Of a DNA stretch of 56,667 bases, positions 1 through 56,667 are shown one piece after another. The DNA is from Rhodovulum marinum (GTDB lineage: Bacteria > Pseudomonadota > Alphaproteobacteria > Rhodobacterales > Rhodobacteraceae), in contig NZ_SLXP01000019.1 of assembly GCF_004343075.1 (NCBI RefSeq), positions 1 through 56,667 of the forward strand, read 5' to 3'. A program made the translations under genes and the position numbers. The notes under the pieces are model-generated. The model searched no databases and had not been told where the DNA came from. It was given only the letters and a program-made list of their open reading frames with translations. Position 1 is the first letter of the stretch, and each line of letters starts with the position of its first letter.

Positions 1-310
1 TAGGCTTTACCCGCGGGGGCCGTGCGTGACGCAAGAAGCACCTGACTCTTCCGCGGGGTCCTCGACCTTGCTGCATCTGGGCCGCCCCGGAATCGTGACC
101 GGCCCATAGCTGCCGTTCGTTGTGCCTGCCAGCGCCACCGCGTTGCTTCATAAAAACGGACATTGAGTCATGCAGCTGCATACATGCCTCGGGTCCGTCC
201 TGTTCCTAACGCAGGAGAACGACTATAAGTAAGGCCTCAAAGCTCCGATTTCGCGAGAATAATTCGAGTAGATGGCTGCAAATTCCTAGGTTCAGGGACC
301 ATTGATTCTG
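1..310. other. Region without a recognisable gene; lower-GC, mobile-DNA-like
   Basis: No convincing coding region is visible. Composition is less GC-rich than the rest of the window, and there is a perfect 12-bp palindrome (ATGCAGCTGCAT) near 168-179. Bases just upstream of 311 end the homology of the terminase fragment abruptly, so this stretch probably belongs to a different inserted element or its remnant. I could not assign it to a named IS family. Confidence 0.4.
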
Positions 311-412
311 GTCGGTCTTGCGGAACAGGCTGTTGCCGACATCGCGCGACCGGGGCGCGGCGACCAGTTCGCGCAGCGCGGGCGTCGCCTCGATCAGCGG
401 GTCGATGCGCAC
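311..412 (-). pseudogene. Fragment of phage terminase large subunit (GpA-like)
   Basis: Read on the minus strand, about 34 codons encode RIDPLIEATPALREL followed by a PRSRDVGNSLFRK-like stretch. This strongly resembles the ATPase region of GpA-type phage terminase large subunits, where an RIDPLI motif and an (S)RDxGN motif lie this close together. The family is usually over 500 residues, so this is a small relic. Homology stops at about 311 and at about 412, where it meets an IS481-type transposase tail in the opposite orientation. It is a dead prophage trace and is not expected to be expressed. Recognition is from memory of the family, not a search. Confidence 0.6.
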
Positions 413-413
413 G

Positions 414-605
414 GTGGTGTACCATCATGATAGCCACGAACAGCTCCGCAGCCATCTCGCCGACTTCCTTGATGCCTACAACTTCGCCCGACGTCTCAAG
501 ACAGTCAGCGTCCTCACGCCATACGAGTACGTCTGCAAGATCCGGACTTCAGAACCAGACCGATACTTCCTCAATCCGATCCACCAGATGCCGGGACTGA
601 ACACC
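414..605 (+). pseudogene. C-terminal fragment of IS481-family transposase
   Basis: The frame encodes YHHDSHEQLRSHLADFLDAY, then NFARRLKT, TPYEYVCKI and finally NPIHQMPGLNT. This is the typical end of IS481-family DDE transposases (rve_3 region). The N-terminal HTH and the DDE catalytic core are absent. Family members usually stop right after the final NT; here the next codon is TGG, so the frame runs on into the neighbouring ArsR-type gene region. The fragment therefore represents a truncated insertion sequence whose right end has been lost. Confidence 0.8.
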
Positions 606-951
606 TGGGCGGCGCGCCGTCCGGTGCCAGCTCGGCCAGTTCCGCCTCGAGGAACCGTTCGAAGGCGTCCAGGTTGACCGGCTCGAACTGGCCAAAGCCC
701 TGCATCCAGACCGAGGCATCGCGCAGCGCGTCGGGTTCCAGCTTGCACCACTTCACCCGCCCGCGCTTCTCCTGGCTGATAAGCCCCGCGCGGGTCAGGA
801 TGACCAGGTGCTTAGAGATCGCGGCCAGCGACATCTCGAACGGTTCGGCCACATCGGTCACCGCCATGTCGTCCTCCAGCAACATGGCCAGGATCGCCCG
901 CCGGGTGGGGTCGGCAAGGGCCGCGAATACGGTGTCCAGCTGGCTTTCCAT
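571..951 (-). CDS. ArsR/SmtB-type winged-helix transcriptional regulator with altered C-terminus
   Basis: This 126-residue protein starts MESQLDTVFAALADPTRR, the usual opening of small ArsR-type repressors, followed by the recognition helix region MSLAAISKHLVILTRAGL and the wing EKRGRVKWCKLEP. No obvious metal-binding CxC is seen, so the group that often pairs with SRPBCC/AHSA1 proteins is more likely than a metal sensor. The ATG at 949-951 is preferred over an upstream in-frame start because homology begins there. The last 15-20 codons overlap the IS481 fragment read antisense, so the native tail has probably been replaced. No partner gene remains next to it. Confidence 0.75.
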   Translation of the reverse strand: MESQLDTVFAALADPTRRAILAMLLEDDMAVTDVAEPFEMSLAAISKHLVILTRAGLISQEKRGRVKWCKLEPDALRDASVWMQGFGQFEPVNLDAFERFLEAELAELAPDGAPPRCSVPASGGSD

Positions 952-1089
952 GGCGCAAGCCTTGCGCGCGGGCGGGGCGATCGTCAACCGTTCGGTTGAA
1001 TATGGGCGGGCCGCGCGGGGCCGCGATGCGGCGGCGCGGCGTTCAGGGAAATACATTTATTTCAAGGGCTTAATGGTCGCTCAAGCCGC

Positions 1090-1118
1090 TTGACTCGGAC
1101 CGGCCCCCTCTCTAGGTT
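1090..1118 (+). promoter_or_regulatory. Candidate sigma-70 promoter for the atp F0 operon
   Basis: TTGACT at 1090-1095 is followed after exactly 17 bases by TAGGTT at 1113-1118, ending 29 bases before the atpI start. The -35 is a 5/6 match to consensus; the -10 is weak (3/6). Position and spacing support it, but no experimental signal can be seen. Confidence 0.4.
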
Positions 1119-1147
1119 CGCGGCGACTGTCCAAGGGGGCGCTCGCC

Positions 1148-1489
1148 GTGATCGATCCGGAGGAAAAAGAGCGGCTGGAGCGGCTCGAAGCCCGGATCAA
1201 GGCCTTGAAGAAGGCCGAGACCGCAGAGCCCGGCAAGCGCCACCAGGACGAACACTATTCCCAGGCCCAGCTTGCCTGGCGGATGGTCATCGAGCTTGTC
1301 GCCGGTCTGGGGATCGGCTTCGGCATCGGGTACACGCTGGACCTCTATTTGGGGACCATGCCGATCTTCCTGGTGCTGTTCATATTGCTGGGCTTTGCCG
1401 CCGGGGTGCGCGTGATGATGCGCTCGGCCGCCGAGGTCCAGAGGCAACAGGCGGCCGAACAGGCCGCGAAGGACGACGAGAGGGATTGA
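1148..1489 (+). CDS. atpI: ATP synthase protein I (AtpI)
   Basis: This 113-residue protein has an acidic/basic N-terminal helix (residues 1-40) and two hydrophobic segments (about 43-63 and 70-88) with Gly-rich [13 protein letters not shown] and [11 protein letters not shown], typical of AtpI, the small membrane protein that assists assembly of the F0 rotor ring. The start is GTG; the frame has no better ATG. It is the first gene of the F0 operon and ends 2 bases before atpB. The C-terminal Gln/Ala/Lys-rich tail is cytoplasmic. Confidence 0.85.
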
Positions 1490-1491
1490 AC

Positions 1492-2244
1492 GTGGCGAGC
1501 GAAGAAGCACCGAGCGGCCTTCAGATCCACCCGATGGACCAGTTCATCGTCAAGCCGCTGTTCGGGGGCGACGCGATCCATTGGTACACGCCCACCAACG
1601 TGACGCTGTGGATGGCGCTGGCCGTGCTGTGCGTCGTTCTGCTGCTGGTGATCGGCACGCGCGGCCGGGCGATCGTGCCCTCGCGGGTGCAGTCGATCGC
1701 CGAACTTGCCTACGGCTTCGTCTACAAGATGGTCGAGGACGTCGCGGGCAAGGACGGGCTGAAATACTTCCCCTACATCATGACGCTGTTCATCTTCATC
1801 GTCTTCGCCAACTTCCTCGGGCTGATCCCGATGAGCTTCACCACCACGTCCCACATCGCGGTGACCGCGACCATGGCGCTGGCGGTGTTCTTCGCGGTGA
1901 CGATCCTGGGCATCGTCAAGCACGGCGTCGGTTTCCTCAGCCTGTTCTGGATCAGCTCGGCGCCGCTGGTGCTGCGGCCGATCCTGGCGATCATCGAGGT
2001 GATTTCCTACTTCGTGCGGCCCGTCAGCCACTCGATCCGACTTGCCGGCAACATGATGGCCGGTCACGCCGTGATCAAGGTGTTCGCGGGCTTCGCGGGC
2101 GTGCTGGGCGTGGGCGCCGTGTTCCCGCTGGCCGCCATCACCGCCGTTTACGCGCTGGAGACGCTGGTCTCGTTCATCCAGGCCTACGTCTTCGCCATTC
2201 TCACCTGCGTCTACCTGCGCGATGCGCTGCATCCGCACCACTGA
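1492..2244 (+). CDS. atpB: ATP synthase F0 subunit a
   Basis: This 250-residue multi-spanning membrane subunit forms the proton half-channels of F0. It contains the diagnostic [14 protein letters not shown] helix with the essential arginine at residue 183, and a later helix ([13 protein letters not shown]) that completes the channel. Five to six hydrophobic helices are visible. The GTG at 1492 lies 2 bases after the atpI stop and gives the expected N-terminus ([18 protein letters not shown]); an open frame further upstream overlaps atpI and is not used. It is translated together with atpI and atpE. Confidence 0.95.
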
Positions 2245-2290
2245 CGACGCAACCAGACATCAGCCAATTCCAACGTAAGGAGTGATCGAC

Positions 2291-2527
2291 ATGGAAGGCG
2301 ATATCGTTCAAATGGGTGCCTATATCGGTGCTGGCCTGGCGTGCACCGGCATGGGCGGCGCCGCCGTCGGTGTGGGCCACGTGGTCGGCAACTACATCTC
2401 GGGCGCGCTGCGCAACCCCTCGGCGGCCGCGTCGCAGACCGCCACCATGTTCATCGGTATCGCGTTCGCCGAAGCGCTGGGGATCTTCTCGTTCCTCGTC
2501 GCGCTTCTGCTGATGTTCGCCGTCTGA
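2291..2527 (+). CDS. atpE: ATP synthase F0 subunit c (rotor ring)
   Basis: This 78-residue hairpin protein has helix 1 (about 8-35, [19 protein letters not shown]), the polar loop RNPSA and helix 2 carrying the proton-binding glutamate E61 in [10 protein letters not shown]. The ATG at 2291 is chosen because AAGGAG sits 8 bases upstream; the GTG three codons earlier overlaps that site. The glycine pattern of helix 1 fits the packing of c-rings. It lies between subunits a and b', as in other alphaproteobacterial F0 operons. Confidence 0.95.
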
Positions 2528-2613
2528 TCCCGTACTGAACCGATCCTTACGGCCGGGTGGGCGCGGAATGACACGCGCCCGCCCGGTGTGATACCGGGTT
2601 CCAGGGGGACGAC

Positions 2614-3153
2614 ATGGCAACAGAAACGCACGCCGCGGATGCCGCCGCCCACGGGGGCGAAGCCGTCGGCATGCCGCAGCTCGATTTCTCGACCTTCCCG
2701 AACCAGATCTTCTGGCTCGTGGTTACGCTGGTCGTGATCTACTTCGTGCTGTCGCGCATCGCACTGCCCCGGATCGGCGCGGTGCTGGCCGAACGGCAGG
2801 GGACGATCTCGAACGACATCGCCGCCGCGGAAGAGCTGAAGCTCAAGGCGCAGGAGGCCGAGAAGGCCTATGAAAAGGCGCTGGCCGACGCTCGCGCCGA
2901 GGCGCAGCGCATCGTCGGAGAGGCCAAGGCCGAGATCAAGGCCGACCTCGACGCCGCCACCGCCAAGGCCGATGCCGAGATCGCGGCCCGGGCCGCCGAG
3001 GCGGAAAAGCAGATCGCCGAAATCCGCGCCAACGCGATGCAGAGCGTTACCGAGGTCGCCAAGGCAACCGCCGTCGACGTCGTCGCGGCGCTGGGCTTCC
3101 AGGCCGATGCGGGCGCGGTGAATGCCGCCGTCGACAGCAAGCTGAAGGGGTGA
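2614..3153 (+). CDS. atpG: ATP synthase F0 subunit b' (peripheral stalk)
   Basis: This 179-residue protein has a short Ala/His-rich N-terminus, one membrane helix (about 31-52, [18 protein letters not shown]) and a long charged Ala/Glu/Lys coiled coil to the end. This is the b' type found with a second b subunit in photosynthetic and related alphaproteobacteria, where a b/b' heterodimer holds F1 against subunit a. Its stop overlaps the region just upstream of atpF, implying coupled translation. Naming varies (atpG, atpF', atpF2). Confidence 0.9.
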
Positions 3154-3158
3154 GGGGC

Positions 3159-3722
3159 ATGAAGAAACTCGTCATCATCGCCAGCACGCTTGCGGCCAGC
3201 CCCGCCCTTGCGGCGTCGGGGCCGTTCTTCTCGCTCTACAACACCAATTTCGTGGTGCTGCTCTCGTTCCTGGCCTTCATCGCGGTGCTGGTCTACCTCA
3301 AGGTGCCGGGCAAGCTGGCGGGGATGCTGGACAAGCGCGCCGCCGACATCCAGAAGGATCTGGACGAGGCCCGCGCCCTGCGCGAAGAGGCGCAGACCGT
3401 GCTGGCCTCTTACGAGCGCAAGCAGAAAGAGGTGCAGGAGCAGGCCGAGCGGATCATCGACACCGCCCGGTCCGAGGCCGAGGCCGCCGCCGCCAAGGCC
3501 AAGGACGATCTCAAGGTCGCGATCGAGCGTCGCCTCGCCGCTGCGGACGAACAGATCGAGTCGGCCAAGGCCGGCGCGGTCAAGGAAGTGCGCGACCGGG
3601 CCATCGTGGTCGCCGTCGCCGCCGCCCGCGAGGTGATCACCAAGCAGATGACCGATGCCACCGGCGACCGGCTGGTCGACGCGGCCATCGGCGATGTGCA
3701 GGCCAAGCTGAAGCTTCACTGA
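3159..3722 (+). CDS. atpF: ATP synthase F0 subunit b (peripheral stalk)
   Basis: This 187-residue protein begins MKKLVIIASTLAASPALAAS, a signal-peptide-like presequence with an ALA-type cleavage site, then has one membrane helix (about 30-50, FVVLLSFLAFIAVLVYLKV) and a long dimerisation coiled coil. A presequence before the usual b-subunit helix is typical of Rhodobacterales. The ATG at 3159 (GGGGC upstream) is preferred over a GTG 9 bases earlier that overlaps the atpF' stop. A strong terminator follows, so the F0 operon ends here; the F1 genes must lie elsewhere. Confidence 0.92.
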   Translation: MKKLVIIASTLAASPALAASGPFFSLYNTNFVVLLSFLAFIAVLVYLKVPGKLAGMLDKRAADIQKDLDEARALREEAQTVLASYERKQKEVQEQAERIIDTARSEAEAAAAKAKDDLKVAIERRLAAADEQIESAKAGAVKEVRDRAIVVAVAAAREVITKQMTDATGDRLVDAAIGDVQAKLKLH

Positions 3723-3742
3723 TCGGCCAGACAGTCTGCAAG

Positions 3743-3774
3743 GGGCCCGGCGATGCGGATCGCCGGGCCCTTTC
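3743..3774 (+). terminator. Intrinsic terminator of the atp F0 operon
   Basis: A perfect 12-bp stem (GGGCCCGGCGAT at 3743-3754 pairing with 3759-3770) with a GCGG loop is followed by TTTC, 20 bases after the atpF stop codon. Confidence 0.85.
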
Positions 3775-4245
3775 CTATGTGGTGATGGGCGGAAAAAGCC
3801 CGGCCCGGCCAGGGCGGCGGGCGCGACCCGCCCCGTTGGCAGGCTTTCCGACAAGCGGTCTAGAACGCCGAGATCCCGTCTCGGTCTTCGAAACGGTATC
3901 CGGTCTCGGGCGCCGAAACGGTCTCGGGTTCCAGCTTGCAACCGCCAGAGCCTTGCGGCGCTGCGATCCTCTCGCCACGCCGACGCGCCACCGGCGGCAT
4001 GGCGGCGGTGGCGCCCGGGACTCCCTGCCGGTAGGGGATACAGGCCTTCCGGCGCGAACCGCGCCGGGCCGCTTCATCCCGCCGGTGCCCCTGGCGGGCG
4101 GGTGCCCTGCGCCGCGCCCGCCGATACCCGCCGCACACCCCGGCAGGTGACCATCCCGGCCTTTCCGGCGGGCCACTGACGCGCGCCCCCGCGGTTCACA
4201 CCGCGGGTTTTGCGCCCTCGGCCCGGCCTTGGGCGGCAGGTCCGG
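3775..4245. other. 470-bp region with no assured gene
   Basis: The best candidate is a minus-strand frame at 3860-4138 (92 codons) ending in CKLEPETVSAPETGYRF and DRDGISAF. The last 30 codons look protein-like, but the first 60 are Arg-rich and read like random GC-rich sequence. It could be the 3' end of a small secreted protein whose start is not visible. I do not call it as a gene. Confidence 0.3.
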
Positions 4246-5346
4246 TCAGATCGCCTTCGTCAGCCATTCGACCTGCGCGGGATCGACGTAACCCAGCGAC
4301 CCCGACATCATGTAGTCCAGCTGGATCCGGAAAATCCGTTGCGAGGCGTCGTCCCGGCCGGCGTAGTCGAACCAGATCGGAACGGCCACGCCGGTCATCA
4401 ACCTGACGTCCTCGTCCGACAGGCGCGTCACCTCGGTGCCGTCGGCCACGAACTTGGCCCAGGCCTCCTGGTCGGCGGCCTGGATCGCGGCGTGGTGCAG
4501 GTCCGAGTAGACATGCGTTTCCATCTCGACGAACTGTTTCATCCGGGGGGAAAGGGCGTCCCAGGCCGGTTTCGCGACGGTCAGGTCCATCAGGTCGACC
4601 GGCTGGTACAGCGACATGAACCCCGGCGGGCCCATCGAGATGTACTTGGTGACCTTGCTGAACCCCTGGTCATAGTTCACCGCCGGCCCGACATAGTCGG
4701 CGACGTCGATGGTTCCGTCCTCGAGCGCGGCGAAAATCTCGGGCCCCGGGATCGAAAACACCTCGGCGCCGATGGCGGTAAAGACATCGGCCACCATGCC
4801 CCCCGGCATCCGCATCTTGCGGCCGCGGAAATCGTCGATCGACCGGATCGGCACCTTGGAATGGATGATGTTCGGCCCGCTGTGGATCGGTCCGACAAAG
4901 TGCAGCCCCTGTGCGGCGTACAGCTCCCGTGCGATCTCCAGCCCGCCGAGGCTGTAATAGAACACGTCCCATTCGTGCGGGTTGCGCAATCCCATCGGGT
5001 AGCTGGTCAGAAAGGCCGCCGCGGGAAACAGTTGCTGGGCGTAGATCGTGAACGGGTTCACCGCGTCCAGCAGCCCGGCCTTGAGCGCATCGTAAAGCTT
5101 GAGGTCATCGGGCAGGTCCCCGGGCGGGACCGACTCGAACCGCAGCTCGCCCCCGGTCTTTTCGGCGATGCTTGCGCACCAGTCCTGGAACACGCGCAAC
5201 CCCACGCCGCCCGGCCAGACCGTTTGTATCCGCCAGACCGTGCCGCCGGCCTGGGCGCCGGCCAGATGCGGTGCGGCAAGCCCCGCCATGCTTGCCCCTG
5301 CCAGGGTCGTCAATGCGTTCCGGCGCGTTGTCTTGCTCGGTCCCAT
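4246..5346 (-). CDS. TRAP transporter solute-binding protein, DctP family
   Basis: This 366-residue periplasmic binding protein has a Tat-like signal (TTRRNALTTLAGASM, twin arginines at 8-9, cleavage near AGA-QAGG). Family marks include a WPGGVGL-type opening strand, the substrate-contact arginine region RGRKMRMPGG and a C-terminal FRIQLDY segment, as in the DctP/TakP-like group that binds organic acids. GGAG lies 8 bases before the ATG. No DctQ or DctM membrane subunits flank it, so it is an orphan here and must work with a permease encoded elsewhere or have another role. The ligand cannot be told from sequence. Confidence 0.88.
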   Translation of the reverse strand: MGPSKTTRRNALTTLAGASMAGLAAPHLAGAQAGGTVWRIQTVWPGGVGLRVFQDWCASIAEKTGGELRFESVPPGDLPDDLKLYDALKAGLLDAVNPFTIYAQQLFPAAAFLTSYPMGLRNPHEWDVFYYSLGGLEIARELYAAQGLHFVGPIHSGPNIIHSKVPIRSIDDFRGRKMRMPGGMVADVFTAIGAEVFSIPGPEIFAALEDGTIDVADYVGPAVNYDQGFSKVTKYISMGPPGFMSLYQPVDLMDLTVAKPAWDALSPRMKQFVEMETHVYSDLHHAAIQAADQEAWAKFVADGTEVTRLSDEDVRLMTGVAVPIWFDYAGRDDASQRIFRIQLDYMMSGSLGYVDPAQVEWLTKAI

Positions 5347-5685
5347 GGGTCACTCCGCTTTGGCCGCGGGCCGGCGACGGCCCTTCTGTCCGGCGCTGCA
5401 TAGCACCCAGACCCTTAACGAAGCCTATCGCCCGCCCGGCGCCCGAGGCGGCGCGCGCCCGGGCAAATACGGCGAATTCGATTCAACCGGGCCCAGCTTT
5501 GGCATGCGTTAACTCCCGGCTGATAGCCCCCGTCCCGACGCCACGACGGAGCAGAAGATGCAATTGCCACCTCGGGACATGCCCCGGCCACGACCGGCCC
5601 CCGCCTTGCCGGCCCGGTGCCTTGCACATGCGCCCCGGCGCTGCGCCCGTCGCCCTTTCCGGTTCTCTTCGACGGTGATCTTCCC
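5347..5685. other. Divergent intergenic region between dctP-like gene and chemoreceptor gene
   Basis: These 339 bases separate two divergent genes and must hold both promoters. I see no convincing ORF, RNA gene or hairpin terminator, and no clear -35/-10 pair. Confidence 0.4.
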
Positions 5686-7878
5686 ATGAAACTTACCCGG
5701 TCCGTTTCCCTTCAACTTTTCACGGCCTTCGGCTGCATGGTGCTGATCGCGGCTGCCATCGGCGCGGCGGGCTTTCTCGGAACGCGCTCGATCTCTGCCA
5801 CCGTGGCAGAGACCGCGCGCGAGGCCCTGCCCAGCGCGACCCATGCGGCGGCCCTGGCCGAAACCGCGTCGGACCTGGAAGTGTCGGTCGTCGGCTACCT
5901 GTCCGCCACGGATGCCCAGTCCGGGGCCGAAGCGTCGATCTCGGCCGGGGTAAGCGCCCTGTCGAAACTCGTGGCCGAAAGCGGTGACGCCGCCCTTCAG
6001 AGAGAATTCGAGGCGCTGTCGGACTCGGTGCGCGAAACGATGGCGGTTCGGCATGCGGCGGATGCGTTGACCGTTTCCGCCGGGGCCGAGCGTAAACCGC
6101 TTGTCGCCTTCCTGGACGAGATCGCGCAGGGCCAGGTGCGTTTCCTCGAACAGGTGCGCGATGCGGCGCTTTACGGTGGCTTCGATACGCTGAACCTGGA
6201 TCCCGCGGCCAGCCCGTTTGCCCGCTGGACGGCCGGCCTCGACCAGGCCGAGGCCGATCTGTCCCGCGCCGTGCAGGCCCATGCCGCAAACGAGGCTGCG
6301 CTGGTCGCCTTTGTCCGGGACCGGATCGCGACACAGCCCGACACCGCCGTGGCGGAATACCTCGCCCTGCGGGCCGATCTGCTCCCGGAGGCGGAGCGAT
6401 CGCTGGCCGCGCTGCAAGACCTCGTCCGGACCAGGTATGCCGGGCTGGAGGCGGAAAAGAACGCCAGGCTGGCCGAGTTGCGCGGCCGCGTGGAAACCTT
6501 CGGTGCGGCGGCGACGGCGCTGCAATCCGGCGCGATGACCTCGATGGAGCAATCGGTCGCCTCGGTTGAAACGCTGGCATCGCGCGTCATGGTGGTGATC
6601 GGCGTGACCTTCCTTGTCGGGCTGGCGCTGGCCGTGGCCGCATCCTACGTGATGACCCGGCGCATCGGCGTTCCCCTGGGTCGGGTGACCCATGTGATTG
6701 GCCAGTTGGCGAACCGCCATTACGACGTCGAGATTCCCTATCAGGCCCGGCAGGACGAGATCGGCGCCATCGCGGAGGCGGTTTCGGGGTTTCGCGACGG
6801 TCTGGCCGAGGCCGATCGCCAGGCCGCGGCGCGGGAAAACGACCAGGCCGACCAGACCCATGTGGTCGCCGCCCTGACCGGGGGGCTGCGCGCCCTGGCC
6901 GAGGGCGACCTGTCGCGGACCCTGGACGAACCCTTCCCCGACACCTACGAGGCGCTGCGGCTGGATTTCAACACGAAGATCGACACTTTGAACGAGATCG
7001 TCGCCTCGCTGATCGACAATATCCGAGAGATTCGCACGCGCTCGGACGAAATCGGCAGCGGGTCCGAGGAATTGTCCCGGCGGACCGAGAACCAGGCGGC
7101 CACGCTCGAGGAAACCGCGGCGGCGCTGGACGAGCTGACGGCCAGTGTCCGTTCGGCGGCCGAGGGCGCGGCCAAGGTGGACATCATGGTCCAGGAGGCC
7201 CGGTCCAGCGCCGAGCAAAGCGGCTCCGTGGTGCAACAGGCGACCGGGGCGATGGCCGAGATCGAGAAATCCTCGGAAGAGATCAACCAGATCATCGGCG
7301 TGATCGACGACATCGCCTTCCAGACCAACCTCTTGGCGCTGAACGCCGGCGTCGAGGCGGCGCGTGCGGGCGAGGCCGGGCGCGGCTTTGCCGTCGTGGC
7401 CTCCGAGGTGCGCGCGCTGGCACAGCGTTCCTCCGATGCGGCCAAGGAAATCAAGGGCCTGATCGACGCAAGCGCGGGCCAGGTCGGATCGGGGGTATCC
7501 CTGGTGAACCGGACCGGAGAGGCATTGACCGACATCGCAAGCCGCGTTGCCGGCGTGGCCGAGCTGATCGGCGACATCGCCACCGGCGCTCAGGAACAGT
7601 CGGTGGGCCTTGGTGAAATCAACGTGGGCGTGACGGAACTGGACAAGGTCACGCAACAGAACGCCGCGATGGTCGAGGAAACCACGGCCGCCGCGATGAC
7701 GCTCCGCCAGGAGGCGGCCACTCTCGAACGGCTGGTCGAACGCTTCCGGCTGCGCGACAGCGGCCGGGCGATACAACGGGCGGTCCCGGTCGCACGCGGC
7801 GATGCGGGCCCGAGTGCGGTCGCCCCGGAACAAGGCTTGCCGAAAGCCGTGAACGACGCTTCGTGGCAGGATTTCTGA
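5686..7878 (+). CDS. Methyl-accepting chemotaxis protein with C-terminal CheR-docking pentapeptide
   Basis: This 730-residue chemoreceptor has TM1 at about 11-33, a large periplasmic helical domain, TM2 at about 300-322, two HAMP-like segments (about 323-450) and a signalling domain with the hairpin tip [15 protein letters not shown] at about 541-555. The periplasmic part has [20 protein letters not shown], resembling the zinc-binding CZB-like segment of related receptors, but the usual cysteine before FGKW and the nearby histidine are missing. The protein ends in SWQDF, matching the xWxxF tether that docks the methyltransferase CheR in receptors such as Tar/Tsr. The start is the ATG giving [12 protein letters not shown]; the upstream in-frame sequence is not protein-like. 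No che genes are nearby. Confidence 0.9.
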
Positions 7879-8005
7879 ACAGAACCGGGGCCGGCTCTGG
7901 CAGGCCCCGCGGTCTGCCCGCCTGTCACGCCGTGCCGCGCGTGGCCGAAATGGATCGAACGGCGGCCCTGTGCCGCGTCGTGGCCACCGGCGGTCCTGGC
8001 GGAGC

Positions 8006-8776
8006 TCAGCCCTTGCCCAACTCGTGCTCCAGCCGCTGGCGCGCGATGGCCTCGTTGCGTTCGGAGACCAGGTGATCGGACAGCGCGCTTTCGACATAGC
8101 TCAGGTGGCGTTCCACCGCGGCGCGCGCGCCGGCCGGGTCGCGGGCCTGCAGCGCATCGTTGATCGCGCGGTGCTGGTCCAGCAGCATCGCCCGCGTGGT
8201 GCGCTGGCGGAACATGATCTGGCGGTTGTAGAACACGCCCTCGCGCAGCAGGTCGAACATCGCGCGCATCATGTGCAGCATCACCACGTTGTGGCTGGCC
8301 TCGATGATCGCCAGGTGGAATTCGGCGTCCAGCCGCGCCTCGTCATCGGGGGTCCGCTTGCGATGCGCGGCCTCCATCTTGTGGAACACCGCGTCGACCA
8401 CCTGCAGGTCGGTATCCGACGCCAGCCGCGCCGCCCGTTCCGCCGCCATCCCCTCGAGGTCGCGGCGAAACGCGATATAGTCGAACAGCGCCTCTTCGTG
8501 GTTCGCGAACAGCCTTACCAACCCGTCCGAAAAGGCCGAGCCCAGCACCTCGGCCACGAAGATCCCCGCGCCCGGACGGCTGACCAGAAGCTCGCGCGCC
8601 TGCAACTCGGCAATCGCCTCGCGCAGGGAGGGGCGCGACACGCCCAGCTTTTCGGAAAGATCGCGTTCCGAGGGCAGCCGCTCGCCCGGCCGCAGGATGC
8701 CCCGCAGGATCAGAAGCTCGATCTGCCGCACCACCGCCTGGGCAAGCTTCTCGGGGTGCACTTTCTCGAAAGGCAT
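8006..8776 (-). CDS. GntR-family transcriptional regulator, FadR/FCD subfamily
   Basis: This 256-residue regulator has an N-terminal winged helix (about 5-72) with PGERLPSERDLSEKLGVSRP and SLREAIAELQARELL, then an FCD effector domain with metal-type ligands DAEFHLAIIEASHN, QHRAIND and ERHLSYV. Such regulators control use of small organic acids (pyruvate, lactate, glycolate). The ATG (MPFEKV) is chosen over an upstream GTG because AGGAG lies 8 bases before it and overlaps that GTG. It stands alone; glcDEF 25 kb away is a plausible but unproven target. A 5-bp inverted repeat just upstream may be its own operator. Confidence 0.88.
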   Translation of the reverse strand: MPFEKVHPEKLAQAVVRQIELLILRGILRPGERLPSERDLSEKLGVSRPSLREAIAELQARELLVSRPGAGIFVAEVLGSAFSDGLVRLFANHEEALFDYIAFRRDLEGMAAERAARLASDTDLQVVDAVFHKMEAAHRKRTPDDEARLDAEFHLAIIEASHNVVMLHMMRAMFDLLREGVFYNRQIMFRQRTTRAMLLDQHRAINDALQARDPAGARAAVERHLSYVESALSDHLVSERNEAIARQRLEHELGKG

Positions 8777-8795
8777 GGGGCCCACTCCTGAAAAT

Positions 8796-8812
8796 GGTCA
8801 AAAGATATGACC
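8796..8812. promoter_or_regulatory. Inverted repeat upstream of the FCD regulator, candidate autoregulatory operator
   Basis: GGTCA, a 7-base spacer and TGACC form an exact inverted repeat ending 20 bases upstream of the regulator start codon. FadR-family operators often contain GGT/ACC half-sites, so self-regulation is plausible. Confidence 0.35.
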
Positions 8813-8883
8813 GCTTCGGGGTTCGGGCAACGGAAAAGAGGCCCCGCCACGCCGCAGCGCCCGGCGCGGCGGGGCCGCACGGG

Positions 8884-9549
8884 TTACGCCGTCGGGCGGA
8901 TGACGATCTCGACCCGGCGGTTCTGCGCCCGGCCCTCGGGCGTCAGGTTCGAGGCCACCGGCTGATCCTCGCCACGGCCATAGGCGCGCAACCGGCGCGG
9001 GTCGACGCCCGCCCCGGTCAGCACCGCCGCAACCGATCCCGCCCGACGGGACGACAGGTCCTGATTGTAGCTGGCCGCGCCGGTGTTGTCGGTATGCCCG
9101 ATCACGTCGACCGTGGTGGCCGGGTAATCGTTCAGGCTGCGCGCCAGCACCCGCAGGTCGGCCTGCAGGTCGGGCCGGACCGAGGCGCTGTCGGTGGCGA
9201 ACAGGATGCCCTGGGGCATCGTCACCACCAGTTCCGAGCCGGTATTGACCACGCGGATCTCGTTGCTGCTGAAATCGCGGCGCAATTCGGCCGCCTGCTT
9301 GTCCAGCTCGTTGCCGATCGCGGCACCGATCCCGGCACCGATCGCGGCCCCGACCAGCGCGTCCTTGGCGTCGCGCTTGCCGCCGCCGGTGACCGCCATG
9401 CCGGTCAGCGCGCCCAGCCCCGCGCCGATCAGCGCGCTTTCCTTGGTGCGCTGGCGCGGGTCGCCGGTATCGGTCGTGGTGGGCGTGCAGGCCCCCAGGG
9501 TCACGGCGCCGATGGCCGCCAGGAGAAGGGGTTTGGTCGCTCGGGTCAT
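8884..9549 (-). CDS. OmpA-like peptidoglycan-binding lipoprotein with glycine zipper (YiaD-like)
   Basis: This 221-residue protein has a lipoprotein signal (KPLLLAAIGAVTLGAC, lipid-attached Cys21), a glycine-zipper segment (ALIGAGLGALTGMAVTGG and AAIGAGIGAAIGN, about 44-90) and a C-terminal OmpA domain with DVIGHTDNTGAASYNQDLS and the RRxxxV pattern for peptidoglycan binding. It should sit in the outer membrane facing the periplasm. The second of two nearby ATGs is used, as AGAGGCAG precedes it and it gives a proper signal peptide. Confidence 0.88.
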   Translation of the reverse strand: MTRATKPLLLAAIGAVTLGACTPTTTDTGDPRQRTKESALIGAGLGALTGMAVTGGGKRDAKDALVGAAIGAGIGAAIGNELDKQAAELRRDFSSNEIRVVNTGSELVVTMPQGILFATDSASVRPDLQADLRVLARSLNDYPATTVDVIGHTDNTGAASYNQDLSSRRAGSVAAVLTGAGVDPRRLRAYGRGEDQPVASNLTPEGRAQNRRVEIVIRPTA

Positions 9550-9657
9550 CTCTGCCTCTCTCGTCATGTCCGTTTGGCCGGACGTCCGGCAGAATATAGT
9601 TAAGCGGCGCTTGTCTTGCGAGGGGGCGCGTGCGCTGGGCAGCAACCCGCCGATGGA

Positions 9658-10506
9658 TCAGCCCGCCTGCGCATCCGCGCGCGCGCCTTCCCAGGCCAGC
9701 ATCGCGCGTTTCACCGGCAAGCCCCAGTGATACCCCCCCAGCGCGCCGGTTTTCCGCAGCGCCCGGTGGCAGGGGATAAGCCAGGAAATCGGGTTGCGGC
9801 CCACCGCGGTGCCCACCGCGCGCACGGCCTTGGGGTTGCCGATGGCGCGCGCGATCTCGGAATAGGTGGTCACATGGCCCGAGGGCACGGCCAGCAGCGC
9901 CTCCCAGACCTTGATCTGGAACGGCGCGCCGATCAGGTGCAGCCGCGTCTCGCCGGTCCGGGAAAAGGCGGCCTCGACCATGGGCGCGACCCGGTCGGGG
10001 GCCTCGACGAACGTGGCGTCGGGCCAGCGCGCGGCCAGGTCGGCAAAGGCCGCCGCGCGCCCCGTCTCCTCGGTAAAGGCCAGCCCGCACAGCCCCCGGT
10101 CGGTCGCCATCGCCAGCGTGTCGCCGAAGGGGCCTGCGAAATACCCGTGGGAAATCGTCAGGCCCGCGCCGTGACGCGCGTAATCGCCGGGGCTCATCGC
10201 CTCCCAGCGCAGGAACAGGTCATGCAGCCGCCCCGATCCCGACAGGCCCAACGTGCCCGCGGCGTCCAGCGTGGTGAACCGCTCGCGCATCAGCGCGCGC
10301 GCGTGGCCCAGCGTCAGGTATTGCTGATAGCGCTTGGGCGAGACGCCGACCCAGCGCGAGAACACCCGCTGGAAATGCGCCGGGCTCATGTGCATTTCGG
10401 CGGCAAGATCGTCCAGCGACAGCGCCGCACCGCCCGCCGCATCGATTCGGTCGATGGCCCGGCGGATCACGCCGAAATGGTATCCCTGGTCCTCTTCGGT
10501 GGGCAT
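9658..10506 (-). CDS. AraC-type HTH fused to methylated-DNA-protein-cysteine methyltransferase (Ada-like, without N-terminal repair domain)
   Basis: This 282-residue protein has an AraC HTH in residues about 10-110 (AAEMHMSPAHFQRVFSRWVG) followed by an O6-alkylguanine-DNA alkyltransferase domain with FQIKVWEALLAVPSG and the acceptor cysteine C246 in WLIPCHRAL. It repairs O6-methylguanine by transfer to its own cysteine, and the HTH suggests DNA-bound regulation. E. coli Ada has an extra N-terminal zinc domain (Cys38) that senses methylphosphotriesters; it is absent here, so induction by that route is not expected. AGGAGAGG lies just before the ATG. Confidence 0.9.
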   Translation of the reverse strand: MPTEEDQGYHFGVIRRAIDRIDAAGGAALSLDDLAAEMHMSPAHFQRVFSRWVGVSPKRYQQYLTLGHARALMRERFTTLDAAGTLGLSGSGRLHDLFLRWEAMSPGDYARHGAGLTISHGYFAGPFGDTLAMATDRGLCGLAFTEETGRAAAFADLAARWPDATFVEAPDRVAPMVEAAFSRTGETRLHLIGAPFQIKVWEALLAVPSGHVTTYSEIARAIGNPKAVRAVGTAVGRNPISWLIPCHRALRKTGALGGYHWGLPVKRAMLAWEGARADAQAG

Positions 10507-10644
10507 GGAGCCTCTCCTGGTCGCCTGGTGGTCAGAATAGGCCCGTGTCTGTGGACGGGCGACCCGAAAGCTGCGCCAAATCGCGGGCGCATGCGGTGCC
10601 GGCATGCGCCGATATGGGCGCAAGCCCCGGTGCGGCGCGGGGAA

Positions 10645-10702
10645 GGGGGGCTCTGCCCCCCGTCCTTCGGACTCCCCCCGGGATATTTCGCGCCAGAAGA
10701 AG
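10645..10702 (+). repeat. Intergenic hairpin repeat, copy A
   Basis: Stem GGGGGGC-TCT-GCCCCCC (10645-10661), second stem GTCC-TTC-GGAC (10662-10672), then CCCCCCGGGATATTT and a tail ending CCAGAAGAAGG. It lies between the divergent alkyltransferase and nth genes. It matches copies at 32.2, 35.2, 40.3 and 47.1 kb. Similarity to copy B continues beyond the tail into GTCTTTT. Confidence 0.85.
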
Positions 10703-10794
10703 GGGCGGAGTCTTTTGCAAGGGATGGTCTTCCGGGGCGGCGCCAGACCGGCGTGCCCCTTGCCCCCATGCCGGGCAGCGGGCATAGGAAAGTC

Positions 10795-11439
10795 ATGGCG
10801 AAGCCCTTGGACTATCACACGATCCACGCGATCTTTACCCGCTTTCACGCGGCCGAGCCCGAACCCAAGGGCGAACTGGAACATGTCAACGCCTATACCC
10901 TGCTGGTGGCGGTGGCGCTTTCGGCGCAGGCGACCGATGCCGGCGTGAACAAGGCGACGCGGCCCCTGTTCGCCAAGGTGGACACGCCGGACAAGATGCT
11001 GGCCCTCGGCGAGGAGGGGTTGATCGCGCATATCAGGACGATCGGCCTTTACCGCAACAAGGCCAGGAACGTGATGAAGCTGAGCCGCATCCTGGTGGAG
11101 GAGTATGGCGGCGAGGTGCCGTCCTCGCGCGCGGCGCTGCAGGCGTTGCCGGGCGTCGGGCGCAAGACGGCGAACGTGGTGTTGAACATGTGGTGGGGCC
11201 TGCCCGCACAGGCGGTCGATACCCACATCTTTCGCGTCGGCAACCGCACCCGCATCGCGCCCGGCCGCACCGTCGACGCCGTGGAACGCGCCATCGAGGA
11301 CAACGTGCCCGCCGAGTTCCAGCGCCACGCCCATCACTGGCTGATCCTGCATGGCCGTTATGTCTGCAAGGCGCGCAAACCCGTTTGCGCCAATTGCATC
11401 ATCCGCGATCTCTGCCCCTACGAGGACAAGACAGAATGA
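10795..11439 (+). CDS. nth: Endonuclease III (base-excision DNA glycosylase/AP lyase)
   Basis: This 214-residue protein removes oxidised pyrimidines and cleaves at the abasic site. The helix-hairpin-helix LPGVGRKTANVVLN contains the catalytic lysine; VDTHIFRVGNR contains the catalytic aspartate; and C-x6-C-x2-C-x5-C (from CKARKPVCANC to RDLC) binds the 4Fe-4S cluster at the C-terminus. The ATG giving MAKPLDYHT has AGGAAA upstream; an in-frame ATG 27 bases earlier is less likely. The stop overlaps the start of the next gene (ATGA), so the two are co-translated. Confidence 0.95.
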   Translation: MAKPLDYHTIHAIFTRFHAAEPEPKGELEHVNAYTLLVAVALSAQATDAGVNKATRPLFAKVDTPDKMLALGEEGLIAHIRTIGLYRNKARNVMKLSRILVEEYGGEVPSSRAALQALPGVGRKTANVVLNMWWGLPAQAVDTHIFRVGNRTRIAPGRTVDAVERAIEDNVPAEFQRHAHHWLILHGRYVCKARKPVCANCIIRDLCPYEDKTE

Positions 11440-12431
11440 CCAAACCCTATCACGTCGTCGGCATCGGAAACGCGATGGTCGATATCCTGGCCCATGCCGA
11501 GGATGCCTTTCTGGACGCGCACGGCGTGCAGAAAGGCATCATGCAGCTGATCGACATGGAGCGCGCGGTGCATCTTTATGGCCAGATCGGACCGGCGCAG
11601 GAGATCTCGGGCGGGTCGGCGGCCAATACCATCGCGGGTATCGCGCATCTGGGCGGGCGCACCGCCTATGTGGGCAAGGTCAAGGACGACCAGCTGGGCG
11701 CGATCTTTGCCCATGACCTGCGCGCGCAGGGGGCCGATTACGACACGCCGATGGCGCCCGGGGACACCGCGGGCGAAACCGGGCGCTGTATCGTTCTGGT
11801 GACGCCGGACGGGGAACGGTCGATGAACACCTATCTCGGCGTGACCGAACACCTGTCGCCCGCCGATATCGACGACCGCCAGGTGGCCGGTGCGGAGTGG
11901 ATCTATCTGGAGGGCTACCGCTTCGACGGGCCGGAAAGCCACGAGGCCTTTGCCAAGGCGATCGGGGCGGCCAAGGCGGCGGGCGGGCGGGTGTCGCTGA
12001 CGCTGTCGGATCCGTTCTGCGTCGAACGCCACCGCGACGCCTTTCGCCGGATGATCGCGGCCGACGTGGACCTGTTGTTCGCCAACCGCGCGGAAATCCT
12101 GTCGATGTACGAAACCGACGATTTCCACGAGGCGCTGAGCCGTGCCGCGGCCGAGGTCGACATCGTCGCCTGCACCGAAAGCGAGCATGGCGCGCATGTC
12201 CTGGCCGAGGGACAGCATTGGCACGTGCCCGCCATCCCGACGCAGGTGGTGGATGCCACCGGGGCGGGCGATCTCTTCGCCGGGGCCTTTCTGTGGGGGC
12301 TGACGCACGGGCGCGACCTGGAGACTTGCGGGCGCATGGGCTGCGTCGCCGCCAGCGAGGTCATCAGCCATATCGGCGCCCGCGCCGAGGCCGACCTTGG
12401 CGTGCTGTTCCGCAGCCATGGCCTGACCTGA
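11436..12431 (+). CDS. PfkB-family carbohydrate/nucleoside kinase (adenosine-kinase-like)
   Basis: This 331-residue ribokinase-fold kinase has an N-terminal GIGNAMVDILA strand, the GGSAANTIAGIAHLGG substrate loop and the C-terminal DATGAGDLFAGAF motif with catalytic base D279. Overall form and length match the alphaproteobacterial proteins annotated as adenosine kinase. ATP-dependent phosphorylation of a sugar or nucleoside is certain; adenosine as substrate is inferred. It is translationally coupled to nth. Confidence 0.88.
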   Translation: MTKPYHVVGIGNAMVDILAHAEDAFLDAHGVQKGIMQLIDMERAVHLYGQIGPAQEISGGSAANTIAGIAHLGGRTAYVGKVKDDQLGAIFAHDLRAQGADYDTPMAPGDTAGETGRCIVLVTPDGERSMNTYLGVTEHLSPADIDDRQVAGAEWIYLEGYRFDGPESHEAFAKAIGAAKAAGGRVSLTLSDPFCVERHRDAFRRMIAADVDLLFANRAEILSMYETDDFHEALSRAAAEVDIVACTESEHGAHVLAEGQHWHVPAIPTQVVDATGAGDLFAGAFLWGLTHGRDLETCGRMGCVAASEVISHIGARAEADLGVLFRSHGLT

Positions 12432-12488
12432 CCGGACGCACGCCCGGCCCCGGCCGGGTGGCGCGCGGTGCTTAAAGCTTCTGAAAAC

Positions 12489-12513
12489 GGGGTTTCCCCA
12501 ATACACTTTGGGG
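12489..12513 (+). promoter_or_regulatory. Two mutually exclusive hairpins in the subtilase leader
   Basis: GGGG (12489-12492) can pair with CCCC (12496-12499) across TTT. The same CCCC, extended to CCCCAA (12496-12501), pairs perfectly with TTGGGG (12508-12513). The two structures compete and lie 70 bases before the subtilase start codon. No U-run follows. Confidence 0.35.
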
Positions 12514-12582
12514 GACCGGGCGCGGGGCGACTGCCGCCTCGGCCCGGTCTCGCGGTGGGAAATCAATCGATTGGAGGAGCTC

Positions 12583-13839
12583 ATGGGCGATCTTTCACGT
12601 TACGTGATTCTGCGCGACCGGAACGCCAACCTGCGCAAACGCGCCGCCGGCGAGGTGCGCGGCGAGGTGGCCGGATTGTCCGGCGTGCTGACCGAGGGGG
12701 CGATCCCGCGGCTGGGCGGGGGGGCGGCTGCCATGCTGCCGCCGGGGCCGGAGCTGGACTCGGCCGACCTGACCGCGAACGAGGCCAAGGACGCGCTGCG
12801 CCAGAACGACGTGGTCGGCGTGGTGCGTGCGATCCCGACCGCGCTGATCGCGCCCAAGGACACCCCCGCCGACGCCGCCGCGACCGACACCTGGGGCATC
12901 AAGGCGGTGCGCGCCGACGTCTCGCCCTTTACCGGGGCCGGGGTCAAGGTCGCGGTGCTGGACACCGGCATCGACGCGGCGCACCCGGCCTTTGCGGGCG
13001 TCACCCTGGTGCAGGCGGATTACACCGGCGAGGGCGACGGCGATGGCAACGGCCACGGCACCCATTGCGCGGGCACGATCTTTGGCCGCGACGTCGACGG
13101 CCAGCGCATCGGCATCGCCCGCGGCGTGACCGAGGCCTTCATCGGCAAGGTTCTGAATGCGCGCGGCTCGGGCACGTCCGAGATGATGTTCAGCGCGCTG
13201 AAACGCGCCTCCGAGGAGAACGTCCAGGTGATCTCGATGTCGCTGGGCTTCGATTTTCCGGGGCTGGTGAAATACCTGATCGAACAGGAGGATTACCCCG
13301 CCGACCTCGCCACCTGGATCGCGCTGGAAGGGTTCCGCACCAACCTGTCGATGTTCAACGCGCTGATGAACATGATCCGCCAGCAGGCGGTGTTCGACGG
13401 CGGCACGGTGATCGTCGCGGCCAGCGGCAACGAAAGCCACCGCGAGATGAACCCGAATTACGAGGTCGGCGCCTCGGTCCCCGCGGTGGCCGAGGGCTGC
13501 ATCGCGGTGGGCGCGTTCCAGCAGGGGGCCGACGGGCTGAAGATCGCCGATTTCTCGAACACCAACCCCGATATCGCGGCCCCCGGCGTGGGCGTGCTGT
13601 CGGCCAAGGTGGGCGGCGGTCTCCGGACGCTTAGCGGCACCTCGATGGCCTGTCCGCATGTCGCGGGGCTGGCCGCGCTGTGGTGGGAGGCCGCGCGCAG
13701 CGGCGTGCTGCCCGCGAATGCCAACACGGTCAGCATGCGCATGCTGTCCTCGGCGGTGGTGGCGGGCATCGCGCCCGGCGTGCACGTGGCCGACCGCGGC
13801 CAGGGGCTGGCCCAGGCGCCGCTGGCGCCCATCGGCTAG
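12583..13839 (+). CDS. Subtilisin-like serine protease (S8), no signal peptide
   Basis: This 418-residue protease has a full catalytic set: D127 (VAVLDTGIDAAHP), H158 (GHGTHCAGT), oxyanion N283 (AASGNES) and S354 (SGTSMACPHVAG). About 100 residues precede the catalytic domain and could be a propeptide/inhibitor-like part; they lack a hydrophobic signal, so export by Sec is not expected. A strong GGAGGA lies 8 bases before the ATG. There is an insertion of roughly 50 residues between the catalytic His and Asn regions (FPGLVKYLIEQEDYPADLAT and following). No cognate inhibitor or substrate gene is evident beside it. Confidence 0.9.
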   Translation: MGDLSRYVILRDRNANLRKRAAGEVRGEVAGLSGVLTEGAIPRLGGGAAAMLPPGPELDSADLTANEAKDALRQNDVVGVVRAIPTALIAPKDTPADAAATDTWGIKAVRADVSPFTGAGVKVAVLDTGIDAAHPAFAGVTLVQADYTGEGDGDGNGHGTHCAGTIFGRDVDGQRIGIARGVTEAFIGKVLNARGSGTSEMMFSALKRASEENVQVISMSLGFDFPGLVKYLIEQEDYPADLATWIALEGFRTNLSMFNALMNMIRQQAVFDGGTVIVAASGNESHREMNPNYEVGASVPAVAEGCIAVGAFQQGADGLKIADFSNTNPDIAAPGVGVLSAKVGGGLRTLSGTSMACPHVAGLAALWWEAARSGVLPANANTVSMRMLSSAVVAGIAPGVHVADRGQGLAQAPLAPIG

Positions 13840-13988
13840 GCCACGGGGAACGTGGAATCGCGCCTCGCCCGGCTGTCCTGGCGGGGCGTTTCCTGCAAGC
13901 GCTTGGATTCCCTTCCTTAACCTTGATTGACCGGTGGGGGGGAGCGTGAGACCCTTGAAGGACTGAAATTATAAGGAGTTACTTTTCA

Positions 13989-14672
13989 ATGTCTCGCAAT
14001 CATTTCAACTTTGCGACGCGTCTCGCGGCGGCGGCTTTCGCGGTTGTCGCCGGTGCAACGGGCGCCTCGGCTGCGCTCATCGGGGTTTCCGGTCCGAACA
14101 GCACGGCCGGCGTCGCGCCGTCGATTATCGGTGCCCCTGCCCATGTGCTGGACGATGTCGTGTTCAATACGGGCATGCAGGGCTTCGACGAGGCGCAGGG
14201 CGTGACGACCACGATGGCCTACACATACGATTCCGGCGTGCTTGCCGCGGGCAGCTATGTTGACAGCCACATGATCTTTCTGAATTCGCAGGGCAATGGC
14301 CGTCTCGAACATTTCGACGTGGTCTGGACCTTCGATGCGCCGATCATCGCGGTGATGTCGGATACCGGGGGCGCCTACGAGGCGGCCAGCACCGGCGAAC
14401 TCGGGGCGGCGGGCACGAATTACACGCTAACCTTCGGCGGGTCGGGGCCGGCGGCGCCGTTCAGCAACCGCGGGCTCGAGGGCGGCGGCGATGGCTATAG
14501 CCTGTTCTCGGCCAACCAGTTGCAGGTCAGCATGGTGGTGACCGAACCCGGCGACTGGATACGGGTCATCACGGCGCCCGCGCCCGTGCCGCTTCCGGCC
14601 GGTTTTCCCCTGGTCCTGACTGGCCTCGGGGCGTTGGGGCTGGCCGCGCGGCGGCGCAAGCGGGCCAACTGA
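13989..14672 (+). CDS. VPLPA-CTERM exported protein (exosortase-type sorting signal)
   Basis: This 227-residue protein has a signal peptide (about 1-29, ending ASA-AL), a beta-rich middle, and a C-terminal PVPLPAGFPLVLTGLGAL hydrophobic helix plus the basic RRRKR tail. This is the VPLPA-CTERM tripartite signal of proteins processed by an exosortase/archaeosortase-like enzyme, common in Rhodobacterales. AAGGAG lies 11 bases upstream. The middle has no domain I recognise. The sorting enzyme is not in this window; the sulfotransferase and branching glycosyltransferase next door may decorate exported polymers or proteins, but that link is inference. Confidence 0.88.
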   Translation: MSRNHFNFATRLAAAAFAVVAGATGASAALIGVSGPNSTAGVAPSIIGAPAHVLDDVVFNTGMQGFDEAQGVTTTMAYTYDSGVLAAGSYVDSHMIFLNSQGNGRLEHFDVVWTFDAPIIAVMSDTGGAYEAASTGELGAAGTNYTLTFGGSGPAAPFSNRGLEGGGDGYSLFSANQLQVSMVVTEPGDWIRVITAPAPVPLPAGFPLVLTGLGALGLAARRRKRAN

Positions 14673-14733
14673 AACCAGGGCGCTCCTTGCGCCGTCCGAA
14701 CCGGGGCCACGTTCCGCGTGGCCCCGTTGCCGT

Positions 14734-15552
14734 TCAGTCGCCCAGCTTGGCGTGCACCTCGTCCAGGTCGATCTCGCCCACCGGCATCTTGTTGGCCGGG
14801 TTCTCGAAATCATAACGGAACAGCTCGAAGTCGCGCTTGTAGATCTCGTAGACCAGGTGCATCGACAGGTCGTCGAAATAGGCCTCGACCGGGTGCGCGC
14901 GTTTCGGCCCGTGCCCTTCGGATTCGTTGAACCGCGGGATCGCCGCCAGGTCGACCGGATGGGGCGTTTCCACGGCGTCCAGCACCTTCTGCATGCCGTC
15001 GTTGAACGTCTCGGTGGCAAAGATGTGGTCGTAGCGCCCGCCATTCACGATGAAGGTCGAGACATGGCCCGACATCGCCGACCAGTGGATGTCGGGTTCC
15101 ATCGGGCGGCGCCAGCGGATCGTGTCGCGGGCGAACAGCAGGAACCGGCGGAAACTGGCGATCTGGTCGAATTCGCCCTTGCCGTCCTCGCCGCCGACCT
15201 CGATCCCGTATTTCTGGATCAGCATCGGCACCAGCTTGCCGCGATAGCGTTTGCCGTTCCGCTGGATGCCGCAGATCTTGTCGAAGAACGATGACAGGAT
15301 GCGGCTGTAGGGGTTGCGCACGCAGGTGAACGCAACCGCCGCACGCCCGCGCACCACGCGTTCGATCGGGGCGTGGCTGTCGTCCTGCGCCCATTTGTGC
15401 AGGCCTTCGGTGGCATCGTGGATATCGCCGTCGAAGAATTCCCCGTGGTCCGAGAAATACATGATCTGGCCGATGGTCGAGCAGGCGCATTTCGGCACCA
15501 CGCGGTAGACCATGCTTTCGCTCGTCGTCATCCAGGTGCCCGGAAAGCCCAT
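14734..15552 (-). CDS. Sulfotransferase family 2 protein (carbohydrate sulfotransferase-like)
   Basis: This 272-residue protein has a 5'-phosphosulfate-binding loop VPKCACSTIG (about 20-29) and a 3'-phosphate-binding segment CVRNPYSRILSSFFDKI (about 77-93). These are the PAPS-binding marks of the HNK-1/chondroitin-type sulfotransferases. It would move sulfate from PAPS to a glycan hydroxyl. The ATG (MGFPG) is preferred because GGAGG sits just before it; the longer frame begins with a TTG inside that site. It is divergent from the branching glycosyltransferase gene, a pairing that suggests they act on the same polymer. Confidence 0.85.
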   Translation of the reverse strand: MGFPGTWMTTSESMVYRVVPKCACSTIGQIMYFSDHGEFFDGDIHDATEGLHKWAQDDSHAPIERVVRGRAAVAFTCVRNPYSRILSSFFDKICGIQRNGKRYRGKLVPMLIQKYGIEVGGEDGKGEFDQIASFRRFLLFARDTIRWRRPMEPDIHWSAMSGHVSTFIVNGGRYDHIFATETFNDGMQKVLDAVETPHPVDLAAIPRFNESEGHGPKRAHPVEAYFDDLSMHLVYEIYKRDFELFRYDFENPANKMPVGEIDLDEVHAKLGD

Positions 15553-15692
15553 GCCCGCCTCCAATCAACCGGCGGGTCTTGCGTTGTGCCGCCTCCGGTG
15601 ACTTCTAGAAACCAAAGTTATAATATTTTTTCAACGACAGGCGGGCCATGGTCGGTGCGCCGCCACAAGACCGAGGACACGGGCAGCGACAG

Positions 15693-17270
15693 ATGGCGAG
15701 AATCGCCTATATCCTTCTGTGCCACAAGGCGCCCGACGAGGTCATTCGCCAGGCCGAACGCCTGACCGCGGCCGGCGACATGGTGGCGATCCATTTCGAC
15801 GCCCGCACCCCCCGGGCCGATTACGAGGCGATCCGCGCGGCGCTCGACGCCAACCCGTCCGTCACCTTCGCCCGGCGCCGGGTGAAATGCGGCTGGGGCG
15901 AGTGGTCGCTGGTCGCCGCCACGCTGCAGGCGCTGAAAGCCGCCGAAGAGGCATTCCCGCGCGCCACGCATTTCTACATGCTGTCGGGCGATTGCATGCC
16001 GATCAAGACGGCCGAATACGCCCACGCCTTCCTGGATGCCGAGGATGCCGACTATATCGAAAGCTTCGATTTCTTCGCATCCGACTGGATCAAGACCGGG
16101 CTCAAGGCCGAACGGCTGGTCTATCGCCACCTGTTCAACGAACGACGGAACAAGCGGCTGTTCTATGCCGCGCTTCAGGCGCAAAAGCGGCTGGGCCTGA
16201 CCCGCCGCGTTCCAGCCGACCTACAGGTGATGATCGGCAGCCAGTGGTGGTGCCTGCGCCGCCGCACGGTCGAGGCGGTGCTGGATTTCATCCGTGCGCG
16301 GCCCGACGTGATGCGGTTCTTCCGCACGACCTGGATCCCCGACGAGACGTTCTTCCAGACGCTGGTGCGCCACCTTGTCCCCGCGGACCAGATCCGCACC
16401 CGCACGCTGACCTTCCTGATGTTTTCCGACTACGGGATGCCGGTCACCTTCTACAACGACCATTACGACCTGCTGCTGGCGCAGGATTTCCTGTTCGCGC
16501 GCAAGATCTCGCCCGAGGCGCACGAACTCAAGGCGCGCCTGGGCACGCTTTATGCCGCGACCGGGGTCGCGTTCAGCCCCTCGAACGAGGGGCGCAGCCT
16601 GTACCGGTTCCTGACCGGGCGCGGCCGCGAGGGGCGCCGCTTTGCCCCCCGCTTCTGGGAAACCGAATCCAGCCTGGGGCGCGAACGCGAGCTGATGATC
16701 GTGACCTGCAAGAAATGGCATGTCGCCAAGCGCCTGGTCGACCGGGTGCACGCGGTCACCGGCCTGCCCGCGGTCGCCTACCTGTTCAACGAAGAGGCGA
16801 CCGACCTGCCGGACCTCGGCGGCATCCAGGCGACGCTGGAAAAACGCACCCGCCACCGCCGCGCACTGATGCGGATGCTGTTCGACCATTACGGAACCGA
16901 CCGGCTGGTGATCTGTCTGGACCCCAGCAATATCGACCTGATGCAGGATTTCTATGCCGATCGGTCACGGACCCGGCTGCTTGAAATCCAGTGCCGCTTT
17001 TCCGACGACTACCTCGCCGGCCACGCCCAGCGGGTGGGGCTGGCCGGCCCGCGCACCCCCCCCGAGGTGCTGGACCGGTTGCTGCCGACGATCCGTCACG
17101 ACATGGTGTTCGAAAGCGACCGCATCCGCGATGCCGAGTTTCCGGGGTTCTACCGGATCGACGAGGCCCGCCCGCCCGACGAGAATGCCGATGCCCTGGC
17201 GGGGTTCCTGTCGATCCCGCCCCACACCGCGCGCGAGATCGCCGCGACCGACTATCTTTTCGACGATTGA
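15693..17270 (+). CDS. Core-2/I-branching-type beta-1,6-N-acetylglucosaminyltransferase fused to DUF5928
   Basis: In this 525-residue protein, residues 1-270 match the GT14 branching family: MARIAYILLCHKAPDEVIRQ, HFYMLSGDCMPIKT, GSQWWCLRRRTVEAVLDF and the catalytic-glutamate region WIPDETFFQTL. Residues about 300-525 match DUF5928, a C-terminal partner seen in Rhodobacterales, with a P-loop-free alpha/beta look (MIVTCKKWHVAKRLVDRV). It lacks a signal peptide and so acts in the cytoplasm. The product would be a branched GlcNAc-type linkage; the acceptor is unknown. It is followed after 9 bases by a HIT-family gene. Confidence 0.82.
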   Translation: MARIAYILLCHKAPDEVIRQAERLTAAGDMVAIHFDARTPRADYEAIRAALDANPSVTFARRRVKCGWGEWSLVAATLQALKAAEEAFPRATHFYMLSGDCMPIKTAEYAHAFLDAEDADYIESFDFFASDWIKTGLKAERLVYRHLFNERRNKRLFYAALQAQKRLGLTRRVPADLQVMIGSQWWCLRRRTVEAVLDFIRARPDVMRFFRTTWIPDETFFQTLVRHLVPADQIRTRTLTFLMFSDYGMPVTFYNDHYDLLLAQDFLFARKISPEAHELKARLGTLYAATGVAFSPSNEGRSLYRFLTGRGREGRRFAPRFWETESSLGRERELMIVTCKKWHVAKRLVDRVHAVTGLPAVAYLFNEEATDLPDLGGIQATLEKRTRHRRALMRMLFDHYGTDRLVICLDPSNIDLMQDFYADRSRTRLLEIQCRFSDDYLAGHAQRVGLAGPRTPPEVLDRLLPTIRHDMVFESDRIRDAEFPGFYRIDEARPPDENADALAGFLSIPPHTAREIAATDYLFDD

Positions 17271-17279
17271 GGACACCCC

Positions 17280-17660
17280 ATGCCCTATGCCTATGACGAC
17301 CAGAACATCTTCGCCAGAATCCTGCGCGGCGAGATCCCGAACGACACCGTGCTGGAAACCGAACACACGCTGGCCTTCAACGACATCGCCCCGCAGGCCC
17401 CGGTGCATGTGCTGGTGATCCCCAAGGGGCCCTATGTCTGCCACGACCATTTCGCGCTGGAGGCGTCTGATGCCGAGATCGCCGATTTCACCCGCACCGT
17501 GGGCGAGATCTGCCGGATGAAGGGCATCCGCCCCGGCGAGGGCGGCGAGGGCTATCGGCTGATCGTCAATTCCGGCGAACACGGTGTGCAAGAGGTGCCG
17601 CACATGCATGTCCACATCCTGGCCGGGCGCAACCTGGGGCGCATGCTGGCCAAGGGATAG
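17280..17660 (+). CDS. HIT-family nucleotide-binding hydrolase (HinT-like)
   Basis: This 126-residue histidine-triad protein has the triad motif HMHVHILAGR near the C-terminus and an N-terminal NIFARILRGEIPNDTVLE typical of HinT/PKCI proteins that hydrolyse AMP-linked phosphoramidates. The start lies 9 bases after the glycosyltransferase stop, so the two are probably co-transcribed. Whether it serves the glycan pathway is unknown; HinT is widespread as housekeeping. Confidence 0.92.
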   Translation: MPYAYDDQNIFARILRGEIPNDTVLETEHTLAFNDIAPQAPVHVLVIPKGPYVCHDHFALEASDAEIADFTRTVGEICRMKGIRPGEGGEGYRLIVNSGEHGVQEVPHMHVHILAGRNLGRMLAKG

Positions 17661-17674
17661 GGGGCGCGCGGCGC

Positions 17675-18226
17675 TCAGGCCGCGCGCCACGCCCCGCTCT
17701 CCAGCCCGTCCAGCGTCCAGTCGCCGACCCGGGATCGGATCAGCCGCAGCGTCGGGTGGCCCACCGCGGCCGTCATCCGGCGCACCTGCCGGTTGCGGCC
17801 CTCGGTAATCGTCAGTTCGATCCAGCAATCTGGCACCGACTTGCGGAACCGCACCGGCGGGGTGCGGGGCCACAGGCCGGGGGGCGCGCCCTCGATCCGG
17901 CGCACTTTCGCGGGGCGCGTGGGCCCGTCCTTAAGCGTGACGCCCCCCCGCAGCGCCTCCAGCGCCGCGTCGCTGGGGAGGCCCTCGACCTGCACCCAGT
18001 AGGTTTTCGCCATCTTGTTGCGCGGGTTGGCGATGCGCGCCTGCAGCCGCCCGTCATCGGTCAGCACCAGCAACCCCTCGCTGTCGCGGTCCAGCCGCCC
18101 GGCGGGATAGACGCCGGGGATGTCGATGAACTCGGCCAGGGTGCGGCGGTCGGGCCGGGGCGGGCCGTCATCGGTGAATTGCGACAAGACCCCCCAGGGC
18201 TTGTTGAACAGGATCACCCGGCTCAC
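17675..18226 (-). CDS. RluE/RsuA-family 23S rRNA pseudouridine synthase
   Basis: This 183-residue protein starts [17 protein letters not shown], has the catalytic aspartate in [18 protein letters not shown], and ends with [23 protein letters not shown]. Lack of an N-terminal S4 domain and the short length fit RluE, which modifies 23S rRNA near position 2457 in E. coli. The GTG start overlaps the stop of the upstream ABC gene (GTGA), giving coupled translation of two apparently unrelated functions. Confidence 0.88.
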
Positions 18227-19167
18227 GCCGCGCCCTTGGACGAGGTCAGTTCGACGAACACGTCTTCCAGGTCGGGTTCCTGGGTGGCGATGTCGCGGAT
18301 CGTGATGCCCGCCGCGCGCACCGCCTCGATCACCGCCCCGGTGGGAATTTCCCGCCGCCGATAGGTGAAACACAGCGCCCCGTCGCGCCGCTGGCAGGTG
18401 TCCACGCCGCCCGGCATCTCGGGCAGGTCCGTCACCGGATCGTCGGGATGGATCACCAGCGTCTTCGCGTCCATCCGGCCGACCAGCGCGGCGGTGGAAT
18501 CCCGCGCGATCACCTCGCCGTTGTTGATGATCGCGATTTCCTCGCACATCTGCTCGGCCTCTTCCAGGTAATGGGTGGTCAGGATGATCGTGGTGCCCAT
18601 TTCCTCGTTCAGGCGGCGGATATTGGTCCACAGCATCTGGCGCAGCTCGATATCCACCCCCGCCGTGGGCTCGTCCAGCACCAGAACCTGCGGGCGATGC
18701 ACCAGCGCCTTGCCCAAGAGCAGCCGCCGCCGCATCCCCCCCGACAGGTTGCGCGCATAGGCATCCGCCTTGTCCTCCAGCCCGATCGCCTTCAGGACCC
18801 GGTCGGTGATGCGCTGCGATTTCGGCACGCCATACAGCCCCGCCTGCACCTCCAGCGCGGCGCGCGGGGTAAAGAACGGGTCGATGTTCAATTCCTGCGG
18901 CATCACCCCGATGGACGCCCGCGATTGCCGCGGGTTCACGTCCTGGTCGAACCCCCAGATCCGCACGCGCCCGCTGGTCTTCAGTACCAGCCCGGCCAGG
19001 ATGTTGATCAGCGTCGACTTGCCCGCGCCGTTCGGCCCAAGCAGGCCAAAGATCGACCCCGCCGGGATATCCAGGTCGACGCCCTTCAGCGCCTCCTTGG
19101 GCGGTTGGCTGCCGCTTGCGGCATAGGTCTTTCGCAAGCCCTCGATCTCGATCGCGTTTCCGCCCAT
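18223..19167 (-). CDS. ABC transporter ATP-binding protein (YadG/drug-export-like)
   Basis: In this 314-residue ATPase, Walker A is [15 protein letters not shown], the signature is [15 protein letters not shown], Walker B is [17 protein letters not shown] and the switch His is in [13 protein letters not shown]. The C-terminal extension resembles YadG and other exporter-type ATPases. The start at [10 protein letters not shown] is chosen for homology; in-frame ATGs lie 36 and 45 bases upstream. No permease gene adjoins it on either side, unusual for this group, so its membrane partner must be encoded elsewhere. Confidence 0.88.
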
Positions 19168-19265
19168 TTCCCTGCCTCTGCCGCTTGCCCGTCGCGGGTC
19201 CATCGCTATCATGCCCCCCGATCTAAGGCGACCCCGTCGCCCCCGCAACGCGTGGAGCCCCTGCC

Positions 19266-19466
19266 ATGACCCCAGACGCCCCCGAAATGCCCGACGCCCC
19301 CGAGACCGAGATCGTCAGCACCTGGCGCGTGGCCTGTGATGGCTCCGGCCCGGCGCTGGGCCATCCGCGGGTCTGGCTGCAGATCCCGCGCGACACCGGC
19401 GTGGTCGAATGCGGCTATTGCGACAAGCGGTTCATCCACGAAAGTTTCGCCGACAAGGCCACCTGA
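19266..19466 (+). CDS. CHCC-type zinc-finger protein (NDUFS6-like zf-CHCC)
   Basis: This 66-residue protein has one zinc site built from [15 protein letters not shown] and [10 protein letters not shown] (C-H-C-C order). This fold is shared with the NDUFS6/13-kDa accessory subunit of alphaproteobacterial and mitochondrial complex I. The N-terminus is Pro/Glu-rich. The stop overlaps the start of the next gene (TGATG). Confidence 0.85.
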
Positions 19467-20275
19467 TGCTGCCCGCGCCGGTCCCGGTTCGGATCGACGG
19501 CCAGGAGATCGCCACCCGCGTGATGGGGCAGGGGCCGGCGCTTGTGCTGATCCACGGCACGCCGTTCTCGTCCCATGCCTGGCACCGCATCGCGCCGGTG
19601 CTGGCGGTGCGCCACACCGTCTACATGTACGACCTTCTGGGCTATGGTGCCTCGGCCAAGCCCGCGGGCGACGTGTCGCTGGGCGTGCAGAACGGGGTTC
19701 TGGCGGGGCTGTTCGCCCATTGGCAACTGGATGCCCCCGGCGTGATCGCCCATGATTTCGGCGGCGCGACGGCACTGCGCGCACACCTGCTGGACGGGCT
19801 CGACTATGACCGGCTGCTCTTGATCGACCCGGTGGCGCTGCGCCCCTGGGGCAGCCCCTTCGTCGCCCATGTCCGCCACCACGAGGCCGCCTTTGCCGGG
19901 CTGCCGGAAGATATGCACCGGGCGATGCTGGCGGCCTATCTCCGCACGGCCAGCCACGCGGGGCTAACCGACGCCGCACTTGCCCCTTACCTTGCGCCCT
20001 GGCTGGGCGCGGCGGGGCAGGCGGCCTTTTACCGGCAGATCGCCCAGATGGACATGGCCTTCACCGACGAGGCCGAACCGCTTTACCCGTCGCTGCGCTG
20101 CCCCGTCCGGCTGCTCTGGGGCGAACAGGACGGCTGGATTCCCGTCGTGACCGGCGACCGCCTTGCCCAAACCCTGCCCGGCTGCCGCCTGGTGCGGGTG
20201 CCGGGCGCGGGCCACCTGGTGCAAGAGGATGCGCCCGAGGCGATCCTCGCCGCCGCGCTGGACTTTTTCGGCTGA
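19466..20275 (+). CDS. Alpha/beta hydrolase with aspartate nucleophile (haloalkane-dehalogenase/epoxide-hydrolase-like)
   Basis: This 269-residue hydrolase has an HGTPFSSHAW oxyanion loop. The nucleophile elbow reads VIAHDFGGATA, with Asp where esterases have Ser, as in haloalkane dehalogenases and epoxide hydrolases. The later acid is in LLWGEQDGWIP and the catalytic His in GAGHLVQED. Covalent Asp-ester chemistry on a halogenated or epoxide substrate is therefore likely; the substrate is not known. Its start overlaps the zinc-finger gene stop, and a DsbA-like gene follows after 3 bases. Confidence 0.85.
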   Translation: MLPAPVPVRIDGQEIATRVMGQGPALVLIHGTPFSSHAWHRIAPVLAVRHTVYMYDLLGYGASAKPAGDVSLGVQNGVLAGLFAHWQLDAPGVIAHDFGGATALRAHLLDGLDYDRLLLIDPVALRPWGSPFVAHVRHHEAAFAGLPEDMHRAMLAAYLRTASHAGLTDAALAPYLAPWLGAAGQAAFYRQIAQMDMAFTDEAEPLYPSLRCPVRLLWGEQDGWIPVVTGDRLAQTLPGCRLVRVPGAGHLVQEDAPEAILAAALDFFG

Positions 20276-20278
20276 GCC

Positions 20279-21052
20279 ATGGCGAACCGGGCACGCCGCA
20301 ATCTGCTTTGGCTGGGGGGCATCGCGCTGGCCTATCTCGCGCTGGCTCGCGGGCCGGGTCTTGTGCGCCGCGCCTTCCCGCCCGCGTTCCCCTTCCAGGA
20401 TATCCCCGGCCTGCCCGGCTTTCGCCGGATCGCGCGGGGCGATGTCACCGCCGCGCCGCCGCTGCTGATCGGGCTCGACCCCGACGCGCCGCGCGCCCCG
20501 GGGCCGGGGCTGGACGCGTTGCGCGCCGATCCCTGCACCGCCCTGTTCGGCGGCGCACAGGGCGGCGGCCCGGTGCCCGTGGCCTATTTCTCCGACGTGC
20601 GCTGTCCCTGGTGCCGGGTTCTGACGCCGCTTCTGCTGGACCGCGCCGGGGGCGCGGCCCCCGCGATCCGGCTGGCCTGGCACCCGTTGCCGCTGCTGGG
20701 CGAAACCTCGGTCATCGCGGCCCGCGCGGCCATCGCCGCCGAGGCGCAGGGCGCGGGCGCTGCCGTCCATGCGCGTCTGTCGGGCACGCGGCTGGTGCCG
20801 ACGCCCGCCGCGCTGCGCCGGCTTGCCGGGGAAACCGGCATCGACCCCGACCGCCTGCTGGCCGACATGACCGCCCCCCGGGTGGACGACCGCCTTGCCG
20901 TCAGCCGCGGCCTTGCCGATCTGTTCGGCTTTCCGGGCACGCCCGCGCTGGTGATCGGGCGCACCGCCGTCCTGGGCCGGATCGCGGCCGCCGACCTGGA
21001 CCGCCTGATCGCGCTCGAGGCGTCCGAGGCCGCGACCGCCCCCTGCGCCTGA
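20279..21052 (+). CDS. Membrane-anchored DsbA-like thioredoxin-fold protein
   Basis: This 257-residue protein has an N-terminal membrane anchor (RRNLLWLGGIALAYLALARG) after Arg residues, then a periplasmic thioredoxin-fold domain with the active-site CPWC (YFSDVRCPWCRV, about residue 105) and the cis-proline loop FPGTPALVIG. A further cysteine occurs in the ADPCTALF segment. It is probably an oxidoreductase for protein disulfides. It is the third gene of a short operon with the zinc-finger and hydrolase genes. Confidence 0.82.
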   Translation: MANRARRNLLWLGGIALAYLALARGPGLVRRAFPPAFPFQDIPGLPGFRRIARGDVTAAPPLLIGLDPDAPRAPGPGLDALRADPCTALFGGAQGGGPVPVAYFSDVRCPWCRVLTPLLLDRAGGAAPAIRLAWHPLPLLGETSVIAARAAIAAEAQGAGAAVHARLSGTRLVPTPAALRRLAGETGIDPDRLLADMTAPRVDDRLAVSRGLADLFGFPGTPALVIGRTAVLGRIAAADLDRLIALEASEAATAPCA

Positions 21053-21111
21053 CGACTGGAAGCGGCCGCCGCTTCGTGGCAAACCGGGGGCGCACAGCGA
21101 AGGGGGCGAAC

Positions 21112-23925
21112 ATGAGCGGGACGTTCGGCAAGGGCTGCCATCTGCATCTGATCGACGGATCGGCCTTCATCTTCCGGGCCTTCCACGCGCTGCCCCCGCT
21201 GACGCGGAAATCCGACGGGCTGCCGGTGGGCGCGGTCTCGGGCTTCTGCAACATGATCCACAAATATGTCGAGGATAACGCCGGCCCCGATGCGCCGACC
21301 CATGTCGCGGTGGTGTTCGACAAGGGCAGCCACACCTTCCGCAACGACCTTTACGATCAATACAAGGCCAACCGCGACGCGATGCCCGAGGACCTGCGCC
21401 CGCAGATCCCGCTGACCCGCGAGGCGACCCGCGCCTTCAACATCGCCTGCATCGAGAAAGAGGGCTATGAGGCCGACGACATCATCGCCACCCTGACCCG
21501 CCAGGCGGTCGAGGCAGGCGGCCGCGTGACGATCATCAGTTCCGACAAGGACCTGATGCAGCTGGTGGGCAATGGCGTCGAGATGCTGGACGCGATGAAG
21601 AACCGTCGCATCGGCGTCGAGGAGGTCGAGCAGAAATTCGGCGTGGGCCCCGATCGCGTGGTCGACGTGCAGGCGCTGGCCGGCGATTCCGTCGACAACA
21701 TCCCCGGCGCACCGGGGATCGGCATCAAGACCGCCGCGCTGTTGATCCAGGACTATGGCGACCTGGAAACCCTTCTGGACCGGGCCGAAGAGATCAAGCA
21801 GCCCAAGCGCCGCCAGACCCTGATCGAGAACCGCGCGCAGATCGAACTGTCCAAGAAACTGGTGACGCTGGACGCGGCCACGCCGCTGGATTTCACGCTG
21901 GACGACCTCGAGGTGAAGGAGCCCGACGCGGAAACCCTGCTGGGCTTCCTGACGCAGATGGAATTCCGCACGCTCACCAAGCGCATCGCGGATGGCCTGG
22001 GGGTCGAGCCGCCGGTCATCGCCGATACCAACCCGGCCGGGGCCAACCCCGCCGACGAACCCGCCGCGCCGTCGACCCTGCCCTTCACGCCTGACAATTA
22101 CGAATGCGTCCGCGACGCCGCGGCCCTTCAGGCATGGATCGACCGCGCGAATGCCCGCGGCTGGGTCGCCGTCGATACCGAAACCACCGGGTTGGACGAG
22201 ATGCGCTGTGACCTCGTGGGCATTTCTCTGGCGGTGGAACCGGGCGCGGCCTGCTACATCCCGCTGGGCCATCGCGGCGCGGGGGATGACCTGTTCGGCA
22301 GCGACGCGCTGGCCGAGGGGCAGATGCCGCTGAACCAGGCGCTGGAGATGCTGAAACCGCTGTTGCAAGACCCGGCGGTGATGAAGATCGGCCAGAACAT
22401 GAAATACGACGCCAAGGTTCTGGCCCGCTACGGCATCGACATCGCCCCCATCGACGACACCATGCTGATGTCCTACGCGATGAACGCGGGCCTGCATGGC
22501 CATTCGATGGACGCCCTGTCCGAACGCTACCTGTCCCACGACCCGATCCCGATCAAGGACCTGATCGGCTCGGGCAAATCCGCGATCACCTTCGACCGCG
22601 TGCCCATCGACGAGGCGGTGAAATACGCCGCCGAGGACGCCGACATCACCCTGCGCCTGGCGCACCTGTTCAAACCCCAGCTGCACCAGCGCAAGGTCAC
22701 GACCGTCTACGAAACGCTTGAACGCCCGCTGGTCCCCGTTCTGGCGCAGATGGAGATGACCGGCATCAAGGTCGACCGCGACACGCTCAGCCGTATGTCG
22801 AACGCGTTTGCCCAGAAAATGGCGGGGCTGGAGGCCGAGATCCACGAACTTGCCGGGGAAACCTTCAACGTCGGCAGCCCCAAGCAGCTTGGCGAAATCC
22901 TGTTCGACAAGATGAGCCTTCCCGGCGGCAAGAAGGGCAAGACCGGCGCCTATGCCACCGGCGCCGACGTGCTGGAGGACCTGGCCGCCGAGGGCCACGA
23001 CCTGCCCGCCCGCGTGCTGGACTGGCGCCAGCTTTCCAAGCTGAAATCCACCTATACCGACGCGCTGCAGGACCACATCAACCCCGACACGGGCCGCGTG
23101 CATACCTCTTACGTCATCACCGGCGCGGTGACCGGGCGGCTGGCCTCGACCGACCCGAACCTGCAGAACATCCCCGTCCGCACCGAGGAAGGCCGGCGCA
23201 TCCGCGAGGCCTTCGTCGCCGAGGACGGCAAGGTTCTGGTCTCCCTCGACTATTCCCAGATCGAGCTGCGGATTCTCGCCCATGTCGCGGGCATCGACGC
23301 CCTGAAACAGGCCTTCCGCGACGGCCAGGACATCCACGCGATGACCGCGTCGGAAATGTTCGACGTGCCGATGGACCAGATGACCCCGGAAATCCGCCGC
23401 CGGGCCAAGGCGATCAATTTCGGGGTGATCTACGGCATTTCCGGCTTTGGCCTTGCCCGCAACCTGCGCATTCCGCGGGCCGAGGCGCAGGGCTTCATCG
23501 ACCGCTATTTCGAGCGCTTCCCCGGCATCAAGGATTACATGGATGCGACCGTCGCCTTCGCCAAGGATCGCGGTTACGTCCAGACCCTGTTCGGGCGCAG
23601 GATCCACACGCCCGAGATCGGCGCCAAGGGGCCGCAGGCGGGCTTTGCGAAACGTGCCGCGATCAACGCGCCGATCCAGGGCACGGCGGCCGATATCATC
23701 CGCCGCGCGATGATCCGCATGCCCGACGCGATCGCCGATCTGCCGGCGAAGATGCTGTTGCAGGTGCATGACGAACTGATCTTCGAGGTGGACAAGGGCG
23801 CCGAGGCCGACACCATAAAGGCCGTGCGCAAGGTGATGGAGCGCGCCGCGCTGCCCGCGGTCGCACTCGACGTGCCGCTGGTGGTGGATGCGGGGCAGGG
23901 GGCGAACTGGGCCGAGGCGCATTGA
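21112..23925 (+). CDS. polA: DNA polymerase I
   Basis: This 937-residue polymerase has the 5'-3' exonuclease domain in residues 1-290 (GSAFIFRAFHALPPLTR, YEADDIIATL, GDSVDNIPGAPGIGIKTAA). The 3'-5' proofreading domain follows with D355 and E357 (VDTETTG), NMKYDAKVL and YAAEDADITL, all key residues present. The polymerase domain carries motif A D713 (SLDYSQIELR), the O-helix RRAKAINFGVIYG and motif C VHDE with D887. It is full length. A very long antisense frame overlaps it but is only a codon-usage shadow. Confidence 0.98.
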   Translation: MSGTFGKGCHLHLIDGSAFIFRAFHALPPLTRKSDGLPVGAVSGFCNMIHKYVEDNAGPDAPTHVAVVFDKGSHTFRNDLYDQYKANRDAMPEDLRPQIPLTREATRAFNIACIEKEGYEADDIIATLTRQAVEAGGRVTIISSDKDLMQLVGNGVEMLDAMKNRRIGVEEVEQKFGVGPDRVVDVQALAGDSVDNIPGAPGIGIKTAALLIQDYGDLETLLDRAEEIKQPKRRQTLIENRAQIELSKKLVTLDAATPLDFTLDDLEVKEPDAETLLGFLTQMEFRTLTKRIADGLGVEPPVIADTNPAGANPADEPAAPSTLPFTPDNYECVRDAAALQAWIDRANARGWVAVDTETTGLDEMRCDLVGISLAVEPGAACYIPLGHRGAGDDLFGSDALAEGQMPLNQALEMLKPLLQDPAVMKIGQNMKYDAKVLARYGIDIAPIDDTMLMSYAMNAGLHGHSMDALSERYLSHDPIPIKDLIGSGKSAITFDRVPIDEAVKYAAEDADITLRLAHLFKPQLHQRKVTTVYETLERPLVPVLAQMEMTGIKVDRDTLSRMSNAFAQKMAGLEAEIHELAGETFNVGSPKQLGEILFDKMSLPGGKKGKTGAYATGADVLEDLAAEGHDLPARVLDWRQLSKLKSTYTDALQDHINPDTGRVHTSYVITGAVTGRLASTDPNLQNIPVRTEEGRRIREAFVAEDGKVLVSLDYSQIELRILAHVAGIDALKQAFRDGQDIHAMTASEMFDVPMDQMTPEIRRRAKAINFGVIYGISGFGLARNLRIPRAEAQGFIDRYFERFPGIKDYMDATVAFAKDRGYVQTLFGRRIHTPEIGAKGPQAGFAKRAAINAPIQGTAADIIRRAMIRMPDAIADLPAKMLLQVHDELIFEVDKGAEADTIKAVRKVMERAALPAVALDVPLVVDAGQGANWAEAH

Positions 23926-23991
23926 GGGGGGCGCCAGGGGCAGGGCGCGGGCCCGGGCCCGATACCCCGCGCCGCGGTTAGGGCGGGATCT

Positions 23992-24014
23992 GAGTATTTG
24001 GGCCAAGAAAAAGG
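23992..24014 (+). repeat. Intergenic hairpin repeat, tail-only copy F
   Basis: GAGTATTTGGGCCAAGAAAAAGG matches the tail of copy C (GAGTATTTGGACCAAGAAAAAG) but lacks the two hairpins. It lies 66 bases after the polA stop, in a convergent gap. Confidence 0.6.
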
Positions 24015-24048
24015 GCCGATCCGCCGGAATCCGCGTTGAACGCGTCGC

Positions 24049-24822
24049 CTAGCCGGCCGGGGCGGCGGGGGCGGGCGCGATCCAGCCCAGCCCGTCTTCG
24101 GTGCGGCCCCGCGGGCGGTATTCGCCGCTGACCCAGCCCGCATAGCCGTCCGTGTCCAGCCGCGCGAAGAACGCCGGGTAGTCGATCGCGCCCCGGTCGG
24201 GGTCATCGCGCGCGGGGGCTGCCGCGACCTGCACATGCGCCGCGCGTGCCCCCATCCGCGCCCAAAGGCCCATGACGTCGCCCGCGATCCGCTGCGCGTG
24301 GTAGGCGTCGAATTGCAGGTGCAGGTTGGGCCGGGCCAGCGTGTCGAGAATCTTTGCCGCGTCGTCGAAACGCGCCAGGAAATAACCGGGCATGTCGAAC
24401 GGGTTGATCGGCTCGATCGTGAAACTTTGCGCGGGTGCGCTGTCGGCGGCCCATGCGACGTTCCCCAGATAGGTCTGCCGCGCCTCCGCCCCGGCGGCGC
24501 ACCCGGCCAGCAGGTGGACCTGCGCCGCCCCCAGCCGCGCGGCCAGATCGGTGGCCCGCCGCACGCCCTCGCGGAACCGCGCGGCCTGTCCGGGCAGGGC
24601 CGCGAACCCCCGCTCGCCCGCCGCCCAGTCGCCCGCCGGCGTGTTGATCAGGGCCAGCTGCAGCCCCTCGCCCGCCAGCCGCGCGGCGATCTCGGCCGGG
24701 TCGTGGTCATAGGGAAACAGGATCTCCACCGCCTCGAATCCCGCCGCCCGCGCCGCGGCGAACCGGTCCAGGAACGGCCGTTCGGTGAACAGGAAGTCCA
24801 GGTTGGCACAGAACCGGGGCAT
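24049..24822 (-). CDS. Hydroxypyruvate-isomerase-like TIM-barrel protein
   Basis: This 257-residue xylose-isomerase-like TIM barrel has the Hyi pattern MPRFCANLDFLFTERPFLDR, GFEAVEILFPYD, IEPINPFDMPGYF, LQFDAYHAQR and the final SGEYRPRG. Metal-binding Glu and Asp positions are kept. Hydroxypyruvate to tartronate semialdehyde is the known reaction of E. coli Hyi in glyoxylate use; here glyoxylate could come from glycolate oxidase at 33.8 kb. The last 18 residues are an Ala/Pro tail. It starts 6 bases after the DUF1285 gene stop, so the two form an operon. Confidence 0.85.
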   Translation of the reverse strand: MPRFCANLDFLFTERPFLDRFAAARAAGFEAVEILFPYDHDPAEIAARLAGEGLQLALINTPAGDWAAGERGFAALPGQAARFREGVRRATDLAARLGAAQVHLLAGCAAGAEARQTYLGNVAWAADSAPAQSFTIEPINPFDMPGYFLARFDDAAKILDTLARPNLHLQFDAYHAQRIAGDVMGLWARMGARAAHVQVAAAPARDDPDRGAIDYPAFFARLDTDGYAGWVSGEYRPRGRTEDGLGWIAPAPAAPAG

Positions 24823-24828
24823 GGGCGC

Positions 24829-25431
24829 TCAGGGCAGTTCGGCCGCCGGGATCACGGGGAAGAACGCCCCGCCCGACCACAGGCCGAACCACGTCTCGCC
24901 CGCGTGCATCTTGTGCGTGCCGATATCGACCAGCCGGTAGAAACTCTTGCGGTCGATCCGCGCCTCCAGGTTGCGCCGCACCAGCACGTAGGGTGCCGGT
25001 TCCCCGGTCTCGGGGTCGCGCTCCACCCGGATCGGGTGCCCGGGCCCCGCCGCCACCCGGTCGCCGACATTGGTGGTAAAGGTCAGAACCTGGTCCGCCC
25101 CCGCGCCCGCGCGCTCGAAATCGACCGCGACGAAGGGCACGTCGTCCACGGTGATTCCCACCTTTTCCACCGGCGTGACCAGGAAATACCGCTCGCCCTC
25201 GCGTTTCAGGATGGTCGAGAACAACCGCACCAGCGGCGCCCTGCCGATCGGCGTGCCCAGGTAGAACCACGTCCCGTCCCGCGCGATCCGCATGTCCAGG
25301 TCGCCGCAAAACGGCGGGTTCCACGAATCAACCGGGGGTAGTTTGCCGCCCGCGGCCGCCGCGCGGGCGGTTTCGGCCAGCCTGTCTGCGTCGGGTTTCA
25401 CGATCATTTGTGCCGCCTTGGTTTTTGCCAT
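24829..25431 (-). CDS. DUF1285 family protein
   Basis: This 200-residue soluble protein has the family pattern LPPVDSWNPPFCGDLDMRIA, GTWFYLGTPIGRAPLVRLFS, YFLVTPVEKVGI and DVPFVAVDFE. The function is unknown; it is common in Alphaproteobacteria and often sits beside the MoxR operon, as here (divergent, 60-bp gap). It is upstream of and close to the Hyi-like gene. Confidence 0.85.
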   Translation of the reverse strand: MAKTKAAQMIVKPDADRLAETARAAAAGGKLPPVDSWNPPFCGDLDMRIARDGTWFYLGTPIGRAPLVRLFSTILKREGERYFLVTPVEKVGITVDDVPFVAVDFERAGAGADQVLTFTTNVGDRVAAGPGHPIRVERDPETGEPAPYVLVRRNLEARIDRKSFYRLVDIGTHKMHAGETWFGLWSGGAFFPVIPAAELP

Positions 25432-25491
25432 TTGTGGCGCGCGCGATATGTGTCGATACTAGTCCCATATATGACCGAAGGGAGAGATGTC

Positions 25492-26495
<1,004 letters not shown>

Positions 26496-26499
<4 letters not shown>

Positions 26500-27371
26500 G
26501 CGATCCCGCCACCCTGCGCGCCCGCGCCGAGGGCCTGGCCGAGGCGCTCCCGCCGCTTCTGGCGGATGCCGAGCACTTGGCGCAGGCCGTCATCCTGGGC
26601 GAACACGGGCGGCGGCGCGCGGGGCTTGGCGACGAGTTCTGGCAATACCGGCCCGCCCATGCGGGCGACGAGGCGCGGATGATCGACTGGCGCCGGTCGG
26701 CGCGGTCGGATGCCCATTTCGTGCGGGAAAAGGAATGGCAGGCCGCGCAAAGCGTGCTGATCTGGGTGGACGATTCCGCCTCGATGGGCTTTTCCGGCGA
26801 CAAGACCCACCCCACCAAGGCCGAGCGGGCGCGGGTGCTGGCGCTGGCCGTGGCGGTGCTCCTGACCCGCGGCGGCGAACGTGTGGGCCTGTCGGGCACC
26901 GGCCTGCCGCCCCGGCGCGGGCCGCTGCAACTGTTGCGCATGGCCGAGGTTCTCTCCGGGGCGCAGGGCACGGCCGATTACGGCGCGCCCGATGCGCGCG
27001 GCATGGCGCCCCATTCCCGCGCGGTGTTCCTGTCGGATTTCCTGGGCGATCTCGCCCCCGTCGAAAAGGCGCTGACCGAGGCCGCCGACCGCGACATCAA
27101 GGGCGCGCTGGTGCAGGTTCTCGACCCCGCCGAAGAGGCGTTCCCCTATGACGGGCGCACCATCTTCGAAAGCATGGGCGGCAGCCTGCGCCACGAAACG
27201 CTCAAGGCGGGCGACCTGCGCGGCCGCTATCTGGCCCGGCTGGCCGAACGCAAGGCGCGCCTGGCCGACCTGGCACGCGCGACCGGCTGGCACTATTCGA
27301 CCCACCACACCGGCGAGGGGGCGCAGGGCGCGCTGTTGTGGCTCTATCGCGCGCTGGAGCGGGTGCGCTGA
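26496..27371 (+). CDS. DUF58 domain protein (MoxR partner with VWA-like MIDAS)
   Basis: This 291-residue protein has the DUF58 signature EFWQYRPAHAGDEARMIDWR-like (about 48-67) and a metal-ion-dependent adhesion motif DDSASMGFS (about 92). It has no membrane segment. DUF58 proteins are the standard partner of MoxR ATPases. The GTG start overlaps the moxR stop by 4 bases, and its own stop overlaps the next start (TGATG). Confidence 0.9.
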
Positions 27372-30133
27372 TGTGGACCGTGGGCGCCATAGGCTTCACC
27401 GCCCCCGCGCTCTTGTGGGCGCTGGTCGCGCTGCCCGCGCTGTGGCTGTTGCTGCGCGCGGTGCCGCCCGCGCCGATCCGGCGGCGCTTTCCGGGCGTGG
27501 CGCTGCTTCTGGGCCTGACCGATGACGAGACCCAGACCGACAAGACGCCCTGGTGGCTGCTGCTTTTGCGGATGCTGGCCGTGGCCGCGCTGATCGTGGG
27601 GTTCGCCGGGCCGGTGCTGAACCCGGAGGACCGCCAGCCCGGCACCGGGCCGTTGCTGGTCTTCATAGACGGCACATGGGCCGATGCCCGCGACTGGCCG
27701 CGCCGGATCGACCGGGTCGAGGCCCTGCTGGAAGAGGCCGGGCGCGATGGCCGCCCCGTGGCCGTGGTGATGGCCACCGACCTGCCCGAGGCGGGCCTGC
27801 CCTTCCAGGCAGCCGAGGCCTGGGCCAGCCGCCTGGCCGGGCTGAAACCGCAACCCTGGCTGCCCGACCCGCAGGCGCTGGGCGACTGGGCCCGGGGGCT
27901 GGACGGCGGGTTCGATACGTTCTGGATGTCGGGCGGGCTGGACTACGAGGGGCGCGACGACGTGTTGGCCGCGTTCAGCGCCGCGGGCACGGTGCGCGTC
28001 TTCGAAAGCCCCCGCCCCGTGCTCGCCCTGCGCCCCGCCGCGTTCGAGGACGGCGCGATCCGCCTGACCGCCCTGCGCGCCCGGGCGGGCGAGGCGTCCG
28101 AGGTCACGCTGGCCGCCACCGGCCGCGACCCGGCGGGCATCGAACGGGTGCTGGCCCGCGTCCCCGCGACCTTCGAACCCGGGGAGACCAGCCTTGAAAC
28201 CGACCTGGTCCTGCCCCCCGAGCTGCGCAACCGGATCAGCCGCTTTTCGGTCGAGGGCGTGCGGTCGGCCGGGGCCGTCACGCTTACCGATGACAGCCTG
28301 AAACGCCGCGAGGTCGCCCTGATCGCGGGCCGCGACAACCGCGAGGGGCTGCAACTGCTCTCGCCGCTCTTCTACCTGCAAAAGGCGCTGGAACCCACCG
28401 CCGACCTGCTCGACGGCACGCTGTCGGACATCATCCTGGCCAGCCCCGACGTGATCGTGCTGGCCGACGTCGCCACGTTGTCGGCGGCCGAGGCGGCGGA
28501 ACTGCAGGACTGGGTGGAAAAGGGCGGCCTTCTGGTCCGTTTCGCCGGGCCGCGCCTGGCCGCCTCCGATGTCAGCCGCGACGCCGAAGACCCCCTGATG
28601 CCCGTGCGCCTGCGCGCGGGCGGGCGCACGGTCGGCGGCGCGATGAGCTGGGGCGAGCCGAAGGAACTGCGCCCCTTCGCCGAAACCTCGCCCTTCTTCG
28701 GTCTCGACCTGCCGCCCGACGTGCGGGTGAATGCCCAGGTCATGGCCCAGCCCGACCCGCAACTGGCCGAACGCTCCATCGCGGCGCTGACCGATGGCAC
28801 GCCCCTTGTCACCCGCAAGAAGCTGGGCGAGGGGCAGGTGGTGCTGTTCCACGTCACCGCGAACGCCGAATGGTCCACCCTGCCGCTTTCGGGGCTGTTC
28901 GTGCAGATGCTGGAACGCCTCGCCGTCTCCACCCGCCCCGCGCGCCCCGAGGCGGCGGAATTGCAGGGCACCACCTGGGTCGCCGAAACCGTGCTGGATG
29001 CCTTCGGCGAGGTCGGCGACGCGGGCACCCTGCCCGGTGTGCCGGGCGAGAAACTGGCCGACGCGCGCCCCGCCCCCGACCTGCCCCCCGGCCTTTACGC
29101 CGGAGAGGACCGTCGGCTGGCCCTCAACGTGATCGGCCCCGACACCCGGATCGCCGCCACCGCCTGGCCCGCCCGCATCCCCGTAGAGGGGCTGGCCGTC
29201 GCGCGTGAAACCCTGCTCAAGGGCTGGCTCCTGACCGCCGCGCTGGCGCTTCTGGCCGCCGATATCCTCGCCTCGCTCTGGCTCTCTGGGCGACTCCGGG
29301 GGCAACGCTCGGGCGCCGCGGCGGTGCTGGTCCTCGCCCTGATGCTGCCCATCGACGCCCATGCGCAGGACACCGATGACGCCCTTGCCCTCAAGGCCAC
29401 GTCCGAGGTCGTGCTGGCCCATGTCGTCACCGGCGACGCGCGCATCGACGATGTGGCCCGCGCGGGGCTGGTGGGCCTGTCCGAGAAACTGTTCCAGCGC
29501 ACCTCGATCGAACCCGCCGCCCCCATCGCGGTGAACCTCGAAACCGACGAGCTGTCGTTCTTTCCCTTCCTCTACTGGCCCGTGACCGCCAGCCAGCCGC
29601 AGCCCTCGCCCGAGGCGTATGCCAGGCTCAACCGTTACCTGCGCACCGGCGGCATGATCCTGTTCGACACCCGCGACGCGGACGTGGCGCGTTTCGGCGG
29701 CGGCTCGCCCGAGGGGCGGCGGCTGCAACAACTGGCCCGCCCGCTGGACGTGCCGCCCCTGGAACCCGTGCCCGCCGACCATGTCCTGACCCGCACCTTC
29801 TACCTGTTGCAGGATTTCCCCGGCCGCCATGCCAGCCGCGATATCTGGGTCGAGGCCGCCCCCCCCGATGCCGAGCGCGCCGAGGGTATGCCCTTCCGCG
29901 ACCTCAATGACGGGGTGACGCCGGTGGTGATCGGCGGCAACGACTGGGCGGCGGCCTGGGCGGTGGATGCGCAAGGGGCGGCGATGTTCCCCGTGGGCCG
30001 CGGCTATGCGGGCGAACGGCAACGCGAAATCGCCTATCGCTTCGGGATCAACCTCATCATGCACGTGCTGACCGGCAACTACAAATCCGACCAGGTCCAC
30101 GTGCCCGCGCTGCTCGACAGGTTGGGCCAATGA
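27371..30133 (+). CDS. BatA-type membrane protein fused to DUF4159
   Basis: This 920-residue protein has an N-terminal BatA/aerotolerance-regulator segment with two membrane helices (about 8-27 and 60-83), then a long region with GATase-like elements (IILASPDVIVLADVATLS, VEKGGLLVRFAGPRL). A third helix follows at about 617-640, then a short hydrophobic stretch ending PIDAHAQ that looks like a signal-cleavage site, and a C-terminal DUF4159 domain (about 675-915) with YLRTGGMILFDTRDAD. The internal signal-like stretch suggests that DUF4159 was once a separate exported protein. It lies third in the MoxR operon and overlaps both neighbours by a few bases. Confidence 0.85.
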   Translation: MWTVGAIGFTAPALLWALVALPALWLLLRAVPPAPIRRRFPGVALLLGLTDDETQTDKTPWWLLLLRMLAVAALIVGFAGPVLNPEDRQPGTGPLLVFIDGTWADARDWPRRIDRVEALLEEAGRDGRPVAVVMATDLPEAGLPFQAAEAWASRLAGLKPQPWLPDPQALGDWARGLDGGFDTFWMSGGLDYEGRDDVLAAFSAAGTVRVFESPRPVLALRPAAFEDGAIRLTALRARAGEASEVTLAATGRDPAGIERVLARVPATFEPGETSLETDLVLPPELRNRISRFSVEGVRSAGAVTLTDDSLKRREVALIAGRDNREGLQLLSPLFYLQKALEPTADLLDGTLSDIILASPDVIVLADVATLSAAEAAELQDWVEKGGLLVRFAGPRLAASDVSRDAEDPLMPVRLRAGGRTVGGAMSWGEPKELRPFAETSPFFGLDLPPDVRVNAQVMAQPDPQLAERSIAALTDGTPLVTRKKLGEGQVVLFHVTANAEWSTLPLSGLFVQMLERLAVSTRPARPEAAELQGTTWVAETVLDAFGEVGDAGTLPGVPGEKLADARPAPDLPPGLYAGEDRRLALNVIGPDTRIAATAWPARIPVEGLAVARETLLKGWLLTAALALLAADILASLWLSGRLRGQRSGAAAVLVLALMLPIDAHAQDTDDALALKATSEVVLAHVVTGDARIDDVARAGLVGLSEKLFQRTSIEPAAPIAVNLETDELSFFPFLYWPVTASQPQPSPEAYARLNRYLRTGGMILFDTRDADVARFGGGSPEGRRLQQLARPLDVPPLEPVPADHVLTRTFYLLQDFPGRHASRDIWVEAAPPDAERAEGMPFRDLNDGVTPVVIGGNDWAAAWAVDAQGAAMFPVGRGYAGERQREIAYRFGINLIMHVLTGNYKSDQVHVPALLDRLGQ

Positions 30134-32181
30134 CCGGCGAGATCATCTTCGACCCGCTTCTGCCCTGGGCCGTGCTCTGGGCGCTTGTGGCCGCGGCCGT
30201 GGCGTTTACCGGTTTCGCGCTGTGGCGCGGGCTGGGCGGCTGGTGGCTCCGCGGGCTTGCCGCCGCCGCCATCCTCGCGGCCATCGCCAACCCCTCCCTG
30301 CAGACCGAGGACCGCGCGCCGCTCTCCGACATCGTGGTTCTGGTGGTCGACGAAAGCGCCAGCCAGCGGCTTTCGGATCGCCCCGACCAGGTCGCCCGGG
30401 CCATCGCCCGCGTCGAATCCGAGGTCGCCGCGCTGGACAATACCGAACTGCGCATCGTCCGGCTGGGCGACGGCCAGGGCAACGAGGGCACCCTCCTGAT
30501 GACCGCGCTGGCCGAGGCGCTGGCCGAGGTGCCGCGTGCGCGGCTCGCGGGCGCCATCCTGCTGACCGACGGCCAGTTGCACGACCTCGACCGCGCCCCC
30601 GCCCTTCCCGCGCCGCTCCATGCCCTGCTCACCGGGCAACAAGACGACTGGGACCGCCGGCTGGTGGTCAAGAACGCCCCCGCCTTCGCCATCCTGGGCG
30701 AGGAATTCACCCTGACCCTGCGGATCGAGGACCAGGGCGCCGTGCCCGCCGAAATGGGCGAAACCACCCGCGTGACGCTGGCCATCGACGGCGGCGCGCC
30801 GCAGACCTACACCGTGCCGCTGAACCGCGATCTCGAACTGCCGGTGATCCTGGAACACGCGGGCCGCAACGTGATCCAGTTCTCGGTCGCCGGCGAGGCG
30901 GGCGAACTGACCGACCGCAACAACGCCGCCGTCGTCCAGATCAACGGCGTGCGCGACCGGCTGCGCGTGCTGCTGGTCTCGGGCGAACCGCACCCGGGCG
31001 AACGCACCTGGCGCAACCTCCTGAAATCCGACAGTTCGGTGGACCTCGTCCATTTCACGATCCTGCGCCCGCCGGACAAGCATGACGGCGTGCCGGTGAC
31101 CGAGCTGTCCCTGATCGCCTTCCCGACGCGCGAGCTGTTCCTAGACAAGATCGACGAGTTCGACCTGATCATCTTCGACCGCTACAAGCGGCGCGGTATC
31201 CTGCCGATGATCTATCTCGACAACGTGCGCGACTATGTCGAAAAGGGCGGCGCGGTGCTGATCGCCGCCGGTCCCGATTTCGCCAGCGCCGACTCGATCT
31301 ACCGCTCGCCCCTGGCCGAGATCCTGCCCGCCGAACCCACCGCCCGCGTGATCGAGGAAGGCTACCGGCCCACCGTCACCGACCTCGGCCAGCGCCACCC
31401 CGTCACCGAGGGGCTGAAGGCCGAACATGACGGCGACTGGGGCCGCTGGTTCCGGCTGATCGACGTCCAGGCGACCCGCGGGCAGGTGGTGATGACCGGC
31501 ACGGGCGACCGCCCGCTGCTGGTGCTCGACCGGGTGGGCGAGGGGCGCGTGGCGCTGCTGGCCTCCGACCACGCCTGGCTCTGGAACCGCGGCTTCGAGG
31601 GCGGCGGGCCGCAGCTGGAACTGCTGCGCCGGCTGGCCCACTGGATGATGAAGGAACCCGAGCTCGAGGAAGAGGCCCTCAGCGCCGAGGCCGAGGGCCA
31701 GACCATGACCATCACCCGCCGCTCGCTCGCCCAGGACGGTCGCAGCGTCCGGATCACCCGCCCCGATGGCCAGACCGACACGCTGACGCTCGAGGAAACC
31801 GTGCCGGGCCGGTTCCAGGCCACCTATGACGGCCCCGAAATCGGCCTGTACCGGCTGGCCGACGACGACATGGAAACCGTGATCGCACTGGGCCCCGCCG
31901 CGCCGCGCGAATTCGAGGAAACGATCGCCAGCGGCGCCCGGCTGGACCCGGCGGTCTCCGCGACGCGCGGCGGCATCCTGCCGCTTCACGCGGGTCTTCC
32001 CGATCTCCGCACCGTGCGCGAGGGGCGCCTCGCCGCCGGCCGCGGCTGGATCGGGATCACGCCCCGCGGCGCCTACCTGACGGCGGATGTCACCATCACG
32101 CCACTGGCGCCGGCCTGGGCCTTCCTGCTGCTGGCCGCCGCGCTCAGCCTGGGCGCCTGGCTGCGCGAAGGGCGGCGATAA
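30130..32181 (+). CDS. Membrane protein with VWA-like and glutamine-amidotransferase-like domains (MoxR operon)
   Basis: This 683-residue protein has two N-terminal helices (about 12-32 and 38-55), a VWA-like segment with the MIDAS pattern DESAS in IVVLVVDESASQRLS, a CARDB-like middle, a GATase1-like fold (about 270-470: LRVLLVSGEPHPGERTWRN, YVEKGGAVLIAAGPDF, WGRWFRLID) and a C-terminal helix at about 655-675. The glutamine-amidotransferase catalytic cysteine nucleophile is not evident, so it is probably a structural relative. It is the last gene of the operon and starts 4 bases inside the previous gene (ATGA). Confidence 0.8.
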   Translation: MTGEIIFDPLLPWAVLWALVAAAVAFTGFALWRGLGGWWLRGLAAAAILAAIANPSLQTEDRAPLSDIVVLVVDESASQRLSDRPDQVARAIARVESEVAALDNTELRIVRLGDGQGNEGTLLMTALAEALAEVPRARLAGAILLTDGQLHDLDRAPALPAPLHALLTGQQDDWDRRLVVKNAPAFAILGEEFTLTLRIEDQGAVPAEMGETTRVTLAIDGGAPQTYTVPLNRDLELPVILEHAGRNVIQFSVAGEAGELTDRNNAAVVQINGVRDRLRVLLVSGEPHPGERTWRNLLKSDSSVDLVHFTILRPPDKHDGVPVTELSLIAFPTRELFLDKIDEFDLIIFDRYKRRGILPMIYLDNVRDYVEKGGAVLIAAGPDFASADSIYRSPLAEILPAEPTARVIEEGYRPTVTDLGQRHPVTEGLKAEHDGDWGRWFRLIDVQATRGQVVMTGTGDRPLLVLDRVGEGRVALLASDHAWLWNRGFEGGGPQLELLRRLAHWMMKEPELEEEALSAEAEGQTMTITRRSLAQDGRSVRITRPDGQTDTLTLEETVPGRFQATYDGPEIGLYRLADDDMETVIALGPAAPREFEETIASGARLDPAVSATRGGILPLHAGLPDLRTVREGRLAAGRGWIGITPRGAYLTADVTITPLAPAWAFLLLAAALSLGAWLREGRR

Positions 32182-32235
32182 GCCCGTCCCCGGTTTCGCC
32201 CCGGCCGAGTGATCCTCCGGGAAAAGACCCCGGCC

Positions 32236-32293
32236 CTTCTTCTGGCTTCAAATATCCCGGGGGGAGTCCGCAGGACGGGGGGCAGCGCCCCCC
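32236..32293 (-). repeat. Intergenic hairpin repeat, copy B
   Basis: Read on the minus strand: GGGGGGC-GCT-GCCCCCC, then GTCC-TGC-GGAC, then CCCCCCGGGATATTTG and AGCCAGAAGAAG. It begins 26 bases after the stop of the minus-strand lipoprotein gene and could act as its 3' structure, although no clear U-run follows. Confidence 0.85.
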
Positions 32294-32318
32294 CCACCCC
32301 GCGTGCCGCCTGGCGCCC

Positions 32319-32924
32319 CTAGCGCCCGTTCTGCGCCGAGGCCGTGCTGTCCAGCCGGGCGGCGCGGGCCGCCAGCACCTCGGCGCGCGGGCGCCAGCTG
32401 TATTTCGGGTCCTCCGTGACCGGCGACCAGAACAGGTCGCCCCCCGCCCGCCAGGGGTCCAGCACCACGCCCCGCTCCATCGGGTCGCCCCGGCGGGCGA
32501 GGATCACGGTGGAATGGTCGATGCGGAACAGCCGGTCGCCGGGCGAGATCGCGCGATACAGCTGCAGCGTGCGGAACGCCTCTTGCGCCAGGCGGGCCTG
32601 CATGTCGTCGGCCCACTGATAGCACAGCCCGCGCTCGCGCAGGCCCATGTTGACCTTGGTGTTGTGGATGATCGGCGGGTCGGACACGCGGTAGTCCTGT
32701 GCCAGCTGCCGGGCATGGGTATGGGCGATCTGCGCCGCGCGCGCGGCCTCCTCGGGGTCGACACCGGGGCCAAGCGCCGCGATATCGCGGGCCAGCGCGT
32801 CGATCTCGGCGGGCTCGGGCGGCGGCGGGCCATAGCCGCCCGGCGCCGTGCCGCCACCGCAGGCGCCCAGCGCGAGCGTTGCGACAAGGGCCGCGACGGG
32901 GGCGAAATTCGCGATCCTGCTCAC
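32319..32924 (-). CDS. Putative lipoprotein of unknown function
   Basis: This 201-residue protein has a lipoprotein signal (VAALVATLALGAC, then Gly/Pro-rich linker) and a domain with NTKVNMGLRERGLCYQWADD, RIDHSTVILARRGDP and VLDPWRAGGDLFWSPVTED. The His and Trp/Asp pattern looks like a transglutaminase- or papain-like fold, but I cannot confirm catalytic residues. The GTG start (VSRIANF) gives a normal signal; no strong ribosome binding site is visible. Confidence 0.75.
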   Translation of the reverse strand: MSRIANFAPVAALVATLALGACGGGTAPGGYGPPPPEPAEIDALARDIAALGPGVDPEEAARAAQIAHTHARQLAQDYRVSDPPIIHNTKVNMGLRERGLCYQWADDMQARLAQEAFRTLQLYRAISPGDRLFRIDHSTVILARRGDPMERGVVLDPWRAGGDLFWSPVTEDPKYSWRPRAEVLAARAARLDSTASAQNGR

Positions 32925-32994
32925 CGGGTCTGCCGTGCCGTGCTGTTCCGTTCCGCCTTCAGGGCTAGCCCGGACCCGCGCCCCTGTCGAGACG

Positions 32995-33714
32995 CTATGC
33001 ACCGGGGCGCGTGGCCCTGTCCGGTTCCGTCATCAGCGCGCGGCGCGAGTTCGAGGCGAATTCCCGCCGCCACAGCACCCAGACGGTCAGCGCCGCCGAC
33101 AGGATCAGCGGCACCGCCCCCAACAGCCAGGCCAGCCCCGCCAAGGCGAAGTAAAGCGAGCGCATGCCCCGGTTGAAGCTGCGCGCGGCGGTGATGTTGA
33201 TCTCGGCGGCCTGGGCGGCGCGGGGCTGGGCGTCGGGGTCCGCAGGGTCGTTCGGCACGGCGGCCATCATCACCGCGCAATAGCCGAACAGCCGGTGCGA
33301 CCAGACGAATTTCAGAAAGGCATTGGCCACGAACAGCAGGATCGCCAGGATCTTCAGCTCCCACACCACGGACGGCGCGGTGTCCAGCGTCAGGTCCTCG
33401 GCCAGCCCCAACAGGCGTTCGGTATTGCCGATCAGCGCCAGCCCGCCGCCGATGATGATCATCGAGGCCGAGGCGAAGAAGGTCGTGCCCTGGCGCAGCG
33501 TCGACAGGATATTGGCGTCGAAGATGCGCGGCTGGCGGGTGACCAGGTGGCGCATCCATTCGCGGCGATAGCGCGTCATCAGCACCGAGACCGACGGCCG
33601 GGCGGGCGACGGGTTCTCGATCCGCCAGCCGATCCCGATCCAGGCCGCGACCCAGACGGCCAGCGCGGCGCCATCCAGCGGGGTAAAGAACGCGATCCGG
33701 TCGAAAAGTTCCAT
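32995..33714 (-). CDS. DUF599 family membrane protein
   Basis: This 239-residue protein has a hydrophobic helix at about 10-30, further helices around 77-100, 118-140 and 190-215, and the family motifs RREWMRHLVTRQPRIFDANI and AARSFNRGMRSLYFALAG. The function of DUF599 proteins is unknown. The ATG giving MELFDR is used; a longer frame would run into the glcD promoter. It is divergent from glcD with an 88-bp shared control region. Confidence 0.85.
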   Translation of the reverse strand: MELFDRIAFFTPLDGAALAVWVAAWIGIGWRIENPSPARPSVSVLMTRYRREWMRHLVTRQPRIFDANILSTLRQGTTFFASASMIIIGGGLALIGNTERLLGLAEDLTLDTAPSVVWELKILAILLFVANAFLKFVWSHRLFGYCAVMMAAVPNDPADPDAQPRAAQAAEINITAARSFNRGMRSLYFALAGLAWLLGAVPLILSAALTVWVLWRREFASNSRRALMTEPDRATRPGA

Positions 33715-33744
33715 GGCCGTGAGCCTAGCCGCAAGGGAAAGCGC

Positions 33745-33782
33745 TTGCCAGATGGCAATATTGGTTATAATTCTTGACCAAT
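33745..33782 (+). promoter_or_regulatory. glcD promoter with -10 box inside an inverted-repeat operator
   Basis: A perfect TATAAT (33766-33771) lies 15 bases after TTGCCA (33745-33750). The -10 box is enclosed by ATTGGT (33760-33765) and ACCAAT (33777-33782), an exact 6-bp inverted repeat with an 11-base spacer. Half-sites of this type are known for FadR-family regulators such as PdhR (ATTGGT-N3-ACCAAT), though the spacing here is longer. A bound repressor would block RNA polymerase. Confidence 0.55.
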
Positions 33783-33802
33783 TCAGTGGAGGAGAGGCGC
33801 CC

Positions 33803-35236
33803 ATGGACATGCCCGTCCCGAACGCGGCGGTCATCGCGAAGAAAGCGCATGTGGTGGGGCGGCTGAGGGCGGCCTTGCCCGAGGGCGCGGTGATCCACGA
33901 CCCTGCCGAGACGCGGGCCTATGAATGCGATGCGCTGACCGCCTATCGCTGCCCGCCGCTGGCCGCCGTCCTGCCCGCCACGACCGACGAGGTGGCCGCG
34001 GTGCTGCGCATCTGCCACGAAGAGGGCGTGCCGGTCGTGCCGCGCGGGTCGGGCACGTCGCTGGCGGGTGGCGCGATGCCGACCGCTGACAGCGTGATCC
34101 TGGGCGTGTCGCGCCTGACCGAGGTGCTGGAGGTCGATTACGACAACCGTTTCATCCGGGTGCAGACCGGGCGCACGAACCTGTCCGTCACCGGCGCGGT
34201 GGAGGAGGAGGGATTCTTCTATGCCCCCGACCCGTCCTCGCAGCTGGCCTGCGCCATCGCGGGCAATATCGCGATGAACTCGGGCGGGGCGCATTGCCTG
34301 AAATACGGGGTGACGACGAACAACCTGCTGGGGGTGACCCTGGTGCAGATGGACGGCACCGTGGTCGAGATCGGCGGCGCCTACATGGATGCGGGCGGCT
34401 ATGACTGGCTGGGGCTGATCTGCGGGTCCGAGGGCCAGCTGGGCGTGGTGACCGAGGCGACCCTGCGCATCCTGCCGAAACCCGAGGGCGCGCGGCCCGT
34501 TCTGATGGGCTTCGACAGCTCCGAGGTGGCCGGGGCCTGCGTCGCCGACATCATCAAGGCGGGCGTCCTGCCCGTGGCGATCGAGTTCATGGACCGCCCC
34601 TGCATCCGCGCGACCGAGGCCTTCGCGGGCGCCGGCTATCCCGATTGCGAGGCGCTGTTGATCGTCGAGGTCGAGGGCAGCGCGGCCGAGATCGACGAAC
34701 AGCTGGGCGTGATCCTGCAGATCGCGCGCAAGCATGACCCGGTGGAATTGCGCGAAAGCGGCTCGGCCGAGGAAAGCGCGCGGATCTGGCTGGGCCGGAA
34801 ATCGGCCTTCGGCGCGATGGGGCAGATCAACGATTACATGTGCCTGGACGGCACGATCCCGGTCTCGGCCCTGCCGCTGGTGCTGCGCCGGATCGGCGAG
34901 ATGTCGCAGGACTACGGGCTGGGGGTGGCCAACGTGTTCCACGCGGGCGACGGCAACATGCACCCCTTGATCCTGTTCGACGCGAACAAGCCCGGCGACC
35001 TGGAGCGTTGCGAGGCGTTCGGCGCGGATATCCTGAAGCTGTGCGTCGAGGTGGGCGGTTGCCTGACCGGCGAGCATGGCGTGGGCATCGAGAAGCGCGA
35101 CCTGATGAACGTTCAGTTCGATCCCGCCGATATCGAGGCGCAGCTGCGGGTGAAGGACGTGTTCGATCCGAAATGGCTGTTGAACCCAGCCAAGGTGTTC
35201 CCGTTGGCGGCGACGGCGGCGCGGCGGGCAGGGTAG
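33803..35236 (+). CDS. glcD: Glycolate oxidase FAD-linked subunit GlcD
   Basis: This 477-residue FAD-linked oxidase (PCMH/VAO type) has the FAD loop VPVVPRGSGTSLAGGAMPT, SSQLACAIAGNIAMNSGGAH and C-terminal VFHAGDGNMHPLILFD, NPAKVFP. It oxidises glycolate to glyoxylate with GlcE and GlcF. A strong GGAGGAG precedes the ATG. The gene is followed by repeat copy C, which fills the gap to glcE. D-lactate dehydrogenase relatives exist, but the adjoining glcE and glcF decide the call. Confidence 0.95.
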   Translation: MDMPVPNAAVIAKKAHVVGRLRAALPEGAVIHDPAETRAYECDALTAYRCPPLAAVLPATTDEVAAVLRICHEEGVPVVPRGSGTSLAGGAMPTADSVILGVSRLTEVLEVDYDNRFIRVQTGRTNLSVTGAVEEEGFFYAPDPSSQLACAIAGNIAMNSGGAHCLKYGVTTNNLLGVTLVQMDGTVVEIGGAYMDAGGYDWLGLICGSEGQLGVVTEATLRILPKPEGARPVLMGFDSSEVAGACVADIIKAGVLPVAIEFMDRPCIRATEAFAGAGYPDCEALLIVEVEGSAAEIDEQLGVILQIARKHDPVELRESGSAEESARIWLGRKSAFGAMGQINDYMCLDGTIPVSALPLVLRRIGEMSQDYGLGVANVFHAGDGNMHPLILFDANKPGDLERCEAFGADILKLCVEVGGCLTGEHGVGIEKRDLMNVQFDPADIEAQLRVKDVFDPKWLLNPAKVFPLAATAARRAG

Positions 35237-35245
35237 GGCAGGGCA

Positions 35246-35309
35246 GGGGGCGCTGCCCCCTCTTGTCCTGCGGACAATTCACCCCCGGAGTATTTGGACC
35301 AAGAAAAAG
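35246..35309 (+). repeat. Intergenic hairpin repeat, copy C, between glcD and glcE
   Basis: Stem GGGGGC-GCT-GCCCCC (35246-35260), stem GTCC-TGC-GGAC (35265-35275), then ACCCCCGGAGTATTTGG and CCAAGAAAAAG, which runs straight into the glcE ATG at 35310. The repeat fills nearly the whole intercistronic gap, so the hairpins must lie in the glcDEF mRNA and the tail serves as the glcE leader. Confidence 0.85.
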
Positions 35310-36512
35310 ATGATGACACCCGGAACAGAGGCCGACCTGGCCGAGGCAGTGGCGGCGGCCGAGGGGCCGCTGAGGATCCTGGGCGGCGGCACGCGGGGCG
35401 TGGGCCGGCCCGTGGACGGCACGGCGCTGTCCGTGGCGGGGCTGGCGGGGGTGGAGTTGTATGAACCGGGCGCCTTGACGCTGGTGGTCAAGGCGGGCAC
35501 GCCCCTGGCCGAGGTCGAGCGCGTGCTGGCCGCCGAGGGGCAGCGCCTGGCTTTCGAGCCGATGGATCACCGCGGGCTGCTGGGCACCGGGGGCGACCCG
35601 ACGATCGGCGGCGTGGTGGCGGCGAATGTTTCGGGGCCGCGGCGCATCCAGGCGGGCGCCTGCCGCGATGCGCTGATCGGGGTGCGGTTCGTCGACGGGC
35701 GCGGGCAGGTGCTGCGCAACGGGGGCCGGGTGATGAAGAACGTCACCGGCTATGACCTGGTCAAGCTGATGGCGGGCAGCCGCGGCACGTTGGGCGTGTT
35801 GACCGAGGTGGCCTTCAAGGTGCTGCCCGCGCCCGAAAGCGTGGCGACGCTGACCCTGCATGTCGCGGACAGCGGGCCGGCCTTCGACGCGATGACCCGC
35901 GCGATGAAAAGCCCCTTCGAGGTATCGGGGGCGGCCTGGGCCCCCGGGGCGGGCGCGGTGCATCTGCGGCTGGAGGGGTTTTCCGGCTCGGTCGGCTATC
36001 GCGCCGGGCGGCTCACCGACCTGCTGGGCGATCTGGGCGAGGTGACGGTCGAGACCGGGGCCGAGGCGAACGCGGCGCTGTGGCGCGCGATCCGCGATGC
36101 CGAGGCGCTGGCCGATCACCCCTATGTCTGGCGGGTATCGATGGCGCCGGGCGCGATGCGCAGGGGCTTCATGGCCGATCTGGACCGGACCGCCCGGTTC
36201 GACCGGTTGCTGGACTGGGCCGGCGGGCTGTGCTGGATCGGCATGACCGAGGCGCAGGCGGCCGAGTATGCGCCGCGCTATGGCGCCGATGACGCGCCCG
36301 CGGGGGCGGTCCGGTTCCACCGCGACCTGCAACAGGCGATGGCCGACCCGGAACTGGGCGGGGGGCACGCCACGCTGGTCAAGGGGCCCGCGGCCTTGCG
36401 CGCCGAGGTGAGCGTGTTCCAGCCCGAGCCCGCGCCGCTGGCCGCGCTGGCCCGTGGCCTGCGCGCGCAGTTCGATCCGCGCGGTATCCTGAACCCCGGT
36501 TTGATGGGCTGA
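35310..36512 (+). CDS. glcE: Glycolate oxidase FAD-binding subunit GlcE
   Basis: This 400-residue protein has a short PCMH-type FAD domain: GPLRILGGGTRGVGRPVDG, LLGTGGDPTIGGVVAANVSG, MKNVTGYDLVKLMAGSRGTLG, and NPGLMG at the end. The second FAD-type subunit of the GlcDEF complex is shorter than GlcD, as usual. Two ATGs follow directly on the repeat tail; no classical GGAGG is present, only the purine-rich GAAAAAG, so initiation may depend on the repeat-derived leader. Confidence 0.93.
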   Translation: MMTPGTEADLAEAVAAAEGPLRILGGGTRGVGRPVDGTALSVAGLAGVELYEPGALTLVVKAGTPLAEVERVLAAEGQRLAFEPMDHRGLLGTGGDPTIGGVVAANVSGPRRIQAGACRDALIGVRFVDGRGQVLRNGGRVMKNVTGYDLVKLMAGSRGTLGVLTEVAFKVLPAPESVATLTLHVADSGPAFDAMTRAMKSPFEVSGAAWAPGAGAVHLRLEGFSGSVGYRAGRLTDLLGDLGEVTVETGAEANAALWRAIRDAEALADHPYVWRVSMAPGAMRRGFMADLDRTARFDRLLDWAGGLCWIGMTEAQAAEYAPRYGADDAPAGAVRFHRDLQQAMADPELGGGHATLVKGPAALRAEVSVFQPEPAPLAALARGLRAQFDPRGILNPGLMG

Positions 36513-36516
36513 GCCG

Positions 36517-37803
36517 ATGCAGACGAATTTCACCGAAGAGCAGTTGCAGGACCCCGGCATCGCACGCGCGAACGAGATCCTGCGCGCCTGTGTCCACTGC
36601 GGGTTCTGCACCGCGACCTGCCCGACCTACCAGGTGCTGGGCGACGAACTCGATTCCCCGCGCGGCCGGATCTACCTGATCAAGGACATGCTGGAGAATG
36701 ACCGGCCCGCGGACGAAAAGACCGTCAAGCATATCGACCGCTGCCTGTCCTGCCTGGCCTGCATGACCACCTGCCCCTCGGGGGTGCATTACATGCACCT
36801 GGTCGACCATGCCCGCGCCCATATCGAAAAGACCTACAAGCGGCCCTTTACCGACCGGGCGCTGCGCTGGGTGCTGGCCCATGTCCTGCCCTACCCGGCG
36901 CGGTTCCGGCTGGCGATGCGGGCCGCAAAGATCGGCAAGCCCGTCGCCGCCCTGCTGCCCGATGCGCGGACCAAGGCGATGCTGGCGATGGTGCCCGAGA
37001 CCCTGCCCAAGCCCAGCCCGAACGACGCGCCGCAGGTCTTCCCGGCGCAGGGCGCGCGCAAGATGCGGGTGGCGCTGTTGACGGGTTGCGCGCAGCGGGC
37101 GCTGGACACCGATATCAACGACGCCACGATCCGGCTGCTGCGGCGGCTGGGCTGCGAGGTGGTGATCGCGCGCGGCATGGGCTGTTGCGGGGCGCTGACC
37201 CATCACATGGGGCGTGAACAGGACAGCCACGCCATGGCCGCCCGCAACATCCGCGCCTGGGGCGCCGAGATCGCGGGTGAGGGGCTGGATGCCATCGTCA
37301 TCAACACCAGCGGTTGCGGCACGACGGTCAAGGATTACGGCCACATGTTCCGCAACGATCCGCTGGCCGACCAGGCGCAGGCGGTGGCGGATCGCGCGAT
37401 GGATGTGTCCGAACTGCTGGCCCGGCTGGACCTGCCGGCAGGCGCGGGGGGCCTGCGGGTCGCCTATCACGCCGCCTGTTCGTTGCAGCACGGCCAGCAG
37501 GTCAAGACCGCGCCCAAGGACTTGCTGAAACGCGCGGGCTTCGAGGTGGTGGAACCCGCGGATTCGCACCTGTGCTGTGGTTCGGCGGGCACCTATAACC
37601 TGCTGCAACCCGAGATCTCCGCCAAGCTGAAGGACCGCAAGGTGCGCACGCTGGAAGCGAAGGACCCCCAGGTGATCGCCACGGGCAATATCGGCTGCAT
37701 GATGCAGATCGGCTCGGGCACCGAGGTGCCGGTGGTCCACACGGTGGAATTGCTGGACTGGGCCACCGGCGGGCCGCGGCCCCGCGCGCTGGGCGCGGGC
37801 TGA
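36517..37803 (+). CDS. glcF: Glycolate oxidase iron-sulfur subunit GlcF
   Basis: This 428-residue protein has two 4Fe-4S motifs near the N-terminus (CVHCGFCTATCPTYQ and CLSCLACMTTCPSG) and two CCG-type domains (GCCGALTHHMGREQD, SHLCCGSAGTYNLLQP). It takes electrons from GlcD/GlcE towards quinone. It begins 4 bases after the glcE stop, so it is co-translated. Confidence 0.95.
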   Translation: MQTNFTEEQLQDPGIARANEILRACVHCGFCTATCPTYQVLGDELDSPRGRIYLIKDMLENDRPADEKTVKHIDRCLSCLACMTTCPSGVHYMHLVDHARAHIEKTYKRPFTDRALRWVLAHVLPYPARFRLAMRAAKIGKPVAALLPDARTKAMLAMVPETLPKPSPNDAPQVFPAQGARKMRVALLTGCAQRALDTDINDATIRLLRRLGCEVVIARGMGCCGALTHHMGREQDSHAMAARNIRAWGAEIAGEGLDAIVINTSGCGTTVKDYGHMFRNDPLADQAQAVADRAMDVSELLARLDLPAGAGGLRVAYHAACSLQHGQQVKTAPKDLLKRAGFEVVEPADSHLCCGSAGTYNLLQPEISAKLKDRKVRTLEAKDPQVIATGNIGCMMQIGSGTEVPVVHTVELLDWATGGPRPRALGAG

Positions 37804-37866
37804 CCGCCGGGCGGGTCCGGCGGGCGCGGCCATATTCTTGCCGCGTCGGCCTGATAGGCGGGCGCC

Positions 37867-38697
37867 ATGCGATTGCGCTTGCCTTGTCTTCCGGCGCTGG
37901 CCGGGATGGTCCTGACCCTGTTCGCGGGCCTTGCCGCGGCGGCCGACATGCCGCTGCGCAGCCTGGCCACCGGTGACGCCGCCAAGGGCTGGGAGGCGGT
38001 CGGGCGGCTGGACCTGGGCGGCGAGGGGTTCTGTACCGGCGCGCTGATCGCCCCCGACCTGGTTCTGACCGCCGCGCATTGCCTGTTCGACAAGCTGTCG
38101 GGCGCGCCCGTCCCGCTGGCAGCCATGGAATTCCGCGCCGGCTGGCGCAATGGCCGGGCCGAAGCCTATCGCAAGCTGAGCCGCGCCATCGTGCACCCCG
38201 CGTATGATTTCGGCGACGATCCGACCATGGCGCGGGTCGCCCATGACCTGGCCCTGTTGCAGCTGGACCGGCCGATCCGGCAGCCGGGCCTGGCCCCCTT
38301 CGCCACCGCGGGCAAACCGCGCAAGGGCGACGAGGTGGGCGTGGTGTCCTACGCCCTGGGCCGGTCCGAGGCGCCCTCGCTGCAAGAGGTGTGCCAGGTG
38401 CTGGCCGGGCGGCCCGGTGTGGTGCTGATGTCCTGCGATGTCGATTTCGGCGCCTCGGGCGCGCCGGTGTTCCGGGTCGAGGACGGGGTGCCGCGCATCG
38501 TGTCGGTGGTCTCGGCCAAGGCCGAGATGTCCAGCCGCAAGGTCGCGCTGGGCACCGCGCTGGGCGACACGCTCGACCTGCTCCGGGCGCGGCTGGCGTC
38601 GGGCGAGGGCGTGATCGGCGACACCGCGCCGCCGCTGCACCGCTTCGGCCAGGGCGGCGCGCGCGCGGGCGGCGGCGCCAAGTTCGTCAGGCCCTGA
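37867..38697 (+). CDS. Exported trypsin-like serine protease (first of a tandem pair)
   Basis: This 276-residue protein has a signal peptide (about 1-25, ending AAA-ADM) and a chymotrypsin-fold domain with H71 (LTAAHCLF), D127 (VAHDLALLQL) and S197 (FGASGAPVF). Cysteines C72 and those in VCQV and SCDVDF could form disulfides. After a Gly-rich linker the protein ends in AKFVRP, a tail shared with the next gene. It is followed after 4 bases by the paralogue. The substrate is unknown; it is probably periplasmic. Confidence 0.9.
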   Translation: MRLRLPCLPALAGMVLTLFAGLAAAADMPLRSLATGDAAKGWEAVGRLDLGGEGFCTGALIAPDLVLTAAHCLFDKLSGAPVPLAAMEFRAGWRNGRAEAYRKLSRAIVHPAYDFGDDPTMARVAHDLALLQLDRPIRQPGLAPFATAGKPRKGDEVGVVSYALGRSEAPSLQEVCQVLAGRPGVVLMSCDVDFGASGAPVFRVEDGVPRIVSVVSAKAEMSSRKVALGTALGDTLDLLRARLASGEGVIGDTAPPLHRFGQGGARAGGGAKFVRP

Positions 38698-38701
38698 GCC
38701 C

Positions 38702-39514
38702 ATGCGCTGGCCCGGTCTCGCGTTTCTTGCCCTTCTGCTGCTGGCGCCGCTGCCCGCGGCGTCCGATACCGGGCTGCGCCGGCTGGGCCAGCGCGCCGAC
38801 CTTCTGGGCTGGGAGGCGGTGGGCCGGCTGGACCAGGCGGGCGGCGGGTTCTGCACCGGTGTCTTGGTCGCGCCCGACCTTGTGCTGACCGCGGCCCATT
38901 GCCTGTTCGACCGCGCCGGTCAGCGCGTCGACCCGGCGCGGCTGACCTTTCGCGCGGGGCTGTCGGACGGCACCGCCATCGCCGCGGTCGCGGGCCGCCG
39001 CGCGGTGATCCACGAGGGCTACCGCCCCGATGATCCCGACGCGATGGCCCGGCTGCGGGCCGACGCGGCGCTGGTGCAACTGGCCCGGGCGATTCCTGCG
39101 GCCGTCGCCGCACCCTTTGCCGCGGGCCGCGCGGTGGGCAAGGACGGGACGGTCAGCGTGGTGTCCTATGCCCGCGGGCGCGAGAACGCGCTGTCCTGGC
39201 AACGCGGCTGCACGGTGATCGAGCGGGCGCAAGGGCTCTACGCGTTTTCCTGCGATGTCTGGTTCGGCTCGTCGGGCGCGCCGGTGTTCGAAAACTCGTC
39301 GGGGCGGGCGCGGATCGTGTCGATCGTTTCGGCGGGCAACCGCGAGGGGGGCGAAACGGTGGCCTTCGGCACCGACGCGGCCGAGGCGCTGGACAGCTTG
39401 CGCGCGGCGCTGCGCGCCGGGCGCGGCGTCTTCCCCGCCGAGGGGGTCACGGCCCGCCGCCTGCCCGCCGGGGGCGGGGGGCGCGATATCGGCGCCCGCT
39501 TCGTGCGCCCCTGA
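38702..39514 (+). CDS. Exported trypsin-like serine protease (second of a tandem pair)
   Basis: This 270-residue paralogue of the preceding gene has signal peptide PGLAFLALLLLAPLPAAS, H66 (LTAAHCLF), D121 (LRADAALVQL) and S191 (FGSSGAPVF). The shared block GWEAVGRLD followed by FCTG indicates tandem duplication. The C-terminus is again a Gly-rich linker plus ARFVRP. Middle regions have diverged well, so the duplication is old and both catalytic sets have been kept. Confidence 0.9.
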   Translation: MRWPGLAFLALLLLAPLPAASDTGLRRLGQRADLLGWEAVGRLDQAGGGFCTGVLVAPDLVLTAAHCLFDRAGQRVDPARLTFRAGLSDGTAIAAVAGRRAVIHEGYRPDDPDAMARLRADAALVQLARAIPAAVAAPFAAGRAVGKDGTVSVVSYARGRENALSWQRGCTVIERAQGLYAFSCDVWFGSSGAPVFENSSGRARIVSIVSAGNREGGETVAFGTDAAEALDSLRAALRAGRGVFPAEGVTARRLPAGGGGRDIGARFVRP

Positions 39515-39530
39515 GACCCCCGGCCCGGGT

Positions 39531-39560
39531 CTTGAAACCGTTTTTCCCGGTTCCCAGATT
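39531..39560 (+). promoter_or_regulatory. Candidate RpoH (heat-shock) promoter of hsp20
   Basis: CTTGAAA at 39531-39537 is a perfect heat-shock -35; CCCAGATT at 39553-39560, 15 bases later, resembles the CCCCATnT -10. It lies about 90 bases upstream of hsp20, just after the protease stop codon. Confidence 0.6.
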
Positions 39561-39651
39561 CGCTCCGCGGGCGCCGCAACGGGTCCGCGAAACCTGCCCG
39601 TCCCACCATCGGGAGGGCATTCGAAACATCGCTCAGACGAGGATGAACGAC

Positions 39652-40152
39652 ATGCGACACTATGATTTCGGACCGCTTTACCGCGCCACCGTGGGCTTTG
39701 ACCGGGTGGCCGACATGATGGACCGGCTGCTGGCCAATGACCTGACCCAGCCCAGCTATCCGCCCTACAACATCGAGAAGACCGGCGAGAACGGCTATCG
39801 CATCTCGATCGCCGTGGCAGGCTTCGCCGCCGACGAGCTGTCGGTCGAGGTCAAGGAGAACGCGCTGGTGATCGCGGCGCGCAAGGCCCCCGAGGAAACC
39901 GGGCGCACCTACCTGCACCGCGGCATCGCGACCCGCGCCTTCGAGCGCCGCTTCGCGCTGGCCGACCATGTGCGGGTGACCGGGGCGAGCCATGCCGACG
40001 GCATGCTGCACGTGGACCTGCTGCGCGAGGTGCCCGAGGCGCTGAAACCCCGCCGGATCGAGATCGCGGCGGGCGGGCGGCGGGCCATCGAGGCCCGCGC
40101 CGAGGAGACGCCGGAGCAGGAGACGGCGACGGGCGAGGGCGCGGCGGTCTGA
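39652..40152 (+). CDS. Small heat-shock protein, Hsp20/IbpA type
   Basis: This 166-residue protein has an N-terminal part like IbpA (YDFGPLYRATVGFDRVADMM and SYPPYNIEKTGENGYRI), an alpha-crystallin domain (about 35-125) and a C-terminal Glu/Ala tail lacking a clear IxI motif apart from RRIEIAAGGR. The ATG giving MRHYDF is used because GAGG lies 9 bases before it; an ATG 9 bases upstream overlaps that site. It is preceded by an RpoH-type promoter and closed by a strong terminator, so it is a single-gene heat-shock unit. Confidence 0.92.
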   Translation: MRHYDFGPLYRATVGFDRVADMMDRLLANDLTQPSYPPYNIEKTGENGYRISIAVAGFAADELSVEVKENALVIAARKAPEETGRTYLHRGIATRAFERRFALADHVRVTGASHADGMLHVDLLREVPEALKPRRIEIAAGGRRAIEARAEETPEQETATGEGAAV

Positions 40153-40182
40153 CCCGCCCGGCCGGACCGGCCGAAAAGACGA

Positions 40183-40211
40183 GGCGCGCGGGCAGGTTCC
40201 GCGCGCCTTTT
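40183..40211 (+). terminator. Intrinsic terminator of hsp20
   Basis: A perfect 9-bp stem GGCGCGCGG (40183-40191) with CCGCGCGCC (40199-40207), a 7-base loop, then TTTT, 30 bases after the hsp20 stop. Confidence 0.85.
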
Positions 40212-40276
40212 GCGTTCGGGGCCGTCGGTCGGGGGGGCCTTTGGTTTCGCCCCGGCTGTCGCCGGGGCGACCGGCT

Positions 40277-40326
40277 GGGGGGCGCCGCCCCCCAGACCCC
40301 CAGGGGTATTTCAGCCAAGAAGAAGA
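40277..40326 (+). repeat. Intergenic hairpin repeat, copy D (second hairpin missing)
   Basis: Stem GGGGGGC-GCC-GCCCCCC (40277-40293), then a shortened middle AGACCCCCAGGGGTATTTC and tail AGCCAAGAAGAAG. The GTCC/GGAC hairpin is absent. It sits between the convergent hsp20 and EF-G-like genes, after the hsp20 terminator. Confidence 0.75.
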
Positions 40327-40372
40327 ACCGGACTGCCGAAGTCGGTGGATCGGCCATCCTGCGGCGCGGGTC

Positions 40373-42307
40373 TCAGGCCAGTTCCGCCGCGCGCGCCTCG
40401 CGGATGCGGTCGGCATCCTTGCCGTGCAATTCCTCGTAATGGTCGAACCGGCTTTCGAACCAGGCCGTGCCGTGGGTCAGCCCGCCCAGCGCCTGGAACA
40501 GGTCCTCCTTGGCGGCCGCGGGCAGCAGGGCCTGGAACACGTCCCAGCCGCGGGCCTGCCCGTGCGGCTCGAAGCCCAGCACCTGCCCCTTGAGGCTGCC
40601 GGCCAGCGCCACCAGCGCGCCGGAATAGACCGTGGGCACGTGGATCGCCACCCGCTCGACCGGCTGCAGCACCACGGCACCGGCCTTTTCCAGGGCCTCG
40701 CGCACGCCGGTCTTGGCCGCGGTGCGGAAGGCGTGGTCGGAACTGTCGACCGCGTGGGGTTTGCCGTCGGTCAGCGTCACCGCCACATCGACCACCGGAA
40801 AGCCCAGCGGCCCCTGTTCCATCGCCTCGCGCGCGCCGGCCTCGACCGCGGGGATATAGTTCTTGGGCACCGCGCCGCCCTTCACCGTGTCGTCGAAGGC
40901 AAAGCCCGCGCCGCGGCCCTGGGGCCGGATCGTCAGTTGCACATCGGCGAACTGCCCCGCGCCGCCGGTCTGCTTGCGGTGGCGGTGATGGGTTTCGACG
41001 GTTCGGGTGATGGTTTCGCGGTAGATGCCCGACACGGGATGTTCGCTGGCCTCGATGCCGAAATCCTCGGCCAGCTTGGCCAGCACCCGGCGCATGTGGA
41101 TCGGCCCCTGAAGCCGCGCGACCAGGTGGCCCGTTTCGCTGTCCTGGGTCAGCTCCATCCCCGGGTCGGCGGCCGCGATCCGGGCCAGCGCCGCCGACAG
41201 CCGCACGTCGTCGCGTTCGTTCGCGGGCACCAGCACGCGCGCATAGGCGGGCGGGCGGCCGCGGGTCCAGCCGGGCAGTTCCTCGGCCTCTGTCGCGGTA
41301 TAGGCAAAGCCCGGCTCCAGGTGATCCGACTTCACCGCCACGGCCAGCGTGCCGGGGTCCAGCGGTTCGGGCACCGGCTTGCCGTCGATCCCGGCCAGGT
41401 TGCCGATGGTGCCGCCGGCCAGCGGGCTGCCATGCTGCACCGGGCTGCCCAGCGCCCGGATCAGGGTGGACTTGCCGACATGTTTCTTCGTGTCGCCCGC
41501 CACCCCGATGGCCAGCGGCGCCGCGACGCCGAGGCGCAGCCCGATCGCCTCCATCCCCGGGGCCTCGTGGCGCAGCGCCTTCATCAGCCGGGTCAGGCCG
41601 TTGCCGTGGCTGGCCGCGCCCAGGTAGGCGGCCATCACCGCGTTGTCGCGATGGGCCTCGGCCAGCACCTTGTAGACCTCTTCGGTGGGCGGCGCGCGGT
41701 CCTCGATCAGCTGTTCCATCAGGTGGTCGTCGAAATCGGCCAGGTGTTCCAGCAGCTCGGCGCGGGCCTCCTGTTCGCGGTCATGCAGGTCGTCGGGGAT
41801 CTCGATCAGTTTCGAGGGCTGGCCCTCCTGGTACTGGAACGCGCGTTCCGAGATCAGGTCGACCGCGCCCACCACGTGGCCGTCCGCGTCGCGGATCGGC
41901 GCCTGGCGCAGCACGATATGGTGGTTGGCATAGGCCTGCAGGGCGCCGACGATGTCGCGGATGCGGGCCTCGTCCTGGTCCATCTTGTTGATGAAGACGA
42001 AGCAGGGCACGTCGGATTGTTCCACCAGCCGCAGATAGGGCGCGGCCAGCACCGCGGCGTCGGGTTCGGGCGGCACGCACAGGATCGCGGCGTCGCTGGC
42101 GGCCAGCGCCTCGCCCGCATGGCCCAGGTAATCGGGCCCGCCCGCGATGTCGAAGCCCGCCCAGGGTTCGCCCAGGTAGGTGAACTGGCTGACCGTCAGG
42201 GCGTCGGTGAACCGGGCGGTGACGGGGCGCCCGTCCAGTTCGCTCAGGGCTTTCAGCAGGGTCGACTTGCCCGCCTGCGAGGGGCCCAGGATCGTGAAAC
42301 AGCGCAT
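40373..42307 (-). CDS. Elongation factor G-like GTPase (EF-G2/FusA2-like) with degenerate G motifs
   Basis: This 644-residue protein has the EF-G domain order (GTPase, domain II, and domains III-V with ETITRTVETHHRHRKQTGGAGQ and GSLKGQVLGFEPHG). It is shorter than canonical EF-G (about 690-700). The P-loop is present (GPSQAGKST, residues 8-16) and NKMD is at 107-110, but the G3 element reads DIAG at 53-56 instead of DTPG with the catalytic His, and the G2 RGITI element is missing. It is unlikely to be the main translocase; possibly a ribosome-associated or stress factor. GGAGG lies 10 bases before the ATG. Confidence 0.85.
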   Translation of the reverse strand: MRCFTILGPSQAGKSTLLKALSELDGRPVTARFTDALTVSQFTYLGEPWAGFDIAGGPDYLGHAGEALAASDAAILCVPPEPDAAVLAAPYLRLVEQSDVPCFVFINKMDQDEARIRDIVGALQAYANHHIVLRQAPIRDADGHVVGAVDLISERAFQYQEGQPSKLIEIPDDLHDREQEARAELLEHLADFDDHLMEQLIEDRAPPTEEVYKVLAEAHRDNAVMAAYLGAASHGNGLTRLMKALRHEAPGMEAIGLRLGVAAPLAIGVAGDTKKHVGKSTLIRALGSPVQHGSPLAGGTIGNLAGIDGKPVPEPLDPGTLAVAVKSDHLEPGFAYTATEAEELPGWTRGRPPAYARVLVPANERDDVRLSAALARIAAADPGMELTQDSETGHLVARLQGPIHMRRVLAKLAEDFGIEASEHPVSGIYRETITRTVETHHRHRKQTGGAGQFADVQLTIRPQGRGAGFAFDDTVKGGAVPKNYIPAVEAGAREAMEQGPLGFPVVDVAVTLTDGKPHAVDSSDHAFRTAAKTGVREALEKAGAVVLQPVERVAIHVPTVYSGALVALAGSLKGQVLGFEPHGQARGWDVFQALLPAAAKEDLFQALGGLTHGTAWFESRFDHYEELHGKDADRIREARAAELA

Positions 42308-42621
42308 GGAATGACATCCTCCGATCGGTCGCGTGGCACGGGTTATGGCTCGCGTGCCCTGCGCGCCGGCCGATGTGCTGCGCCCGGACCGGAGGCCGTT
42401 TCGTCGGCCTGCCCCGGCCGTCGGGTGCGGCCGCCGAAGGCGCCGGGCCGCTGTCCCGTCTGCCCCGATGTTCCCCGTTAACGTCAGGCCCGGTCAAGGC
42501 AAATCTGGGGTCATCGGGACGCACCACGGGGGCCGTGCGGGCCGGGGTGTCGCAGGCCGGGTTCATCCCCCGTTAACGGGCGGCGTGCAACGTGACCCTG
42601 TTCTGATTAGGCGGAGATACG
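42308..42621. other. Divergent control region with repeated GTTAAC sites
   Basis: This is a 314-bp gap between the EF-G-like and globin genes without an ORF of note. CCCCGTTAACG occurs twice (42473-42483 and 42567-42577); the second is part of the 12-bp palindrome CCCGTTAACGGG. The repeated site, 94 bp apart and 45 bp before the globin start, may be an operator for the globin gene. Confidence 0.4.
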
Positions 42622-43056
42622 ATGGAAGCGCGCGCCCGGAAAATCGTCGTCGAAAGCGCGGGGCCGATCTTTGCGGCCAAGGGGCGCTTTGCCGACTTCT
42701 TTTACCAGCACCTGTTCGACCTCGCGCCCGAGACGCGCGCCCTGTTCCGGCGCGACCTTCACAGGCAGAAACGCATGCTGATGGCGGCGCTGGCCATGGT
42801 CGTGGGGGTGCTTGGCGACCGCGACAGGCTGGCGGCCACGGCGGCGCATCTGGGCCGCGTGCATGCCAACCGGCGGGTGCGGCACGCCCACATGATGCTG
42901 GGCCAACGGGCCTTCGACCTGGCGCTGGCCGATTTCTACGGCCCCGCCTGCACCGATGAAATGCGCATCGCGTGGCAATCGGCCTATGCGCAGGTGCTGG
43001 AAATGATGGAGATCGCCCCCGATCCCTGCGCGCTGGCCGAAACCGGCACCGCCTGA
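42622..43056 (+). CDS. Single-domain globin
   Basis: This 144-residue haem protein of the flavohaemoglobin-like globin class has B/C helices FFYQHLFDLAPETRALF, a distal region FRRDLHRQKRMLMAALAMVV and the proximal haem ligand H81 in LGRVHANRRV, followed by the GxxAFDLAL helix. There is no reductase domain and no signalling domain. Its role could be oxygen or nitric-oxide handling; neither is provable from sequence. Confidence 0.85.
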   Translation: MEARARKIVVESAGPIFAAKGRFADFFYQHLFDLAPETRALFRRDLHRQKRMLMAALAMVVGVLGDRDRLAATAAHLGRVHANRRVRHAHMMLGQRAFDLALADFYGPACTDEMRIAWQSAYAQVLEMMEIAPDPCALAETGTA

Positions 43057-43073
43057 GGGCCCGGGGGCCCCGC

Positions 43074-44546
43074 TCAGACCGACATGCAGATGTATTTCAT
43101 CTCCAGGTAATCCTCCATGCCGTGCCGGCTGCCCTCGCGGCCCAGCCCCGATTGCTTGACACCGCCAAAGGGCGCCACCTCGGTCGAGATGATGCCGGTA
43201 TTCACCCCCACGATCCCGTATTCCAGCGCCTCGGCCACCTTGTAGACCCGGCTCAGGTCGCGGGCATAGAAATAGGACGCCAGCCCGAAGATCGTGTCGT
43301 TCGCCATCGCGATCACGTCGTCCTCGGTCTCGAACCGGAACAGGGGCGCGACGGGGCCAAAGGTCTCCTCGCAGGCGAACTGCATCTCCTGCGTGGCGCC
43401 GGTGACCACGGTGGGTTCAAAGAACGTGCCGCCGCGGGCGTGCCGCTGGCCGCCCGACAGCACCTGCGCGCCCTTGGCGGTGGCGTCGGCGATATGCTCC
43501 TCGACCTTGGCCAGCGCGTCGTCGGAAATCAGCGGGCCAAGGTCGGTGCCGTCGTCCAGCCCGTCGCCCACACGCAACCGCGCCACCGCCGCGGCCAGTT
43601 TCTCGGCGAAGGCGTCATAAACGCCCGCCTGCACATACAGGCGGTTGGCGCAGACGCAGGTCTGGCCGTTGTTGCGGAACTTGCAGGCGATGGCGCCCTC
43701 GACGGCGGCATCCAGATCGGCGTCGTCGAACACGATGAAGGGCGCGTTCCCGCCCAGTTCCATCGAACATTTCATCACCTGTTCGGCAGCCTGCTTCAGC
43801 AGGATGCGCCCCACCTCGGTCGACCCGGTAAAGGTGATCTTGCGCACGGTCGGATTTTCGCAGAACTCGCGGCCGATCTCCGACGACCGCGACGATGTCA
43901 CCACCGACAGCACCCCCTTGGGCACACCCGCGCGCTCGGCCAGCACCGCCATGGCCAGCGCCGAAAGCGGCGTCTCGCCCGCGGGCTTGATCACCATCGA
44001 ACAGCCCGCCGCCAGCGCCGGGCCCGCCTTGCGGGTGATCATCGCGTTGGGAAAGTTCCACGGCGTGATCGCCGCCGTCACCCCGATCGGCTGGCGGATC
44101 ACGGTCAGCCGCTTGTCGGCCTGGTGGCCCGGGATCGTCTCGCCATAGATGCGCTTGGCCTCTTCGGCGAACCACTCGATGAACGACGCGCCATAGGCGA
44201 TCTCGCCGCGGGATTCGCTCATCGGCTTGCCCATCTCGGCGGTCAGGATCACTGCCAGGTCCTCTTGCGCGGCCATCATCAGGTCGAACCAGCGGCGCAG
44301 GATGTTCGCGCGTTCCTTGGCGGTCTTCGCGGCCCAGTCCTTTTGCGCGACATGCGCGGCCTCGATCGCGCGGGCGGTTTCGGCGCGGGTCAGGTCGGGC
44401 ACGGTGCAGATCACCTTGCCGGTGGCCGGGTTCACCACCTCGAACGTCGCGCCGTCATCGGCGTCGATCCACCGGCCGCCGACATGGGCCTGCGTCACCA
44501 GCAGGTCGGAATCCCTCAGAAGGCTCTTGAGATCGCTTGCGGGCAT
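43074..44546 (-). CDS. gabD: NAD(P)-dependent succinate-semialdehyde dehydrogenase
   Basis: This 490-residue aldehyde dehydrogenase has PWNFPNAMITRKAGPALAAG, the catalytic glutamate in SMELGGNAPFIVFDDADLD and the catalytic cysteine in NNGQTCVCANR. The second Cys two residues later and the C-terminal GGVKQSGLGREGS match GabD, which oxidises succinate semialdehyde to succinate in GABA breakdown. GGGAGG lies 8 bases upstream. No gabT or gabP lies beside it. Glutarate-semialdehyde activity is an alternative. Confidence 0.88.
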   Translation of the reverse strand: MPASDLKSLLRDSDLLVTQAHVGGRWIDADDGATFEVVNPATGKVICTVPDLTRAETARAIEAAHVAQKDWAAKTAKERANILRRWFDLMMAAQEDLAVILTAEMGKPMSESRGEIAYGASFIEWFAEEAKRIYGETIPGHQADKRLTVIRQPIGVTAAITPWNFPNAMITRKAGPALAAGCSMVIKPAGETPLSALAMAVLAERAGVPKGVLSVVTSSRSSEIGREFCENPTVRKITFTGSTEVGRILLKQAAEQVMKCSMELGGNAPFIVFDDADLDAAVEGAIACKFRNNGQTCVCANRLYVQAGVYDAFAEKLAAAVARLRVGDGLDDGTDLGPLISDDALAKVEEHIADATAKGAQVLSGGQRHARGGTFFEPTVVTGATQEMQFACEETFGPVAPLFRFETEDDVIAMANDTIFGLASYFYARDLSRVYKVAEALEYGIVGVNTGIISTEVAPFGGVKQSGLGREGSRHGMEDYLEMKYICMSV

Positions 44547-44596
44547 CGGTCATCCTCCCTTCCGTTCGGGCGCAGGCAAACACGGAGGGCGGGGAA

Positions 44597-45418
44597 ATGT
44601 CCAGTGACGAGGGCGGGATCGACTGGGACGACGCCTATGCCAATGCCGCGCACATTGCGGGCGCCGACGCCTACCCGCCGCGCTGGGCCGCCGCGGCGGC
44701 CGCGTTCCGGGCCGGCGCGCGCGGCGAAACCGACCTGCCCTATGGCGACCACCCGCGCCAGCGCTTCGACATCTTCCTGCCCGCGGGGCGGGCGCTTGGG
44801 CTGGCGGTGTTCGTCCATGGCGGCTATTGGCTGCGCTTCGACAAGTCGGTCTGGTCGCACCTGGCGGCCGGGCCGCTGGCCCGCGGCTGGGCGGTGGCGA
44901 TGCCCTCCTACCGGCTGGCCCCCGAGGTGCCCATCGCCGCCATCACCGCCGATATCGCCGCCGCGCTGCCGGTCATGGCGCGGCTGGTGCCCGGGCCGCT
45001 GGCGCTGGCCGGCCATTCCGCGGGCGGGCATCTGGTGGCGCGGATGCTGTGCGCCGATGTCGGCTTGCCCCGGGCCGTGGCCGAACGCCTCGCCCGCGTG
45101 GTGCCGATCTCGCCGGTGTCGGACCTGCGCCCGCTGCTGCGCACCCGGATGAACGACAGCTTCCGCCTGGACGACGCCGCCGCCCGCGCCGAAAGCCCGG
45201 TCTGCCACGCGCCGCGCCTCGGCGTTCCGGTCACCGTCTGGGTGGGCGCCGACGAACGCCCGGTCTTCCTCGACCAGGCGCGCTGGCTGGCCGAGGCCTG
45301 GCCGGGCACCGATCTGCACATCGCCCCAGGCCTGCACCATTTCGACGTGATCGAGGGGCTGACCCGCCCCGACAGCCCCCTGACCGAGGCGGTCATCGGC
45401 CCCGGCGCGGGGGGCTGA
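44597..45418 (+). CDS. Alpha/beta hydrolase, kynurenine-formamidase-like
   Basis: This 273-residue hydrolase has an oxyanion motif HGGYWLRFDKSVW, nucleophile S141 in LAGHSAGGHLVARM, the acid in VTVWVGADERPVF and His in GLHHFDVIEGL. The HGGYW motif is a mark of the alpha/beta-hydrolase class of arylformamidase, which opens N-formylkynurenine in tryptophan breakdown. No kynurenine genes are adjacent, so the substrate stays an inference. It is divergent from gabD with a 50-bp gap; GGAGG is upstream. Confidence 0.8.
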   Translation: MSSDEGGIDWDDAYANAAHIAGADAYPPRWAAAAAAFRAGARGETDLPYGDHPRQRFDIFLPAGRALGLAVFVHGGYWLRFDKSVWSHLAAGPLARGWAVAMPSYRLAPEVPIAAITADIAAALPVMARLVPGPLALAGHSAGGHLVARMLCADVGLPRAVAERLARVVPISPVSDLRPLLRTRMNDSFRLDDAAARAESPVCHAPRLGVPVTVWVGADERPVFLDQARWLAEAWPGTDLHIAPGLHHFDVIEGLTRPDSPLTEAVIGPGAGG

Positions 45419-45467
45419 CACCGCGCCCCGCGCGTCGCTGCGATGCAGCGAAAGCGCATATAAAAGT

Positions 45468-45515
45468 CATATGGGATTCATATGGGATTCATATGGAATT
45501 CATATGCGATTCATA
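45468..45515. repeat. Tandem 11-bp repeat, four units plus a partial fifth
   Basis: Units CATATGGGATT (45468), CATATGGGATT (45479), CATATGGAATT (45490), CATATGCGATT (45501), then CATAT (45512). Each unit starts with the palindrome CATATG. It lies in a 112-bp gap between two convergent genes. The 11-bp period puts the palindromes on nearly the same face of the helix. It is AT-rich in a GC-rich setting. Confidence 0.9.
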
Positions 45516-45530
45516 TCGCGGAATCCGACC

Positions 45531-46088
45531 CTATCGGCCGAATCCCGACAGCCCGTCAAAGTCGATCTTTTCCAGCACCGGCAGCATCGCATCCCGCCCC
45601 GCCCCGCTGGCCTGGATCAGAATTCGGTTGTCCACCAGCGCCGTCAATTCACCGTCCTGGTCGACGAATTTCTGCCGCCCCACCCGCACGATCTCTCCGG
45701 CCGTGCCCATCAGCATCGGGTTGCCGAACATCGCCGCCATCGCGGCCACCATCGGGTTGTCGGCCATCAGCGTGACGGTGAAACTCTGCCCGTCCCCGGC
45801 ATAGGTCGCCTCGGCCCCCGTGCCGCCGCCCATCATGGCAAGTCCTTGATTCATATCGGTTTCCACCTCGCGGGTCCAGCCGTCGGGCGCCGGTGGCAGG
45901 AACCCGGTCAGCCCCTCGGCCTTCATCGCCTGCAGCAATTGCTGGGCATAGGCGATCTCTTCCAGGGCGTATTTCACGTCACCCGATTCATAGGCCTCGA
46001 TGGCGCTTTGCAGCGTGTCGGTGACATCGTCGGCCAGCGCCGCAGGGGCGGCCAGGGCGATCAGGGCGGAAAGGGTCAGGCGTTTCAT
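45531..46088 (-). CDS. Small exported protein of unknown function
   Basis: This 185-residue protein has signal peptide MKRLTLSALIALAAPAALA, a helical part (VTDTLQSAIEAYESGDVKYA, LEEIAYAQQLLQAMK), then a beta-type region with FTVTLMADNPMVAAMAAMFGN and a C-terminal DRNR-free alpha/beta end (ALVDNRILIQASGAG). Similar unnamed periplasmic proteins exist in Proteobacteria. AAGGA lies 7 bases before the ATG. It is a single gene, convergent with the formamidase-like gene. Confidence 0.78.
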   Translation of the reverse strand: MKRLTLSALIALAAPAALADDVTDTLQSAIEAYESGDVKYALEEIAYAQQLLQAMKAEGLTGFLPPAPDGWTREVETDMNQGLAMMGGGTGAEATYAGDGQSFTVTLMADNPMVAAMAAMFGNPMLMGTAGEIVRVGRQKFVDQDGELTALVDNRILIQASGAGRDAMLPVLEKIDFDGLSGFGR

Positions 46089-46124
46089 GGGGCGTCCTTC
46101 AGGGTTGTATCACGGCGCAGCCTA

Positions 46125-47123
46125 TCACCCGCCTCCCCGCCGCTCAAACCGCGCCTGCCAACAGGGTAACGGATCGCCCGGCGCCGGTGTCGCGTGATAC
46201 ACACCACGCGCAATCGCCCTTGCCAAACAACAACTTGCGGCATGTCCCAGCAACAGGGAATCGCGGTCCGGATCGCCCAGCGGCCGCGCCCCCGTCGCCG
46301 CCGCAAAGACCAGGTCGCCGTCGAACAGCGTGTGACTTGGCACCAGCGCCCGCGCGATCCCGTCATGCGCGGCCACCGCCAACCGCGTCGCCTGCGCCTG
46401 GGTCAGGGCGGCATCGGTCGCCACGATGGCGATGGTCGTGGCCCGCCCCGTCAGCTTGGTCCGCGGCACCGTCGCCGGGTCTTGCCGGCCGACCCCCAAG
46501 CCCCCGAATTCAGTGCCGATTTCGAACGGCGCGGCCCAGAATTCCGGCCCGCCCCCCATCACCGCCGAGCCCACCGCGTTCACCGCGACCAACGCGCCCA
46601 CGGTGATCCCGCTGTCCAACACCACCGAGGCCGAGCCCAGCCCCCCCTTCAGGTCCGCCGTCGTCGCCCCGAACCCCGCCCCCGCACTGCCCAGGGCGAA
46701 CTCCTCCGCGACGGCGGAAAGCGCGGAACTTCCCAGCTTTTTGTACGGGTTATCTTCCCAATCCTTGTCGCCGCCATTCAGCAGGTCGAACAGGATCGCG
46801 CCGGGCACGATGGGCACCCGCTGGCCCCCCACCTCGAAACCCCGCCCCATCGCGCGCAAACCGTCCGCCACGCCCGAGGCCGCATCCAGACCAAAGGCCG
46901 AGCCCCCCGCCAGAACCAGCGCGTCCACCTCCTGCACCAGCCGGTCGGGCGCCAGCAGGTCGGTCTCGCGCGTGCCCGGCGCGCCGCCCATCACGTGAAC
47001 GCCCGCCACGAAAGGCGCCGCGCCGACCAGAACGCTGACCCCGGTCTTGATCCGCACGTCATGGGCCTGCCCCACCCGCAGCCCGGCAATATCGGTGATC
47101 AGGTTTCTCGGTCCCGGCCGCAT
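46125..47123 (-). CDS. P1 family (S58, DmpA-like) aminopeptidase
   Basis: This 332-residue N-terminal-nucleophile hydrolase has NLITDIAGLRVGQAHD, TRETDLLAPDRLVQEVDALV, LAGGSAFGLDAASGV and KGGLGSASVV, where family members self-cleave before the nucleophilic Ser/Thr. DmpA-type enzymes release N-terminal amino acids or beta-amino acids. Its start follows directly on repeat copy E, whose AAGAAGG tail is the only ribosome-binding-site-like element. It is probably the last gene of the operon that begins with the peptide ABC transporter, which fits a role in peptide use. Confidence 0.88.
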   Translation of the reverse strand: MRPGPRNLITDIAGLRVGQAHDVRIKTGVSVLVGAAPFVAGVHVMGGAPGTRETDLLAPDRLVQEVDALVLAGGSAFGLDAASGVADGLRAMGRGFEVGGQRVPIVPGAILFDLLNGGDKDWEDNPYKKLGSSALSAVAEEFALGSAGAGFGATTADLKGGLGSASVVLDSGITVGALVAVNAVGSAVMGGGPEFWAAPFEIGTEFGGLGVGRQDPATVPRTKLTGRATTIAIVATDAALTQAQATRLAVAAHDGIARALVPSHTLFDGDLVFAAATGARPLGDPDRDSLLLGHAASCCLARAIARGVYHATPAPGDPLPCWQARFERRGGG

Positions 47124-47132
47124 GCCCCGCCC

Positions 47133-47195
47133 CTTCTTCTGGCTGCAAATATCCCGGGGGAGTCGCCGCCCCGCGGCGACGGGGGCAGCGCCCCC
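47133..47195 (-). repeat. Intergenic hairpin repeat, copy E, with a covarying second stem
   Basis: Read on the minus strand: GGGGGC-GCT-GCCCCC (47195-47181), then GTCGCCGC-GGG-GCGGCGAC (47180-47162), then TCCCCCGGGATATTTG and CAGCCAGAAGAAGG. The second stem differs from the GTCC/GGAC of the other copies but still pairs perfectly over 8 bp. It starts 6 bases after the SDR stop, and the tail ends about 9 bases before the P1 peptidase start. Confidence 0.88.
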
Positions 47196-47201
47196 GCTCC
47201 C

Positions 47202-47942
47202 TCAGATACAGCGCCCGCCATCCACCTCCAGCGCGACCCCGGTGATCATCGACGCCTCGTCCGAACACAGGAAACAGGCCGCGTTGCCCATGTCCTCGGG
47301 TGTGGAAAACCGCCCCAGGGGGATCGTCGCCAGGAACTTCGCCCGCATCTCGGGCGTGTCTTCGCCCAGGAAACTCTTCAGCAGCGGCGTCTCGCCCGCG
47401 ACGGGACACAGCGCGTTGACCCGCACGTCCGCTGGGGCCAGTTCCACCGCCATCGCCCTGGTCGCGGTGATCATCCAGCCCTTGGACGCGTTGTACCAGT
47501 TCAGCCGCGGCCGCGGCGACAGCCCCGCGGTCGAGGCCACGTTCAGGATCGCGCCCGCGCCATTGGCCTTGAACTGCGGCACCAGATGGCGCGCGGTCAG
47601 GAAGACCGACTTGGCGTTGACCGCCAGAACCCGGTCGAATTCCGCTTCCGTGACCTCCTCCATCGGCTTGGGCATGTGGGTGATGCCGGCATTGTTCACC
47701 AGGATGTCCAGCCGCCCGAAGGCCGCCAGCGCCGCGCGCGCCATCTCGCCGACCGAGGCGTCATCGGCCACGTCGACCGCCTGCGCGATGCCGCCGACCT
47801 CGTCCGCGACGGCGCGGGCGGCGTCCGCGTTGATGTCGGCCACCATCACCCGTGCCCCCTCGGCGGCGAACCTGCGCACGATCCCCGCGCCAAAGCCCGA
47901 ACCGCCCCCCGTCACGATTGCCGTCTTTCCCGCCAGCCTCAT
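47202..47942 (-). CDS. Short-chain dehydrogenase/reductase (SDR)
   Basis: This 246-residue Rossmann oxidoreductase has the cofactor loop VTGGGSGFGAGIVRRF, NNAG at LVNNAGITHMP, the catalytic serine in NVASTAGLS and YNASK (Tyr, Lys), and a C-terminal EVDGGRCI. DI after the second strand (MVADINADA) favours NAD. A 3-oxoacyl or alcohol substrate is possible. GGAGG lies 8 bases upstream. It is within the minus-strand operon, 28 bases after the glycosyltransferase stop. Confidence 0.9.
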   Translation of the reverse strand: MRLAGKTAIVTGGGSGFGAGIVRRFAAEGARVMVADINADAARAVADEVGGIAQAVDVADDASVGEMARAALAAFGRLDILVNNAGITHMPKPMEEVTEAEFDRVLAVNAKSVFLTARHLVPQFKANGAGAILNVASTAGLSPRPRLNWYNASKGWMITATRAMAVELAPADVRVNALCPVAGETPLLKSFLGEDTPEMRAKFLATIPLGRFSTPEDMGNAACFLCSDEASMITGVALEVDGGRCI

Positions 47943-47970
47943 TGTCGTCGCCTCCCGTGATGGGCCACAA

Positions 47971-49092
47971 TCACCGCGCAAGCGCCGCCGCCAAATCGGC
48001 GGCCACCCGCTCGTCGCGAATCTCACCGACGCGGGCCAGGCGCGCGGTGTATTTCCAGCCGGTATTGATCGCGGCGCAGTGCCAATAGCCGGCGTCACTG
48101 CGTTGCCAGAACCGCCTCAGCGCCGCTGGGCCGATGCGGTGCACGTCCCAGTTCATCCGCCCGGCCAGTCGCCCCGGGGCGACGGCGTATTTCGTCGGGC
48201 AGGGATGGTCCTCGACGCTGCGCCAGACATGGTCGCGATGGCGGAACGGCGGCTTGGCCGACGGGCCGGGCAGGCGCCACCGGCCGGTAAAGACCGCGAT
48301 GCCCAGCGGATTGCGAACCGCCATGTCGAACACGCTTTGCCCTTCGGACCAGACCAGCTCGTCGATATCGATGTTGAGAATCGCGCGGGCGGTGGCCAGG
48401 AACCGCAGCCGCGCGAGGTTCAGCATCGCGGTGCGAAGAAACTTGGCCGCGTGCCGGTGCGCGCCGCGTTTCAGCATCGGCCCATAGGGCAGGGGCGCCG
48501 GCAGCACCAGCCCGTCCAGCCCCGCCGCGCCCAGCACGTCGACGATCTCGTCCGGGCCATAGCGGGTCGAGCCGTTGTCGATGAACAGGATCGCCTCGGC
48601 GCCTTGGGTCTTGCGGTGGTAGCGGGCGAAATCGCCGATCCAGTCCAGGTCGTTGTCGCGCGAGATGGTCACGATCACGTTGCGCCCGGCAAAGACCTCG
48701 CGGTCCACATGGCTTACGCCGGTTTCGATCCGCCAATCGGGGCCCGCGATCTCGATCCGGGCGGCCGGGCTTGGGGCGGGCAGGTCGAGGACCTCGTAGC
48801 GGGCGCGGCGGTTGCGGTATCTGGGCCGGACAGGCGTGCCGTCGACCCGGATTTCGGCTTCGTTCAGCGCCTGCCGCAGGTTCAGCAACGGCGGTGCGAC
48901 CATTGTGATCCGCCCGGCATCCCAGAACGCGTCATACCACAACGTGGTGCGGTCATAACGCGAATCCGGCGCCGTCTGCCCCGCGTCGTGCGGCACGATA
49001 TCGGCCCGGCGCAACGGCGTGTCGCCCAGGTCGGCCGTCGCAAGGGTCCCGATGCCGGGCCGTGTCGTTGTCATCGTCACCGTCTTATCCAT
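47971..49092 (-). CDS. Glycosyltransferase, GT2_4/GT92-like
   Basis: This 373-residue protein has the opening ISRDNDLDWIGDFARYHRK, LFIDNGSTRYGPDEI and the DxD-type metal site ILNIDIDELVW, as in the Glyco_tranf_2_4/GT92 group that includes many proteins of unknown acceptor. There is no signal or membrane segment. The ATG giving MDKTVTM overlaps the aldehyde dehydrogenase stop by 8 bases; an ATG six codons later (49074) is an alternative start. A glycosyltransferase is out of place between a dehydrogenase and an SDR. Confidence 0.78.
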   Translation of the reverse strand: MDKTVTMTTTRPGIGTLATADLGDTPLRRADIVPHDAGQTAPDSRYDRTTLWYDAFWDAGRITMVAPPLLNLRQALNEAEIRVDGTPVRPRYRNRRARYEVLDLPAPSPAARIEIAGPDWRIETGVSHVDREVFAGRNVIVTISRDNDLDWIGDFARYHRKTQGAEAILFIDNGSTRYGPDEIVDVLGAAGLDGLVLPAPLPYGPMLKRGAHRHAAKFLRTAMLNLARLRFLATARAILNIDIDELVWSEGQSVFDMAVRNPLGIAVFTGRWRLPGPSAKPPFRHRDHVWRSVEDHPCPTKYAVAPGRLAGRMNWDVHRIGPAALRRFWQRSDAGYWHCAAINTGWKYTARLARVGEIRDERVAADLAAALAR

Positions 49093-50544
49093 GCCGTGCG
49101 GCCACCGTCTTGACCGTGGAAAACCCGTAAAGCGCCTCGAACCCCTTTTCGCGGCCATGGCCCGACAGCCCGGTGCCGCCGAAGGGCAGTTCCACACCGC
49201 CGCCCGCGCCGTAATTGTTGATGAAGACCTGCCCGGCCTGCAAACTGCGGGCCAGCCGCATCTGCCGCCCACCGTCGCGCGACCAGACCGATGCGACAAG
49301 GCCATAGCCCGTGCCATTGGCGATTTCGGTGGCCTCGTCCTCGTCTTCGAAGGGGATCAAGGCCTGCACGGGGCCGAAGATCTCTTCCTGCGCCAGCCTG
49401 TGCGCCGGAGGCACGCCCGCCAGCAGGCGCGGCGCGACATAATGCCCACCCGTGGGCGCGGTGTCCAGGATCGTGCCCTCGGCGGCGGTGTCCAGGTCCG
49501 CGCCCTGCGCCAGGAACCCGGCGACGATCTCTTTCTGGCGGGCCGAGATCAGCGGACCCAGGTTCAGGTCGTCCATCGCCGGGCCGACCCTCAGCGCGCG
49601 GTATCGCTCGGCCATGCGGGCCAGCACCTCGTCATAGACGGGCCGCTGGACCAGGATGCGCGATGACGCCGAGCAGGTTTGCCCCGCGTTCTGGATACCC
49701 GCGTTCACCAGGAAGGGCAGGGCGGCGTCCAGATCGGCATCGGCAAAGACCAGCTGGGGCGATTTCCCGCCCAGTTCCAGCGTGACCGGCACCACGTTCT
49801 GCGCCGCGGCCGCCTGCACCAGCCGGCCCACCGCGAGCGACCCGGTGAAGCTGATATGGTTGACGCCCGGATGCGCCGTCAGCGCGGCACCCGCCTCTTC
49901 GCCAAGACCCGGCACCACGTTCAGCGCGCCCGGTGGCAGGCCCGCCTCTTCGGCCAGCTTGGCGAAGGCCAGCGCGGTCAGGCAGGCCTCTTCGGCGGGT
50001 TTCAGCACGACGGCATTGCCCATCGCCAGGGCGGCCCCCACGGACCGGCCGATGATCTGCATCGGGTAATTCCACGGGATGATGTGGCCCGTCACCCCGT
50101 GGGGTTCGCGGAGGGTGTAGACCGTGTAGCCCTCGAGATAGGGGATGGTCTGGCCCATCACCTTGTCGGCGGCACCGCCGTAGAATTCCATGTAGCGGGC
50201 CAGCGCCATCGCGTCGGCGCGGGCCTGCGTCAGCGGCTTGCCCACGTCGGTCGCCTCGATCGCGGCCAGTTCATCGGCCCGGCCGCGCACGAACTGGCCG
50301 ATCCGGGCAAGGATACGGCCCCGCTCGGCGGCGGTGGTGCGGCCCCAGGCGCCTGTCCGGGCATCCTGGGCGGCGGCGATGGCGGCGTCGATATCGGCGG
50401 CCTGCCCGCGGGCGATTTCGCCGATGGTCTCGCCGGTCGAGGGGTTCTCGATGGGCAGGGTCTGGCCGGACATGGGCGGCGTCCAGTGCCCGGCGACAAA
50501 GCAGCGATCGGTGGGAAACCAGAGATCGCGGATCACATCGTTGG

Positions 50545-50548
<4 letters not shown>
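49085..50548 (-). CDS. Aldehyde dehydrogenase family protein
   Basis: This 487-residue protein has PWNYPMQIIGRSVGAALAMG, the catalytic glutamate in TLELGGKSPQLVFADADLD and the catalytic cysteine in NAGQTCSASSR, and ends with GGVELPFGGTGLSGHGREKG. It is nearest in form to betaine/gamma-aminobutyraldehyde-type NAD dehydrogenases. Its start overlaps the ABC ATPase stop (ATGA), so it is coupled to the transporter and probably acts on a product of the imported substrate. Confidence 0.9.
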
Positions 50549-52112
<1,564 letters not shown>

Positions 52113-52116
<4 letters not shown>

Positions 52117-52934
52117 CGGGCCGCCCTCCGCAGGCGGGGGTCCAGCGCGTCGCGCAACCCGTCGCCCATCAGGTTCAGCCCCAGCACCAGCAGGACGATG
52201 CACAGCCCCGGCAGGATCGCCAGCGCGGGCGCGGTGTAGATCATGGTCTGCGCCTCGGCCAGCATGCGGCCCCAGCTGGGCGTCGGGGGTTGCGCGCCGA
52301 GGCCGACGTAGGACATGCCCGCCTCGGCGAGGATGCCAAGGCTGAACTGGATGGAACCTTGCACGATCAACAGGTTGGCGATGTTGGGCAGGATATGTTC
52401 CACGCTGATCCGGGCCGCGCCCTTTCCCGCCACGCGGGCCGCGAGGATGTAGTCCAGCGTCCACAGGCTGAGTGCGGCGCCGCGGGTGACGCGGGCGAAG
52501 ACGGGGATGTTGAAGATGCCGATGGCAAGGATCGCGTTGACCGCCGAGGGGCCGAAAACGGCGGTGATGAGGATGGCGATGACCAGCGCCGGAAAGGCGA
52601 AGATCAGGTCGTTCATCCGCATCACCAGCTCGTCCAGCCAACCGCCCCGATTGGCCGCGGCGAGCAGCCCCAGGGGCACCCCCAGCCCCATGCCGATCCC
52701 GACCGCGACCAGCGCCACCGCGATCGAGGACCGCGCGCCAACCATCAGCATCGACAAGAGGTCGCGGCCGAACTGGTCGGTGCCAAGGGGGTAGGCGCCG
52801 CCGGGTGGGCGCAGCCGGTCGGCGATGTTCAGCGCGGCCACGTCATGGGGCACCCAGACCAGCGAGACGGCGGCGGCAACGAGGAATACCGCCGAAAGTG
52901 CCCCCCCGATGACCAACTGCACGCGCCCCGTCAT
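52113..52934 (-). CDS. Dipeptide-type ABC transporter permease (DppC/OppC-like)
   Basis: This 273-residue permease has an N-terminal helix, the periplasmic PLGTDQFGRDLLSMLMVGAR motif typical of DppC, five more helices and the ATPase-coupling EAA loop DYILAARVAGKGAARISVEH ending ILPN. Its ATG overlaps the upstream permease stop (ATGA). Confidence 0.92.
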
Positions 52935-53875
52935 CGCCGCCTCAGCCGGGGGTCGACGGCGGCATAGGCCAGGTCGACGAGGAAGGTGACGAGGATCACG
53001 GCAAAGACCAGCAGCATCACCATGCTTTCGACCACGACCAGGTCGCGCTGGGTGATCGCCTGGAAGATCAGTCGCCCCAGGCCCGGCAGGAAGAACACGT
53101 TCTCGATGATGATCGCGCCCGCGATCAGGAACGAGAATTGCAGCCCGAGGATGGTCAGCACCGGGATCAGCGCGTTGCGGAAGGCGTGGCGTCGGATCGC
53201 CTGTCCGCGGGTCAGCCCCTTGGCGCGCGCGCTGCGAATATAGTCCTGGCCCAACGTCTCGATCAGCGCCGAGCGCATCACCCGGGCGAGGATTGCGGCC
53301 TGCGGCAGGGCCAGCGCCACCGCCGGCAGGGTCAGCGCCTTGAGGCCGGGCACGAGGCCCGCCTCCCAGCCGGGGAAGCCACCTGCGGAGAACCAGTTGA
53401 GCTTCACCGCGAAAACCAGCACCAGCAGCATCGCGAACCAGAAATTCGGCACCGCGATGCCCAGCTGCGTCGCCCCCATCACGCCGAAATCCACCGGCCC
53501 GCCCCGCCGCGCTGCGGCCCAAAGGCCCGCGGGCAGGGCGATCGCCGTCGAGAGCGTCAGCGCATAGGCGGCCAGCGGCAGCGATACCCACAACCGCTGC
53601 GCCACGAGGTCGGCCACCGGCACGCGATAGGTATAGGACCGGCCGAAATCCCCGGTCAGCATGCCGCCCAGCCAGTCGAGATAGCGGGCCAGCGGCGAGC
53701 CGGTCAGGCCCAGCTCGTCCCTGAGCGCCGCCACCGCCGCCGGGTCGGCGTTCAGCCCCAGCATGTAGGCGGCCGGGTCGCCCGGGATCACCTCGATCAC
53801 GGCGAAGATCACGACGCTCGCGGCCAGAAGGCTGAGCCCGAGCGAAAGAAGGCGCCTGAAAGCATAACGCAGCAT
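52931..53875 (-). CDS. Dipeptide-type ABC transporter permease (DppB/OppB-like)
   Basis: This 314-residue permease starts with MLRYAFRRLLSLGLSLLAAS, has the conserved FAVIEVIPGDPAAYMLG and the EAA loop DYIRSARAKGLTRGQAIRRH, and ends YAAVDPRLRRR. It is the first gene of the operon. No substrate-binding protein is found beside it on either strand, so the binding component is elsewhere or has been lost. The divergent creatinase suggests, but does not prove, that a creatine-like or peptide substrate is imported. Confidence 0.92.
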   Translation of the reverse strand: MLRYAFRRLLSLGLSLLAASVVIFAVIEVIPGDPAAYMLGLNADPAAVAALRDELGLTGSPLARYLDWLGGMLTGDFGRSYTYRVPVADLVAQRLWVSLPLAAYALTLSTAIALPAGLWAAARRGGPVDFGVMGATQLGIAVPNFWFAMLLVLVFAVKLNWFSAGGFPGWEAGLVPGLKALTLPAVALALPQAAILARVMRSALIETLGQDYIRSARAKGLTRGQAIRRHAFRNALIPVLTILGLQFSFLIAGAIIIENVFFLPGLGRLIFQAITQRDLVVVESMVMLLVFAVILVTFLVDLAYAAVDPRLRRR

Positions 53876-54085
53876 GGGGCGAGCCTAGGCAAGCGCCCCC
53901 CATCGCGCCAGAGGATTTGCCCGCTTGCCGGGCCGCGCGTTTGGCGTAATATCCCGCGCGGGCCGCGTGGCGATGGCGTCGCCGCGGGGGTAAGCGCCCC
54001 CATGGCCCGGGCACCCCGCCCTGTCTCCTGAACGCCGGGACCCCACTTGGCCCGGCCGCCCCGGGCCGACCGCTCGGAGGTTTCG

Positions 54086-55291
54086 ATGACCCGACCCGAC
54101 TTTTTCCGCTTTCACAACGGCGACAAGGCCCCGCTGCCCTTCTCGCAGGACGAGTACGACACCCGCCTGATGGGCCTGCGTTCGGCGATGGACGCCACCG
54201 GCGCAGAGGTGGCGGTTCTGACCTCGATGCACGCGATCGCCTATTACTCGGGCTTTCTCTATTGCAGCTTCGGGCGGCCCTACGGGCTGGTCGTGACGGC
54301 CTCGGAGGCGGTGACGATCAGCGCGGGGATCGACGCGGGCCAGCCCTGGCGGCGTTGCGCGACCGACAACATCACCTATACCGACTGGCAGCGCGACAAT
54401 TTCTGGCGTGCGGTGGCCCATGTGGCCGGGCAGGGGCGCGCCGTCGGCTACGAGGGCGACCACCTGACGCTGGCGCAGAAGGCGAAGCTGGATGCGTTCC
54501 TCGGCCCTCGCGAAACGGTGGATATCGCCCCCGCCTCGATGCAGCAGCGGATGCGCAAGAGCCCGGCCGAGATCGCGTTGATCCGCGCCGGGGCGGCGGT
54601 GGCCGATGTGGGCGGTTACGCGATCCGCGAGGCGGTGCGCGAGGGCACGCGCGAGATCGACGTTGCCATGGCCGGCCGCGACGCGATGGAACTGGAAATC
54701 GCGCGCCGTTTCCCCGATGCCGAATATCGCGACACATGGGTCTGGTTCCAGTCGGGGCTGAACACCGACGGGGCGCATAACCCGGTGACCGCGCGGGCGT
54801 TGCAGCGGGGCGATATCCTGTCGCTGAACACCTTCCCGATGATCTCGGGCTATTACACGGCGCTGGAACGGACGATGTTCGTGGCCGAGGTGGACGCGGC
54901 CAGCCTGCGTGTTTGGGAGGCGAACGTCGCCGCCCATGAATACGGCATGTCGCTGTTGAAGCCGGGGGTGAGTTGCGCCGAGGTGACCCACGCGATCAAC
55001 GATTTCCTCGCCGCGCGCGACCTGCTGCAATACCGCAGCTTCGGTTATGGCCATTCTTTCGGGGTGCTGTCGCATTACTATGGGCGCGAGGCGGGGCTGG
55101 AGCTGCGCGAGGATATCGACACGGTGCTGGAACCCGGCATGGTGATCTCGATGGAACCGATGCTGACGATCCCTCAGGGACAGCCCGGCGCGGGCGGATA
55201 CCGCGAACACGACATCCTGATCGTGACCGGGGACGGGGCCGAGACCATCACCGGCTATCCCTATGGGCCCGATTTCAACGTGGTTGGCTGA
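54086..55291 (+). CDS. Creatinase (creatine amidinohydrolase)
   Basis: This 401-residue pita-bread (M24-like) enzyme hydrolyses creatine to sarcosine and urea. It matches Pseudomonas putida creatinase (about 403 residues, recalled) in long blocks: FLYCSFGRPYGLVVT, WFQSGLNTDGAHNPVT, YYTALERTMF, SFGYGHSFGVLSHYYGREAG and EPGMVISMEPML. H231, E261 and E357 correspond to the catalytic H232, E262 and E358 of that enzyme, all with an offset of one. GGAGG lies 6 bases before the ATG. It has no metal-ligand set of aminopeptidases. It is divergent from the peptide-type ABC operon; no sarcosine oxidase or creatininase is nearby. Confidence 0.92.
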   Translation: MTRPDFFRFHNGDKAPLPFSQDEYDTRLMGLRSAMDATGAEVAVLTSMHAIAYYSGFLYCSFGRPYGLVVTASEAVTISAGIDAGQPWRRCATDNITYTDWQRDNFWRAVAHVAGQGRAVGYEGDHLTLAQKAKLDAFLGPRETVDIAPASMQQRMRKSPAEIALIRAGAAVADVGGYAIREAVREGTREIDVAMAGRDAMELEIARRFPDAEYRDTWVWFQSGLNTDGAHNPVTARALQRGDILSLNTFPMISGYYTALERTMFVAEVDAASLRVWEANVAAHEYGMSLLKPGVSCAEVTHAINDFLAARDLLQYRSFGYGHSFGVLSHYYGREAGLELREDIDTVLEPGMVISMEPMLTIPQGQPGAGGYREHDILIVTGDGAETITGYPYGPDFNVVG

Positions 55292-55294
55292 GGC

Positions 55295-56323
55295 TTAGCG
55301 CCGGTCCATCAGCGCGCGGGTCCGGGCGACGATGACGGGCAGCGCGACGGTCAGCACCAGCAGCCGGAACACGTGATGGGCCGCAACATAGGCGGGGTCG
55401 GCGTCCAGCAGGAGCGACATCGCCATCATCGTTTCCAGCCCGCCGGGGGCAAAGGCGATCAGCGCGGTCAGCATCGGCAGGCCGAGCGTCATCGAAACCA
55501 GCGCCGCTGCGGCCAGCGACACCGCGGCGGCGAACACCGTCAGAAGGCTGGAGGCCCCCAGCGACTGCCAGACCATGCGCGGCGTGATACCCGAGAAGCG
55601 CGCACCGATCAGCGTGCCCATCACGGTAAAGGCGGGGATCGACAGCCAGGCGGGCACCGACCCCGATATCGCGCCCGTCGCGTGCCCCAGCCCCGACAGT
55701 GCCATGCCCCCCAGCAAGAGCGCCGCGGGCACCTTGAGGCGCTGGAATGCCACCCCGCACAGAAGCGAGAGCACGATCAACGGCCCCAGCACCGTCAGCG
55801 GCATCGCCGGCGGCAGGGCAGGCAGGCCGGGCAGGTCGCCATGGCCCAAGAGCGGCGCGACGAAGGGCACGATCAGCGTCAGCGACAGCACCCGTAGCGT
55901 CTGGATCATCGTCACCCGTGGCAGGTCGGCCCTGACATCGGTGGACAAGCTGAGCACATAGCTGAGATGCCCCGGCGTCGCGGTCAGAAGCGCGCTCATC
56001 CGGTCGAAGCCGAACAGCCGTTCCAGCAGGCGCGCGCCGAACCACAGGATCGCCAGCACCGCGACAGCCAGAAGTGCGAGGCTGAGCGGCCAGCGCGCGG
56101 CGGTGGCGACCGCCTCGGGGGTGACGCCCGCGCCCATGTTGACCCCGATCAGTAGGAAACACGCATCGCGCAGCCGCGCGGGCATCGTCACCGGAACGCC
56201 GGCCAGTGCCAGAAGCGTCACGGTCAATGCCGGCCCGGTCAGGAACGGCGCCGGCACACCGGCAAGCGTGGCCAGGATGGCGCCGGCGGCGCCGGCCGCG
56301 AGGGTGAGAAGCGCAGGGACCAT
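55295..56323 (-). CDS. AbrB-family integral membrane protein
   Basis: This 342-residue protein has about ten hydrophobic helices in two similar halves, each with the family's Gly-Pro pattern: PAPFLTGPALTVTLLALAG near the start and TATPGHLSYVLSLS; second half VPAALLLGGMALSGL and FAPGGLETMMAMSLLLDAD. This is the AbrB (ammonia-monooxygenase-like, YjeH-type name) family, in some cases implicated in tricarboxylate or regulator transport; the role here is unknown. The ATG at 56323 has GGAA 5 bases before it. It ends 3 bases from the convergent creatinase gene. Confidence 0.82.
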   Translation of the reverse strand: MVPALLTLAAGAAGAILATLAGVPAPFLTGPALTVTLLALAGVPVTMPARLRDACFLLIGVNMGAGVTPEAVATAARWPLSLALLAVAVLAILWFGARLLERLFGFDRMSALLTATPGHLSYVLSLSTDVRADLPRVTMIQTLRVLSLTLIVPFVAPLLGHGDLPGLPALPPAMPLTVLGPLIVLSLLCGVAFQRLKVPAALLLGGMALSGLGHATGAISGSVPAWLSIPAFTVMGTLIGARFSGITPRMVWQSLGASSLLTVFAAAVSLAAAALVSMTLGLPMLTALIAFAPGGLETMMAMSLLLDADPAYVAAHHVFRLLVLTVALPVIVARTRALMDRR

Positions 56324-56527
56324 GAAGGTTCCGGAAAGCAGCGGGACAGGCGGGCGAGCGCCGGGGCGCCCGCTGCCCATGAATCGCAGGCCCCCCGCGA
56401 ATGTCAATTCGCCGCAGCCCGGCCGTTGCACGGGGCGCACGGGGGTAACCCTTCGGGTGCAAGGTGTGTTGACTTGGGCCCGGTGCTGTCGCATCGCCAT
56501 GCCCGACGCCCATTAGGGAGATTTGAT

Positions 56528-56667
56528 ATGAAGATTGCGATGGTCGGGACGGGCTATGTCGGGCTGGTCTCTGGTGTGTGTTTCTCGGACTTCGGCCACG
56601 AGGTGGTCTGCGTGGACAAGGACCCGCGCAAGCTGGACATGCTGGAGCGCGGCGAGGTGCCGATCTA
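56528..56667 (+). CDS. UDP-glucose 6-dehydrogenase, 5' part only
   Basis: The first 46 codons are visible, then the window ends. MKIAMVGTGYVGLVSGVCF is the NAD-binding GxGYVG loop of UDP-glucose 6-dehydrogenases, and VVCVDKDPRKLDML follows as expected. The enzyme makes UDP-glucuronate for surface polysaccharide. AGGGAG lies 7 bases upstream of the ATG. Confidence 0.9.
   Translation, partial: MKIAMVGTGYVGLVSGVCFSDFGHEVVCVDKDPRKLDMLERGEVPI

What the first reader, a model, noticed from the sequence alone, without database searches (positions are those of the whole stretch)
10645..47195. A dispersed family of structured intergenic repeats with a covarying stem
Five copies (10645+, 32236-, 35246+, 40277+, 47133-) and one tail-only copy (23992+) share a GGGGGC-GCT-GCCCCC-like hairpin, usually a GTCC-N3-GGAC hairpin, a CCCCCGGGATATTTG core and a CCAGAAGAAG tail. 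In copy E the second stem has changed to GTCGCCGC/GCGGCGAC, eight pairs that still match perfectly. Different bases with pairing kept imply selection for the folded form. All copies are intergenic, and five of six lie in sense orientation just after a stop codon.
Basis: partly seen in the sequence, partly recalled or inferred. Interest (0 to 1): 0.75.

Follow-up and report, generated by a model that had tools for sequence, protein, structure and literature searches.

The report
Gene-end repeats with genome-specific dialects
Bacteria of one large family place a short two-part DNA sign at the ends of many genes, and each genome spells part of that sign in only one or a few ways; what reads it is unknown.

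Summary
The copies are real and not chance, but the stem is not what defines them. They belong to a family-wide class of gene-end elements whose constant part is a 23-bp bipartite core: a left half such as GGRRTATTT, three free bases, then an 11-base purine-rich tail. The own genome has 112 cores by one pattern (reversed control 0). In the order 144 of 292 genomes have at least one match to a wider pattern; outside the family 2 of 285, at control level. Rfam has no match in the window.

Each genome seen uses one to four tail 'dialects'. In 102 own copies the base before TATTT and the tail agree across the free bases in 102. A copy between glcD and glcE carries its own genome's dialect (0 of 20000 permutations as close, ten genomes). 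Hairpins covary, but 23 of 102 own copies lack both common heads and strand bias is weak (43 sense, 31 antisense).

Best reading, not shown: a bidirectional transcript-boundary sign read by an unknown factor. Rivals: a mobile repeat; a 3'-UTR RNA. Ten paper searches found no description.

The parts
10645..10679 (+). copy A, head A: G6/C6 hairpin, GTCC-TTC-GGAC hairpin, second C6 run
   Evidence: 19 near-identical head-A copies in the genome
10680..10702 (+). copy A, core GGGATATTT-CGC-GCCAGAAGAAG (type 1); between divergent genes, no element at this gap in 6 of 6 congeners
23991..24013 (+). copy F, core TGAGTATTT-GGG-CCAAGAAAAAG (type 2) without a common head, after polA
32259..32293 (-). copy B, head A
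32236..32258 (-). copy B, core GGGATATTT-GAA-GCCAGAAGAAG (type 1), between convergent genes
35246..35286 (+). copy C, head: G5/C5 hairpin, TTGTCC-TGC-GGACAA hairpin, C5 run, in the glcD-glcE gap
35287..35309 (+). copy C, core GGAGTATTT-GGA-CCAAGAAAAAG (type 2), directly before the glcE start; place kept across genera
40244..40302 (+). copy D, head B: GTTTCGCC..GGCGAC hairpin plus G6/C6 hairpin
40303..40325 (+). copy D, core GGGGTATTT-CAG-CCAAGAAGAAG (type 2), between convergent genes
47156..47195 (-). copy E, head: G5/C5 hairpin plus 8-pair GTCGCCGC/GCGGCGAC hairpin
47133..47155 (-). copy E, core GGGATATTT-GCA-GCCAGAAGAAG (type 1); same gap in G152 with other free bases (CGG), in G158 and G149 with a type-2 core

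Best explanation
It is a gene-3'-end boundary element. A 23-bp bipartite core (left half GGRRTATTT or similar, three free bases, 11-base dialect tail) sits behind stop codons, usually capped by GC-rich hairpins and sometimes doubled tail-to-tail. Shown: sequence, place, spread, dialects, linkage of the two halves, concerted change. Inferred: a factor (protein or RNA) whose specificity differs between genomes reads the core and helps end or block transcription from either side, with TATTT as the weak hybrid just before the block and the hairpins helping release or protecting the 3' end; when the factor's specificity drifts, the copies drift with it. The three free bases would be an unread spacer between two half-sites.
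For: Gene-end placement: of 181 copies in five genomes (home-made gene caller) 80 lie in convergent gaps, 86 in tandem gaps, 10 in divergent gaps, 1 overlaps a called gene, 4 at edges; in antisense tandem copies the tail lies a median 12 nt from the neighbouring stop. The same gene ends carry elements again in congeners, often with another head, orientation or type: of 18 congener elements listed, 5 are at C, 8 at the gene ends of B, D, E or F, 2 (one pair) about 1 kb past polA, 3 elsewhere (places judged by me, some cores degenerate). Sequence-specific reading: outside N3 19 head-A copies are 96.3% identical, N3 40.9%, flanks 37.2% and 30.1%. Base before TATTT and tail agree across N3 in 102 of 102 own copies (A with GCCA or ACCA tails in 57, G or C with CCAAG in 45) and in 33 of 33 G221 copies in hand. 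The glcD-glcE copy matches its own genome's dialect: 11 mismatches in ten genomes, 0 of 20000 permutations as low. Pair spacing clusters at 7-12 nt (G000, G003, G010) or 19-23 nt (G197, G221).
Against: No reader is known and no RNA or protein data were available. A canonical terminator scan does not call any of the six copies in sense; one hit at 32217-32233 uses the reversed tail of copy B as its T-rich stretch, but such hits are no more frequent than in shuffles (5 against 7.6). On the antisense side there is no hairpin next to the tail: 30-nt folds average -5.57 against -5.54 shuffled, 323 copies. Some copies lie behind an ordinary hairpin plus T-run (by eye), where a second stop seems needless. 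The glcD-glcE copy lies inside an operon-like pair, so termination there cannot be complete. Near-identical heads suggest copying, which a mere binding site does not need. Copy A is a recent gain between divergent genes. Two of ten glcD-glcE tails (G010, G003) do not fit their genome's dialect.
Confidence: 0.42

Rival explanations
1. A non-autonomous mobile extragenic repeat (REP- or RIME-like) that is copied around the genome and tolerated behind genes, with little or no host function; dialects are founder effects of recent bursts.
For: 19 near-identical head-A copies; copy A is absent in 6 of 6 congeners; copies B and D differ from congeners; avoidance of divergent gaps is what tolerance would give; inverted pairs as in REPINs; two linked sub-families per genome are what two founders would give.
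Against: N3 is nearly as variable as flanks inside otherwise identical copies, which simple copying does not give; the glcD-glcE copy is recognisable by eye in 21 of 29 orthologs and follows its genome's dialect; no match to the RAYT family PF01797 in the own genome; gene ends re-occupied.
Confidence: 0.28
2. A 3'-UTR RNA structure: hairpins that end or protect mRNA, with cleavage or termination at UAUUU, including uncoupling of genes within operons (glcD-glcE, gap-fba).
For: Compensatory changes in stems; loops of hairpin 1 keep one orientation (by eye); the AU motif fits the AU enrichment reported around RNase E cleavage positions in R. sphaeroides (PMC6238624, passages); sense copies in glcD-glcE and in C. 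sphaeroides gap-fba.
Against: No clear sense bias (43 to 31); wobble test points the other way; 23 of 102 own copies without a common head; does not explain the dialects of a tail that lies beyond the putative end.
Confidence: 0.2
3. A species tag for DNA exchange, analogous to DNA uptake sequences, kept at gene ends.
For: Dialects, and closely spaced inverted pairs at convergent gene ends, as described for uptake signals (PMC1852404, passages; PMC3630211, search listing and start of abstract).
Against: 112 copies by one pattern against generally 1000 or more for uptake signals; 1 of 181 copies overlaps a called gene.
Confidence: 0.05

Closest known systems
REP / REPIN / BIME elements of gammaproteobacteria
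   Same: short palindromic extragenic repeats, singles and inverted pairs, strain-specific types, rare between divergent genes (recalled)
   Different: no match to the RAYT family PF01797 in the own genome; three-base spacer that varies among otherwise identical copies; one place kept across genera
DNA uptake sequences (DUS/USS) and the terminators made of them
   Same: dialects by species (listing); closely spaced inverted pairs enriched at tail-to-tail gene ends
   Different: about ten times fewer copies, almost none in genes, bipartite core with free spacer, GC heads
Intrinsic (Rho-independent) terminators
   Same: hairpin followed by a U-rich stretch at gene ends
   Different: only UAUUU behind GGRR, conserved sequence beyond the putative end, both orientations, copies without a common head; not called in sense by the scan
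RIME and related mosaic elements of rhizobia
   Same: alphaproteobacterial intergenic mosaic repeats (recalled, not compared by sequence)
   Different: other order; no sequence test made

Membership tests
RAYT-dependent REP/REPIN | RAYT (Y1_Tnp, PF01797) gene in the genome | tested here: not met
   0 matches in the own genome; 2 of 30 genomes searched have one
RAYT-dependent REP/REPIN | extragenic palindromic unit, also as inverted pairs | tested here: met
   23 of 102 own copies lack a common hairpin head
Intrinsic terminator | stem directly followed by T-rich tract | tested here: not met
   none of the six copies is called in sense; one antisense hit at 32217-32233 ends in the reversed tail of copy B; hits not above shuffles (5 vs 7.6; 6 vs 8.1)
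Intrinsic terminator | sense orientation behind genes | tested here: inconclusive
   43 sense, 31 antisense unpaired tandem copies, p = 0.20
Intrinsic terminator | ends transcription | not testable with these tools
   no RNA data held
DNA uptake sequence | about 1000 or more copies, also inside genes | tested here: not met
   112 in the genome by one pattern; 1 of 181 overlaps a called gene
DNA uptake sequence | raises DNA uptake | not testable with these tools
   needs an uptake assay
Structured RNA family in Rfam 15 | covariance model match in the window | tested here: not met
   no match even at E up to 1
RIME / rhizobial mosaic element | sequence similarity to RIME | not tested
   no RIME sequence was compared

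The most novel reading that the evidence does not exclude
A whole bacterial family marks gene ends with a bipartite site read by a trans-acting factor whose specificity changes from genome to genome, so that dozens to more than a hundred sites per genome are rewritten in concert: a bacterial counterpart, in logic only, of site-directed terminator proteins.
Probability: 0.3. Interest if true: 0.85.

Novelty: new variant of a known kind. Interest (0 to 1): 0.68.

Why it matters
If it is a mobile repeat, in the own genome it has no match to the known REP transposase family, and the three bases that differ between otherwise identical copies are themselves unexplained.

Tried and rejected
RAYT-REP system: rejected for the own genome. 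Known RNA family: none in the window. tRNA or tmRNA genes beside copies without a same-sense upstream gene: none in the window or the 16 loci scanned. Phage origin: no match in the phage collection for the one query, copy A. Tail as a free-standing motif: GCCAGAAGAAG occurs 70 times in the genome, reversed control 11; at least 54 of the 70 belong to full cores (102 of 112 cores in hand). Strictly sense-strand RNA: not supported. Hairpin on the antisense side of the tail: none above shuffles. DNA-uptake tag: unlikely by number and place. Strings of the core in papers: 13 papers, none on Rhodobacterales by title. Papers: ten searches gave no description of this repeat in the listings; PMC6238624, PMC7866481, PMC5107571 and PMC1852404 were seen as found passages only, PMC3630211 only as a listing with the start of its abstract. 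Proteins were scanned only to name neighbours.
Full report
Observation. The six places were read directly and are as described, apart from orientation and the loop of copy D. Pattern scans of the window exceed shuffles clearly. In the own genome the pattern GGRNTATTTN4CMARRARRAG has 76 exact matches, 34 forward and 42 reverse, and 0 for the reversed pattern; without the GGRN prefix there are 112, control 0. Rfam 15 has no match in the window at its own thresholds or at E up to 1.

Anatomy. I printed 75 of the 76 copies (one stretch was not fetched). The heads are of several kinds: two hairpins with C-runs (A); a GTTTCGCC..GGCGAC hairpin plus G-run hairpin (B); a GCCTCCGGCG head, sometimes behind a T-run (C); a GCCAT..ATGGC-type hairpin (D). 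Of 102 own copies in hand (of 112) a G-run/C-run hairpin is found in 66, GCCTNCGGC alone in 13, neither in 23 (simple patterns). Of 22 own copies without the GGRN prefix that I printed, ten have TG[AG]GTATTT like window copy F; some of these have other hairpins, and upstream folding energies are often strong in this GC-rich genome. Constant in all is the core: left half ending in TATTT, three free bases, then mostly GCCAGAAGAAG (type 1) or CCAAGAARAAG (type 2).

Linkage and free spacer. The base before TATTT and the tail agree across the free bases in 102 of 102 own copies: A with GCCA or ACCA tails (57), G (44) or C (1) with CCAAG. In 19 own copies with head A, mean pairwise identity is 0.963 outside N3, 0.409 in N3, 0.372 and 0.301 in the right and left flanks. 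At glcD-glcE N3 is GGA in five of the six same-genus genomes with the element, own included, and CAG in G158, so it is not simply hypermutable.

Dialects. By the first pattern 32 of 149 family genomes match (two of 149 have a reversed-pattern match); by a wider one 144 of 292 in the order, all 292 at least 90% complete, many with only a few matches. The patterns do not cover every spelling: Ruegeria sp. TM1040 has GTTAGAAGA-type tails. At class level 2 of 285 genomes outside the family match, and 4 have reversed-pattern matches. With the right half left almost free I searched 21 distinct genomes; rows were printed for ten. Those show one to four main tails each: CAACGAAGAAG and AACAGAAGAAG in G010, GCAAGATGAAG in G280, TCCAAAAGAAG in G139, four in G044 and in G221. 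Exceptions: six GGGATATTT rows of G197 have six different tails, and a few rows in G010, G044, G250, G139 and G027 look like chance. In the G221 rows listed, GGGA goes with AACAGGCGAAG and GGAG with other tails, and the 33 copies in hand agree (15 and 18); in G194 GGGA goes with CCAGAAAGAAG (two variants aside) and GGAG with CCAAGATGAAG.

A kept place. I searched 30 chosen genomes, mostly element-rich, for GlcD and PolA; 29 have each. After glcD I recognise an element by eye, some with degenerate tails, in 21 of 29. Behind polA I see one in six (G000, G129, G027, G194, G197, G250) and in G149 in antisense, of 29. In ten genomes whose dialect I had seen, the glcD-glcE tail has 11 mismatches in total to its own genome's dialects (eight genomes 0 or 1, G010 4, G003 5), and none of 20000 permutations is as low. 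The other eleven glcD-glcE tails were not tested because I had not seen, or not fully seen, their genome's dialects; G002 for example has GACAGAAGAAG there, which the pattern could not have found elsewhere. This is concerted evolution at a kept place, by selection through a reader or by replacement with local copies; I cannot separate these.

Covariation. On eight glcD-glcE sequences hairpin 2 has 48 of 48 cells paired, two of six pairs with changes on both sides, covariation score 0.393 against 0.080 in shuffles (0 of 500 as high; the number of pairs with both-side change is reached by 196 of 500) and lower scores when slid. I left out seven of the 15 sequences of the larger alignment because their second hairpin is shifted or of another kind, and six more of the 21 that were not in it. 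In G003 16 of 23 copies have a 5-pair hairpin CCTNC-GGC-GN'AGG directly before TATTT, with three pair types at N. So pairing is kept, in RNA or in DNA. A test for G.U tolerance on the sense strand gave 10 G.T and 23 A.C among 129 single mismatches over 323 copies, opposite to an RNA expectation; shuffled sequences gave more G.T than A.C.

Place and strand. With a home-made gene caller (a first version was poor), 181 copies from five genomes fall as 64 convergent plus 16 paired convergent, 43 tandem sense, 31 tandem antisense, 12 paired tandem, 10 divergent, 1 overlapping a gene, 4 at edges. So they sit at gene ends and are rare in promoter regions; the sense preference is not significant. Fifteen of 80 own copies had no same-sense upstream gene, and no missed gene or tRNA was found beside them.

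Pairs. An inverted tail within 3-29 nt is found for 27 of 99 copies in G000 (spacers 7-12 nt), 3 of 23 in G003 (8), 1 of 23 in G010 (11), 8 of 26 in G197 (19-23), 21 of 33 in G221 (20-22; eight of its 20 regions were chosen because they hold pairs) and 0 of 27 in G006. Spacings near one or two helical turns hint at binding on one face, which is inference. In G221 the eight pairs in the listing each join a GGGA core to a GGAG or GGGG core; one further pair (L385) joins two non-GGGA cores with different tails. The spacer holds AATTTGANTCAAATT in 9 of 11 G221 pairs. In G000 like and unlike pairs both occur.

Turnover. Of the window copies in six congeners, A is absent in 6 of 6, C is present in 5 of 6 (degenerate in G160), E has counterparts in G152, G158 and G149, and D has no clear element in G152 and at most a doubtful core in G149. 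At gene ends B, D, E and F congeners carry elements of other head, type or orientation. Two weak matches (G149 L253 8086, G157 L259 16047) were not counted. Gains occur, but certain gene ends are occupied again and again.

Who has it. With copy A as query the plasmid collection gave 16 records of Paracoccus, Cereibacter, Loktanella, Leisingera, Thalassococcus, Salipiger, Sagittula, Ruegeria and Tritonibacter, which I recall as Rhodobacterales; 14 matches lie under no annotated gene, one (Thalassococcus) under bchB, one record has no annotation. In Cereibacter sphaeroides a copy lies between gap and fba. Phages: none.

Mechanism. The terminator scan calls none of the six copies in sense; one of its hits, antisense to copy B, ends in the reversed tail, but over 323 copies there is no hairpin beside the tail on that side, so an ordinary two-way hairpin terminator is not supported. 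Because the strict part is a split sequence with a free three-base gap, its halves are linked, it changes as a whole between genomes, and it lies behind genes in either orientation, I think a specific reader that helps end or block transcription is most likely (0.42). From the last T of TATTT to the end of the tail is 14 bp, the distance at which RNA polymerase is recalled to stall before a bound EcoRI mutant; this is a recalled figure and only a hint.

Noticed in passing
window 45455-45520: Tandem run of ATATGGGATTC-like units in the convergent gap 45419-45530, AT-rich in a GC-rich genome.
   Followed up: no
window 37986-38091 and 38806-38911: 106-nt direct repeat at 83% identity in two neighbouring plus-strand genes, probably a tandem gene duplication.
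   Followed up: no
window 40373-42307: An elongation-factor-G-like gene (NCBIfam NF009379) next to an ibpA-like heat shock gene.
   Followed up: no
L374-L393 (genome G221): The pair spacer holds the palindrome AATTTGANTCAAATT, centred on GANTC, the CcrM methylation site (recalled), in 9 of 11 pairs; three single copies (L386, L387, L393) hold near matches.
   Followed up: partly
   Followed up: partly
L043, about 1600 (own genome C5): Upstream of one copy there is an unusually long G run followed by a C run, perhaps an assembly artefact.
   Followed up: no
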